From contig NC_079489.1 of the NCBI RefSeq assembly GCF_020520425.1, positions 17,694,001-17,758,000 of the forward strand: a stretch of DNA of 64,000 nucleotides, given 5' to 3'. Within the stretch, counting starts at the first letter, position 1. Every line of letters begins with the position of its first letter. The DNA is from Spinacia oleracea. Its lineage: Eukaryota > Streptophyta > Magnoliopsida > Caryophyllales > Amaranthaceae. Below the pieces are notes generated by a model. It had not been told where the DNA came from. It worked only from the letters and a program-made list of their open reading frames with translations, and searched no databases. Made by a program: the position numbers and the translations under genes. Shown here piece by piece: positions 1 to 64,000 of this stretch.

Positions 1-27
1 TATGTTTTTGATGTAATTGTTATCATT

Positions 28-289
28 TACTCCCTCCTTCCCAATTTAGTCGTTACACTTACCTTGCACAAAGTTTAAGGTCATAAGTGGTTGTTTGGTT
101 ATCAGTTGTTATTTTATTGAAAAAGTAGATGGGATAGGAGTTAGTGGGGTATTTTTTTTTATTGAATGAGAGAGGGTGTGAGGACAAAAAAAATTAGTGG
201 GAAGAGAGAGACAATATAATAAGTGTAACAACTAATATGGGACAAACGAAAAAGTAAAGTGTAATAACTAATCTGGGACGGAGAGAGTA
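28..289. mobile_element. Stowaway-type MITE
   Basis: The ends are inverted repeats starting TACTCCCTCC and ending GGACGGAGAGAGTA. The inner parts also pair (GTTACACTT near 52 against AGTGTAACAACTA near 220 and AGTGTAATAACTA near 259). TA lies at both borders, as expected for Tc1/mariner-derived Stowaway elements. It has no coding capacity. Its size matches the copy at 51223-51484. Confidence 0.75.
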
Positions 290-737
290 ATAGTAAAATC
301 TTGGCAAATTTGTGTGTGTACTGAGCAATTTTTATGTATAAATTAAGTTTATTTCAAATTATGACAGAGTACGAGAAATTAATTGTTGGTAATTATGCAT
401 GCATATGATGAAATGTTTACAATTAGTTATGCTTGTTCATTGTCGTCTCATTTGATGATTGCCGCATTTGTTATGTTAGACGCGACTCGTGTTCTGTTGT
501 ATTAAATTTTATATCAGTACTTTGAATCAATTGAAAACTATTGCAATCATTAGTAATACTCCACATTTCTCTACATGCACATCAAGAATTTTTATATTTA
601 ATTTTTAAATTCAGAACAATTTTTCACAAAAAACAAAATTAGTTTTATTTATTCAATATTTATCCAGGAAATATAAAGAAAATAATCAACATAATAAACT
701 ATTTGTCTAATATTCATAAAAAATAAAGTATCCAACA
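290..737. other. AT-rich spacer, no gene seen
   Basis: About 450 bp of AT-rich sequence with stops in all frames. I recognise no gene, RNA or repeat here. It ends with the left copy of the 11-bp direct repeat AGTATCCAACA (727-737) that borders the LINE remnant. Confidence 0.5.
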
Positions 738-1338
738 TTTGTTCCTAAATGCATTTTTGTGTGTTGGTTGGCAATCCTAGAAATATTGTCTACATGTGAT
801 ATAATGTTGAAGTTTGGTGACATCTGTGGGCCAATTTGTATCTTGTGTAATCAAGATACATAAACAGTTCAACATTTGTTCTTTTGTTGCAGTGTTACTG
901 CTCAGGTGTGGAATGTGATCCTATCATGGATGGGCTTATCAACGGGTTTCTATTGACTACACCACTGAGTTAAATTTTGTTCAACACTATGCTAACAACA
1001 ACTCAGCTCGACTCAAGTGTATAGACTTGCCTTGAGTACAACAGTTTATAACATCTGGATTTCTAGAAATCATAAGAAGTTTCAAGGTTGTCCTATTGTT
1101 ATTGATAGTATTATTAGGCAAATTCAATTTCAAATTTATGTTAGGTGTTTTAATTGTAAAAAACTCTAAGGTATGGAGTTCGGTATCTAGTGTGTGGAGT
1201 CTTAACCTAGGGAGCCTCCCTAGAAGGGTTATTAGGTCTAAGTTCTTGCTCCAAGGTGTCTTCGTCTGTATTGGCTGTTTTCAGCCTTTGTTTTTACAGT
1301 TTGGTTAATAATAAATACTTACCAAAAAAAAAGTATGG
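738..1338 (+). mobile_element. 5'-truncated LINE 3' end (ORF2 tail plus poly-A)
   Basis: Around 1020-1140 a short frame reads like the C-terminal tail of a plant L1-type reverse transcriptase after its zinc-binding region (TTVYNIWISRNHKKFQ, then IDSIIRQIQFQIYVRC). A 3' UTR-like stretch and a run of A (1324-1332) follow. The segment lies between two copies of AGTATCCAACA (727-737 and 1339-1349), a plausible target-site duplication. A 5'-truncated insertion is the usual fate of LINEs. A few bases separate the A-run from the repeat, so the right border is uncertain. Confidence 0.6.
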
Positions 1339-1365
1339 AGTATCCAACAACAAAATATGTCAATG

Positions 1366-1650
1366 TTCTTAATGGGCATTTTACATATCAAACAACTAAC
1401 AACTAGTTTACCAAACACTTTTACACAAGCAACTAATTCAGCCAGCTAGTCAAACTAACAATACAAACAACTAACAACTAATAACTCCCAGCCAAATAGG
1501 GTATGAGTTTTTCAAAATTAGCTTTTCCATCCCGAACCTCTCATAAATAAACACTCTCATCAGATTTTTAAAATTATCAAACCTCTAATTTATCTTGATT
1601 TTTTTAATTCAAATCTCTCATTACCAAACACCTCCATTCATGTTGAGGGT
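1366..1650. repeat. Degenerate MITE-like repeat related to 62190-62965
   Basis: Two blocks resemble the region near the other end of the window. 1377-1500 (CAACTAACAACTA, ACACAAGCAACTAATTC, CCAGCTAGTCAAACT) is the reverse complement of sequence at 62205-62350. 1501-1650 (CGAACCTCTCATAAATAAACA, then ACCAAACACC) matches 62850-62965 in direct orientation. Such TTTGGT / TAGCTGTTAG repeats are typical of non-autonomous hAT-like elements. I could not fix borders or a target duplication. Confidence 0.35.
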
Positions 1651-1865
1651 CAGGTATATTCGACTTCATGTTACTTATTTTAGACAAAATAAGTTCAGAC
1701 AAGTTGAGATACGTTTAGATAATATAAAGTTTAGAAAAAATAAGTTTCACACTCGAAAAAGTTTATTCCAGACAAAATAAGATATTTTCAGATAAGATAA
1801 GTTAAGATATATTCAGATAAGTTCAACAAAACAAGTCGAATAAAATGAAGTCTAAGTTCCAAGAG

Positions 1866-3655
1866 GAAAAATTGACACTATATATCCCAACTATAGACGA
1901 TTATCTTTAAAAGGTCTCAACTTTTGATTAATATTGGACGGTCCCAACTTTTGGGGTCTCAACTTTAAACGGTCCTTAATCAAAAGTAACTTGTTAATCC
2001 GGTCATAGTGCCACGTGGCACACTCGTATTGGTTTTTAATTTTAATCTTTTAAATAAACCTTCACTTTAAAATTTTGTCTCTCTCCACTTCTCCAGTCTC
2101 CTCCACCAACGAACTAACCCCCTTTACCTCCGTCGCCAGCCACGTACCACCAAGAGGCTTCCCTCTCTTCCCTCCGGCTTTTCCTTTCATTGGCGTACTC
2201 CAGCTGTCCCGCTTCCTCGTCCACGTACCCATCTGCAACGCTTGTATTCATCACCAATTCTACAAATGTCTCCACGAACAAATAACTCGCTATCGACTTC
2301 TCCCTCCTCTATTGTCGGCGTTGTCGATTTTTTTCTTCTCTCAATCCCTAGATATTGTCATCTCTCTCTCCTCACTTTGTCGTTACAATGGTTGAGGGGG
2401 AGTTTAGGGTTGGTGGCTTCGTGGAGAGGTGGGCGAGCAACAGACTTGGGGTGGGGATGGGCTGGTTGGGATATTATAGAGGGGAGGTGGGTAATGGCAG
2501 CAATTGGGTGAGAGGGGTTCTTGCAGGTGGTGAAGGGATGAGGGAGGAGTTGCGGTGGGACGAGGGCTACCGGTGGTGTCGTGGTGGCCGACAGTTGGGG
2601 GTAGTGAGGGGTTATGGGGAGGAGGGAAGAAGAAGGTATTTTTATTTTTTTCATTTTATTTTAAAAATATTTGATTTAATTATAAAAGTATAGTAGAGCT
2701 GTCAAAACAGTTACTCGAGTCGGGTCCGGGTCTAGTCATCTCGGGTCTCGGGTCATGATATGGTCGGGTCATGTCGGGTCATTTATCACCCGGGTGCAGG
2801 TCGGGTTCAGTCAGGTTGATTATTTATCGGGTCATGTCGGGTTAATTTTTCATTTCGGTATAGGTCGGGTTCGGGTCGGGTCTTTTTCTAGTTGGGTACA
2901 ATTTCAATTTCGTGTCTTAACGAATCGGGTTTGAGTCAGACTTGTAGCAGCTAATTTCGGGTTCGGGTCAAGTTCGGATCGGATAATTATTGGGTCGGTT
3001 AAAATTCAAGTCGAGTTCACTATCGAACACGGGTTAAGACCGAGTCCGATAACTATCAGGTCTAGTCAAGTTTAACCTTATAATTAACTTTTAGAAATTT
3101 GGTTAAATTTGGTTTCACGCTTTTCACTTGTTTTGGATTAGGTAATTATAAAAAATAATATTAACTTGATTTAAGTTATTATTTAGTTAGGACAATGATA
3201 AATGGGGTTGTCAACAGGTCGCGTAAAATCAGGTAACGGGTTGTCACGAGTTGGTTCAATAACAAGTTTCATCGGGTTATAATCGGTTTCGGGTTGACAT
3301 CGGGTCGGATGTTGAATCGGTCCGGGTTTCCTATTTTAACAATATTTCGAGTCTTGGTCGGGTCTGAGTCCTTAAAAATACAGGTCGGTTCAGGTCGATT
3401 TCTCGGATCGGGTCAATTTTTGACAGCTATAAGTATAGGACCAATGAAATTGTGCCATGTTGAGGAAAAAAAAAAAAAGAAAAAAAAACTTGTGTGGCAG
3501 ATTATGGGTAAAAAGGCCCAACTAAAGCTGAGACCCCAAAAGTTGAGACCCCAAAAGTTGAGACCCCAAAAATTGAGACCGTCTAGTATTAATCAAAAGT
3601 TTGAAATCTTTTAAAGATGGTCGGCCATAATTGGGATCGATAGTGTCAATTTTTC
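1866..3655. mobile_element. Non-autonomous DNA element with long terminal inverted repeats
   Basis: The left end (from GAAAAATTGACACTA at 1866) is the inverted copy of the right end (TAGTGTCAATTTTTC ending at 3655). Pairing continues for roughly 120 bp through TCTTTAAAAG, CTTTTGATTAATA and CCAACTTTTGGGGTCTC. The right arm has a local amplification of the 16-mer AGTTGAGACCCCAAAA (about four copies, 3529-3580), so the arms differ in length. The interior (2075-2690) is CT-rich on the left and G-rich on the right with open frames, possibly captured gene sequence, but I recognise no protein. No clear target duplication was found, so the superfamily (MULE-like?) is open. It carries a nested hAT-like insertion. 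Confidence 0.7.
2694..3430. mobile_element. hAT-like non-autonomous element, nested
   Basis: It begins TAGAGCTGTCAAAA and ends TTTTTGACAGCTAT, imperfect short terminal inverted repeats. It is flanked by a perfect 8-bp direct repeat AAGTATAG (2686-2693 and 3431-3438), the target-duplication length of hAT transposons. The interior is filled with degenerate CGGGT / GGGTC words (CGGGTCGGGTC-like), as in a common plant hAT MITE type. It has no coding capacity. It interrupts the interior of the long-TIR element at 1866-3655 and is therefore younger than it. Confidence 0.8.
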
Positions 3656-3668
3656 GAAATAAAAATGG

Positions 3669-3681
3669 TTAATACTTTATC
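3669..3681. repeat. Candidate target-site duplication, left copy
   Basis: TTAATACTTTATC, identical to 38258-38270. MULE duplications are usually 9-11 bp, so some bases may be chance or belong to the element. Confidence 0.6.
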
Positions 3682-4010
3682 TACAAATTTTTGGCTGCAT
3701 AGGTATGCACGCATCTCAGCGTGCATACGAGCCTAAACGCAGCGTTTTACTCCTATGCGTCGTCGTTTTGTCCTAAACTCACCTTCCTTCTTTAGTTTCC
3801 TTCTAAAGCTTCTGAAAGCGTTGATTTCGTTTTTCCCCTTTGATTTCCTTTCCTTCTTGATCATGGCATTAATTTTAGCGCCAGATTTGTTTCCTATTTT
3901 CCTTCTTTCCTTTTGCTTTGTAATCACGTTGATCAATTCAAAATTTTCTCTCTCCTCTTCTAAAGCCATTACGCAGTTTTTCTCTTTCAGTTTTGCTGAT
4001 TTCAATCTTC

Positions 4011-7000
4011 ATGGCTTCCTCTGTTTCAACATTATGCTCTATGAATGATTTTACTAGCAAAGCTTCCATTGATGCTATACTTGCTGAAATTAATGCTGAT
4101 AATTCCTCAATACTCTCTGCGTTGATGAAGGAATGTGAGTTTGATTCAATTATTTTTTTTTGTTTTTTGCGATTTTGATTTTCAATTGTGATTAGATTCA
4201 ATTGTGATTAAAATTCTTTTTATATTTGTTTTTTTTACGTTTATAGTTGTATTAGGTTTTAGTTTGATGAACTTTGTATCGTTTTTTAATATTTTGAATA
4301 TTTTTCAGATTTTCCAATTTTCTGGAAAATTTACACTTGTTGTTTTTGATGATTTTGAACATTATTCACCTATATTATGAACATGACTTTGGTATTTACT
4401 TTTGTCAATGTTTTTTTCGTTGTGATTATGTTATTATCGCAACACATTTATTGAAGTTTATGATTATGAACATTTGGTTTTAATATATGAACATTGTACA
4501 ATCTAAATTGAACATCATCTTTTCCCTCTATTTTTTAACAGTGTCTAAAGAAGTAGTAGTGGTTGAAGAAGCATCTGCATCAGAATTAATGTTAAAAGAA
4601 GTTAGGAGTGATGATGAAGCTTATGAAATGTATAATGATTATGCATTTAGGAAGGGTTTCAGTATTCGTAAGGGATTAATTAGGACTAGTCGTAGAACTG
4701 GTTTGTGGATTATGCGCAGATTTCTTTGTTCTAATTCTGGCTTTAAAGATGTTAAGAAGGAAACGTTGAGGAAGTATGAGAGGTCTGAATTGCGTACAGG
4801 TTGTACTGCTTTTATTCAGTTTTCTATTACCAATGAAGGTGTTTGGACTGTGGTGAGGCATAACATGACTCACAATCATCATATGATTCCCGCTGACAAG
4901 AGATACTTGCTTAGGTATCAAAGAGATTTTACAGGGGAGCAGCTCAAGTATCTTAGTTCAATGAAAGCCAGTGGTTGTAGAGTGTCTGATTTGCTTCGTG
5001 CAATGAGAAAAGAAGTCGGAGGATCTCCTAATTTAGGGTTTATTACTGCTGATGCATACAACGCTTTGGCTGCTGAAAAGGCAATGAAACTTGATGGTAA
5101 AGATTGTAATCAGTTAATTAGGTACTTTGCTCAAAGACAATCATCTGAGAGTGATTTTTATTATGATTTTGAGTTAGATGAACATGGACATTTAATTAGT
5201 TTCTTTTGGAGGGATGGAAGGATGAAAAGGGATTATGAATATTTTGGTGATTTATTGGTGTTTGATACGACATACCGGACAAATCGGTATGATATGATAT
5301 GTGCACCATTTGTTGGAATGAATCATCATTGCAATAATGTAGTTTTTGGTTTGGGGTTCCTGGTTAATGAGCGTATTCCTTCTTTTATTTGGTTGTTTGA
5401 ATCTTTTTTGCGATCAATGGGTGGTGGAATACCTCAAACTATAATGACAGATCAAGCTCCTGCCATTGCTGCTGCTATTAGGGATGTGTTTCCGGGTGCT
5501 AGTCACCGTTTGTGTACATGGCATCTTGGAGAGAATTCAAAGAAGAATATTGCTACGCAGAGAGCTATGAAAGGTTTTACTGAGTTGTTTAGTTATCTTC
5601 TGAAGTACTGTGATACTGTTGCTGAGTTTGAACATTATTGGCCAAGGTATATTTCCTTTTTATTCTCATGTTCAATTCTTTATAGGTGTTGTTCAATTAT
5701 AAAAACGTAATATTCATATTCATTTTAACTTTCAGGATCATTAAGCACTATAAGTGTGAGAAGAATGTATGGTTGAATAATTTGTATGTGATTCGAGAGC
5801 ATTGGTGCCGTGCGTATTCTAAGGGTACATTCTCTGGTGGAGCTTTGTCTTCTCAAAGGAGTGAATCGACTAATAATTCTATTAAAGATAGGTTGAGGAA
5901 AACATATGGTTTATGTGATTTTTATCACTTGTTTTTAGATGTTATATCTGCATGGCGTAGCAAAGAAAATCACCATGATTATCGTGTATTGAGGGGCAAT
6001 CGGCATATGGCTGCTGCCAATGTTAGTATACTTGTGCATGCAAGGAAGGTGTACACTGGTTATCTATATGTGAAGTTTGAGGAGCAGTTTCTGAGAGGAA
6101 TTTCATTGAATCAGGAACGTACATTTGAAGATGCAGAAAAAGTTGTTTATCTGATATGGAAGCCTGTTACTGCTGATTTGATAAGGCATGAGGTTACGTT
6201 TAACAAAATTACATTTGAGTCCAATTGTACATGCAAGCATTTTTCTGAAGTGGGTTTATTGTGTTCTCATATTCTTCGTATATATAGTATACATTGTGTT
6301 TCTATGTTACCCGAACAATACATTTTGAAGAGGTGGACGAAAGCAGCTATGTGCAGCGCTGTTGTTGATGAACAATCCTCCAAAGTAAATGTTGTTCCTG
6401 CTTCTGTTTGGAGATTTCAAACTATGAGGAAGTTTGTTCGTTTGGTTACATCTTGTCAAGATTTCCTTGAAGCTAGAGTAGAAATTGATACCACATTTGA
6501 TTTGTTAAGGCAAAAGGTTGAGAGTGTTAGGGGTGCTATTGATTTTTGCAGAGCCGGTTGAGGGCATTGATGTTCCTGGTCACGATGGAAAGGATGGTCC
6601 ATCCATTAAAGATCCAAAAAAGCGTAGAAAAAAGGGTGAGACAAACGAGAGGCCTAAGAGTATTGTTGAGAAGGAGTGTGACAAAAAGAAGGCTTGGAGG
6701 AAACGTGCTGAAAAACATGCTGAAAATGTTAAAGCTAAAGCGCAAGCTTCTGTTCAGGTTATTTGTTTTACATGAATTTTATATGTTGTACATTTATATT
6801 TAAATTTTGAACATTGTTAATGAAAAGTTGAATATCAATTTTTTAGGAGTTTGATGCTTTGGGAAATCCTCTCCTTTATTCTCATCCAAGTTCTGGCTCA
6901 GAGTTGCGTGTATTAGGTTCATCCCTTGAGGTTAGTGTGTGAATATGAATAAAAAAATAGTTTGAGAATATGCTTTCAAAACTAAATATATTTCTTTATA

Positions 7001-7424
7001 ATGTGTAGAAAGGTATTTCAGGAAAGAGTGTAGTACCTGATTCTGTGCAGGTATTATCTTATTTATGAACATTGTTCTTCTAACTTTGAATATTACATTT
7101 GATTAATTGAATATACGAATTTGATGCATATGTAGGAGGATATTTGTGGTAAGAAAGCAATACCAGATGTTGTGGATTCTTTGAAATGTTTTGTTCAGGT
7201 ATTTGAACATATATCTCTTACTTATCAACATTTTTAGTCATATATTGTACATTGTTTTCTAATATTTTATGTTTTTGGTAATGTAGGGTGGTTTTGGTTC
7301 ACAATCTAAGAAAAGGAAAGGAATATATTCGGAATGCGCTCCAATTTCTGCTAACACGGAATTGAATTCTCCTGCTGCTCGTGTATCGCTTTATGATGAG
7401 ATTATGGCCAATTTTGATAAATAA
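4011..7424 (+). CDS. FAR1/MudrA-type MULE transposase, probable late frameshift
   Basis: I read seven exons with good splice sites: 4011-4134, 4542-5646, 5736-6757, 6847-6930, 7009-7050, 7136-7198, 7287-7424. Frames join across every intron. In order: a FAR1-type DNA-binding region (EVRSDDEAYEMYNDYAFRKGF onward), then the MULE DDE core with Asp near residue 283 (FDTTYRTN), Asp near 345 (MTDQAP) and the CTWH motif that follows, then a SWIM zinc finger (CTCKH...LCSH, near 574-592), and a Lys/Glu-rich tail. It would bind the element ends and catalyse cut-and-paste transposition in the nucleus. The catalytic core is open. Near 6540-6560 the frame runs into TGA while the downstream frame (FAEPVEGIDV) is one base off. 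This is either a 1-bp frameshift or missed splicing, and it affects only the C-terminal tail. FAR1-related host genes are relatives, but the mobile context argues for a transposase. Confidence 0.82.
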
Positions 7425-8255
7425 TTTTCGTGATATGTAATTTCCGATATTTTCTATTTTTTGAATTTCATATGTGATACGTTTGATTAACTCGTTTTTC
7501 GATTTATGTTAAACTTTGGTTTAAGATAATTTTTTATGTTTCTTACATTATTGTTACTGTATCATATTTGAACATTTGGTGTTTATCATTGAACATTTTA
7601 AATGAGAATTTGAATAAATGAAATTATAACCCACAAATAGCCTTTAACTATATGTACTTAATTCGCAAATTGTTTCAAACCAAACATTTCACAATCAAAC
7701 ATGTCAACCAAAATGTCATATCAAATCTACATAAACTATAAACAAACAACGAACTATAATTCCAAGGCAATCCACCTGACTTCCGCTACCTTCCGCTTTG
7801 CATCCAGTTCTCCTCGTTTTTTCTTTTAGCAGCAGTCTGGATCCGGTACTTATGTCTGTTTCCATTGTCCAATAGAATTTCAGCACAATAATGCATCCTT
7901 AATTTCCTTATCTGATCAAGCTGCAACCACCCAGAAGAAAATTAAAGAAAATATTGAATATTTATAATAATATATTGAACATTCGCTTTCAAAAAATGAA
8001 CATTATACAAAAGACTTACATTGTTTGCTTTTAACCCAGGATTCCATTCTAATTCAGGGTCTGCTGTGTATGTTTCAACAGGTATACTCCACAGTTTATT
8101 GCATCCTCATTGCTTCGCCATTTCATCTTAATCAGTTCCTCTTTGAACTTTGACAATCCTTGTCCTACCTTGTAATCATTATATTTGTAAAAATATTCTA
8201 GAGCTTCGACCTATATTTTCGATTTTTTAAGAGCAAGTAAGTATTTTTAATGTAC

Positions 8256-8338
<83 letters not shown>

Positions 8339-8350
8339 TTTAATGAACAT
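4355..8350 (+). repeat. Dispersed TGAACAT motif, left part of the MULE
   Basis: Copies of (T/A)TGAACAT(T) lie in introns and spacers near 4358, 4378, 4467, 4487, 4508, 6806, 7066, 7203, 7567, 7591, 7975, 7997 and 8343, plus one in an exon near 5629. Nearly all read on the + strand. The reverse complement is rare here (one near 5666). Confidence 0.75.
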
Positions 8351-8640
8351 TGGATGTTAACTTACCATTTTTGTTGGGTGTCCTTCGTATTTTGTGCCCA
8401 CCTTGACATGTTGTGGCAGCTTCCGGTTGTCTATAATATCTATTGAGCGATCATAGAAGTTAACGCACAACACATAAAATGCGCACTTACACATACCGGA
8501 AAATATATCTCCTTATACGTCTTAAGGCTATGAACACTAGCATTCCTCATTTCAGTTGTCAATCTGTTGTTAAATTTATGAAGCCTTGTGTCCCAGCTAT
8601 CTGTTTCTGGACTGATTTTGAAGGTGTTGATGATCAACTG
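7786..8640 (-). pseudogene. ULP1-like cysteine protease, 3' half (catalytic region), broken
   Basis: These are the last exons of the ULP1-type gene of the MULE, cut off from its 5' half by copia element A. Exon-like pieces, read on the minus strand: about 8640-8366 (INTFKISPETDSWDTRLHKF; then the His region ending AHF followed by LCVNFYDRSIDIIDN), 8196-8040 (KMKWRSNEDAINCGVYLL, with the NCGV catalytic-Cys signature) and 7919-7786 (LDQIRKLRMHYCAEILLDN, stop TAG at 7786-7788). Two breaks are visible. After the putative catalytic His the conserved peptide continues in another frame (near 8473-8482, in a short T run). After NCGVYLL the frame changes before TYTADPELEWNPG. ULP1 peptidases (C48) cleave SUMO-type conjugates; this copy cannot encode a continuous catalytic domain. 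Confidence 0.7.
8256..8335. repeat. (AT)n microsatellite
   Basis: About 80 bp of nearly pure TA dinucleotide, lying in an intron of the ULP1-like gene of the MULE. Confidence 0.95.
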
Positions 8641-8670
8641 CATTTAACAGATATGGACATAAGACATAAC

Positions 8671-9861
8671 TGTTAGATTCGTGGAGTTCCACAAGAGGGG
8701 GGGGGGGTGAATTGATTTTTGCAGTTTTATAAAATTATATGCGATAAGGAACAGAAACAGCAAAATAGAGCAAGCACAATTTAGCGTGGAAAACTCTCTA
8801 GGCCCAATAGAGAGGAAAAAACCACGGCCCCTTTGGGGACTTAAACACTTCTACTAATTAGGCAAAACAACGCAGTTTCTTTACAGGCCTAATATACTCG
8901 GGCTACAATCTGTAAATCACCTCAGATTACAGATGACTAGGAACAACCCCTCGTTGTTCCCTTCTCCTTATGAAACAATCCCTCAATTGTTCCAACTCAC
9001 TGATCTCTCTTGAGATCTTTCACTCTTGCTCTGGTAAGCCTGACTCAGGCTTAACATACATCAATTCAACTTTAATAAAATACGGAATAAATAAAAACTA
9101 AAGTAGATACGAAGATACAAGACCTACCAACCAATACTGCTCTAACTGGGAACAGGAACAGCCTCTTAAAAATAAATACTTTAAAGGTGATACCTGAAAG
9201 CTCCGGTTAATGCTAATGAGTTTGATGAAAAACTCGAGATGATCTTTTTGGTATATTTATAGTGATTCTGTGATTTACCCTAGAATCCTAGACTCCTAAT
9301 TCTAATCAAATTAGGACTCTCTTAAAGATAGAATTCCATTAAGAAACTATTTAATCTTTAAACAGGTTTTACACTTATTCGGATTCTACTTACCATATAC
9401 CTAAAGATTTTAGTCATCTTCGAACTCTTTCCAAAGATTATCTTTAATTTTTACCGAGTTAATTTAATCATATTAAAACTTCTTTTAATACGGATAATCA
9501 TTTGGTCTTACACCTAGTATATTATGCTAACTCTAAGAACTTAGGAAATGACTCTTTAAGACTACTGTTCCCAGACCTAGCAGTATGATCGATATAATAA
9601 CCTTGTACCTTTTCGTATTTACCATATACTTCCTAATGCTTCATAGAAGCTTAATTCTTGCAGCTTCATTTGTATTCCTTGACTTTGTCAACTTGTTCTA
9701 TTGCTGCTTCACGGATTAATTTGACTTGTTCTCTTTCCTTAAAGGCTGCTTCATTTGTCAATCCATATTGAGAGTAGCTCTTTCACTTATAGACCTGTCA
9801 TTCTAGATTATAGAATGTAAGCACAAATAAGCTTGTCATCATCAAAACTCAGGGATCAACA
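8671..9861 (-). repeat. 3' LTR of element A
   Basis: 1191 bp, starting TGTTAGATTCGTGG and ending GGATCAACA on the + strand. It matches 30587-31776 except for scattered substitutions and a longer G run near 8697-8707. The left flank ATAAC is the target duplication. Confidence 0.95.
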
Positions 9862-9875
9862 ATTTCCCCCTTTTT
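9862..9875 (-). other. Polypurine tract of element A
   Basis: Read on the minus strand this is AAAAGGGGGAAAT, directly abutting the 3' LTR, where plus-strand DNA synthesis of an LTR retrotransposon is primed. The following bases to 9978 are A sequence with no ORF. AATGA (9979-9983) is the left target duplication of the B LTR. Confidence 0.85.
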
Positions 9876-10286
9876 GATGATGACAACCTTTCAACTTGAC
9901 TGACAACATAACATGGTGATGAGCATGGAAACAGACGTTTTCAGAACTATAGCTTGAACCATGTATGAGAAAAATCAGAATGATGAAGGAAATAATGCCC
10001 TTGGTCCAAGTATGCATTCTATGTTAAGTCTAATAAATGCGGTTCAGTATTAATTAACAAGTTAATAATTCAGTGAGATCAAGTGAGCTGAATGCCTAGC
10101 TAGAGGCCGCTTCAGTTCAAGTGGAATTAATGATATTAATCCACAGCTTACTCTTGACTGAACCCGTAGGGTCACACAAATAGTACGTAAACGGATCAAG
10201 TATTTAATGGCATTAAATACTCCATCTATGGATATTCGGAATCGACGGATCTTGGTTTCAGTGGGAGCTGAGATCGTCACAGGCAA

Positions 10287-10615
10287 GAAATGAATACTCC
10301 GGAAACGATGATATTGCCGGAAACGGAAATATGGATCGTATCGGAAATATAAATATTATCCAAGTCGTAGATGTTGCCGGAAACGGAAACATGGTACGTA
10401 TCGGAAAATATTATCGGAAATGGAAATATTGCCGGAATCGGAAATATTGCCGGAAACGGAAATATTGTCAGAATCGGAAATATTATCGGAATCGGAAAAT
10501 AATTCCGGAAACGGAAATATTAAATATTTGTTCGAAACGGAAATTAATTCCGGAATCGGAAATATTAAATATTGTTCGTATCGGAAATGAATTCCGGAAT
10601 CGAGAATTTAATCGG
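10287..10615. repeat. Degenerate CGGAAAT array inside the B LTR (U3)
   Basis: About twenty copies of CGGAAA(T/C), often as CGGAAACGGAAATATT or CGGAATCGGAAATATT with variable spacing. The same array lies at 22014-22343 and, inverted, at 47360-47690. It is upstream of the TATA box, where U3 enhancer elements sit. Confidence 0.8.
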
Positions 10616-10996
10616 AAGCGTATCGTACGAATTAGCATCGGACGAGGCCTGCCAGACGAAGGCCCAGCACGAAGGCGGGCCATCGCCCAGCAAGCCAAGC
10701 GCAACAACCACACGCCAAGCATACGACCAGGCCCAGCGCAAAAGCCAGGCCCAGCCGAAGCTTGGGCGCGCGTGCGGGGCTGCGACGAGTGGGCTGGCGC
10801 TGTGCGTGGGCCGGAAGGCCTGCGTGCGGTGCTAGCGTATTACTCGAAGTGTGTTACTCGAATCCTAAGGCTACCGGGATTTGTCATATGATTAAATCTA
10901 ATCCTAAAAGATTTAGTTTATTTAATTAGAGTCCTAGTAGGATTATAATTAAATAAATTAGTATCCTAATAGGATTCCAAATCCTTTTCCATAACT

Positions 10997-11006
10997 CTAT
11001 AAATAG
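10997..11006 (+). promoter_or_regulatory. TATA box of the B LTR
   Basis: CTATAAATAG, followed by AGGTGCCTAGGG and a GC-poor leader. The same box is at 22724-22733 in copy b and inverted at 46982-46991 in the solo LTR. Conservation in all three copies supports it as the core promoter. Confidence 0.7.
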
Positions 11007-11759
11007 GTGCCTAGGGTCACATATTTACAACGAGTTTTCAAGTATTCAAAGTGAGTTTTTGAGAGAAAAATTCAGTCACACATTTGCCTAAAAGTGCCGA
11101 AAATAATAGTACCTTAAGGGCGATTCTAGTTGGTCAATCTTAAGGCGGATCCGGACGTGCTGTGGACTATCTACGGAGGGACGACACTTGGAGTCCTAAA
11201 GACTTGTTCTTGTTCGGTTCGGGCGCAGCTAGGGAAGGCACGCAACAAAGAGTATGCATCTAAACTATGCTAAATGATTATGTGTAAATAATATGTTTTC
11301 CTGGCTTTATGGTTTTTCCGCATGATTTATGAATTGTCATATGTATCATAACCTAACAAATGAACCAAGTTGCCAATATAAGAATCTCTTCCCCCTTTGG
11401 AATGATCAAAAAGAGGGGATGTGAAAAACGATATAAAGAAGGAAATAATGCAGAATAATATTACCCTCCCAAACAGTGAACCTCATTGCAGCTCAAGTCG
11501 GTCAACGAGTTGGACCGCACCCCTGCAAGCAAAACTTAGGCAAAAACAGCATATAAAACAAGAAATGTAAGTACCCTGCAAGTTAGTGAGATCAAACCAT
11601 CAGAACGTAGGAAAAGTGCGCTAATTAAAATTAGCCAAGATAAACCCGGCGCAGCAACACAAAACACAATGTTCAAGTTTCAAACACCAAACACCAAAAA
11701 AAAATATTGTTTTATAGGTAACAGGAAGGGGGGATTTTTGTAGTAAGGATTTGGCAGGA

Positions 11760-13334
11760 TCAGGGGTGAGGAGTGGCAGGATCATCTTCAGCAACTTCTT
11801 CAATATGGACCACCTCCTCCTGGATCATATCAGCTAACCTCTCTGTCATATCATTGAAGAATTGAGCTTGATCCACCTGCACCTGAACCATCAGCTCCTG
11901 AAGTGACTTGATTGAGGCTTGAATGACAATGTTGTCCTGCTGTAGCTGATCCACCTTGTCCATTAATAAGTTGAGTGTGGTGTCATGTGATGGTGCCGCA
12001 GACTGGGTTTCTCCATCCTTCTCTGAATCAGAGACATCAACATGGTACGCTGATGGAGGAACACCCTTGGAGGAGCTAGCAATGCGACGACTGCGCCTAA
12101 TAGGAGGGTTAGAAGCGGGTGAATGATGAAGAGACTGTGATTTTGCAGGAACCAGAGGGGGGGATCTTTCTTTAGGCCTCAAATCAACTGGCCCTCCCTC
12201 CGAGTTCCCTCCTTTGACCATACAAGGAAACACAGTCTCACCTTCTTCTTCGGACACATCGTCCTCTTCCTCTATCTCCTCACCTTCTTCTTCCTCAAGC
12301 TGAGCTTGGTCACCTGGTCCCATCTTCCCCACGCAGACAACACCATCTACGACCCTCAGACTAATCCCATTTAGACAGGCTCGAGACAGGATATGGGCTT
12401 GGGTAAGGGGCTCAGAGGTGTAAGAGGTAAGATCAACTCCCATTTTTCTCATGATAAAGGTGAGAAGAGACCCATAGCCAATGAAGTTATTTTGGGAAAT
12501 GCAGTGGGTGAGGTGGGCGATGAAAATAGCAAGAAAGTTAATTTGATGTTGATTTTCAAGGAGATAGATATAGATTAGATCGAGTCTGCTAGCTAAGGCC
12601 CGTTTGTCTGTACGAGGAACCAGACCCCTGCGGACCACATTGAATAGAACCTTTTGAAAAGGGGTGAGAGACGACTGGTTAAGGGCCTTTGGTACCTTCC
12701 CTGGTCCCCCAAAGTACGAGTAGACTTCTTTCATTGTAGTGCTCCCTAGTTCAATTTGACCCTTCCCCTTATAATACACTTCTTCCCCCAAAACAGGAAC
12801 CTTAAACCATGATCCCAAATTTTCAGCTGTAAACCTAATTTTTGTCCCATTGACACTGGACTGACAGACCCCTTCAGAATACACAAAATTCGAACAAAAT
12901 TCCCCCATAGCTTCTGGAAACATGCAGGTATTTGAACAGACTTCAAACAAAAACGTCCACCCCTGTGACTCTAGAAATTCCAATAGTTCGACAAACCCTA
13001 CTTCCCTACACCAAGCAAAATCGACACTTAACCCTTGAAGCATGCGATCATTAGGAAAGAAATGATACCTAGGTTCCTCTGGTTTGACTTTCTTCTCCAT
13101 CGGTGGTTGGAGTTCCCCCTGAGCAGGTGCTGGCTGCTCCTTCTTCACTAAGAACTTTCTTTTTGTAATCAATTTCGCAGCAGACTTGGAAGCTGGCTGC
13201 TTAGTTGGAGGTTTTGGGGCCATGTTATCAGTGGGTGGTGGTGGAATAGTTTGAAGGGGAATGGCGGTGATAATCAGAATTGAGGGAGAATGAGGGTTTG
13301 TGGAATTTGGAAAGGTGAGGCGGTAGAGGGTCAT
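11760..13334 (-). CDS. Element A third ORF, duplicate copy (plant transposon protein)
   Basis: A 524-residue open frame nearly identical to 23488-25062, with a few substitutions (for example Cys for Gly in the SNTGMF region and Ile for Thr near the C-terminus). See that entry for domains. It is still open, which fits a recent duplication. It is cut off from a complete element: upstream on the minus strand only the pol tail remains, so a 5' LTR, gag and most of pol are missing. Confidence 0.75.
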   Translation of the reverse strand: MTLYRLTFPNSTNPHSPSILIITAIPLQTIPPPPTDNMAPKPPTKQPASKSAAKLITKRKFLVKKEQPAPAQGELQPPMEKKVKPEEPRYHFFPNDRMLQGLSVDFAWCREVGFVELLEFLESQGWTFLFEVCSNTCMFPEAMGEFCSNFVYSEGVCQSSVNGTKIRFTAENLGSWFKVPVLGEEVYYKGKGQIELGSTTMKEVYSYFGGPGKVPKALNQSSLTPFQKVLFNVVRRGLVPRTDKRALASRLDLIYIYLLENQHQINFLAIFIAHLTHCISQNNFIGYGSLLTFIMRKMGVDLTSYTSEPLTQAHILSRACLNGISLRVVDGVVCVGKMGPGDQAQLEEEEGEEIEEEDDVSEEEGETVFPCMVKGGNSEGGPVDLRPKERSPPLVPAKSQSLHHSPASNPPIRRSRRIASSSKGVPPSAYHVDVSDSEKDGETQSAAPSHDTTLNLLMDKVDQLQQDNIVIQASIKSLQELMVQVQVDQAQFFNDMTERLADMIQEEVVHIEEVAEDDPATPHP

Positions 13335-13801
13335 AATTATATAGGAGAGGTGGTTGACGAGAAATGAGGAGTGATAAGGATGAGGGTTTGAATTTCAAAA
13401 TTCCGGGAAGTGTGAGGGGTTTGATCTGATGCTGCTTAACTTTATAGGCGAAGAATTTGGAATGTGAAGGGTTTTGGTGTTGGGAATTGGTGTGTGTGGG
13501 AAGCGTGTGTAAGTGAACAAAATGAAAAGTCATGCATGCACCGGGTTCATATGATTCATTGAACCAAAAATATGCTTTCCATTCTTTTTTTATTTTCCCA
13601 CACTAATGCAAAATAAATACAAGTCAAGTGATTAGTGTAATTACCTTAGTGATGCACAGACGTGACTGTGGTAATACACAGCTGGGTTTTGCAACAAGAT
13701 TGTATTTGTTAGTCCATTCAAGAATATTTAAACATAATAAAAACCTTTTTTTTTTTTTAAATCATTCAAGTAAGGTTAGAGAAACATATTGGCTCAAAGT
13801 A

Positions 13802-14295
13802 TCACTTAATTTTAATCATACCAAGTTCTAACCTCAGTTTGTCGTGTCTGTCCCTATTCAAGGGTTTTGTTAAGATGTCAGCTACTTGGTCTTCAGTGGG
13901 ACAGAATTCAAGTTTTACCAATTCCTTTTCGACATAATCTTTTAGAAAGTGATGCCTGATATGTATGTGCTTGACCCTTGAATGATGAACCGGATCTTTG
14001 GATATACAGATGGCACTTGTGTTGTCACATAGTATGGGAACACACTTTAGTTTCATGCCAAAGTCCCTTAGTTGTTGCTTGATCCATAACATTTGGGAAC
14101 AACATGATGCAGCTGCAACATATTCGGCTTCTGTTGTAGATAGAGCAACTGTGTTCTGTTTCTTAGATGCCCATGAGACTGCACATGCTCCAAGGAACTG
14201 GACCATTCCTGATGTGCTTTTCCTGTTAACTAGATCACCTGCATAATCAGCATCTGTGTACCCTTTGAGGTCAAAATGATCATAGTTAGGATACC
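13802..14295 (-). pseudogene. Element A pol fragment (RNase H tail only)
   Basis: Encodes roughly the last 165 residues of A pol: YTDADYAGD at the break, [25 protein letters not shown] and the C-terminal ADILTKPLN. It ends at the duplication break at 14295, so the protease, integrase and reverse transcriptase parts are absent. The intact counterpart is 25530-26023. Confidence 0.9.
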
Positions 14296-16879
14296 GAACC
14301 CAGAATTCTCAAATTCGAAGCCTAACTATGACTTTTCGAAGGTTTTAGTTTTTCGAATGCAAAATTTCGTAAATTTAAGATGTTAAATTAAATATTTGCG
14401 ATTCTTGTTGATAAATCTTGAATTTTTGATTGACCTACTGTATATGTTTAACAAGTTTGAATGCCTAGCCTTGTTAATTATGCAATCTAATTTGTAATTA
14501 TGATTAATTTGTTGAAAATTAGAATAATTTAGAATTAATTTGATTTTCATAATTAATTATAATTTAATTAGATACCTTTGATTAAAAACCACCATAAAAA
14601 TTGTAAATTTATGATAAATTTTAAATTTTTATGACCTAGACTTGAATCCATGTTAATCGGAAGTCAATTGAATAATAAATTTTCGATTTTTCGCCCTAAA
14701 ATTATGAAATTAATATTATTTATTAATTTGTCATTAATTTTAAATATAAATTTTTTTAAAAAATTTTTTATGCGATTCGTTCATATAACTTGCACGCACA
14801 AAGCAATGGACGCTACGTGTTACCCTTAAGGGGTGTTGTATAGTGCGGGCATGTGACGACGAGCAAGGGAGCTCGTCGCCCATGCGGCACGAATGCAATG
14901 AGCAAGGCCATGGTGCACGAGCACAAGGCAGCAGCCCTGCCTTGTGTCGTGGGCTATGAGCAATGGACGAATGGGCGAGGGCGAATGCAAGGCACAGCAG
15001 TCGCGTGTGGGCAGCAAGCGAGCTGCGCCACAACGCGCACTGCCTCGCGCAAGCGCGCGCAGCCTCGCGCGCAGCGAGCGCAAGCTCGCGTGCCACGAGT
15101 GCGGCGCCCAGCGTCGATGCCTCGCGCAACGAGCGCTGGCTCGCACAAAGCAAGCGCTGGCGAGCGCGCGCAGCGAGCGCTGGCTCGCATCAAGCGAGCG
15201 CTGGCGAGCGCGCGCAGCGAGTGCTGGCTCGCATCAAACGAGCGCTGGCGAGCGAACGCAGCGAGCGATGGCTCGCGTGCATCGAGCGCTGGCGCGCGCG
15301 TAGCGAGCACCAGCTCGCGTGATGCTTTGCGAAGGAAAGCAGCAGCAGCTATGCGACGCAGCGCATGGGCTGCGCGCACATGGCCAGCGATGGCTGTGTG
15401 CGTGTGGCCCATGGGCGTGCGATGCGTTAGGTTGTTGCGTTGCGATTAGATCGTTTTGAAATTTTAATTTGAAATTTTCAGTTTACGTAATTTTAATTAA
15501 TTTTAAAATTAATAATTTAAATTATTTTCTTGGATTTTAATTTTGAATATTGTAATTATAATAAATTTTATTTATTCTAATTATTTTACTAAAATTAAAA
15601 TCATGAATTAATTTAAATACGACTGAAATTAAATTAAACTTTTTGGATTCAATTATAAATTTATATGAGCTTTAAATTTTAATTAAATTTGTATGTTTCC
15701 GGTTAGACTAGAAATACATTTTTATGTTTAAAATTAGTAAAGCATATGAATTTATTGGTTTAAGTGGGAGCCCTTTTAGTCATAAACTCTTGATTAGGTC
15801 TACAAATCCTTAAGGTTAAAACAACTTGATTAGAGTTAATAAGGACTGAATAATTGGTAGATTATTGGTGCCCTTGATTAATTGCTGCAAATGTTTACGT
15901 GATGCATAATGTGTTTTACTAACCAGCTATGTGGGCCATTCATAATAATGAATGGGTGAATGGTATATATTGTATATGTACTGTTTTGCAGGTTATGAAG
16001 TGACTAGTATGGCCCAAATAGGATAGAAAATATGGTCTGCTTACCATTAATTTGAATGTAATTGGTCTAAAGTACCAAAGTTGTTTTTCAATTCAAATAT
16101 GGTCTGCGTACCATCAAATAGTTGTAATTAGTTATAGCTTATCCTATTTGAAGAAAATGGTGCCTCCCACGGAGATTTTCAAGACGGACTTTGAAGTTAA
16201 AGCTTCAAGATGAAGTCGGGCCATACTAGATCACATTTATCTTATGCATGTTTTAAGTTATTTATTGCTTTTAAATATGTCTTAAAATGCATGAGATCAA
16301 AAGCTTGATTATGTTTCATGATTAAGGATTTTAGTTCACTTAAAATCTAACCAACATAGTAAGAGCCTTAAGTTCCAAACTTAAAAATTGAGTTAAAAGG
16401 TGCCATGCCAAAATATACACTTGCTTGGATATCCTTTACATCAATCTAGTAATAGTTTTCGCTCAGCGAGGTGTTACTTATTGGTCCTAAAGGGGCAAGG
16501 TACACAAATAATTGTGAGTACATGTTAGTTTTGGTGAAACTCAACGATATAAGTAAGGAGTCCTTTTATGTCGTGGCAAAATCGATAGGTTTACCTAATA
16601 AGTTCTTAGACGTACCTATCAACCAAGAATAGTTTCTAGACTATTAGCAAAAGGCTTTTGCTTACCTAAGATGTTTTAGGATTAAGTCGACAAACTGTGC
16701 TTAGTTCTTCAATGATTTTAGGATCTTGGAATCATTTTATTCACACCTGCCGGAACACATAACTTGAATAAAATGCTTAATAAACATTGAATTATGCATG
16801 TATGCTAGAATTTAAGTTTATTAAGAGAAACTGTGAATGGTTATTTATTTGTTTATTCTTTTCAATTGTAGTTTTAAAT
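14296..16879 (+). other. Long leader region of element B
   Basis: About 2.6 kb without a credible ORF: AT-rich (14296-14800 and 15440-15740), with a very GC-rich repeat block between them (about 14850-15430). It is followed by mixed sequence containing the near-repeated phrase ATGGTCTGC(T/G)TACCAT (16033 and 16098). Placed between the break and gag it is most likely the B 5' leader, but part could be another insertion. Frames in the GC block are compositional. Confidence 0.5.
15131..15320. repeat. GC-rich 44-bp tandem repeat in the B leader
   Basis: Units start at 15131, 15175, 15219, 15263 and about 15305 with GAGCGCTGGCTCGCATCAA followed by GCGAGCGCTGGCGAGCGCG. Words such as CGAGCGCTGGCTCG are self-complementary, so transcripts would fold strongly. 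Similar degenerate words extend left to about 15000. Confidence 0.85.
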
Positions 16880-19800
16880 ATGGCAAACAACAATTCATTC
16901 AACATTCGATCAATTCTCGAAAAGGAGAAGTTGAACGGGAAAAACTTCCTTGACTGGCAAAGGAACTTGCAAATAGTTCTTATGCAGGAAGAAAAGGAGT
17001 ATGTCCTAGAAGAGGCGATGCCCGAAGCCGCAGGCGACGGGGTCACTCAGGCAGCCCTCAATCGTTGGATTGATGCAAACAAGGATGTAAAATGTCTAAT
17101 GCTCGCCACCATTAGTGCGGATCTACAGAAAACGTTCATCAACTCAGATGCTTTCACAATCATCAGTGAGTTGAAGAACATGTTCCAAGATCTGGCTCGA
17201 GTCGAAAGATTCGAGACTCATAGGCAAATTCTTGAGACCAAGCTTAAGAAAGGCGAGCCCGTAAGTCCACATGTTCTCAAAATGATTGGACTCATTGAGA
17301 ATATGAGTCGGCTGGATCAGCAATTTTCTCAGGAAATGGCTATAGAAACCATCCTCCATTCTCTTCATAGCGGGTATGATTAGTTCAAACTGAACTACAG
17401 TATGAATAGTCTGGACAAAACGCTCACTGAGCTTCACGGTATGCTGAAGACCGCTGAAAAGACGCTCAAAAGTGATAAGCAGGATGTGCTTATGGTGCGT
17501 GGGGGCAAGTTCAAGAAATCTGGAAAGAAGAGGAATGCTAAGAAAGGTGGCAACAAGGCCAGCCCAACTAAGCAAACTGGCGCCAAATCTGTAAAGAGGA
17601 AGGTCAGTCAACCCACTTCTGAATCCGAATGCTTCTACTGCAAGAAGAAGGGGCATTGGAAGAGAGATTGCTTGAAGCTAAAGGAAGATCAGAAGAACGG
17701 AACAGTCGTTCCATCTTCAGGTATTTTCGTTATAGACTGTATACTTGCTAATTCAACTTCTTGGGTATTAGATACAGGTTGTGGCTCACACTTATGTTCC
17801 AATCCACAGGGACTAAGAAGAAGTAGAAAGTTAAGCAAGGGTGAATTCGACCTACGAGTGGGAAATGGAGCACGGATTGCTGCATTAGCTGTAGGAACTT
17901 ACTATTTGTCGTTGCCCTCCGGGCTAGTTTTGGAACTGGAAGAGTGTTTCCATGTTCCAAGTCTTACTAAAAACATCATCTCAGTTTCTTGCTTAGATGC
18001 TAAGGGATTTTCCTTTTTAATAAAAGACAATAGTTGTTCGTTTTATTTTAAAGAGATGTTTTATGGATCTGCTAGATTAGTCAATGGACTTTATTTATTA
18101 GATCACGGCAAACAAGTATATAACATAAATACCAAAAAGGCCAAAAAGGATGATTCAGATCTCACCTATCTGTGACATTGTCGATTAGGCCATATAAACT
18201 TGAAAAGCTTAGAAAGACTTCAAAAGGAAGGAATTCTAGAACCATTTGACTTAGAGGATTATGGTAAATGCGAATCATGTTTACTTGGCAAAATGACAAA
18301 GCAACCTTTCTCTAAAGTTGGAGAAAGAGCAAATGAACTATTGGGTTTAATCCATACAGATGTATGTGGACCAATGAGTACAAATGCTAGAGGTGGTTTC
18401 AGCTACTTTATCACTTTCACTGATGACTTCAGTAGATATGGTTATGTCTACCTAATGAAGCATAAGTCTGAATCCTTTGACAAATTCAAGGAATTTCAGA
18501 GTGAAGTAGAGAATCAATTAGGCAAGAAGATTAAGGCACTGCGGTCTGATAGAGGCGGTGAATATCTGAGCTATGAATTTGATGACCATCTGAAAGAATG
18601 TGGAATTCTATCAGAATTGACTCCTCCTGGAACACCACAATGGAACGGTGTGTCGGAATGAAGGAACAGAACCTTGCTAGACATGGTCAGGTCAATGATG
18701 GGTCAGGCCAAACTTCCATTAGAATTTTGGGGACATGCACTAAATACAGCTGCACTCACTATAAATAGAGCTCCGTCTAAAGCTGTCGAAAAGACTCCAT
18801 ATGAGTTATGGTTTGGAAAGCCTCCAAATGTGTCTTTTCTAAAGATTTGGGGATGTGAAGTATACGTCAAACGATTAATTTCAGACAAACTTCATCCAAA
18901 ATCTGACAAATGTATCCTTGTGGGCTATCCAAAGGAAACAAAGGGGTATTACTTCTACAATACATCTGAGAACAAGGTGTTTGTTGCTCGAGATGGTGTC
19001 TTTTTGGAGAAAGATCACATTTCCAAAATGACAAGTGGGAGAAAAGTAGACCTCGAAGAAATTCGAGTCGAACAACAAACTCTAGAGAATGCTCAAGATG
19101 ACATTCAGGATGAAACTCAGAGATCTTTAGAAGAATCTGGTGAGAATCATGGTCAATCTAGAAATGTTACCCCTCGTAGATCGCAAAGATATAGATCTCA
19201 ACCGGAAAGGTACTTAGGTATTTTGACGAACGAGAGCTACGACGTTCTATTACTTGAAAGTGATGAACCTGCGACTTACAAACAAGCTATGACGAGCCCT
19301 AGCTCCAAGCAATGGCAAGAAGCCATGCAATCTGAATTAGACTCCATGTCTGAAAACCAAGTATGGGATTTGGTCGATTTGCCAGATGGCTACCAAGCCA
19401 TTGGAAGCAAATGGGTTTTCAAACTGAAAAAGGACAAGGATGGGAAACTTGAAGTTTTCAAAGCTAGATTGGTTGCAAAAGGTTACAGGCAAGTCCACGG
19501 TGTGGATTACGATGAAACCTTTTCACCAGTTGCAATGCTAAAGTCTATTCGGATAATGTTAGCAATCGCTGCATATTACGATTACGAAATATGGCAGATG
19601 GATGTCAAAACTACTTTCTTAAACGGCGTTTTAACAGAAACTGTGTTTATGACACAGCCTGAAGGTTTTGAGGATCCAAAGAATGCTAAAAAGGTATGCA
19701 AGCTAAAGAAGTCAATCTACGGATTGAAGCAGGCATCCAGGAGCTGGAATATACGTTTTGATGAAGCAGTCAGTGACTTTGGTTTCATCAAGAACGCAGA

Positions 19801-20845
19801 CGAATCTTGTGTATACAAGAAGGTCAGTGGGAGCAAAATTGCTTTCCTAGTATTGTATGTCGACGACATATTACTTATCGGAAATGACATTCCTATGTTG
19901 AACTCTGTCAAGATTTGGCTTGGGAAATGTTTTTCGATGAAAGATCTAGGAGAAGCACAATACATATTGGGCATCAAGATTTACAGAGATAGATCTAAAA
20001 AGATGATTGGACTTAGTCAAAGCACTTATTTCAATAAGGTGCTTGATAGGTTCAAGATGGCGGACTCCAAGCGAGGCTACCTACCCATGTCTCATGGAAT
20101 GACTCTAAGCAAGAATCAGTGCCCAAAAACACTTGATGAGCGTAGACGAATGAATGGGATTCCATATGCATCATTGATTGGTTCAATAATGTATGCTATG
20201 ATATGTACACGCCCGGATGTTGCGTACGCACTCAGTGCTACGAGCAGATACCAGTCAGACCCAGGAGAGGCGCATTGGACTGCTGCCAAGAATACTCTGA
20301 AGTACCTGAAAAGGCACAAAGATGACTTCCTGGTCTATGGTGGAGATGATGAATTAATTGTTAAAGGCTATACGGACGCAAGTTTCCAAACCGACAAAGA
20401 TGATTTCAGATCACAGTCTGGGTTTGTCTTCTGCCTCAACGGAGGAGCAGTAAGCTGGAAAAGTGCTAAGCAAAGCACCATTGCGGATTCTACAACTGAA
20501 GCGGAGTACATTGCTGCACATGAAGCAGCAAAGGAAGCTATATGGCTAAGGAAGTTCATAGGTGAACTTGGTGTAGTCCCCTCCATTAAAGGACCAATAG
20601 CCCTGTATTGTGATAATAACGGAGCTATTGCACAGGCAAAGGAGCCTAGACACCACCAGAGAGTCAAGCATGTACTTCGTAGATTTCACCTTCTACGAGA
20701 GTTCGTTGAAAGAAAAGAAGTCGAGATAAGCAAAATTGGAACTGATGACAACATATCAGATCCATTGACTAAACCTCTGCCGCAGGCGAAGCACAACTCG
20801 CACACTGCAGCTATGGGAATCAAGCATATTGGAGAATGGCTTTGA
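16880..20845 (+). pseudogene. Element B gag-pol polyprotein, three premature stops
   Basis: One continuous frame of 1321 sense codons from ATG 16880 (ANNNSFNIRSILEKEKLNG) to TGA after IGEWL, interrupted by TAG at 17381-17383 and TGA at 18173-18175 and 18659-18661. In order: copia gag; zinc knuckle CFYCKKKGHWKRDC near residue 251; protease with LDTGCGSH near 296; GAG-preintegrase (CRLGHINL); integrase core with HTDVCGPM, RSDRGGEY and the catalytic Glu in GVSE, directly before the third stop; reverse transcriptase with LYVDDILL near 993; RNase H with KGYTDASF and STTEAEYIA. All three stops look like single transitions (CAG to TAG, TGG to TGA, CGA to TGA), as expected from decay of methylated cytosines. 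The rest of the frame is intact, so loss of function is recent. Confidence 0.93.
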
Positions 20846-21710
20846 TGTCCCTGTTTAATGTTTTAAAGTTTTAGAGTTTAAATCTTTGTAAAACATTATT
20901 GGTTAATCATTCACAATAAATGAAAAGAATTCATTTTTCCATTTAATTTGTGGTTTATTAAATGATGAGTCCCCTCAATTTGACGATATATTCAAGATAG
21001 ACTGTCAGGACCAGTCCTGTGACTAAGAAATGTCTATCAAGTGAACTTGAATGTCAAAGGTTGAAAATGGTCCCTAGTCGGAGTTTTCTATAAAATTGGA
21101 CGCATAGAAAACGTTAGACGATTAGAATGCAAGATGACTAGTAGTTCTGTTTCTTGAACTATGTGGACATGACAATGTCATAATCATTTGCATAGATACT
21201 TACTTTGTGAAGACTAGTATCGGACAAGACCTATGAAACTTTACTGTAAGAGATGAAAATCTGTCATAAGTAAATTTCATTAAAATTATTAGACACTAAA
21301 TCCTCAATACCTGAGTGATTTGAGATTACTTGTTTGAGAACTGGTTACTTTGACGTTGACCAACCGTCGCACCGTAAAAGGAGGCTATAAAGGCAACGCT
21401 CAGGTAATCACCTATCAAACGAAGTCTAATCTCAAGATCACAAGATTGGGATTGTCCTCCCATAAATCGGGATGAGATGCTTAAAAGTTGTACAAGGCCA
21501 CTCGGAGAGCTAGAAACTGTGAAATGCATGGCCGTGCTCGGATGAATCATAGGCTATGATTATCTGTTTATTTGATCAGTTGAACTCTGAAACCGAGGAA
21601 CACCTCTGGACATAATAAGGATGACAACTCTTACCTTATGTTCAAGAGCAAGCATCGAGCGACAAAGGAATTAGGAAATGCACACTTGTCCCTAAGGACA
21701 AGTGGGAGAC
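20846..21710 (+). other. Element B 3' untranslated region and polypurine tract
   Basis: 865 bp without a credible ORF between pol and the 3' LTR. It ends in GGACAAGTGGGAGAC, a copia-type polypurine tract at 21697-21710 directly abutting the LTR. Confidence 0.75.
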
Positions 21711-23085
21711 TGAAGGAAATAATGCCCTTGGTCCAAGTATGCATTCTATGTTAAGTCTAATAAATACGGTTCAGTATTAATTAACAAGTTAATAATTCAG
21801 TGAGATCAAGTGAGCTGAATGCCTAGCTAGAGGCCGCTTCAGTTCAAGTGGAATTAATGATATTAATCCACAGCTTACTCTTGACTGAACCCGTAGGGTC
21901 ACACAAATAGTACGTAAACGGATCAAGTATTTAATGGCATTAAATACTCCATCTATGGATATTCGGAATCGACGGATCTTGGTTTCAGTGGAAGCTGAGA
22001 TCGTCACAGGCAAGAAATGAATACTCCGGAAACGATGATATTGCCGGAAACGGAAATATGGATCGTATCGGAAATATAAATATTATCCAAGTCGTAGATG
22101 TTGCCGGAAACGGAAACATGGTACGTATCGGAAAATATTATCGGAAATGGAAATATTGCCGGAATCGGAAATATTGCCGGAAACGGAAATATTGTCAGCA
22201 TCGGAAATATTATCGGAATCGGAAAATAATTCCGGAAACGGAAATATTAAATATTTGTTCGAAACGGAAATTAATTCCGGAATCGGAAATATTAAATATT
22301 GTTCGTATCGGAAATGAATTCCGGAATCGAGAATTTAATCGGAAGCGTATCGAACGAATTAGCATCGGACGAGGCCTGCCAGACGAAGGCCCAGCACGAA
22401 GTCGGGCCATCGCCCAGCAAGCCAAGCGCAACAACCACACGCCAAGCATACAACCAGGCCCAGCGCAAAAGCCAGGCCCAGCCGAAGCTTGGGCGCGCGC
22501 GCGGGGCTGCGACGAGTGGGCTGGCGCTGTGCGTGGGCCGCAAGGCCTGCGTGCGGTGCTAGCGTATTACTCGAAGTGTGTTACTCGAATCCTAAGGCTA
22601 CCGGGATTTGTCATATGATTAAATCTAATCCTAAAAGATTTAGTTTATTTAATTAGAGTCCTAGTAGGATTATAATTAAATAAATTAGTATCCTAATAGG
22701 ATTCCAAATCCTTTTCCATAACTCTATAAATAGGTGCCTAGGGTCACATATTTACAACGAGTTTTCAAGTATTCAAAGTGAGTTTTTGAGAGAAAAATTC
22801 AGTCACACATTTGCCTAAAAGTGCCGAAAATAATAGTACCTTAAGGGCGATTCTAGTTGGTCAATCTTAAGGCGGATCCGGACGTGCTGTGGACTATCTA
22901 CGGAGGGACGACACTTGGAGTCCTAAAGACTTGTTCTTGTTCGGTTCGGGCGCAGCTAGGGAAGGCACGCAACAAAGAGTATGCATCTAAACTATGCTAA
23001 ATGATTATGTGTAAATAATATGTTTTCCTGACTTTATGGTTTTTCCGCATGATTTATGAATTGTCATATGTATCATAACCTAACA
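21711..23085 (+). repeat. B-family LTR, copy b (3' LTR of element B)
   Basis: 1375 bp, TGAAGGAAATAAT to ATAACCTAACA, preceded by the B polypurine tract and followed by AATGA (23086-23090) and element A sequence. It carries the CGGAAAT array (22014-22343), a GC-rich block and TATA box (22724-22733) as in copy a. Confidence 0.95.
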
Positions 23086-23090
23086 AATGA

Positions 23091-23487
23091 ACCAAGTTGC
23101 CAATATAAGAATCTCTTCCCCCTTTGGAATAATCAAAAAGAGGGGATGTGAAAAACGATATAAAGAAGGAAATAATGCAGAATAATATTACCCTCCCAAA
23201 CAGTGAACCTCATTGCAGCTCAAGTCGGTCAACGAGTTGGACCGCACCCCTGCAAGCAAAACTTAGGCAAAAACAGCATATAAAACAAGAAATGTAAGTA
23301 CCCTGCAAGTTAGTGAGATCAAACCATCAGAACGTAGGAAAAGTGCGCTAATTAAAATTAGCCAAGATAAACCCGTCGCAGCAACACAAAACACAATGTT
23401 CAAGTTTCAAACACCAAACACCAAAAAAAAAATATTGTTTTATAGGTAACAGGAAGGGGGGATTTTTGTAGTAAGGATTTGGCAGGA
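23091..23487 (-). other. Element A sequence downstream of its third ORF
   Basis: About 400 bp of A-internal sequence with no ORF, continuous before the B insertion with 9862-9978 and the polypurine tract. It includes the CCCCCTTT and AAAAGAGGGG words seen also at 11390-11420. Confidence 0.6.
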
Positions 23488-25062
23488 TCAGGGGTGAGGA
23501 GTGGCAGGATCATCTTCAGCAACTTCTTCAGTATGGACCACCTCCTCCTGGATCATATCAGCTAACCTCTCTGTCATATCATTGAAGAATTGAGCTTGAT
23601 CCACCTGCACCTGAACCATCAGCTCCTGAAGTGACTTGATTGAGGCTTGAATGGAAATGTTGTCCTGCTGTAGCTGATCCACCTTGTCCATTAATAAGTT
23701 GAGTGTGGTGTCATGTGATGGTGCCGCAGACTGGGTTTCTCCATCCTTCTCTGAATCAGAGACATCAACATGGTACGCTGATGGAGGAACACCCTTGGAG
23801 GAGCTAGCAATGCGACGACTGCGCCTAATAGGAGGGTTAGAAGCGGGTGAATGATGAAGAGACTGTGATTTTGCAAGAACCAGAGGGGGGGATCTTTCTT
23901 TAGGCCTCAAATCAACTGGCCCTCCCTCCGAGTTCCCTCCTTTGACCATACAAGGAAACACAGTCTCACCTTCTTCTTCGGACACATCGTCCTCTTCCTC
24001 TATCTCCTCACCTTCTTCTTCCTCAAGCTGAGCTTGGTCACCTGGTCCCATCTTCCCCACGCAGACAACACCATCTACGACCCTCAGACTAATCCCATTT
24101 AGACAGGCTCGAGACAGGATATGGGCTTGGGTAAGGGGCTCAGAGGTGTAAGAGGTAAGATCAACTCCCATTTTTCTCATGATAAAGGTGAGAAGAGACC
24201 CATAGCCAATGAAGTTATTTTGGGAAATGCAGTGGGTGAGGTGGGCGATGAAAATAGCAAGAAAGTTAATTTGATGTTGATTTTCAAGGAGATAGATATA
24301 GATTAGATCGAGTCTGCTAGCTAAGGCCCGTTTGTCTGTACGAGGAACCAGACCCCTGCGGACCACATTGAATAGAACCTTTTGAAAAGGGGTGAGAGAC
24401 GACTGGTTAAGGGCCTTTGGTACCTTCCCTGGTCCCCCAAAGTACGAGTAGACTTCTTTCATTGTAGTGCTCCCTAGTTCAATTTGACCCTTCCCCTTAT
24501 AATACACTTCTTCCCCCAAAACAGGAACCTTAAACCATGATCCCAAATTTTCAGCTGTAAACCTAATTTTTGTCCCATTGACACTGGACTGACAGACCCC
24601 TTCAGAATACACAAAATTCGAACAAAATTCCCCCATAGCTTCTGGAAACATGCCGGTATTTGAACAGACTTCAAACAAAAACGTCCACCCCTGTGACTCT
24701 AGACATTCCAATAGTTCGACAAACCCTACTTCCCTACACCAAGCAAAATCGACACTTAACCCTTGAAGCATGCGATCATTAGGAAAGAAATGATACCTAG
24801 GTTCCTCTGGTTTGACTTTCTTCTCCATCGGTGGTTGGAGTTCCCCCTGAGCAGGTGCTGGCTGCTCCTTCTTCACTAAGAACTTTCTTTTTGTAATCAA
24901 TTTCGCAGCAGACTTGGAAGCTGGTTTCTTAGTTGGAGGTTTTGGGGCCATGTTATCAGTGGGTGGTGGTGGAATAGTTTGAAGGGGAACGGCGGTGATA
25001 ATCGGAATTGAGGGAGAATGAGGGTTTGTGGAATTTGGAAAGGTGAGGCGGTAGAGGGTCAT
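23488..25062 (-). CDS. Element A third ORF: plant transposon protein of unknown role
   Basis: 524 residues from the first ATG. A second ATG at 24951 (MAPKPPTKK, with G at +4) is an equally likely start. Order: Pro/Lys-rich N-terminus (TKRKFLVKKEQ); a folded region beginning RYHFFPNDRMLQGLSVDFAW and running through FVYSEGVCQSSVNG, FNVVRRGLVPRTDKRALASR and YIYLLENQHQINF, resembling the putative plant transposon protein family found after pol in SIRE-type elements; a very acidic stretch (EEEEGEEIEEEDD); a basic RRSRRIASSSKG patch; and a C-terminal coiled coil (LLMDKVDQLQQDN onward). No clear signal peptide or transmembrane helix is visible, so an envelope role is not supported. It lies 467 bp after pol and may use its own transcript: TATA-like CCTATATAATTAT (25061-25073) and CCTATAAAG (about 25170) lie upstream on the minus strand. 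Confidence 0.8.
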   Translation of the reverse strand: MTLYRLTFPNSTNPHSPSIPIITAVPLQTIPPPPTDNMAPKPPTKKPASKSAAKLITKRKFLVKKEQPAPAQGELQPPMEKKVKPEEPRYHFFPNDRMLQGLSVDFAWCREVGFVELLECLESQGWTFLFEVCSNTGMFPEAMGEFCSNFVYSEGVCQSSVNGTKIRFTAENLGSWFKVPVLGEEVYYKGKGQIELGSTTMKEVYSYFGGPGKVPKALNQSSLTPFQKVLFNVVRRGLVPRTDKRALASRLDLIYIYLLENQHQINFLAIFIAHLTHCISQNNFIGYGSLLTFIMRKMGVDLTSYTSEPLTQAHILSRACLNGISLRVVDGVVCVGKMGPGDQAQLEEEEGEEIEEEDDVSEEEGETVFPCMVKGGNSEGGPVDLRPKERSPPLVLAKSQSLHHSPASNPPIRRSRRIASSSKGVPPSAYHVDVSDSEKDGETQSAAPSHDTTLNLLMDKVDQLQQDNISIQASIKSLQELMVQVQVDQAQFFNDMTERLADMIQEEVVHTEEVAEDDPATPHP

Positions 25063-25529
25063 AATTATATAGGAGAGGTGGTTGACGAGAAATGAGGAGT
25101 GATAAGGATGAGGGTTTGAATTTCAAAATTCCGGGAAGTGTGAGGGGTTTGATCTGATGCTGCTTAACTTTATAGGCGAAGAATTTGGAATGTGAAGGGT
25201 TTTGGTGTTGGGAATTAGTGTGTGTGGGAAGCGTGTGTAAGTGAACAAAATGAAAAGTCATGCATGCACCGGGTTCATATGATTCATTGAACCAAAAATA
25301 TGCTTTCCATTCATTTTTTATTTTCCCACACTAATGCAAAATAAATACAAGTCAAGTGATTAGTGTAATTACCTTAGCGATGCACAGACGTGACTGTGGT
25401 AATACACAGCTGGGTTTTGCAACAAGATTGTATTTGTTAGTCCATTAAAGAATATTTAAACATAATAAAAACCTTTTTTTTTTTTTAAATCATTCAAGTA
25501 AGGTTAGAGAAACATATTGGCTCAAAGTA

Positions 25530-28500
25530 TCACTTAATTTTAATCATACCAAGTTCTAACCTCAGTTTGTCGTGTCTGTCCCTATTCAAGGGTTTTGTTA
25601 AGATGTCAGCTACTTGGTCTTCAGTGGGACAGAATTCAAGTTTTACCAATTCCTTTTCGACATAATCTTTTAGAAAGTGATGCCTGATATGTATGTGCTT
25701 GACCCTTGAATGATGAACCGGATCTTTGGATATACAGATGGCACTTGTGTTGTCACATAGTATGGGAACACACTTTAGTTTCATGCCAAAGTCCCTTAGT
25801 TGTTGCTTGATCCATAACATTTGGGAACAACATGATGCAGCTGCAACATATTCGGCTTCTGTTGTAGATAGAGCAACCGTGTTCTGTTTCTTAGATGCCC
25901 ATGAGACTGCACATGCTCCAAGGAACTGGACCATTCCTGATGTGCTTTTCCTGTTAACTAGATCACCTGCATAATCAGCATCTGTGTACCCTTTGAGGTC
26001 AAAATGATCATAGTTAGGATACCATAAACATAAATCGTCAGTGCCCTTTAAGTATCTAAGAATCCTTTTGACTGCTGTAAGATGAGATTCTTTAGGGTTA
26101 GATTGAAAACGAGCACAAACACCTACACTGAAGGCAATATCTGGCCTGCTTGCAGTAAGATAAAGTAGTGAACCAATCATACCTCTGTACCTTGTTTGAT
26201 CTACGCTTTTACCTTCTTGATCCTCATCTAGCCTTGTGGTTGTTCCCATGGGTGTATGATTGCTTTTTGCTGACTCCATTCCATACTTCTTTATGAGATC
26301 CTTGATATATTTCTGTTGGTGAATCATGATTCCTTGTTCCGTTTGCTTAATTTGAAGACCTAGGAAGAAGTTTAGTTCTCCCATCATGCTCATTTGAAAT
26401 TCTTGCTGCATCAAGTCAGAAAATTCTTTGCATAGATCCTCATTAGTAGCACCAAATATAATATCATCAACATATATTTGTACAATTAGTATGTCTGTGT
26501 CTCTTGATTTAAGAAACAGGGTTCTGTCAACCTTACCTCGATTGAATTTATTGTCTAAGAGAAAATGAGAGAGACGTTCATACCAGGCTCTTGGGGCTTG
26601 TTTTAGTCCATACAATGCCTTGTCTAGATTATACACATGTGAGGGATATTCTGGATCTTCAAATCCAGGTGGTTGTTTCACATAAACTTCTTCTTTAAGA
26701 TATCCGTTTAGGAACGCACATTTTACATCCATTTGATAGAGTTTGAAACCCATGTATGAGGCAAATGCTATGAGTATGCGTATTGCTTCCATTCTAGCTA
26801 CTGGGGCAAAAGTTTCTTCGAAGTCTATCCCTTCTTGTTGATTGTACCCTTTGACAACCAATCTGGCTTTGTTCCTGGTTATAGTTGCATGTTCGTCTTG
26901 TTTGTTTCGGAATACCCACTTTAATCCTATTACTCGATTGTTCAGAGGTGTGGGCTCAAGGTGCCATACTTTATTCCTTTCGAATTCATTGAGTTCCTCC
27001 TGCATGGCAATGATCCAATCAGAGTCAGTTAGTGCCTCTTTATAATTTTTAGGTTCAATCATGGATAAATAAGCATAGAAAGCACAAAAGTTTTTAAGTT
27101 GTGATCTTGTTGTTGTTCCTCGTCCTAGATCACTAATTATTTGGTTAAGTGGATGTGAACTTTGATGTTTCCAAGGTCTTGGTTGGAATGGTGTTGTGAC
27201 TTCTTCAGTATGCTGCTCCTCTTGTTCATTAGTCTCTGTATGATCATCAGCTTGTATCTGTTCCACTTCAGTTGTGCCTCCTTCAGGTGTTTCGTCATTC
27301 TGAGCTTGTTCTTCTATTTGAGCAGTTTTTCTTATTTCTTCGTCTTCTGTTTCTCTTGTAAGTCCTAGTTCAAATTTTCCATCAGTGGCTGTACCTGTAG
27401 CAAAGTTTTGGGAATCAGTTTCATCAAATATAATATGAATGCTTTCTTCCATACACATGGTCCTTTTGTTGAATACTCGATATGCTTTGCTATTTATGGC
27501 ATATCCTAGGAATATGGCTTCATCACTTCGTGCGTCAAATTTTCCCAGTTGATCCTTTCCATTGTTGTGGACGAAACATTTACATCCAAAGGTTCTTAGA
27601 TGTGTTATTGAGGGTTTTCTTCCTTTGTACAGTTCATATGGGGTTTTATTTTTGATGGCTCTAATTAGCACTCGATTAAGTATGTAGCATGCAGTATTTA
27701 GAGCTTCAGCCCAGAAACTTTTGGGGAGTCCACTAGCAATCAGCATCGTCCTTGTCATGTCTTCAAGAGTTCGGTTCTTCCTTTCTACCACTCCGTTTTG
27801 TTGAGGTGTTCTAGGAGCAGAGAAATTATGATCTATTCCTGAGTTTTTACATAGATCGTCAAATCTTTTGTTTTGGAATTCTGTACCGTGATCTGATCTG
27901 ATGTGGACCAGTTTATGATTGCTTTGTCGTTGGACTTTAGATGCGAAGGCCAAGAATTCTTCAAATGTTTCTTCCTTGTTGGCTAGGAAAATTACCCATG
28001 TGTATCTTGAGAAGTCATCCACAATCACTAGCACATACTTCTTTCCACTCCTGCTTTGAGTTCTCATTGGTCCACATAAGTCCATGTGGATTAGCTCAAG
28101 TGGTCTTGTTGTGCTGATTATTCCCTTAGATTTGAAAGATGTTCTAACCTGCTTTCCTCTGATATAGGCATCGCAGGCTGACAGTTTTGTAAACTTTGTA
28201 TTCGGAAGACCTGTAACTAGATTTTTCGAACTTAGCTTGTTCATTAGAGAAAAACTAGCATGACCAAATCTTTTGTGCCATAACAATGGATCATCTTCAA
28301 TAACACTGAGGCAGGTCAGATTGGAGTGAGGAACAGAGTTGAGGTTGACCACATATGTGTTCCCTTTTCTTTGTCCCTCTAAGATTACTGATTCAGTGTT
28401 ACTGTTGATAATTTTACATTTATTCGAAGAGAACTTTGCATAATTTCCTTTATCACAGAATTGAGAAATGCTTAACAAACTATGTCCTAGACCTTCAACT

Positions 28501-28703
28501 AAAAATACATTATCGATGGAGTGAGACTTTGACTTACCGACCTTACCAATGCCAATAATGTTACCTTTCTTATTATCGCCAAAAGTCACAGTTCCACCTT
28601 CATAGGTCGTGAGTGAGAGAAATCTGTTTCTATCTCCTGTCATATGCTTGGAACAACCACTGTCTAGGTACCATATGTTGTTCCCCCTCACTTCGACCTG
28701 CAT
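25530..28703 (-). CDS. Element A pol: protease, integrase, reverse transcriptase, RNase H
   Basis: 1057 residues, uninterrupted. Order: aspartic protease with [13 protein letters not shown] (Asp14); GAG-preintegrase ([11 protein letters not shown]); integrase with [16 protein letters not shown] and VVERKNRT supplying D, D and E; reverse transcriptase from [11 protein letters not shown] with [22 protein letters not shown] and IYVDDIIFG (near residue 742); RNase H with [10 protein letters not shown] (near 903), STTEAEYVA and ILCDNTSAI. It would copy and integrate element A and may act in trans on relatives. It starts 8 bp after the gag stop, in a different frame from gag, so expression needs frameshifting, re-initiation or a separate start. 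All expected catalytic residues are visible. No premature stop occurs. Confidence 0.96.
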
Positions 28704-28710
28704 AATGAAT

Positions 28711-30522
28711 TTAGTTAGAGTTTTTAGGAACCCAGCATAGCTTGGGTTCCTTGCTTGGAATCAAATCTCTTTTCTTTACCCATTTAGTTTTGACGAGATC
28801 CATATTCTTTTCCAAGCCCCTTTGATTTTTAGGACATGTGACTCTATAATGACCAATTAGCCCACAAAAGGTGCAAACAATATCACTGTAGAGATCTACT
28901 CTGGTTTTTCTATGGTGACGTTTTTTGTGGTTGAAGCCTAAACCTTCGGTGCGTTTGGTTCTAGCTTCCTCTATCCATTTTGGTGTTCCTTCTATTCTGT
29001 GTCTGGTCTTTTTAGCCAATTCTCCCTCTAGGTAGGTTTTTTCTTGGTGGACTTTGACTAAGTCTAGTTGGATTTTTTCTAGTTCCTTTTTATAGAGGGT
29101 TTTAGTCTTGGAAATTTCTAGATCAATCAGTTCTTGTTTTAGCCAGGAATTTTCGTTCCTCAAAGCCTCATAGGTTTCTTTTATTTGAAGGTTCTGATCA
29201 AACAGGTTGAAGAAACGGTTATCAATAGATATGTTGGTGATTTTTGACCATTCTAATTCTTCAGTGAGTTTTTTAATGGTGGACTTATGTTCTTTTTCAG
29301 ATTCTTGTTTTTCTTTTAAGAGATCCTCATAATCGCATGTGAGACAAGACAGTAAGTCAAATATTTCTAGTTTAGACATAGAATCAAGTTTGCTTTTAAT
29401 TTGAAAAAGACTTGCCTGGAATTTGTCTGACTCAGAATCTGAACCATCTTCTTCATGATCATCTACAAGACACAGGTGAGCAATTTCCTCATTAGGTTGC
29501 TCCTGTTCTTCATCTGAGGATGAGTCACCCCATGCAGCAATCATAGCTTTCCTCACATCAGTCTTTGAAAAGGAGTTTCTGTTGTCTCGGAATCTTTCTT
29601 TGGGAGTTTCTTTTCCTTTTCCTTTTTCTTGTTCCCATAGTGGGCAGTCCCTAATACGGTGTTCCAAGTTCCCACATTTGTGACATCCATTGTCAGTTTT
29701 GGAGAATTTCCTATTTGGTTTGCCTCGATGATCTCCCTCTTTGTAGTTCCTAAACATCCTTCTGAACCTTCTAGCAAATAGAGCAGTTTCCTCATCTTCC
29801 TCTGAGTTTTCATCGTTTTCAGTTTTTAGAGCCAGTGCTTTGTTTCTTGGGTTCTTAGAGGTTCTAGCATTTAGTTGTAGCTCATGGGTTAAGAGAGATC
29901 CAGCAAGTTGTTCCAGGTTGAACTTTGTAAAGTCCTTAGTTTCCTGTAGGGCAGTAACCTTGGCCATCCAAGGATCTTGAGGAAGACTTCTTAATAACTT
30001 TCTCACTTGTTCCTCGGGAGTTATGATTTTTCCCAGAGAATTTAGTTCATTGATGATATTTGTGAATCGAGTTATCATGTCTTGAATTGATTCAGAAGTC
30101 TTCATTGAGAATAATTCATATTGGTGCATCAGGAGATCAATTTTTGATCTTTTGACTTCGTTTGTTCCTTCATGGGTAACTTGGAGCAGATCCCAAATTT
30201 GTTTTGCATTTTTGCAACCCATTACTCGATTATGCTCGTTTGGACCAAGCCCACAGTGAAGGATCTTTACAGCCATGGCATTAAGCTCAAGTTTCTCGTA
30301 GTCTGCTTTGTCAAATTCTGTTATAGGTTTAGGAACAGTTTCTCCAGAGGTGGTCAATTTGGTGACTTGGAAGTCTCCTACTTCAATGACTCTCCAAACT
30401 TGGTAATTTTCAGCCTTGATGAAAATTTCCATTATAGTCCTCCAGTAGGAGTAGTACTTTCCACTAAACATGGGTGGTCTTTGGGTAGAGTACCCCTCTT
30501 CTAGTTTCTCCGTAGTATTCAT
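28711..30522 (-). CDS. Element A gag (two zinc knuckles)
   Basis: I place the start at ATG 30522 ([13 protein letters not shown]). The frame stays open back to 30585 only through the primer-binding site and no earlier ATG exists. About 603 residues. Order: copia gag/UBN2-type region ([20 protein letters not shown] to about residue 240); zinc knuckle [14 protein letters not shown]; acidic linker; long coiled-coil segment ([24 protein letters not shown] onward); and a second zinc knuckle near the C-terminus, [14 protein letters not shown]. It forms the particle and packages RNA. Two knuckles separated by a coiled coil make this gag longer than most copia gags but suit SIRE-like elements. It ends 8 bp before pol in another frame. 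Confidence 0.92.
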
Positions 30523-30571
30523 TGTTCCAGAATCGTTTTTCCCGTCAGAGTTACCTGCAGTAAAGGGTTCT

Positions 30572-30584
30572 GGCTCTGATACCA
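30572..30584 (-). other. Primer-binding site of element A (initiator Met tRNA)
   Basis: On the minus strand TGGTATCAGAGCC lies two bases after the 5' LTR. It is complementary to the 3' end of plant initiator methionine tRNA, the usual primer for copia elements. Confidence 0.93.
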
Positions 30585-30586
30585 AT

Positions 30587-31776
30587 TGTTAGTTTCGTGG
30601 AGTTCCACAAGAGGGGGGGTGAATTGATTTTTGCAGTTTTATAAAATTATATGCGATAAGGAACAGAAACAGCAAAATAGAGCAAGCACAATTTAGCGTG
30701 GAAAACTCTCTAGGCCCAATAGAGAGGAAAAAACCACGGCCCCTTTGGGGACTTAACACTTCTACTAATTAGGCAAAACAACTCAGTTTCTTTACAGGCC
30801 TAATCTACTCAGGCCACAATCTGTAAATCACCTCAGATTACAGATGACTAGGAACAACCCCTCGTTGTTCCCTTCTCCCTATGAAACAATCCCTCAATTG
30901 TTCCAACTCACTGATCTCTCTTGAGATCTTTCACTCTTGCTCTGGTAAGCCTGACTCAGGCTTAACATACATCAATTCAACTTTAATAAAATACGGAATA
31001 AATAAAAACTAAAGTAGATACGAAGATACAAGACCTACCAACCAATACTGCTCTAACTGGGAACAGGAACAGACTCTTAAAAATAAAGACTTTAAAGGTG
31101 ATACCTGAAAGCTCCGGTTAATGCTAATGAGTCTGATGAAAAACTCGAGATGATCTTTTTGGTATATTTATAGTGATTCTGTGATTTACCCTAGAATCCT
31201 AGACTCCTAATTCTAATCAAATTAATTAGGACTCTCTTAAAGATAGAATTCCATTAAGAAACTATTTAATCTTTAAACAGGTTTTACACCTATTCGGATT
31301 CTACTTACCATATACCTAAAGATTTTAGTCATCTTCGAACTCTTTCCAAAGATTATCTTTAATTGTTACCGAGTTAATTTAATCATATTAAAACTTCTTT
31401 TAATACGGATAATCATTTGGTCTTACACCTAGTATATTATTCTAACTCTAAGAACTTAGGAAATGACTCTTTAAGACTACTGTTCCCAGACCTAGCAGTA
31501 TGATCGATATAATAACCTTGTACCTTTTCGTATTTACCATATACTTCCTAATGCTTCATAGAAGCTTAATTCTTGCAGCTTCATTTGTATTCCTTGACTT
31601 TGTCAACTTGTTCTATTGCTGCTTCACGGATTAATTTGACTTGTTCTCTTTCCTTCAAGGCTGCTTCATTTGTCAATCCATATTGAGAGTAGCTCTTTCA
31701 CTTATAGACCTGTCATTCTAGATTATAGAATGTAAGCACAAATAAGCTTGTCATCATCAAAACTCAGGGATCAACA
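30587..31776 (-). repeat. 5' LTR of element A
   Basis: 1190 bp matching 8671-9861. On the minus strand it runs from TGTTGATCCCTGAG to the primer-binding site. A TATA-like ACTATAAATATACC at 31161-31174 (minus strand) is the likely promoter. The right flank ATAAC is the target duplication. Confidence 0.95.
31161..31174 (-). promoter_or_regulatory. TATA box in the 5' LTR of element A
   Basis: ACTATAAATATACC on the minus strand, about 600 bp into the LTR. It is conserved in the 3' LTR at about 9250-9263. Confidence 0.6.
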
Positions 31777-31784
31777 ATAACCTT

Positions 31785-34700
31785 CTGAACATAATACATA
31801 AAATTCAGAACATTCTGTGAACATTGATTTTAACTTTCTGAACATAAGACATAACAATATGAACATAGGGGATACCATTCTGAACATAAGACATACAATT
31901 CTGCACATTGAAATCAATAATAATATCCAGAACTGTATACCACAAGTATTATACTTACAAAGGGGACTGTGGAGAAGTAGAACTTAGTCTTGGAACATTT
32001 CCCGTTTAAGATTGAAGACCATGTATCAACGATAGCGCTGTCTATGTATCCATCACGACCCAATGTTTTCATCTCATCTCTGTCTATCGAGTTTTCTCCA
32101 TCAAAATATAATACTTCCCTACAATATTGATTCAACGATGTTATGAAAAATTATCCCAAAAGATAAAAATAATAAAATGAATGTTATTTTAATTATGAAT
32201 GTTATTTTAATTATGTACTTGTCGTCTCCATCATCAAACGCATAGTCTGTAATTATTGCTCTCATGTTCTCCACAGTCTTGAATAAATCTTTGTACTTGA
32301 CCATGAACGGTGATTTGAAGCAAGCAGGTACGTCTCGGAGTTCCCGCTGAGGCCGTTTTTGGGGCTCTGGTATTCTGCATTGAACATATAAACATTTTCC
32401 AGAAGAATTTTGAACATTAAACATATAACATATAAAAGTAATTTGAACATATAACAGTAAAGGTTGAACATATAACAGTAAAAGTTGAACATATAACAGT
32501 AAAAGTTGAACATTTACACAAAACCATTATATAAGTAATTACTTCAAAATATATGATTTGAACATATGACATTAAAAGTTGAACATTTACACAAAACCAT
32601 TATATAAGTAACTACTTCAAAATATATGATTTGAACATATGACATTAAAAGTTGAACATTTAATAGTAAAAGTTGAACATTTATCAAAAACCATTTTATC
32701 ATTCATAACTTCAAAATACTTGTTTAATAATTACATATTTTTATAATATTCAGTGTTCCACATTCAAATTCATATCACTTGAATCCTACCCTTCTGTGAC
32801 ATCGGTAACCGCAGCCACTTTTTCACCAGCCACTGCTGCTGTGTGTTCCTGAACATTCTCAGTCTGTGGTGCCCCCACTAGTTCACCAGCCACTGCTGTT
32901 GTGCCATCCCTGACATTCCCAGTCACAGGTGTTTCCAAAACATGATCAACAGTTTGTTTTGATGATCCCAGATTTAGATCGAGGTTCAGGTGCTCGTCTT
33001 TATTTTGTCCCGGGGATTTTGAAGTTGATGCTCCATCCTTATCATTGGGTATTTCTGGGGTTAGGCCAATTCCTAGGCTAAAGGGGCGATTTGGATTAAA
33101 CTGGACGTATTCGTCTTCCTCATTTGCAATCCTTATGTTCTCCTTAGCAACTCCCTCTGCAATACTCCTTTCAATTTCTTCTACAGCCATCAAGAATTCA
33201 TCAGTCCCATACAATTCTTCTTCTTGACTAAGAATTGATGGTTCTCTTGCCATTTTCCCCATGAACTCTTCAACATTCTTCACCAAATTGTTGTTCGGGA
33301 AGAGTTCTTGAGCCCTTTTCAGTTTCGTGCTCAACATAGACAAGTTAGCCCCTAAATTGTTCATTAACATAATGAAATCCATCATGAAATCCTGTAAAAA
33401 AAACATGTAAATATTTCAAATATGAAAATCCAAATTCTGAACATAGGACATGAATTTCTGAACATTAGACATACAATTCTGAACATTATATGAACTTTGA
33501 AAATAACTATCTGAACATAGGACATCATTCTGAACACAACATTCTGAACATTGAAAATAACTTTCTGAACATAAGACATAACTTAATGAACATAGGACAT
33601 AAAATTCTGAACATTTTATGAACATTGAAAATTACTTTCTGAACATGACATAATTCTTAAACCAACATTCTGAACAAAAAACATAAAATGCTGAACATTG
33701 AATATAAATTTCTGAACATTAAAAAAAAAAATATATTTACCTTCGGGTTTTCTTGTTGTTGAACATTATGTGCTTCTCCTTGCACATTTTGTTGCACAGG
33801 TTGTTGCACAAGTTGTTGCACAGCTTCTCCTTGCACATTATGAGGCACATTTTCTTGAGGCACATTTTCTTGAGGCACTTCTGGTTCCGGCAATTCTATT
33901 TTGTCAAGAATTCGGCCAAGCCCATACCCTTTCCTTTCCTCTATTATTCTATCTTTAACCATTTTCTTTGTCCAAGTTGATATCAGGGGAAATGTTCTTG
34001 GTTGTTCTACCCTTTTCTTCATGACGCGGTCGAAGTAGAATAGCTATGCATTAAAATTAAAAAGTGTATTAATATTAAAAAACATTTGAACATAACTAGT
34101 TAAAAATTGAATATTTGTTAATGACAATGAGTTATATTAAACGTATTAAACGTATTAATCAGACATGACTGTGTATTCAGCATGATGTATTTAAAGTTGA
34201 ACATGTTGTATTAAAAGTTGGACATGATGCATCAAAAGTTGAACATATTGAACATATTAAAAGTATGAATCAAAATATGCAATCATTGAACATTAAATAT
34301 TAGAACATGTTGAATTCAAAGTTGAACATATTTAATTAAATGTTGCACATGAGTATGAAAAACAACATGCAATCATTGAACATAAAAATAATTGAACATG
34401 ATGAATTAAAAGTTGAATTTCATGTATTAAACATTGAATTAAAAAGTACTTAACATTATTGGTTAAATGTTGAATACCTGTAAGAAAGGCAATGGTCCTT
34501 TGAAAAATCCTGTCTTATTTTGTTTCCAGTCTTCCACTGTAGCATCCAAACTCGATAGGACATATTCACACCAATCCAAATTTCTGATCTCATTACGATC
34601 CATCATGGATAACAGAAATCTGTAGTTTGCTTGTGTACTTTGACTGGACTTCATGAATATATTCACCGCAACCACTAAGAAGTTAGTCATGAAGTTATCA

Positions 34701-37700
34701 TGCGGTTCACAACCTATGAATCCAACTTCTGTTGTGTATCGCTTGATTATCTTTGAAACACTAGGTGCTCCAGTTCTGATATTCCAGGTTCTCCTCCATT
34801 CTGTGAGAAAATTTTTGTAATCCTCGGTATCATGGTCAAACTTGGACTCAATGATTCTGCGACCACCCATTTGAAGACCGTACACAATGTGTACATCATC
34901 CACCTCCAATCGGATTGTGTTACCACGCGGTAAGTACAGTGTTGAAGAATTTTCTTCATACTGATCAAGAAGCCAATAACAAAATGCCTGCATTCATATT
35001 TAAAATTTAATTAAGTTTTGAACATCGTTATTTATATATTGAACATGCTACATTAAGATATGAACATCAACCTAAACAAAACTGTGTTTTTTACTTTTTA
35101 ACATTTTTAAAAACTAAAAATTACCTGGTCATTTTGGGGCAGATTAACAGTGAGCAATGGTCCTAACCCGATTTCTTGAATAGCGTTTCTTTGATTTTCG
35201 GTTAGTTTAGGAACCCATTCCATAAAAGCTGTATGATTAACCCTCACCCCTGTCTTTTTGATATCCTTTTTCTTCTGATCCTCTTCCTTGCCAGCTTTAC
35301 GAACTGGAGTTTCTGTCTTTTGTATGACTTGTTTTTGTGTATTCCTTTTCGTTGACGGGTTATTGTCATCGTCTCTATCACTATCAGAATGTTCTGACAA
35401 CTGTGTAATGTTGACATCCTCATCATCTTCATCATCATCTTCAGATGAGGACACATTCTCACTTCCCTCATATTCAGGCTCCATATCATTCTCCATATCA
35501 TTTGCAGATGTTCTTGTCATTCTCTTTTCGAAAGAGAAATTCGTCACATTTTTCTCCTTTTGCTTCCTATTAGCAATATGCTTTCTTTTCGATGGAGGTT
35601 CATCTTCAACTTCATCCTGCTTTGCTTTCTCCTTCTCTATCCTTGCAACCTCCAATTCAGCCTTCTTCTTTTCGGCTGCCAATTCAGCTTTCTTTTTTTC
35701 TGCTGCCAATTTTGCAGCTTCCCTCTCGGCCTTCCTTCTTTCAGCTAACTCTTTTAAAGCTAATTTCTTTCTTTCAGCTTCTTCTTTCGCAGCTAATTTT
35801 TTAGCTTCGGCAACTTCCTTTCTCTTTTTATCAGCTTCCTCTTTTTCAGCTTTTTTCCTTTCAGTTTCCGCTTTTTTCCTTTCAGCTTCCTCTTTCTTCT
35901 TAATATCAGCTTCCTCTTTCTTCTTCCTCTCAGCTTCCTTTATCAACCTCTCATCTTCCTCTTTTTTCTTCCTCTCATCTTCTTGTTTTCTTTTTCTTTC
36001 AGCTTCTTCAGCTATAGCAGCCTCTCTCATCTTCTCCATTTCAAAATCATCTTTTTTCTTTTGTTGCTGCTTCTTTATTTTTAATGCTATTGCTTCTGGA
36101 CTTGCCATTTCATTCCTACACCACATATGGTGAATATGAACATTAGTTTTTGGAAGTTGAACATAGGTTGTAGTAAGTTGAACATAAGTTGTACTAGGTT
36201 ATTATAGGTTTAACATTGTTATCAAATTGTTGAACATGAGCCCTAAAAAACTGAATACCACAATTTATCCAACAAATATAGTTATTATTTACAAATTGAT
36301 CAATATTTTTTAAAATATGAACATGATATTTTAAAAGTTGAACATGAGTTTTGCTAATAATGATCCTTTAAAAACATTTGAACTTGAGATTTCAAACATT
36401 GAACATGATCCTTTAGGAACTGAACATCCCAAAACTAAAGACAATAACAATAGAATATTTATTCAGAACGTAATAAGATCAAATTATTACCTTCCAGGGG
36501 ACATACTTATCCTGCGATTGTTATGCTGAATATGCTTTTTGTGTTTAGAAAACTTCAATACTTTACGCAGAATCCTTGTCCTAGCAGCATGCATACCATC
36601 GTCATTGTCTTCCTCCTGAACCGTAGCAGCTTGAACCACAGCAGCTTGAACCGGAGCAGCTTGAACCGGAGCAGTTTGAACTGGATCAATAACTTTTTCA
36701 GCTGGAGCTTTTACTGTGAATGTAATTTTGGACTTTTTCTGATTCTTTGGTTGAGGGTTCCTATATAAACAACAACTTTTTAAAATTATAAACCATATAG
36801 GAACAAAATTCCTGCATTCATATTTTAAAAAAATTAACGTTTTGAACATGATTCATTGTATGTTGAACATTATAAGTTAAGAATTTGAACATCAATCTAA
36901 ACAAAAGTGAATAGCACACTGAACAATTTTAAACATCAATTGAACATTACTGATAATATATTGAACACGATGAATTAGGAAATGAACATATAAAATGCAT
37001 GAAATCAAAAAAGCAGCAACTCCAACAACAGCACCACAAACCACAACAACATTTGATAATATTTATATTCTAATTATAAAAGTGAATATAAACAGTTACA
37101 TACGCATCATTCACGGTTTCCTCCATATATGATTCATTTATGTTTTTCAGCAGTATTGGATCCACCACTTTTGAAGTTGTTGCAGGTTCTCGTTGCTTTC
37201 TCTTCTGTAGGATTGCTAATGGAATATGTTCTTCTGCATCGATCAGCCTGAGGCTGCAAATATAACTATTAGCTTCTTATAATGATCAACTGCCAAACAG
37301 TTTTGAACATAAAAATTCACTCACGTTTGAGAATCAGATTCATCTGCTGTCACTGGTTTCACAGAATTCAACGGTTTTGGATTTCTGCACAGACAAATCA
37401 AACCAAAAAATTTTTTACAACATATATGAACATGTTATTTATTATAACCTATTTGAACATGATGTCTCACATTTTGAACATTTTTTTCATATTTTGAACA
37501 TGAATATTTCATGCTTCCACACGCTCTAGAACAATGATAATATTTAGATAGGGACACTTCAGATCTTATAGTAAATGATAATGAACATTTGGTCCAAAAC
37601 TATGAACATGATCAATTTCAAAACGTAAATTCACATACAACTTCTAAATTGAGTAAAAAATGTTTAGAACGCTTAAATTCACTTACAACACAGCATCTGC

Positions 37701-37800
37701 AGTACTCGATTCCACTCGATTGTTCTTTTTTCTGGAAAATGCAAAAAATTATGAACAAAAATCAAATAAAAATGTTCAAACGCGAAAAATTATGAAAAAA
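31785..37800 (+). repeat. Dense dispersed TGAACAT motif, right part of the MULE
   Basis: Dozens of TGAACAT(T/A) copies fill the introns and flanks of the ULP1-like gene. I count about eleven between 32370 and 32670 and about fifteen between 33430 and 33720. Nearly all read on the + strand, which is antisense to this gene. Exons are largely free of them. One reverse copy is near 37770. Frames rich in Cys-Ser-Glu on the minus strand here (33416-33625) are products of the repeat. Confidence 0.85.
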
Positions 37801-37916
37801 AATCAAATTAAAATCTGGAAAACGCGATAAATTATGTACGTTACTTACTTTTGCATTTTTCCTCTATTAAATGTAATTTTTGTTCTACTGAGCTTCACTT
37901 CATCACGGATATCCAT
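31954..37916 (-). pseudogene. ULP1-like gene of the MULE, 5' half
   Basis: Exons inferred from open frames and AG/GT sites, minus strand: 37916-37856 (start MDIRDEVKLSRTKITF), 37734-37688, 37384-37325, 37254-37105, 36760-36492 (PVQAAPVQAAVVQAA repeat), 36117-35126 (Lys/Glu-rich coiled coil with AERKKKEEA-type repeats, then an acidic SEDDDEDDEDV stretch), 34990-34482 (PRGNTIRLEVDDVHIVYGLQ domain typical of MULE-borne ULP1 proteins), 34044-33741 (Gln/Val repeat VQQLVQQPVQQNVQ), 33392-32790, 32374-32223 and 32117-31954 (EVLYFDGENSIDRDEM, start of the peptidase region). The catalytic part is at 7786-8640, beyond the 23-kb copia insertion. The 5' half has no obvious stop, so inactivation comes from the insertion and from frameshifts in the 3' half. 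The role in transposition of such proteins is unknown. Confidence 0.68.
32506..32650. repeat. Tandem repeat of about 73 bp carrying TGAACAT
   Basis: Two nearly identical units containing TGAACATTTACACAAAACC, TATATAAGTAA, ACTTCAAAATATATGATT and TGAACATATGACATTAAAAG. They lie in an intron of the ULP1-like gene. This suggests local duplication is one way the motif multiplied. Confidence 0.75.
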
Positions 37917-38257
37917 TTTTAGGGTTTCGAATTTTCCGAAACCGCCTCGATGTTCAGTTTTGTCACTGAATTGCGCTTTTGAACTGCAAATCGAGGTTTT
38001 ATAGAGCGAAATTGACGGTTTGAAGTGAGAGAGTGGGCGGTTTGATGAGAGAGAGGGAGGTTTGATGAGAGAGAAAATGGCGTGATGTTGAGGAGAGAGA
38101 AAATGTCGAATTCTCTTCCAAATGACGTCAGATAATGCTTTTATACCTGTTGCTGGTAAGAAGCATGTGCTTCGCGCTTGCAATTTAATGATGAAACGAC
38201 GCTGTTTAGTTGCATATGCAATTTAATGATGAAACGACGCTATCTATATATTAATAA

Positions 38258-38270
38258 TTAATACTTTATC
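38258..38270. repeat. Candidate target-site duplication, right copy
   Basis: TTAATACTTTATC, identical to 3669-3681. It ends 99 bp before the ATG of the TBC gene. Confidence 0.6.
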
Positions 38271-38369
38271 GACCAAAAAAACTTAGCAAAAGAGCCTTAA
38301 ATAAATAACAAGAACAAAGAAAATGCACATGAAAATGTTCGTTACTTGTTACAGAGAAGTGTAACAAAA

Positions 38370-41300
38370 ATGAAGAACACTGTAAACAACCCAGCTGATG
38401 ATGATGATACCAACAAAGACGCAGTTTCTACTCTCGATTCTCGCTTCAATCAAACCCTCAAAAGTGTTCAAGGGTAATTTCTCTACTATTTTTTATCGCA
38501 AAGATTTGATTTTTTGAACTCCCATTTGTTCATATAGATTTGATCTGTGTGTAAAAACTCATAATTTTCAATAATTTGTATGATTTTTTGGGCATTTTAT
38601 TGTAATTTTTGGATGCCCATTTGGGAAATGTTCTCAGATCTCTTTGATTTTGTGTTATTTGAAATTGGTGAAGTTACTTTTTGTGTGTTCTTGATTTATG
38701 CGAAATTGTGATTAGAATTGTGAGCATTTCTCATTGTTTGTCAAATATAAAGAGGGTGAATTTTGTGCAGTGTTTTTAATTTGATTTGATCTTTGTTGTC
38801 TTTGTTTAGAGTTTCAGTAATTTTATAGTTAGGCTTAACTAATTGGATTTCTGGGTTTTACCCAGATACACACATTTGTCCCTTTTCACAAAACCTAGAA
38901 ACATATCCTTTCGAGTTGTTCTTTAAACATTGAGGAAGAATTCTGCTTCATATTTTACTCTCCCTGCTGACTGATCCGAATTCGGCTAGTGGAATGTTTT
39001 TGGAGCCTTAAGTATCTGAAACCTTATATTATGATGAAGATTGTTTCATTCTCTATTAAAAGTACATTGATCGATCACTGTGGATTTTAAGTTAGGAAAA
39101 AAATACTGGGATTTGTTTATTTGCACAGGGATGCTTATTCATACGATGGAAACCTGGACTGCAATTTTCTGTTTGCAGAATAGTATTAGTGTGAATGTAT
39201 GATACTTGCTTTTTTACCCCCCTTAATGTTGCACTTTTATGCACTTGTACTGTTATTTATTTTGCCTTGGAATTGGAGTATCGAGACTTTTTACTTTAAC
39301 TTGAGTAAAGACATCGTTTAGAACTAATATATGAGGTGCATTGTCTCTTAATTTTGATTTGATAAATCATAGGTTGCTTAAAGGACGCAGTTTTCCTGGA
39401 AAAGTATTGCTGAGCCGCCGAACAGAACCTTTTGATGCTTCTAGCATACATGGATCTCCTCGAGGAGAATATGGAAGGACTTTCTCTCAAAATGATGCTG
39501 GACCAAGCGAACAGGAGGATGACTCTGTTGAGGCAAGATGAACGGAATCTCTCCTTATCTATTTTCTTTACTTGTGGTGAACGCATTTTTCAATCTTTTG
39601 ATTCTGGATGCAGGAACAGTCTCCAAAGACAGATGGTAATGAGTCTAATGATTACAGTGCTTCTCTCAGTAAGTCAAAACCTTCACCGTCTCCCGTCAAT
39701 ACACCCGGGGACTCCCAGAAGACTTTGTTAAGTGCAAGATCTACAGATACAGCAAGGGTTATGAAGTTTAAAAAGGAGCTTTCGGCACCAACAGTTACTT
39801 TAGGTACTGGAACTGGTATTTTTGTGTGCATGCTAGTCTGTTGTCAGCTAATGATAAAATCAGACAGTGTATTCCCTCATAATGAAAATAGAAAACCAGA
39901 CAGAATATAGAGGTGTATATCTTATTTAGATATGCAGCTCGAACGAGATAGCTACAGCCTACAAGCAGAGTTCAACCCCGATATAAATTTTTGTTACTTT
40001 AGACCTCGGTTCTATATTCACTGAATATGATGCTTTCTTGGGTTACTGCTGTAGATAACAACTTCATCTTTTGAATTGTTGGGCTGTGTTGTCTAGCCAG
40101 CACGGTTTCATGGCTCACCACGAAGGCAGGAGGGCGAGTCTACAGTAATTGGTCTTTGTACACGGCCTGTAGGGAATTGCCCATTTATATAGGGATGTTC
40201 ATACATTATTTGTTATATCATCCTCTGATTACGTCAAGTTGAAAGAAATATACAGTGTGTCATTACTTTGAAGTTAATGCATTATTAAATAAGCCAATGC
40301 TGAATTTGTTGGGTTAGGTGGACCTTTTTTATTTTTAGGTGTATGTTCATGCTACCTCTTTGAAGGTTAATCTTTTATCAAGTTAATTTAAGTAACTTAA
40401 GATAGAGAATGTCATCACTGGTTTTCATTAATGTCTGCTTGCTCCTATTCTCTTGTTAATGAGCCTTCGACTAGGTTGCTTGATGTAGACATGTAGTTAG
40501 TTATCTTATAGTCCATTGTCCCCTTTTCCTGCAAAGTAATAATAATGGATATTATGGCGGTATTTTTTTTTACTTGGATAATTCTTTCTTTTTGTTCATG
40601 GAGGCTCTTTTGTGAATTTGTGACGCAGCTCCTTGACTGAGCCTAACATGTATATGGATTCAATTATTGGTTGTTATGTATACTCAGTTTTGAAGTCCAA
40701 CCATGGAATTCGAGAAATGCACTTTTGTTTGGGTAAATGGTTTTATGTTGCCCTGGATTAACAAAACATCTTTGCCTAGATAAAAACATTGTCTTTCAAT
40801 ATTTATATTTTCAGATGGATGATCTACAGATGCTACTTAGAATGGTTGTGTTTAGAATTCGTTTGGTTGGGATTGAGTGTTGTATTTTGATGTCGAATAG
40901 AGTGCCCCGTGTTTCAAGATTCCTGACTTCTGAATGCCTGACTACAATTTTGTAAATTTCATGAAGTTTCCAAGTAAAATGTGCTCATGGTTCTAACGTC
41001 TGAGTTGACTAAGGGACACCTGATTACCTGTTAGCTCTTTTTTTGCTTTACTCGATTGATTAAGTGCTGATTATGAAGTATCAACTCATAGAGTCCCCTT
41101 CTAATTGTTTTCCGTTCTGCAGAAAACTTGCGGGCGCTAGCTTGGAATGGTGTGCCATCTTACATGCGCCCTGTTGTCTGGAGACTCCTTTTGGTAAGAT
41201 TTTGCGGTTCTGTGTTTGACTGTAAGTAACTCAGTGACACATTCCTTTAAATGTAGGGCAAGGATTTTTTTCAGACCTTTTGTAGATTTTAGCAGCAATA

Positions 41301-44300
41301 AGATGGTGAGATTTTGTGTTTAGTAGAACCACATGGTTTCATTGGGGTGACTGCATTATTTATGCAAGTTTAGTGAATAGAACATGTGGCAGATGTGGGT
41401 ATGTATAAAGCTGGCTGATACCCTGGGTATCTTGAAGAGCTGGGTTGTAAGTTGAAGTATTTACAGGGCTGTGAAGTGAGTAAAAGTCAAGCAAATAAAG
41501 GAAGCACAATATATGTGATTGCTCCGTTTGTATAATTATTTTCCATAGTTATTCAGGTTATAAGTTGAAGTACTTGTGGGGTAGTGCTATAAGAAAAAGA
41601 GCAATTCCGAGCAAGGAAAACGAAATACTTGTGCACGTTTTATCTGTCAAATTATTTCCTTATTTTTTCTTGTTCATTGATGGCTAGAGAACAGGTAGAC
41701 TTGCTGGTCCCATTAGAGCCACTCTTTGTTTTCTTCTTTCTACTCTTTCTAGTTAGGAGTTGAAGCATCAAACCCTAATCTCAAGCACATTAAATAAATA
41801 GAACCTTTATTACCTTTTATATGGTCTCTTTGCACAGGTAATTTTTGTCAATGCTTATTCTTGGGGTTCTACAGTGACCTTCTAGCCTTGTTGTCAGAGC
41901 TGGAAACACTGTGCTTCTGCAGTATCTTAGTCCAGATACAAGATTGTTAGGATAGGTTCAAGCATCTGTTCTACCAAAACCTTCTAGTGCAAATTATCCC
42001 AATTACCCAAGTACCTTGCGTTCTATCACTTCGGTGTTTCTAGGTGAGGTTCCCACCTATTTTTGAGTGGGTGGGTGGCTCAAATGGATACAAACTTATT
42101 CATGTAATAGCTAAGAGGCAAATTTCATTAGAGCATCGACTGAAAGCGTTGACTTATTTTCTATTTGTGGTAGAGAGCGTTACTAGGACATATAATAATA
42201 CTTCATTAAGTCCAAATCCCAAGCTATGACATTTAATTTAATACATTTCTTCAAATGAGTTCTTGCATGTAATAGGAACTCAAAGTAGCCAATGTCTTTA
42301 TGTGCATGTAGGGAACCTTGCATTGACACTATCTATTATGTCATGCATTGTAGTACTCTATAAATTTCTGAAACAATTTGTCTTCTACAGTATGTATTAG
42401 TAAATGTTAACAAAAATCTGATTATTTTGTAAGGTTTCTTTGTTACTGCATGTTTTTATTCAGTTGTAAAATGAATGTATTTTTATTGGTTATAAGTTTG
42501 AACATGAACTGACAACAGGGATATGCACCACCTAATTCAGATAGACGGGAAGGAGTTCTGAGGAGGAAACGTCTTGAGTATCTTGATTGTGTGGCGCAGT
42601 ACTACGACATTCCAGATACGGAGCGTTCAGATGATGAAATCAACATGCTTCGCCAGGTGTGCTATGCTTAGTATGTTGTCTTTGTTTCTTTTTCATGTAC
42701 TTTCTGTAGTCCTGATACATTCTCCTGTCTAATGGGCTCTCTATGACTCGAATAGATTCAAGTTGACTGTCCCAGAACTGTACCTGATGTAGCTTTCTTT
42801 CAGCAACCTGCTGTCCAGAAATCTTTGGAGCGGATACTCTACACTTGGTCTGTAGTTAAATCTGTTTGCTATTTCATGTATTTAGTTAGCAAGATCTTCA
42901 TGTTCTTGGTTTCCGCTTTCCACTTGTTCCAATTAAAAATCTTCTCAAGTGTTGTATGCTCATTTCAGCATGTTAATTTGTGTCACCAGGGCCATCCGAC
43001 ATCCTGCTAGTGGATATGTTCAAGGAATAAATGATCTTGTGACACCATTTCTAGTTGTATTCTTGTCTGAACAATTAGAAGGAAGCATTGATACTTGGTC
43101 ATCTTTGGACTTAACGGAAGATAAAATTGCTGACGTCGAGGCTGACTGCTATTGGTGCCTCTCAAAATTGCTTGATGGTATGCAAGATCATTACACATTT
43201 GCCCAACCAGGAATCCAGAGACTTGTTTTTAAACTGAGGGAATTGGTTCGGAGGATTGATGGTATGTCTTACTCGTTAGCTCCCTATTTGTCTTTGTCAT
43301 AATTCTATTATGATTTTTTGGCTTTGCATCTTCAAATTAATGACACTGTCATCCACGAGCATTTTTTCAGGCACTAGCGTTCAGAAGAGTGGTTTCTGTT
43401 TTACTCCAATATTTGGTGTTTGGAAAATTAGAGTTCAAGGATAGACATTAATGCTATCAGTAGTATCGATAGGAGGCTAATGAAAGTAACTTTTGGGGGT
43501 TAGAGGCAGTTAGAGCTATAGAGGTAGTGACGGAGAGTGTTGTACTTCATAATTTTGTGTACAAATACCATTTTCACTTTTACACCTTTTATAGCCTTAT
43601 TGTTTTGAAAAATTGCTTCATGTCCTCTTATGTTAAAATATTCTTAGCAGCTAGCTCAACCATTAAATTTTGCCTATAAATTCCTGCTCCACTCAATCTG
43701 TTTGTCTGGCCAGTAATAGCTAATTGCTAACCCCTGAGTTTGAGAACATGTCGTAATGTATTAAACATTTAATTTTGGATTTGTTTGGAGTTGCATTTCC
43801 ACATTATTCTTCCACTGGTCAATAACTGACCATCTGCTATGCAGGGACAAACAACTGTTTCAATTTTCTTTTTCACACATCACACATCACAGTGAAAATT
43901 TATTCTGGTGTCTGCAATTTCAATGTTCAGAGTTCCCCTTGATATTTCTCGATGTTTGGATCAGCTACACAATGAATTAACACAAAGAAATAAATAGGAT
44001 TATGTTTTCACTACATTGACTTGTTCTGTTTTTCATGTATCTATGTTAGCCTCGTTGTTTTGCCTGAAAAGTTTGTCAGTATTTTCTAACAAAAAGTGAA
44101 GTAGGAATGAAAATGAATCATAAAAAAGTTATCCTAGGCTCCTAGCCTTCTTTGTTGTGCACTTGTTATTTCCTTTGTGGAGGGGGAGGAGATGTATACC
44201 AAATGGGCATAAACCGAATCCTAATCCTAATCCCCCCGGTTTCGTGTCTACAGGGTGTTAGGGTTGCTAATCTTTCTATCCTACATAGTACATTCATTCA

Positions 44301-44996
44301 TAACATCTCTCTTTTGTTTTTAATCCCAAAAATTGTCTCATTCATTTCTTCTCTTATTTTATGAAAAACTGGAACAGAACCTGTTTCAAAACATATGGAA
44401 GAGCATGGTCTTGAGTTCCTCCAGTTTGCGTTCCGGTGGTTCAATTGTCTTCTAATACGTGAGGTTTGTTTTGTCATCTCTACGTTTATACTAGTACGCA
44501 TGTTATTTTCCTGAGATAAATTTAGAGCTGCAAATCAGAAATCATGTTATCTGAGTAATGTAACCTTAATCTTGACACTGTCAGAAATCATGTTATCTGA
44601 ATAATCTAACCTCAATCTTGACACTGTCCTGGCTTTCTGGTGTGGGATTGTTAGATCCCATTCTCCCTCGTGAACCGCCTTTGGGATACATATCTTGCAG
44701 AAGGTGATGCACTGCCTGATTTTCTCGTGTACATAGCAGCCAGTTTTGTTTTGACAGTAAGTTGACTTTCTTCCTAATAATAAACATTCACATGTATAGA
44801 GAGAATACGGAAGATTCTAAACTTTTGTCCATAGTGGTCCGATAAGGTCCACAAACTTGATTTCCAGGAAATGGTGATGTTCCTTCAGCACCTTCCAACT
44901 CTGAATTGGGGAGATCAGGAATTGGAGATGGTACTTTCAAGAGCTTATATGTGGCATACCATGTTCAACAGTTGTCCGAGCCACTTAGCTAGCTAG
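38370..44996 (+). CDS. TBC-domain Rab GTPase-activating protein (TBC1D22-like)
   Basis: Exons by open frame and splice sites: 38370-38474, 39373-39532, 39614-39803, 41123-41193, 42519-42656, 42756-42847, 42990-43261, 44378-44463, 44655-44756, 44835-44996 (stop TAG 44994-44996). The N-terminus carries a GLLKGRSFPGKVLL motif and a Ser-rich linker. The TBC domain starts NLRALAWNGVPSYMRPVVWRLLL, has the arginine-finger region IQVDCPRT and the glutamine-finger motif GYVQGINDL, and ends LPTLNWGDQELEMVLSRAYMWH. It should stimulate GTP hydrolysis by a Rab at Golgi or endosomal membranes. Two oddities: intron 2 appears to be GC-AG (GCAAGA at 39533), and a run of five A at 38460-38464 puts the conserved DSRFNQTL peptide one frame away from the following VQGLLKG; an in-frame ATG exists at 38398. 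The MULE border is just upstream. Confidence 0.88.
44536..44627. repeat. Tandem duplication of 46 bp in a TBC gene intron
   Basis: Two units starting CAGAAATCATGTTATCTGA and ending CTTGACACTGT at 44536 and 44582, in the intron between exons 8 and 9. They differ at a few bases. No effect on splicing is evident. Confidence 0.85.
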
Positions 44997-45958
44997 TCAA
45001 TGCGGGAAATCATATACTAAATATATATATATATATATTTTGAGATACTTAGTTTTGTATGTTCCCTATTGTATTCATATAGTGGTAATTCCCATGTGAT
45101 AAAAGATGGTTTCATTTTGTTGATAATGCGGCCTTGTATCATTTTGTGTTGATTACTTTGCTCTTCATGGCATATGCGTCTTTGATATGTAATCAATTGC
45201 ATGTTATATGCTTTGCTTTTTCAACATTTGTTATCGTAATTCGATTTTGATTGAATAGAAGATTTTATTTGGCAACGTCTCATGTTGATTACTTCATTTC
45301 TCTATTGAAGGAGCCATGCAAATCAGATACTGGTTTCTGTAATCCCATGCCTAACTCCCCTTTCTTTAGCTAGTTTCCTTGAGTATACGTTTACAAGTTT
45401 TTGAATCGAATTGTTCATGCGACTCTTTTTACCTCAGGAGTCGGGACTAATGTCTATAATTTTTTTTAGGTAAGAACAAGGGACCCTACTCAACCAGAAT
45501 GTCTATAGAAATTGCATTGCATACTGTAATATTCCAGAATTACAGGTACCGTATGAGGAGAGCTTCGGCAAGAATAATGTTTCTGCTAATCCCAAACCTT
45601 TAAAATGCATGCATTGAAAATACTATGCTTGTCAATAGTGTTTTGAGTGTTAAAACCTTGTCTATTTACAAGGGATTGAAAATTGAAACCTTCCCTTTAG
45701 AAGTTCTATATTGACAATTTGCAAAGGTCTTGAGTTCAAACCCCCTAACTTACATATTCTTCTTCCTCTTTCCCCAAACCTTTAAACTTACAAAATTGTT
45801 CTACGAGTTGACATTATTTTAAATAGCAGGGTATTTCAATTGTGACTATTATTAGTAACTAAGTTACATTCTACATTCGTTAAATTAATTCTTAATTACC
45901 TAATTAGGCAACATAATTACCCAACATTATGCACAGTATCAAATAATATTTCTGCTAA

Positions 45959-46022
<64 letters not shown>

Positions 46023-46626
46023 AAGGCATATTTGCTGAATCATTAGAGCGTTACGTAGGAAAACATTATAAACCAACCAATAAGAAATAAGATTTGTAAT
46101 TTATTTTAGAATTAAAAAAATGTTTGTGACACGTAGATAACCAACCAATAAAAAATTAGATCATAGCAAATTAAAGTCGGAAGAGTCATTATTGCTGATA
46201 CTACATACATTCGTATTAGGATATACATATACTCCGTAGTAGCATATATAGAGTAGAGTTATAGTATTACGAGGGCTCCTAATACAATTGGTTTTAATGA
46301 GAATTGTGCGTGGATGATTAACAATCTTAAAAAAACACATGCAATTGTATTACACCTCTAAAATTAAATTAGTAGCATATATTGTTGGTTAAACAAATTA
46401 GTGTTCATTTATATCATAACTTAAAAGATATAATTTTAAATGATAATTTAACTAAATCCCCTGGGCGTTTTTTTAACACACGTAGTACACCAAATTTAAA
46501 TCTCAAAATACAAATAAAATTTGTATTTATTTATTTAAACGTAAATTATTATTTTTACACCCGTCAAAAAAAAAACATAACCCTTATTTTTCCTGAATAC
46601 AAAATTACATTCAAGAAACTAGAGCA
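44997..46626. other. AT-rich intergenic region downstream of the TBC gene
   Basis: Contains the TBC 3' UTR (end not determined), a short (AT)n near 45021-45040, a long (AT)n at 45961-46019 and no credible ORF. Nothing else recognised. Confidence 0.6.
45961..46019. repeat. (AT)n microsatellite
   Basis: About 58 bp of uninterrupted AT dinucleotide. Confidence 0.95.
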
Positions 46627-47993
46627 TGTTAGGTTATGATACATATGACAATTCATAAATCATGCGGAAAAACCATTTAGCCAGGAATACATATTATTTA
46701 CACATAATCATATAGCATAGTTTAGATGCATACTCTTTGTTGCGTGCCTTCCCTAGCTGCGCCCGAACCGAACAAGAACAAGTCTTTTAGGACTCCAAGT
46801 GTCGTCCCTCCGTAGATAGTCCACAGCACGTCCGGATCCGCCTTAAGATTGACCAACTAGAATCGCCCTTAAGGTACTAAAGATTTTCGGCACTTTTAGG
46901 CAAAGAATGTGACTGAATTTTCTCTCAAAAACTCACTTTGAATACTTGAATTAATCTCTGAAAATATGTGACCCTAGGCACCTATTTATAGAGTTATGGA
47001 AAGGGTTTTGGAATCCTATTAGGATACTAATTTATTTAATTATAACCCTACTAGGACTCTAATTAAATAATCATTATCTAATAGTTTTAGGATTTAATCA
47101 TACTTCGAATCCCGATTGCTTCAGGATTCCCGCACAAGCATTGCACGAGCACCGTACACCCGCGCAAGCCTTGCGGCCCACGCTAGGCGCACAGCGCTCG
47201 GCCCACTGCTGTGCTCTCGCGCGCGCGCCCAAGGCCTTGGCTGGGCCTGGTCGAGGCTTGGCGTGCGATGGTGCGCGTTTGGCTCGCTGGGCGACGGCCT
47301 GGCTTCGTGCTGGGCCTTCGTCTAGCGGGCCTCGTCCGATGCTAATTCGTACGATACGCTTCCGATTAAATTTCCGATTCCGGAATTCATTTCCGATACG
47401 AACAATATTTAATATTTCCGATTCCGGAATCAATTTCCGTTTCGAACAAATATTCAATATTTCCGTTTCCGGAATTATTTTCCGATTCCGATAATATTTC
47501 CGATTCTGACAATATTTCCGTTTCCGGCAATATTTCCGATTCCGGCAATATTTCCATTTCCGATAATATTTTCCGATACGTACCATGTTTCCGTTTCCGG
47601 CAACATCTACGACTTGGATAATATTTATATTTCCGATACGATCCATATTTCCGTTTCCGGCAATATCATCGTTTCCGGAGTATTCATTTCTTGCCTGTGA
47701 CGATCTCAGCTCCCACTGAAACCAAGATCCGTCAATTCCGAATATCCATAGATGGAGTATTTAATGCCTTTAAATACTTGATCCGTTTACGTACTATTTG
47801 TGTGACCCTACGGGTTCAGTCAAGAGTAAGTTGTGGATTAATATCATTAATTCCACTTGAACTGAAGCGGCCTCTAGCTAGGCATTCAGCTCACTTGATC
47901 TCACTGAATTATTAACTTGTTAATTAATACTGAACCGCATTTATTAGACTTAACATTGAATGCATACTTGGACCAAGGGCATTATTTCCTTCA
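46627..47993 (-). mobile_element. Solo LTR of the B copia family
   Basis: In inverted orientation it runs from TGTTAGGTTATGATACA to GGGCATTATTTCCTTCA, flanked by a 5-bp duplication GAGCA (46622-46626 and 47994-47998). It has the same CGGAAAT array (inverted, 47360-47690), GC-rich block and TATA box (46982-46991) as copies a and b, but is more diverged in the GC-rich block and 3' part. No internal sequence remains, as expected after LTR-LTR recombination. Confidence 0.95.
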
Positions 47994-48017
47994 GAGCATT
48001 CCGACCAATAAATCAAA

Positions 48018-48334
48018 TACTTCCTCCGTATTTATTTAAAAGATACACTTTGAGCGGCATGTAGTTTAGGAGAGTAAGTTGAATTTATTAAAATAAGATG
48101 AAAGTGGGGGTATTGAGTTACTATTTATTGTTAGAAATTGATAGTGGGTGAGTTAGCTATTGTAGTAAAAAGAGTATGTGAATAAGTGGGGGCCACAAGA
48201 ATGAGAAAAAAGTTAATATAATTGGAAGTGGGGACTATGACATATTGACATGCCAAAAATAGAAAGTGTATCTTTTAATAACATACGACCAAATAAGACA
48301 ATTGTATATTTTATATAAATATGGAGGGATTATA
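48018..48334. mobile_element. Stowaway-like MITE
   Basis: Starts TACTTCCTCCGTATTTATT and ends AATATGGAGGGATTATA. The internal arms AAAGATACACTTT and AAAGTGTATCTTT also pair. TA at the borders. No ORF. Confidence 0.65.
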
Positions 48335-49063
48335 TCTAAATAACGGAGGCAAATAGATATTTTAAATTAATTAATTACTTATATATATAACTCCATCCAA
48401 AATCAAACGCTCTAATAATAAAAAATAATATCTAAAACAAAATTCAATCCAAAATCAAACACTAATCAAAATTTTGTATTAAAAAAAACCAGTAATCTTC
48501 ATATTTACCTAAAATAGATAGGAGACGTTTAGAATTGACTAATAAAAAATCAAAATTAAATTAATTGAAGTTATAAAAGATAATAATAAGTTCGATGTAA
48601 TTGAATTAATTTTAATTTATAAAAAGATTTAAATTTGTATTTCCAACATTATAATGTCCCGTTACTCAATTTTATCATTTTTTGGTGCTAATCGAGACCA
48701 TTTTAGATGAGATATAAATTGTACTGATAATTAATTTTCATTTTTAACCAGCTTTTTCATGGGTTCTTTCCCAAATTCGAAAGTTTTTGTAGTCTAAATA
48801 ACAAGTTTGAGATATAGTCTAACAAAGAGTACCTTTTTATTATTCAACCGTTAATAATAAATGTTCACAATAAGTTTTTTTCACTTATCCACTTCGATTT
48901 CTTATTTTGTTCCGTAAATTTAGTGTATAATATGAATTGAGTCATTTGAGGAAAAAAACAAAAGAAAAAAAAAACTAAATGCATGCACATACAAAAAAAA
49001 TGGAACCGAAATGCCACCTAATAACATAAATAAAAGCAATTAATAATAAAATATAAAACAAAA
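48335..49063. other. AT-rich spacer, possibly Helitron body
   Basis: No ORF or RNA seen. The right end is a Helitron-like terminus (next entry). I could not find a matching 5' end starting TC with certainty. Confidence 0.4.
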
Positions 49064-49092
49064 CCCGTGCATCGCACGGGCTTCAAAACTAG
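49064..49092 (+). mobile_element. Helitron-like 3' terminus
   Basis: A perfect hairpin CCCGTGCATCGCACGGG (49064-49080) is followed after 8 bp by CTAG and then T. This is the canonical Helitron 3' end: a short GC hairpin before CTRR, with insertion between A and T. Confidence 0.65.
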
Positions 49093-49980
49093 TTAACATA
49101 AAAGTTGGAATCTATGATTCATTTAAAAAACGATACAGTTTTCTACATATTATACTAACCCAGTCATCAGTTTCAGTTTGAAGTTTGAACTGTCCTGATG
49201 ATATAATAAACAGGCCTTAAATAATTAAACAAAAGCTAGATTCATCTCCTAACCCTAACCTGATATAGCTAAGCTAGTACTTGTACAAACCAAAAAGAGA
49301 GAAAATGTGTACTTGAACAATTTCATAGGAAAAATATGATGAGCAACTACTTAAAACATAAAACCAATATGCTAAAGGCTGGTCTCTTAGGATTATCCCT
49401 ATAGTATACGCGGTGTCTTATGTGCGTGGGTGGTGTTTTTAGTATAACCTGGAGATCGGTTCTATATAATAACAAGTCTCTTAGCTCAGCTATAAGTTTT
49501 TTTTTCCAATTTTTCTTTGGGAGGTCGGTGGACCACCTTGCACCAGGATCAAAAACTCCAAATTCCGAAAGGTAGGCAGTACCGTGTAATCTCAATAAAG
49601 GCACCGAATACAGATTCTTTAATGCGAAGGGATCTAACACTAAACAACCCTTGAACAAACTGGTTGAACAAGTGCTCTCGTTCTCTCCATAACAAAAATA
49701 TATGCATTGACAGTAAAATACTTAACGACCTTGTACAGTAAGGTGATCTAAGTTGGGACATCAATCACAAATCTGTATCAGTGACTTCAATAGCCAAAGA
49801 TTTTATGTTGGAGCCCGATACATTGAAACGGTATTCATTCTCAGGTAATAATATTAGAGACAAATCTTGCAAATGTGGGCAAGACTTACAAAGAGTGACC
49901 ATCAATGTCTGCGCAAATTAGAGAGAGACAAATGAAGCTTTGTCAAATTAGGAAGACTGGTAATTCCACTTTCAGATAGT
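49093..49980. other. Downstream region of the THA8-like gene, no firm gene
   Basis: Holds the probable 3' UTR of the minus-strand PPR gene. Two overlapping minus-strand frames (49347-49658 and 49549-49764) look like nothing I recognise and overlap in different frames, so I do not call them. Confidence 0.4.
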
Positions 49981-52160
49981 TTATAGATCTGTTGAATATG
50001 AGTAGTTTTTTTCTACTTGTTGAAGGAACCTTTCAGGTTCATCCACGTATTCTTCAAAGTCTCTTTTCACCGATGCTGCAAGCTCTTGTTCACCAGCTTT
50101 TTCCAGATTTCTTACCATAATCATCAATGTTAGCTTATCCGGTGTAAAACCAGAAGCTTTCATCTCATTGTAGGTTTCCATCGCCTTTTCCACCATATCT
50201 ACTTGGAAATAAGCACCAATCAATTCAGTATATGCTCGGACATCAGGTTGTAAACCCTCTTTCTTCAGTTCATCAAAAAGCTCTTCAGCCTTCTGAATCA
50301 GCTTGTTCTTTCCCAGTAGTAGAATCATATCGTAGTATAGGCTGAGATCTGCTGTGTATTCTTTTTTCACAAAGTCAAACACCTAGAGTCCTGATTTCAA
50401 ATCAGATGAGATACACAACACCAAAAAATGTATAGAAAGACACGAAAAGGCTACATATACCCTAAGGGTATGAAACCCTTGGCTGTGATTGGTCTAAAGT
50501 TTCAAATTCCATGTGGAGTTGCTATTTTAGATTTAAATTTTAATCCAATGTGAGGTTGCTTATGTGAAAACAGCCAATGAGAACCCAGGGTATGTTACTA
50601 TTTGGTACCCTGAGGGTATGTGTAGCAGCTTCCAGAAAGACGTTCTATACATCATAAATGAATTGATTACCAAGAAATGGTTTCTAATACAGAAAAGAAT
50701 GATGGACTATAAGATGTCACTTCTGTTTTTGACTTGTCTAATTAAAAAGAACAAGACTTCAATGACTGATTGACTTGTATAATCTAATCCTCAAACATGG
50801 AATTTCCACAAAAGCTTCATACATGACAAAACTGATAACTGAAAGGCAATGCACTGATAAACGTAAGCATACACATACTATTTTTTGAGAAGCAATGAAT
50901 TGAAATTTATCTGATACAGACAAATCCCTTCATACGGGGATAACTGTAATCGTATTCGATTTATCTAAATATCTGAGGTGTTTGTTCAGTTTCCCAATCA
51001 AGCCATTATTTGACATGGAACTTCAACTAATTTCAATGGTAAGCTATGAAAACATAACTTAAGCTTCCTGAAATTCTACTAAATATATCACTTAGATTAA
51101 ACAAATCCCAACCAGTTAAAGGTAAAGAATTTTCCTTGTGCAAAACTAGCTATATGCAGTAATCAATTAAATTAAAAGCTCCTATAGATGTCTTCTATGG
51201 TTTCTAGCCAGTAGCCACCAAATACTCCCTCTGTCCCTTAATCCTCGCGCCGTTTTGACTTTTTGCACTATTCACATAATTCACTTTGACCCTATTATTT
51301 CTAGTATATGAAAACAAATATTAGTATATAATATATTGTTGACTTCATCCTAATATATATTTTCAAAATATTAATATTTTTATAAGTTTTAATAATATGT
51401 AGTTAAAGATATTGGTGGTCAAAGTTCTGCATTAACAAGCGTATCCAGTCAAACCGGTGCGAGTATTAAGGGGCGGAGGGAGTAATTTTTACCAAATGAT
51501 TCAAATTAATTCAATCAAATGTCTCAACAGTCTAAAATTCTTGGATAAAACAGGCCAAGTTTTGCTTCTAAAGTAAATTAAACCACCAATTCAAAGTTTC
51601 TAACCACATCTGTAACAACATTCATTTCTCATAGATAAACCAATTCATCAATTTTTATGGACAAGTTCATGAACCCCCAATATTCAAGACCAAAACTTTA
51701 AGTAACATACCAACTCTTAACAGGAAATTGATTCTGAACAAATAGAGTAACAAAGAAAGAATAAAACTTAGAAAGAGAGAGATAGAGAGAAAGGGATGAC
51801 CTTAAGGGCTAAATCCAGGTGATTTTGTCTCTGAAGTTCAGACAAAGCACCCAATAAATCAGCTTTCAAAAGACGGGTGATTCTGGTATTGAAAACTTGT
51901 TGTAATTTGACGGGAGATTTGGCCAGTTTGAGGGATTGAACAGCTTGAATTGCTTCGGTGGAAAGAAAGCTTGACCTCCATAAAGGTTTTCTGGGTCCTA
52001 TCTTTCTCAAACCGCAAGTTATTGTTCTTGTTCTTCTTTTGAAAGGTGGGGAATTCAAATGTGGAATAATGGGGAAATGGGCGTGGGTTTGATTTGAAGT
52101 GTGATTTTGTGGGGTTTGAGAGATGTAAAATTGGGTGAATTGGAATTTGAGACTGCTCAT
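49981..52160 (-). CDS. Short PPR protein, THA8-like, chloroplast-targeted
   Basis: Two exons: 52160-51801 (120 codons) and 50382-49981 (133 codons plus stop), joined at phase 0 with GT at 51800 and AG at 50384-50383; about 253 residues. The N-terminus is basic and Ser/Thr/Pro-rich (QTHAHFPIIPHLNSPPFKRR), suiting a transit peptide. The motif GPRKPLWRSSFLSTEAIQAVQSLKLAK then leads into about four PPR helical hairpins (ALSELQRQNHLDLALKVFDF; LYYDMILLLGKNKLIQKAEELF; RAYTELIGAYFQVDMVEKAMETY; LTLMIMVRNLEKAGEQELA). Size and motif order match THYLAKOID ASSEMBLY 8 and its paralogues, which bind organelle intron RNA to aid group II splicing. Whether this is THA8 itself or a THA8-like paralogue cannot be told. 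The intron hosts two MITEs. Confidence 0.87.
50451..50625. mobile_element. MITE in the THA8-like intron
   Basis: The ends are inverted: CTACATATACCCTAAGGGTA at the left against TACCCTGAGGGTATGTGTAG at the right. The subterminal words GGCTGTGATTGG and CAGCCAATGAG also pair. 175 bp, no ORF. No clear target duplication, so the superfamily is open. Confidence 0.6.
51223..51484. mobile_element. Stowaway MITE in the THA8-like intron
   Basis: Starts TACTCCCTCTGTCCCTTAAT and ends ATTAAGGGGCGGAGGGAGTA, a nearly perfect inverted repeat. TA borders. Internal words GCGCCGTTTTGACT and AGTCAAACCGGTGCG also pair. Confidence 0.85.
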
Positions 52161-52477
52161 TTCTGAGTGAGGGAGTGAGGGAGGAAGGGAAACTGGGAAA
52201 GAGAAGTGGGAAATTTAGAGATGAGACGGGAGATCGGTTGGTTTATGGCACTGGGCTACGCCTAAGCCGGTTTAAGGCACGGCACGGGCCGCACGACCCA
52301 ACACGAAAAAAGCACAATACACCCTGATCCTAGCATGAGAAAGCACGGCAAAATATTGGAACATTTATAGAGTAAATGGGTTTATGAGTTAAATGTGAAA
52401 GTGTATTATACTAGGAGTTGAGGAGGTAGTATAATGTTTAGAGTTTATTCCAAGCGGATACAACGGTTATTTGGGCA

Positions 52478-52750
52478 CCCGTCGGGCGACTTTCTCCAAT
52501 CGCCCGCCGGGCAAAGATCCGCCCACCGGGCGAAAGGAGAAAGTTAAATGTTTGCACGCGCGCCCGATCGGGCGAAGCTCGCCCGTCGGGCAACTTTCTC
52601 CAATCGCCCGCCGGGCGAAGATCCGCCCACCGGGCGAAAGGAGAAAGTTAAATGTTTGCACGCGCGCCCGGCCGGGCGAAGCTCGCCCGTCGGGCGACTT
52701 TCTCCAATCGCCCACCGGGCGGAACTCCGCCCACCGGGCGAATGGAGAAA
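52478..52750. repeat. GC-rich 104-bp tandem minisatellite
   Basis: Units start at 52478, 52582 and 52686 (the last partial), each with CCCGTCGGGC(G/A)ACTTTCTCC, CGCCCGCCGGGC, ATCCGCCCACCGGGCGAAAG and TTAAATGTTTGCACGCGCG. Every unit holds several short palindromes of the type CGCCCGNCGGGCG. Frames through it are compositional. It lies just left of the LINE target site. Confidence 0.92.
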
Positions 52751-52926
52751 GTGTCCGTTTTGAGCGTTTTTGTCACGGTTGCTTGGATGTAACCGTTGGA
52801 TATTATTTCCAATGGTTTTTTTTTTTTTTGGTGAAGGAGAGGGGACATGCCCCTAAAAACAAAGCAAAAGCAGAAATACAAAGCAGTAGAAACGAAAGAA
52901 AGCAATAAACGAAGACTAGAGCTTCA

Positions 52927-55900
52927 TCAGGCAGCCAACGCAGGGACTCTTCGGGCTATAGTCGCACCACCAAAATCCTCCAATAAAATGGTTCGAAGAC
53001 CCTCCGGGGCCGCCTCTAGTAACACCAATCTCTGTTCAAGGTTCACTCCATGGTTTGCCAACCAGTGAGCCGCCCGGTTAGCTTCACGATAACAATGACT
53101 AATCTTCACTTCCCATTCACTTCTATGTATCATACTTCTGCATTTTCTAATGTTGTGAAATAGAGGTGAATTTGGGATTGCAGTGTCTAAGAGAAGTTGC
53201 ACCACAATCTCCGAATCCACATTGATTTGTACCTTACGGAATCCTGCATTCCAAGCCACCGCCAAGCCTCGTAGCACGCCTAACAGCTCAGCTTGTGTGC
53301 TAGTACACACTCCACATCTAGCAGCAAACATTGCTAAGACCTCACCACGGTGTCCACGAATTACGCCTCCACAACCAGCTTGGCCAGGATTACCTTTAGC
53401 AGCCCCGTCTGTGTTAAGTTTAACCCAGCCCGGTCCAAGACCAACCCACCTGATAAATATCTCTTCACGTTCTCTTTTCCTCTTGCCAAGCAATAATTCA
53501 TCTCTCTTCATTTCCTCTGTAATTTCACCTACTCTTGCCATAATGAAGCTCACCTGATCAAAAGGTATGTCTACTTCTCTACTGAAACACCGATTGTTTC
53601 TCCACCGCCAAATCCACCAAAGAGTCACCCCAAACACAATAGGCCAGTCATCACCCCAACTTCGAGCCTTGTTTTCCAAATTCCCAGTAATCCAATCAAA
53701 GAAAGGACGATTGAAAAGTTCATGGTCATTAAGCCATGGAAATTTTTTCCATACCAACATAGCACTCGGGCAGTTACGAAATATGTGCTCTATGTTTTCT
53801 TCAGCTGCTCCACATATATAACATCTAGGATCAGTTGTTATATGCCTTGTAAATCTGTTTGCATTAGACATCAAACTATCATGGAAGAGTAGGCACATGA
53901 AGAACCTTATTCTTTGAGGGAACGACAGTCTCCAATCTTCTTCCAACAGTGCTGATTTTGCACCATTGGTTGATCCTCATTACGAATAATCTGTAGAGCT
54001 GATCTTATTGTGAACCCCCCTGAACTTTCCCCATTCCAGTACACTTTATCTATAGCTTCCGGGTCGTCCTGCAACTCAAAGGAGTCTATAATTTGCAACA
54101 CACCAGGAGGTAAATAGTCAGCAAACAACTCCACTTTCCATCCTGTATTGGCATCCCAAAAATCTGTCACCTTACGCTGAATTACATCATCTGGTGGGGG
54201 ACTAATAACCTGTGTAATAAGAGGTGTTTTAGTCGCCCATGGATGTAACCAGAACTTGGTGCCAAGACCGTTACCAACTGCCAGCCCCATGCCTCTTTTT
54301 AAAGTGTCCAGATTGTCAATAATGCCTTTCCAAGCATTAGATGCATCTCCCTTGATTTTAAACATATCAATGTCACACCTACCTTCACAATACTTGCTTC
54401 TCAATACTCTCGACCAAAGGGAGTCTGGTTCTGCTAATACTCTCCACCCAAGTTTGGTGAGAAAAGCTGCATTCGCTTGCCTCATGGAGCGAAGCCCAAG
54501 CCCACCTGAATTCTTTGGTTTAGTAATTGTGTCCTAGTTGACTAGGTGCATTCTGTGTTGATCCTCTGTCCCTCCCCAAAGGAACCTGCGTGAGACTTTA
54601 TCTACCTCGTCACAAGTTGACCTTGGTAACTTTGTAGTTTGCATTGCGTAGTAAGACATCGAGCTCAAGCATGACTGAACCAACGTTGCCCTACCAGCCA
54701 TCGAGATCATCTTTGACTTCCACCCCGCTAGTTTCCCGTTTATGCGATCCACTAGGAACTGGTAGTCTTTCTTTGAAGTTCTGCCATTGATTGTGGGCAC
54801 ACCTAGGTAGGTACCTAAGTCTGATGTTTCAGAAATATTGATAGCATTGCAAATATTCCCACGGATATTCTCATCCGTATTTTTGGAAAAGAAAACTCTT
54901 GATTTGCTATTGCTGACTTTACTTCCTGAGTTAGCATAAAACTCCTCTAAGCACGCAGCAATAATACTGGCTTGATCTACAGAGGCTTCCGCAAAGAGTA
55001 TTAAATCATCAGCGAATGCCAAGTTTGAAATAATTGGGCCATTTCTACTAGCTCTCACCGGCTTCCAAGCACCCATATTAATCGCATTTTCAATCAAGTG
55101 TGTAAGTCTCTCCATACATATGACATATAAGTAGGGAGAAAGAGGGTCTCCTTGTCGAATTCCTCGGCTTGGAGTGAAACTCTCAGTAGCTTCTCCATTC
55201 CAAAGAATCTGGAGGCTCGTAGAAGACACACAATTCATTATTAAGTCCACCATACTTTGAGGCAACCTTAACTCCAAGAGAGACTGTCTAATGAATTTCC
55301 ATCAAAGACGATCGTAAGCCTTTTCAAAATCGATTTTAATCGCCATATATCCCACTTTTCCTTGCTTTCTTCTCATGGTATGTAACATCTCCTGCACAAT
55401 AATGATATTATCTGTAATTTATCGCTTAGGCACGAAACTACATTGAGTGGGACTGATCACCGAAGGAAGCATTGCTTTCGATCTATTAACCAGAACCTTT
55501 GTAACCATTTTATAGATGATATTACAAAGGCCTATTGGCCTAAATTGATTCACAAACCGAGGGCTGACTTCCTTAGGGATAAGAACAAGAAACGCTTTGT
55601 TTAATTCTTCTGGGAAGTCTTTGCCCTCCAAGATGTCCATCACCGTCCTTGAGACCGAAGGTTCTACTAAACTCCAGAAACGCTGATAAAAAACCGGTTG
55701 AAAACCATCAGGGCCTGGCGCTTTGAATGGCTTCATACTCATTATGGCAGCCCTTATTTCACACTTAGTATACTGCCTATTAATGTTACTCAAGTCATCT
55801 GCAGGAATAGGAGGGAAACACCCAGGCATAAAATTGGAAATATTGGCATTTGGATCTTCTTCTGAAAACAGGTTTTTCCAATAGTGAACCACCATAGACT

Positions 55901-57384
55901 TGACTTCCAGAGGGTCTGAAACCCATTCACATTCTGCATTTTGTAGCATGGTGATACGATTTCTATTACGTCTGATGACAGTAGACAAATGGAAGAATTT
56001 AGTATTTCGATCTCCATCTCGAATGGCTTCTAATCGGGATTTCTGAAACCAAAGTAATTCCTCTTGATGCAACACGGTTTCCATCTCTTTTCGAAGTGAT
56101 TTTTCCCGCTCAATTAAATGTAGAAGTCTGCGGTTATCCAAACAACGTTGCACTCCCTCCAACCGAGCCCAAAGTTCAGATTTTTTTCCGGAATATATTA
56201 TGGAATATTTCCTTGTTCCAAACATTTAATCTCGAAGAGAATTCAGCAAGAAAAGGGATCAGAGGGACTGAGTTATTCCAGTTAGCACTAATAAACTCTT
56301 CAAATTTCTCATGAGTTAACCAAGCTGCTTGGAATCGAAATGGTTTCAATACCATAGGGATCGGAGCGAAACCATTCGTACTAAGTATAATGGGGCAGTG
56401 GTCTGAGCAAGCTTTAGGCAGGTGTTTAACTGCTGCATCTTCAAACTTTAAGTGCCACTCTTCATTCGCCATGAATCTGTCAAGCCTAGCAGCCTTAAAC
56501 GTACTTGGTGTATCCCCTCGAAACCATGTATACCTTGGACCAGAGAATCCAAGATCAATTAGACCATTTGATTCCATCCAATTCGAGAAGTTAATGCACC
56601 TCCTTTGCATCTCCGAACCTCCAACTCCATGTCTTTCGTCCATAGTTCGAGTTTCATTGAAATCACCTGTCAAGAGCCATGGACCTGAGAAGTTCTGTTT
56701 TGCATACTCCAAAGCTTTCCATAGTTCCCTTCTAGCAATCGAATCCGGGCTAGCATAAACTGCTGAAAAAAGCCATGGAGTGTCTCCTATTTTTGCAATT
56801 TCAATCGTTAAATGCTGTCCATGGGCTTCAAAAGGAGTTACTGACACCTCTTCCTCTTTCCAAAACAGCCAAATCCCTCCACTGAATCCTTGAGCTTCGA
56901 CTCTCGTTTGGCCTGAGAAGCCAATTCGATCACACACCCGCTGCGCCTTCTCTCCACTAAGATGCGTTTCAACTAACACTATGACAGTTGGATTGTTAAT
57001 CCTGATGATCTCTTTCAAAGTTGCCATGAAGGCCTGTTTTCCCGCCCCTTGAACATTCCACATAAGGATTTTTATTGACATATTAAACATTGGCAGAGAG
57101 GGGTATCTATCATAAACGTTCATAGGAACGTTAGGCAGTAAACTCATGAATGCTTGTCTCAATGCATTCATGGGATTCATTGATTCCATCGACTGTTGGA
57201 TTGCAACCATCATTACCTTTGGGACATGGGCTGGAGGTAGGAAGGAGGTCACATTTAGCTCCACTTTGTTGAGCAAAGGGTGAGATGTCACCATTGTCGG
57301 CCCCTCCGTGCGGTACTCCATGAAAGTTGTGAATTCCGGGGGGATTCGCACTTCCAATGTTATAGGTGGACGAAGAGGGTTCAT
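52927..57384 (-). pseudogene. LINE ORF2: endonuclease, reverse transcriptase, RNase H (broken)
   Basis: Order on the minus strand: APE-type endonuclease starting at Met 57081 (ILMWNVQGAGK, VETHLSG, LTGDFNETR, CSDHCPIIL); reverse transcriptase (KAPGPDGFQPVFYQ, LIPKEVSPRFVNQFRPI, KIDFEKAYDRL, FADDLILFAEA); zinc-binding RT tail (CYICGAAEENIEHIFRNCP); RNase H (KLNTDGAAKGNPGQ, AELLGVLRGLA, NVDSEIVV, REANRAAHWLAN). It overlaps the end of ORF1 by about 250 bp in another frame. Breaks: a frameshift in 56176-56225 near a T homopolymer, stops at 55419-55421, 55302-55304 and 54534-54536, and a second frameshift in 53907-53946. Plant L1 elements with a C-terminal RNase H are a known subgroup. Confidence 0.93.
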
Positions 57385-59218
57385 GGTGATAATTATTAGG
57401 GGTCAGGTTTTGATCAGGGGGAGTACTTTTTTGAAGTGAAATAGCAGGGGTCAGATTAGAGTATGCAGAATTCTCTTTTCCACTGCTTAACCCTATACTA
57501 AGTTTCAAACCCTTACGAGACTCAGCTCTACTCTTAGCCGTAATATTGTTTTCCTTGAAAGGAGTCTGTTTAGGAACAAAATTCTTAATTCCTAAATTCA
57601 AGGGAGAATTAAGTTTAATATTCCTAAACTCTTTTCTTCCCTTGATTGAAGGGATTTGCTGAGACCCCAATCTTATTGTATCTTGACTTTCAACTATTGC
57701 CACCTCACCCTTACCATTTAGATCAACCCTAGAAATATTATTTTCCAAAGATAATTTATCTTCCCATAATTTCACAGTTGGAATATCTTGACATATTTCA
57801 TCTCTTTCCATAAAAATTTGATTTGCCTCCAAATCGTTAATCACTTTGTTTTCACCTAGGAAAGGTTGACTGTCCTTGATTACCTCTATCACTTGATTAT
57901 CCTGAGATTTTTCATTGGGCTTTTGTACCATATCTTCCTGCATAGCAGCTGTTTCTTGGACTACTTCTACCTCCTCCCCAATAATTTCTCCGTCACTTTC
58001 CTTATCTAATATATCAAATCGTGACCCTCCCACGATCTTAGGCCTCCATTGCTCCTGACTACTGGCCTTTCCATTTCTGTCCCCTCCTTTGGTGGAGTGT
58101 TCTGGTTGTTTCCTGGTACTCTCCTCTTGGTGCTTGCTAATTTTACCAGTTCGCCCCTTCTGGGTAGTTCTTCGAATCGGTTTCTGCACCAACATCCACG
58201 CTCCATATTGCTCTTTAACATCATTAGCAGACGGGACCTTGGTATTTTTCCTCACATTATGTGTATCTCCCTCTTGGATTTGAAGATCATGCTGCACATA
58301 GATTGGACACTTATCATCTTTATGTCCCAACTTACCACACTTAAAGCATATTTGGCGTAAGCCTTCATATTGAATCAACCAAACTCTTCCATTAAGTCGG
58401 AACTTAGATAATAAAGGTTTAGTAATATCAATTTCAACACATAGTCTAATATACTGCCCACGGTTCATGGACTCTGTATGTTTGTCAATCTTGATCACCT
58501 TCCCTATTTTTTCACCAATCTTGTACAAGAAACCTCTATCAAAATACTCAACTGACAAATTCGGGATACGTACCCATGCAGTGAGAACTTTGATCGGTTC
58601 TTCATCTGGAATGAAGTTGGGAATCCACTTTCGAATTGTCAAATAGCTATCACCCACCATCCATGGACCTTGTGTCATGACAAAGTTGTAGTCCTCTAGG
58701 CTAGTAAAACGCACGATGTAATAGGCACACCCCACATATGTTAATGTTATATCTCCCTTCAGACTCCATTTTAAACGAAGCACTCGAATCAAGTCTTCAT
58801 AGCGCAATCTTTTGTCAAACAATTTGATAATCAGAGCATTTTGCCAAGGCTTCCTTAATCTTATCTTCTCTTCCTTCGATAATGTTATCACCGGACAACT
58901 GGGATCATCCAATTCATTAGGTGCAGAGTTTTCATCATCAGACATTTCCTCGCTAACTTCTCCTTCCATACAAAGAGGATTTTGATAAATGGCTTGACGT
59001 CTCAACCTACCAGCAGCATTACTGTATGAGATCCCAACTCTTTTCAAACTCCCATGTCCATCTTCTGGGGTGGGGGATACATGGGAACCCAAGTCTTCTT
59101 CCATGGCAGTAATAGCTTCTTCATTGTCTCTCCTTTTGAATTTCTTATTTGACCTTCGCATGAGGTCAGTTTCCTCTAAGGAAAGCTCTTCATTCTCTCG
59201 CTCTTTCTCTCTCATCAT
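57131..59218 (-). CDS. LINE ORF1: nucleic-acid-binding protein (DUF4283, CCHC knuckle)
   Basis: 695 residues from ATG 59218 (MREKERENEELSLEE). The frame stays open ten codons further upstream to an ATG at 59248, but that ATG lies inside the MULE terminal repeat, so it is not the native start. Domains: DUF4283-type region (LRKPWQNALIIKLFDKRLRY onward, about 122-220) and a CCHC knuckle ICFKCGKLGHKDDKCP (near 295), then a long low-complexity C-terminus. It probably coats LINE RNA. Unlike ORF2 it shows no stop. Confidence 0.88.
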   Translation of the reverse strand: MMREKERENEELSLEETDLMRRSNKKFKRRDNEEAITAMEEDLGSHVSPTPEDGHGSLKRVGISYSNAAGRLRRQAIYQNPLCMEGEVSEEMSDDENSAPNELDDPSCPVITLSKEEKIRLRKPWQNALIIKLFDKRLRYEDLIRVLRLKWSLKGDITLTYVGCAYYIVRFTSLEDYNFVMTQGPWMVGDSYLTIRKWIPNFIPDEEPIKVLTAWVRIPNLSVEYFDRGFLYKIGEKIGKVIKIDKHTESMNRGQYIRLCVEIDITKPLLSKFRLNGRVWLIQYEGLRQICFKCGKLGHKDDKCPIYVQHDLQIQEGDTHNVRKNTKVPSANDVKEQYGAWMLVQKPIRRTTQKGRTGKISKHQEESTRKQPEHSTKGGDRNGKASSQEQWRPKIVGGSRFDILDKESDGEIIGEEVEVVQETAAMQEDMVQKPNEKSQDNQVIEVIKDSQPFLGENKVINDLEANQIFMERDEICQDIPTVKLWEDKLSLENNISRVDLNGKGEVAIVESQDTIRLGSQQIPSIKGRKEFRNIKLNSPLNLGIKNFVPKQTPFKENNITAKSRAESRKGLKLSIGLSSGKENSAYSNLTPAISLQKSTPPDQNLTPNNYHHEPSSSTYNIGSANPPGIHNFHGVPHGGADNGDISPFAQQSGAKCDLLPTSSPCPKGNDGCNPTVDGINESHECIETSIHEFTA

Positions 59219-59236
59219 ATTACTTATTATTATTAT

Positions 59237-60542
59237 CGGATTTTTCATGAAATGCCCCTGAGGTTTGCCTTAATGCACAAAATACCCCTAAACTTTCCAG
59301 AATGCACCAAATACCCCCGAGGTTTAGGATAAATACACAAAATGCCCAAAAGGCTAACGAAAGTTAAGTCCCCGTTAGCGTATGTTTACCTTTTTGCCCT
59401 TAATAAATCGTTTTATCTATTTATCCTAACATTAACCCTTAATTACATAAATTAACCCTTAATTACATTAATAAACCTTAATTAAATTAATTAAACTCTT
59501 AACAAATTAATTAACTATTATCTAAAAAAATCAAAAATCAAAAATCAAAAATCAAAAATCAATTACCCCCAATTTTTTTTGGATTCTCCATTGCTGCTCT
59601 TCTCTCGATTTTCTCTGTCTTCACCACCTTCTTTCTCTCCAATCCCTTCTTCAAACCCATCACTCAAAACCCCATTTTCTCCCTTCTCTCACACACCCAA
59701 ATCGATTGAACAAGACCAAAACCGAGGCTCAGATCTGCTGCTTTGTTTCTCGCGACGATCTGGGCATGCCTTTGGTCCGCTGGAGCACGCTGGTGTTGGT
59801 GGCGGTGTGTGGTGTTGGTTGCGGTGTGTGGTGTTGGTGAGGAAGAGACGGGATGGTGTCGGTGGTGAGAAAGAGAAGGTGTTGGTGTCGGTGGCGGTGG
59901 CGGTGTGGGGTGGTGGTGAGGAAGATAAGGGGTTAGCTAGCGGGGCGGTGTGTGGTGGTGGTGAGGAAGAGCAGGGCTGGTGTCGGTGGCGGTGTGGGGT
60001 GGTGGTGAGGAAGAGAAGGGGTTAGCGGGACGGTGTTTAGTGGTGGTGGTGAGGAAGAGAAGGGCCCTTCCTTCTTCCTGCCATGGAAGCCAGTTGCTTC
60101 CACCTCCACAACTTCACAGGAATTTAATCACCATCTTCATACCCATCAAACAACAACAAAGATTTTCTCTCTTTTCCCAACAAACAATTAGATTAAGATG
60201 CAAATTTGATGATTTTCGTTCTCAATTGAGAAATCCCATTGGAACATGGTGGTGATATGGGCTTCCATGGTGCTTCCATGGAGGACAGGGAAGAAGGAAG
60301 GGGAGAGAGAGAAAAAAACAAATGAAAAAAAATTAAGAAATAAAAAAGGAAAGAGAAAAAATAAAAATAAAATAAAATAAAAGTTAAAGTTAACGGATAA
60401 GTTAACGGAGTTAACGGAAAATAGGCATTTTGGTCATTTTGTGTATTTATACTAAACCTCGGGGGTATTTGGTGCATTCTGGAAAGTTTAGGGGTATTTG
60501 GTGCATTAAGGCAAACCTCAGGGGTATTTCATGAAAAATCCG
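59237..60542. mobile_element. Non-autonomous MULE-like element inserted in the LINE 5' end
   Basis: Terminal inverted repeats of well over 100 bp: CGGATTTTTCATGAAATGCC at the left against GGGGTATTTCATGAAAAATCCG at the right, continuing through AAACTTTCCAGAATGCACC and TACCCCCGAGGTTTA. A 9-bp direct repeat TATTATTAT flanks it (59228-59236 and 60543-60551). The length is right for MULEs, though it lies in a TTA microsatellite. The interior has short open frames (59579-60025) with no known domain and a G-rich minisatellite. Confidence 0.82.
59788..60062. repeat. GGTGGTGGTGAGGAAGAG-type minisatellite
   Basis: Irregular tandem units built from GTGTCGGTGGCGGTGTGG and GTGGTGGTGAGGAAGAGAAG, about 50 bp apart, inside the MULE-like element. 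The purine-rich strand gives long open frames without protein meaning. Confidence 0.75.
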
Positions 60543-60570
60543 TATTATTATTGTATATTATTTCCAATGG

Positions 60571-61391
60571 TGATTCTTCATTAAGAACTCTATATATAGA
60601 GTACTTATGACACATTTAATATTATGGTTAACATATTAATATACTTGCATACTTTTGAGAAATCTTCTTGCAAATTATTTCTTCAAAGTGAGACATTTGA
60701 GTGCTTAACACAAATTTTTGTTCGATTGATTTTGTGAGAACACACAAGATCAATTGATTCTTCATTGTATCTCAATAGTGTTATCGTGAACCCGATTGTT
60801 CCTTTGTGGGTCGATAAAATACTATTAGGAAAGCGTTCTATTTCGTGCCTTGAAGATTCTATCCGGTCTCCCCACAGTGATATTTCTAACATAGGTAAGT
60901 GCCAAATCGTGAGATGTGCTTCTTTTGTACTTCCGTGTAATAAGTCTAGTTAACTACGGAATAGTTTGTATCCCGTGCAATACACTTTTCTTAATTTAAA
61001 CATTCGGGAAGGATACAAAAATATTGAAATAACAAATGATGCAGTTGGAGTATAATGAAATTTAAACTAGAGTATGAAAAAATATAATTAATTTTACGGG
61101 AAAAAAGATCTAATTAAGGAGGAGCCGTGGAAGTGATGAATACAAATGATGATGACGTTTTTACAAAAAATAAAATAACCAAAGAGATAACTAATGGCAT
61201 CATTCTATGCAAAACATATTCATTATCATTACCCCATTGTCTCAAAGAGGTCTATGCAAAACATATTGTTTTAAAATATTACTTCGTAGTATACATATTC
61301 AAAACCGGCCTTGATCAATTAATCTAAAACGAATACTCCATCTTACATGCTGACCGACACAAGTATTAAGAAAGTAGAGTTGTATATAATA
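60571..61391. other. Spacer, possible old LTR fragment
   Basis: No credible ORF. 60690-60990 (GTGAGAACACACAAGATCAATTG, then GTAAGTGCC and CCCGTGCAATACAC) has the feel of a retrotransposon R/U5 region, but I found no partner or borders. Confidence 0.3.
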
Positions 61392-61978
61392 TCTCTATTT
61401 TATAAGGGAACTCCCGAGGTTATTACGGTAAATGACCTTTTGGTATCCCTATAGAATAGACTATAATACCCCCAACACTTAACAATTTAATTAAAATAAA
61501 TTATTTTTTATGCGAATTGGAATTAACAAAATAATGAATATTTAATGCCAAATTAATAACTAATCAAGAAAGTCTTTCTCTACATGAAAACAAGTAACAA
61601 AATTCATTTAATGCTTGTTATGCAATCAAGAAACTCTGATGCAAAAACACTTACAATCTCCCATTTTTTTTATAGGAAACTAATTATACAATCACTTTAC
61701 TAGGTATTTCAAAACAAAAAAGGACTTGAAAATGCATGCGGTTAGGCAAGCATATCACGGACAAAATAAGCAAGTAAAACACTACTCCGTGTTTAGATAT
61801 TTCGCTATGAAATATTACATTGTTGCACTATTTATATGATCTTAATAGAGATAATGTCAAACTTTTCTTTAGATAACTTTGTGAACAATTTTCTTGCCTC
61901 TTATCTGATGTGATATATGTATAACGCAATCCTTAGTTTTTTATATACTCTCGCACGCATCACGTGCATATAAGACTA
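61392..61978 (+). mobile_element. Helitron-like unit 1
   Basis: Starts TCTCTATTTTATAAGGGAAC after an A. It ends with a hairpin-forming GCACGCATCACGTGC, then ATATAAGACTA, directly followed by the start of unit 2. It lacks the final G of CTAG. 587 bp, no ORF. Confidence 0.6.
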
Positions 61979-62158
61979 TCTCTATTATATAAGCAAACTC
62001 ATTAGGATTTTGGTGTCCATCTGAAATGTCGATAATACCCTTATTTGAAATTGTTAAAAAACATTTATAAAATGTTACAGAGTATAACATTACTTGCATA
62101 TATAAAAACAAAACTTCAAAATTGTTCGCACGCATCGCGTGCATGCATATAAGACTAG
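61979..62158 (+). mobile_element. Helitron-like unit 2
   Basis: Starts TCTCTATTATATAAGCAAAC and ends with hairpin GCACGCATCGCGTGC, then ATGCATATAAGACTAG followed by T, a canonical Helitron 3' end. 180 bp, no ORF. It shares both ends with unit 1. Confidence 0.65.
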
Positions 62159-62189
62159 TAAATAATAAAGCAATTGGGGGAGGGAGTAA

Positions 62190-62965
62190 TAAACAAATTG
62201 ACATTGTTTGGTGAGGAGCTGTTAGCGGTTAGTTGTTAGCTGATTTGGCTAGCTGTTAGCGGGTAGCTGTTTATATTAGTTGGTTTGACTAGCTGGTTGA
62301 ATTAGCTGCTTGTGTACAAATGTTTGATAAATTAGCTAATACAGATTAGCTGTTTAATATGTAAAATGACCATTAATGACATTGACATACTTTGTTTCTT
62401 ATTAAATTAGACAAATATTTTATTGTGTTAAGATTTTCTCTTATTTTTTAAATAAACATTGAATAAATAAACCAAAATTATATTTTGAGGAAAATATTAT
62501 TCTTAATTTAATTTTTTTAATATATTATTTGCAAATATAGAAATATTATTAATGATATTACAAGCATGATTGGAATAACTTTCAATTATTTTAAAATACT
62601 AACATAAAATTTACTACAACAAAAAATGAGTTTAGTATATAGGGTGAAATGAAGAAGGAATGTGAGTAATGTTTTTAGGAGAAAAGTAATTTAGGGTACC
62701 TAGGTTAGGAATGGTTGTAATTTTATTTTTTAGAGGACCTGGTAATGGTTGTAATTATAGGCAATAGTAGGACAAAATAGTCAATTTCATTCACTTTCTC
62801 AAACATGTAATTGCAAAAACTCGTATATTGAGCTTTTTCGTAATTAAACTCTCTTCCGAACCTCTCCTAACCAAACACTTCCAATTAGTTTTTTTTAAAA
62901 AAACTTCTAATTTACTCCAAAAATCTTTTTTTTTTCTCTCTCAAACCTCTCATAACCAAACACCA
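62190..62965. repeat. hAT/MITE-like repeat region
   Basis: Left part TTGTTTGGTGAGGAGCTG with repeated TAGCTGTTAGC words (62205-62350). Right part CCGAACCTCTCCTAACCAAACAC and AACCTCTCATAACCAAACACC (62855-62965), where the inverted TTTGGTT / AGGTT words face the left end. It is related to 1366-1650. Borders not fixed. Confidence 0.4.
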
Positions 62966-63393
62966 CCAGAAAAAAAAAAAAATGGTGGGAGAAAAACAAT
63001 TTAATCAAAGTAGGGAGAGAATTTATTGTAATTGTGACTCAATAGTATTAAATAACTTGTGAGTGGGTAGAAACTAGAAAACTTAAATAAATAGAAGTGT
63101 AACCATATACAAGCTGGTCTTTATACTTTTTTTTATTACTTCATCCGTTCTCAAGTATTAGTCCCCTTTTGACTTTTTTAACTGTTTCAACTCAATATTT
63201 AAACATAAATACCTCCAGATACGTACATTAAATAAATATAAAAAATTAATATTATTAAATTACACAGTTAGACAAACAAAATAAGATAAATTAGAATATT
63301 CTCTTCATTCGCGAACCAAAAAAAATGGATTTCAATAGTCGTTGTATCTGTATCTTCACAACCAAAAACAGTTGACACCATAAACACAAATCA
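62966..63393. other. Upstream region of the last gene
   Basis: AT-rich, no ORF. A lone Stowaway-like end (TTACTTCATCCGTTCTCAAG at 63138-63157) has no visible partner. The 5' UTR of the next gene probably lies in the last 100 bp. Confidence 0.4.
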
Positions 63394-63885
63394 ATGGGGA
63401 TATCAGCATCAAAGCGAGTAAGCCACCACTTCCGCACTTCCCAAGAATTCACCTCCTCTTGCAACACCATCTTCTCCGACCTCCAAACCCTAACTCAACA
63501 CGCCTCCCCGGGTCAAATCTTCGCCTACCAACTCCCCGATGCCGCACTCCGCCTCCACAATTCTCTCTCCTCCCCTCCCCTCAAGACCTGGTGTCCTTCC
63601 CCTCCCTCTCGCGCGCAAGTCGACGGCGCGTACCGATCGCTTCGAAGGAAGTCTCCACCGGAGGAAACTCTAAGCTCCGACGAGTTTAGAGAGTTTGCTA
63701 TTGTTATGTTTACTGACGCCATCGTTTCGAACGCCTCGAAGGCGGTGGCGAGTAAGGTTTGTGTCGGAGTTGCGGGGATTGCTGGCGTTGGGATGGTGGC
63801 GAGAATCGGCGGTGGTTTGGTAGGGTCTGTGATTGGGATTTACGCTATCGGAATTGCTACTTCGGTTTATGTTAGTTTGGGTTAG
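63394..63885 (+). CDS. Small plant protein with N-myristoylation signal, function unknown
   Basis: 163 residues, single exon, start context ATCAATGGGG. It begins MGISASKRV, a strong N-myristoylation pattern (Gly2, Ser at 4 and 6, Lys7). The middle holds a conserved-looking stretch TLTQHASPGQIFAYQLPDAALRLHNSL and SPPSRAQVDGAYRSL. Then comes SSDEFREFAIVMFTDAIVSNASKA, and a C-terminal Gly/Val/Ala/Ile-rich hydrophobic region (VGVAGIAGVGMVARIGGGLV onward) that could be one or two membrane segments. Plant genomes carry an uncharacterised family of this layout. I infer membrane attachment, but its biochemical role is unknown. Codon use is GC-richer than the surroundings, as for a real gene. Confidence 0.82.
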   Translation: MGISASKRVSHHFRTSQEFTSSCNTIFSDLQTLTQHASPGQIFAYQLPDAALRLHNSLSSPPLKTWCPSPPSRAQVDGAYRSLRRKSPPEETLSSDEFREFAIVMFTDAIVSNASKAVASKVCVGVAGIAGVGMVARIGGGLVGSVIGIYAIGIATSVYVSLG

Positions 63886-64000
63886 ATTAGAGGAGGATTT
63901 GGTTGATTAGAGCAATTGATTTGTTATAATGTGTTTTTTTTAAATGAACATTTGTTTCTTTTGAGGGAATTAAATGAACATTTGTTGAATAATTGTTAAT

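Follow-up and report, generated by a model that had tools for sequence, protein, structure and literature searches.

Organization of a split MULE in spinach

The window, i.e., the complete stretch of 64,000 bp of spinach DNA that was analyzed, carries a MULE that is split by a copia insertion nested in one of its introns (Table 1). The borders of the MULE are given by an 11-bp target-site duplication, AATACTTTATC, which occurs only twice in the window, at 3671 and 38260, and by comparison of the ends with those of other copies. Membership in the MULE superfamily is indicated by a match to PF10551 (91.1 bits) and by the length of the duplication, for which 9 to 11 bp is the criterion. Inspection by eye revealed no inverted match between the two ends of the MULE in the window; in L029, a copy from a more distant family described below, palindromic GGGTACAGCC words lie close to the left end. 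The outer LTRs of the nested insertion are 98.2% identical to each other.

The transposase has a FAR1 DNA-binding domain (PF03101, 73.9 bits), the MULE domain already mentioned, and a SWIM domain (PF04434). Additional small exons at the 3′ end of the gene, up to ~7423, are approximate.

TABLE 1 Features of the MULE in the window
Feature	Position	Strand	Remarks
Left target-site duplication	3671..3681		11 bp, AATACTTTATC; unique pair within window
MULE (split by nested copia insertion)	3682..38259	+	Target-site duplication; ends compared with other copies
Transposase gene	4011..6561	+	Exons 4011-4134, 4542-5646, 5736-6561
TGAACAT array, left part	4356..8350	+	15 plus-strand sites
Antisense gene, remaining Ulp1-like region	7789..8643	-	Pieces 8360-8643, 8052-8210, 7789-7941
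Nested LTR-retrotransposon (copia)	8671..31776		In intron; flanks ATAAC at 8666-8670 and 31777-31781
TGAACAT array, right part	31786..37609	+	61 plus-strand sites; 21-bp units
Antisense gene	31959..37916	-	11 exons, spliced to an open frame of 1105 codons
Opposite-facing TGAACAT pair (37772, 37950)	37772..37956	-	Right end of MULE
Right target-site duplication	38260..38270		11 bp, AATACTTTATC; unique pair within window

The product of the antisense gene contains Lys/Glu-rich repeats, a plant mobile domain (PMD) encoded by exon 34478-34987 and the next exon, and the beginning of an Ulp1-like region, the remainder of which is encoded left of the insertion. The PMD match is weak (PF10536, 35.9 bits versus a cutoff of 34.9). 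In the window copy, the Ulp1-like frame is broken near the segment with the catalytic His, and no Ulp1 match was returned by Pfam for the single Ulp1-like pieces of the window; similarity to residues 885-1071 of P0001, the antisense protein of a related family, is present at the corresponding place in copies L002 and L003. The spinach protein P0122 of NCBI is 96% identical to the antisense product and, as judged by eye, supports three of the splice joins, and its PMD match, at 33.6 bits, is under the cutoff of 34.9. DUF1985 was not found by hmmscan in the spliced regions of the window (E ≤ 1), in P0001 (E ≤ 1), or in P0122 (E ≤ 10); the families matched instead were PMD or Peptidase_C48. Unlike Pfam, UniRef names P0122 as a DUF1985 protein. 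A structure of P0122 predicted from an input of three sequences had a mean pLDDT of 36.7 and was set aside, and a search of PDB sequences gave a single match at chance level (E 0.43).

Distribution of TGAACAT in the element

An earlier note on this DNA, made from the sequence alone, had claimed that TGAACAT(T/A) occurs dozens of times in the MULE, both left and right of the copia insertion, almost only on the plus strand and hardly ever in exons, and that it is rare in the remaining window. All of this holds for the 7-bp core. Direct counting in the MULE (3682-8673 plus 31772-38257, 11,478 bp) gave 76 sites on the plus strand and 3 on the minus strand, compared to 2.4 and 2.2, respectively (maximum of 8 for each strand), in 1,000 dinucleotide shuffles, which rules out base composition as the cause of the excess. 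The other 52,522 bp of the window contain 4 sites on the plus strand and 9 on the minus strand. No other 7-mer in the MULE has a higher strand asymmetry. The plus-strand sites start at 4356 and end with that at 37603, flanking the copia insertion on both sides, and their density peaks at up to 34 per kb in the introns of the antisense gene, in the right part of the array. Only 4 of the 76 (5179, 5629, 32850, and 33760) touch modelled exons, in an exon set that is approximate in part, and the other 72 lie outside. The eighth base of the proposed motif did not stand: T (35 sites) or A (24 sites) follows the core in only 59 of the 80 plus-strand sites of the whole window, and the position is therefore not part of the fixed core. 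A splicing signal or a codon effect, which the note had argued against, is ruled out, since one strand carries the motif throughout, in spacers and in genes of either direction.

The minus-strand sites in the MULE are at 5668, 37772, and 37950. A pair similar to the latter two, at about the same mutual distance, is present in L002 and L003. The outermost parts of the element are otherwise free of the motif, with no site on either strand in the left 674 bp (3682-4355) and, apart from this minus-strand pair, none in the right 650 bp.

Spacing of the sites

Adjacent sites in the MULE are most commonly 21 bp apart (29 of the 53 spacings of up to 80 bp), which corresponds to about two helical turns, and 21-bp tandem arrays were found in the element by TRF. 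The best period of the adjacent spacings is 10.5 bp, with a mean cosine of 0.74. The 19 spacings that are not close to multiples of 21 bp lean toward the same phase (0.30; P = 0.003 versus uniform spacings). The positions flanking the core have a low information content among the MULE sites, which were picked by the exact core.

In most copies that bear TGAACAT, the best-fit period is 10.1 to 11.0. A period of ~10.5 bp is not favored in L009 (8.6) and is weak in L007. The arrays of a small element adjoining L003 have periods of 11.3 to 11.8, and phasing is weak, near 11, in L051, a copy with TGTTCTTT instead of TGAACAT.

Conservation of the core

Divergence was determined by aligning the element in the window to 11 diverged copies; the near-identical copies L002, L003, L010, and L011 were left out, as were the sites touching exons, so that 72 of the 76 sites were used. 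The TGAACAT core had diverged at 46 of 1,593 positions (2.9%). When the same 7-bp window was moved by 7 to 14 bp, the divergence was 13 to 19%; random noncoding 7-mers gave 11.4% (standard deviation, 1.4; minimum of 7.4% in 2,000 draws), and 7-mers of equal composition gave 12.6% (442/3,517). The zone of low divergence is 7 to 8 bp wide. Pooled over all 15 copies, the values were 60/3,070 for the core and 777/8,740 for the near flanks. The contrast between core and surroundings may be raised by anchoring of the BLAST alignments on the motif words. The presence of TGAACAT in the 63% family described below is evidence independent of these alignments. A low divergence restricted to the core is as expected for a binding site under selection.

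Related copies and families

The genome (894 Mb in 242 contigs) has 111 places matching the transposase. Long stretches were taken for 15 related copies, and the sampling also comprised short loci for the first 30 places, 4 kb of one copy with a transposase identity of 55%, and 1.5 kb of one copy with 50%. Motif and strand bias recur in related MULEs: read in the direction of the transposase, TGAACAT is biased to the plus strand in 15 of 15 related copies, 13 of which have no 7-mer of higher strand asymmetry. Counts per copy (plus/minus), for stretches of 10 or 14 kb with flanks included, range from 8/0 and 8/2 up to 82/4, the last in a copy with both ends. L003 has 24 minus-strand sites, but 21 of these belong to a separate element located past the right end of L003. 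In a second family, with a transposase of ~63% identity, all 16 copies are biased to the strand of the transposase, with 6 to 16 sites each on that strand and one minus-strand site among all 16; in L029, inspected over its full length, the sites are in introns, chiefly intron 1. Across the genome, there are 2,710 pairs of TGAACAT spaced 21 bp apart, compared to 38 for the reversed pattern. Among the 100 matches listed of these 2,710, all on contig C1, 90 fall into 7 clusters, each of which is confined to one strand.

A PMD or Ulp1 match was found in 11 of the 15 related copies. Of the other four, two are derivatives that retain dense arrays with no PMD or Ulp1 match in 10 kb, i.e., L014 (42/0) and the copy at C1:111.3M (17/2), and in both the right end is near. 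P0001, the protein encoded in antisense in the 63% family, is 37% identical to the antisense product of the window over the region searched and has a Peptidase_C48 match (PF02902, 20.9 bits versus a cutoff of 20.7) but no PMD match; over all, the antisense proteins of the two TGAACAT families are only ~37 to 45% identical. When 31 of the 74 P0001 matches were compared with 66 of the 111 transposase matches, 29 of the 31 places matching P0001 (residues 434-777, whole or in part) were located downstream of a transposase match, in the opposite orientation. Thus, the transposase, the antisense PMD/Ulp1 gene, and the one-strand array have been kept together over deep divergence.

A different word is found in L051, a copy with a transposase of ~55% identity. 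Its 4-kb stretch contains TGTTCTTT 33 times on the plus strand and 3 times on the minus strand, with 2/0 for TGAACAT, and a rough exon model places 1 of its 38 TGTTC[TG]TT sites within an exon. TGTTCTTT retains the TGTTC/GAACA core on the opposite strand. In L052, assigned by eye to the same group, the motif words are in both orientations and less pure. The third family may have moved to TGTTCTTT, as seen in the single copy L051. Both words form arrays in the non-autonomous element of 1.5 kb that adjoins L003, as though this element could respond to either system.

Comparison with known systems

The earlier note knew of no described MULE feature of this kind, but a one-orientation motif pattern of the same type has been described for VANDAL MULEs (Hosaka et al. 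2017; PMC5735166). VANDAL21/VANC21 of Arabidopsis is an anti-silencing system with the motif YAGTATTAY, the motifs of VANC systems are specific to the family, and a related family, VANDAL6/VANC6, has a second motif, AGTTGTCC/AGTTGTAC; the VANC domain given in that study is DUF1985 (PMC5735166). The spinach element resembles VANDAL21/VANC21 in being a MULE, in having a family-specific motif mainly in introns, intergenic regions, and terminal noncoding parts, in tandem repeats that vary between copies, and in a companion protein with variable peptide repeats. It differs in its motif and its FAR1-type transposase and in a companion that has a weak PMD and an Ulp1-like region and no DUF1985 match. 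The pair of TGTTCTTT and TGAACAT parallels the differing motifs of VANDAL6 and its relatives, albeit in another species and with another type of transposase. Kaonashi (KIU) is similar in that an Ulp1-carrying VANC gene acts likewise in non-TIR MULEs, with motifs in noncoding DNA, and is distinguished by its type of transposase, according to a review (PMC13317346).

Tested against the hallmarks of VANC-type systems, the spinach element has a dense, one-orientation motif in noncoding DNA and tandem repeats that vary between copies. Helical spacing is found in the window and in most copies, with L009, L007, L051, and the element adjoining L003 as exceptions. A family-specific motif is indicated by one copy (L051), yet the 63% family shares TGAACAT. 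The Ulp1 region of KIU-type proteins is represented by the homologue P0001 and by the matching exons in L002 and L003. DUF1985 was not detected by hmmscan, and the transposase, judged by its FAR1 domain (73.9 bits) and not by a tree, is not of the VANDAL type. Helical periodicity of motif spacing in a VANC-type system was reportedly described by Sasaki et al. in 2022, in a paper on KIU with "in eudicots" in its title.

In the table of PMC6446971, VANDAL transposases are listed with SWIM and CCHC but not with FAR1, "PMD and/or DUF in half the members" is given for VANDAL, and FAR1 appears under Jittery and in half of one Hop sub-group of plants, oomycetes, and fungi. Several MuDR-like plant groups have a PMD gene, often in antisense, according to the same source; for these groups, the available part lists no FAR1 transposase and mentions no motif arrays (PMC6446971). 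Since PMD is listed there for VANDAL as well as for other plant MULEs, it is in itself no difference from VANDAL. The FHY3/FAR1 mobile element of Kochia scoparia, 16 kb long and situated at the EPSPS locus, is among the closest known systems; the available part of PMC6808082 describes no noncoding motifs for it. Because of the FAR1-type transposase and the missing DUF1985 match, we refrain from classifying the spinach element as a VANDAL and from calling its protein a proven VANC. Literature searches, the coverage of which extends to few subscription journals, yielded by title, among the matches listed, no relevant paper on TGAACAT in transposons or on VANC with helical periodicity and none describing such an array in a FAR1-type MULE.

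Possible function of the array

In its orientation, density, avoidance of exons, organization in tandem repeats, and use of words specific to a family, the pattern matches that of VANDAL, and we conclude that the array is most likely targeted by a VANC-like protein, namely the product of the antisense PMD/Ulp1 gene. We give a probability of roughly two in three to the full reading, i.e., that the sites serve as docking sites for the antisense PMD/Ulp1 protein encoded by the element and that this protein works in anti-silencing as VANC does for VANDAL. The transposon would itself encode a sequence-specific DNA-binding protein, most likely the antisense product with PMD and Ulp1-like region. Sites in one orientation and, at 21 bp, mostly on one face of the helix would let this protein assemble on members of its own transposon family, including their deletion derivatives. 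DNA methylation would then be lifted at the copies bound, and its loss would permit transcription and transposition while the remaining genome would still be repressed. We infer both the antisense protein as the binder and the loss of silencing as the outcome. Counted against this reading are the weak PMD match, the absence of DUF1985 in Pfam, and the FAR1 domain of the transposase, which is unlike VANDAL; phasing that is not universal and the two minus-strand sites in the right end were counted in the same way, as was the fact that one TGAACAT is common to two families, which means a slower change of the motif than reported for VANDALs.

Binding by a protein of the element's own was one of three ideas in the earlier note and is the best supported of them, by the footprint of selection, the spacing, and the recurrence; the FAR1-type domain proposed there as the binder fared less well. 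A transposase has to act at the ends of its element, but these ends lack the plus-strand motif, and the FAR1-domain transposase therefore seems less likely as the binder than the antisense PMD/Ulp1 product. If the FAR1-type transposase recognized TGAACAT for transposition itself, in the manner of subterminal repeats elsewhere, the N-terminal FAR1 DNA-binding domain and the specificity of the motif to the element would be explained, as would the two minus-strand sites inside the right-hand 650 bp. However, recognition of the ends does not need a spread over 11 kb, the left 674 bp are empty, the right 650 bp are empty on the plus strand, and most sites lie in the middle introns, so that we regard this function as unlikely.

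It is very unlikely that the array is merely a 21-bp minisatellite that spread neutrally by slippage and unequal exchange and inherited its strand bias from the founder unit. Growth in tandem by itself produces a single orientation per array, and the 21-bp arrays detected by TRF are what such a process would leave, but it does not account for a fixed core amid surrounding bases of little information (in sites chosen by the exact core), for a core whose rate of change is about one-fifth that of its flanks, or for the same word in the same orientation in separate introns, many copies, and the 63% family. Use of the repeats by a host factor or at the level of RNA (as a source of small RNAs, in antisense regulation, or in nuclear retention) would agree with the arrays being in introns of both genes, and tandem repeats are possible targets of RNA-directed methylation (PMC5735166 and PMC10398659). 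This use is nevertheless quite unlikely: a host factor leaves the different motif of the sister family (one copy, L051) unexplained, and an RNA-level role needs neither helical phasing nor a shared orientation in genes of opposite direction.

Implications

The retention of TGAACAT in two deeply diverged families suggests that the arrays may be cross-recognized. Self-directed anti-silencing could, tentatively and at somewhat less than even odds, be a general module of plant MULEs and not a property of VANDAL only, here present in a FAR1-type chenopod lineage with a PMD/Ulp1 protein. Strand-locked, helix-phased, exon-avoiding words within a transposon family offer a cheap screen for such systems in raw sequence. 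If the reading of the array as a target of the antisense PMD/Ulp1 protein is true, a new natural DNA-recognition module would be at hand, and a job would be suggested for transposon-linked PMD/Ulp1 genes such as those for P0001 and P0122, which NCBI labels only as uncharacterized proteins. Sequence-specific anti-silencing by DNA transposons would then reach FAR1-type MULEs with a PMD/Ulp1 protein.

Additional repeats in the window and beside a related MULE

Directly past the MULE end of L003, a related copy from the same genome, lies a 1.5-kb nonautonomous element (L033/L034) with GGGTACAGCC-type termini. It carries 19 sites each of TGTTCTTT and ATGTTCATT, all of them on a single strand (19/0 for both words). 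Within the window MULE, AGTTGAAC was found 11 times on the + strand and never on the − strand. This word differs by a single letter from AGTTGTAC, the motif of VANC6, the anti-silencing protein of Arabidopsis VANDAL6 MULEs (PMC5735166), but the near-match may be due to chance. Beyond the bounds of the window MULE, TGAACATTTGTT occurs twice with a spacing of 30 bp, after an open frame (63376-63885).

Coordinates of the features
Feature	Position	Strand	Identity
L033/L034 element	G000:C6, about 12.33-13.83 kb, transposase direction of L003
TGAACATTTGTT pair	63945, 63975
Nested insertion, outer LTRs	8671-9861, 30587-31776		98.2%
Nested insertion, 4.3-kb direct repeat	9984-14295, 21711-26023		99.4%
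Non-LTR retrotransposon	52927-59269	−
Antisense-gene exon	33741-34043	−

The nested retrotransposon insertion contains a direct repeat, and the non-LTR retrotransposon encodes DUF4283, zinc knuckle, endonuclease, reverse transcriptase, and RNase H-like domains.

The tabulated antisense-gene exon encodes NVQ and NVPQ peptide repeats, whose coding DNA resembles the TGAACAT motif on the + strand (TTGAACATT, site 33760). Thus, the array may have expanded into coding DNA at this exon.
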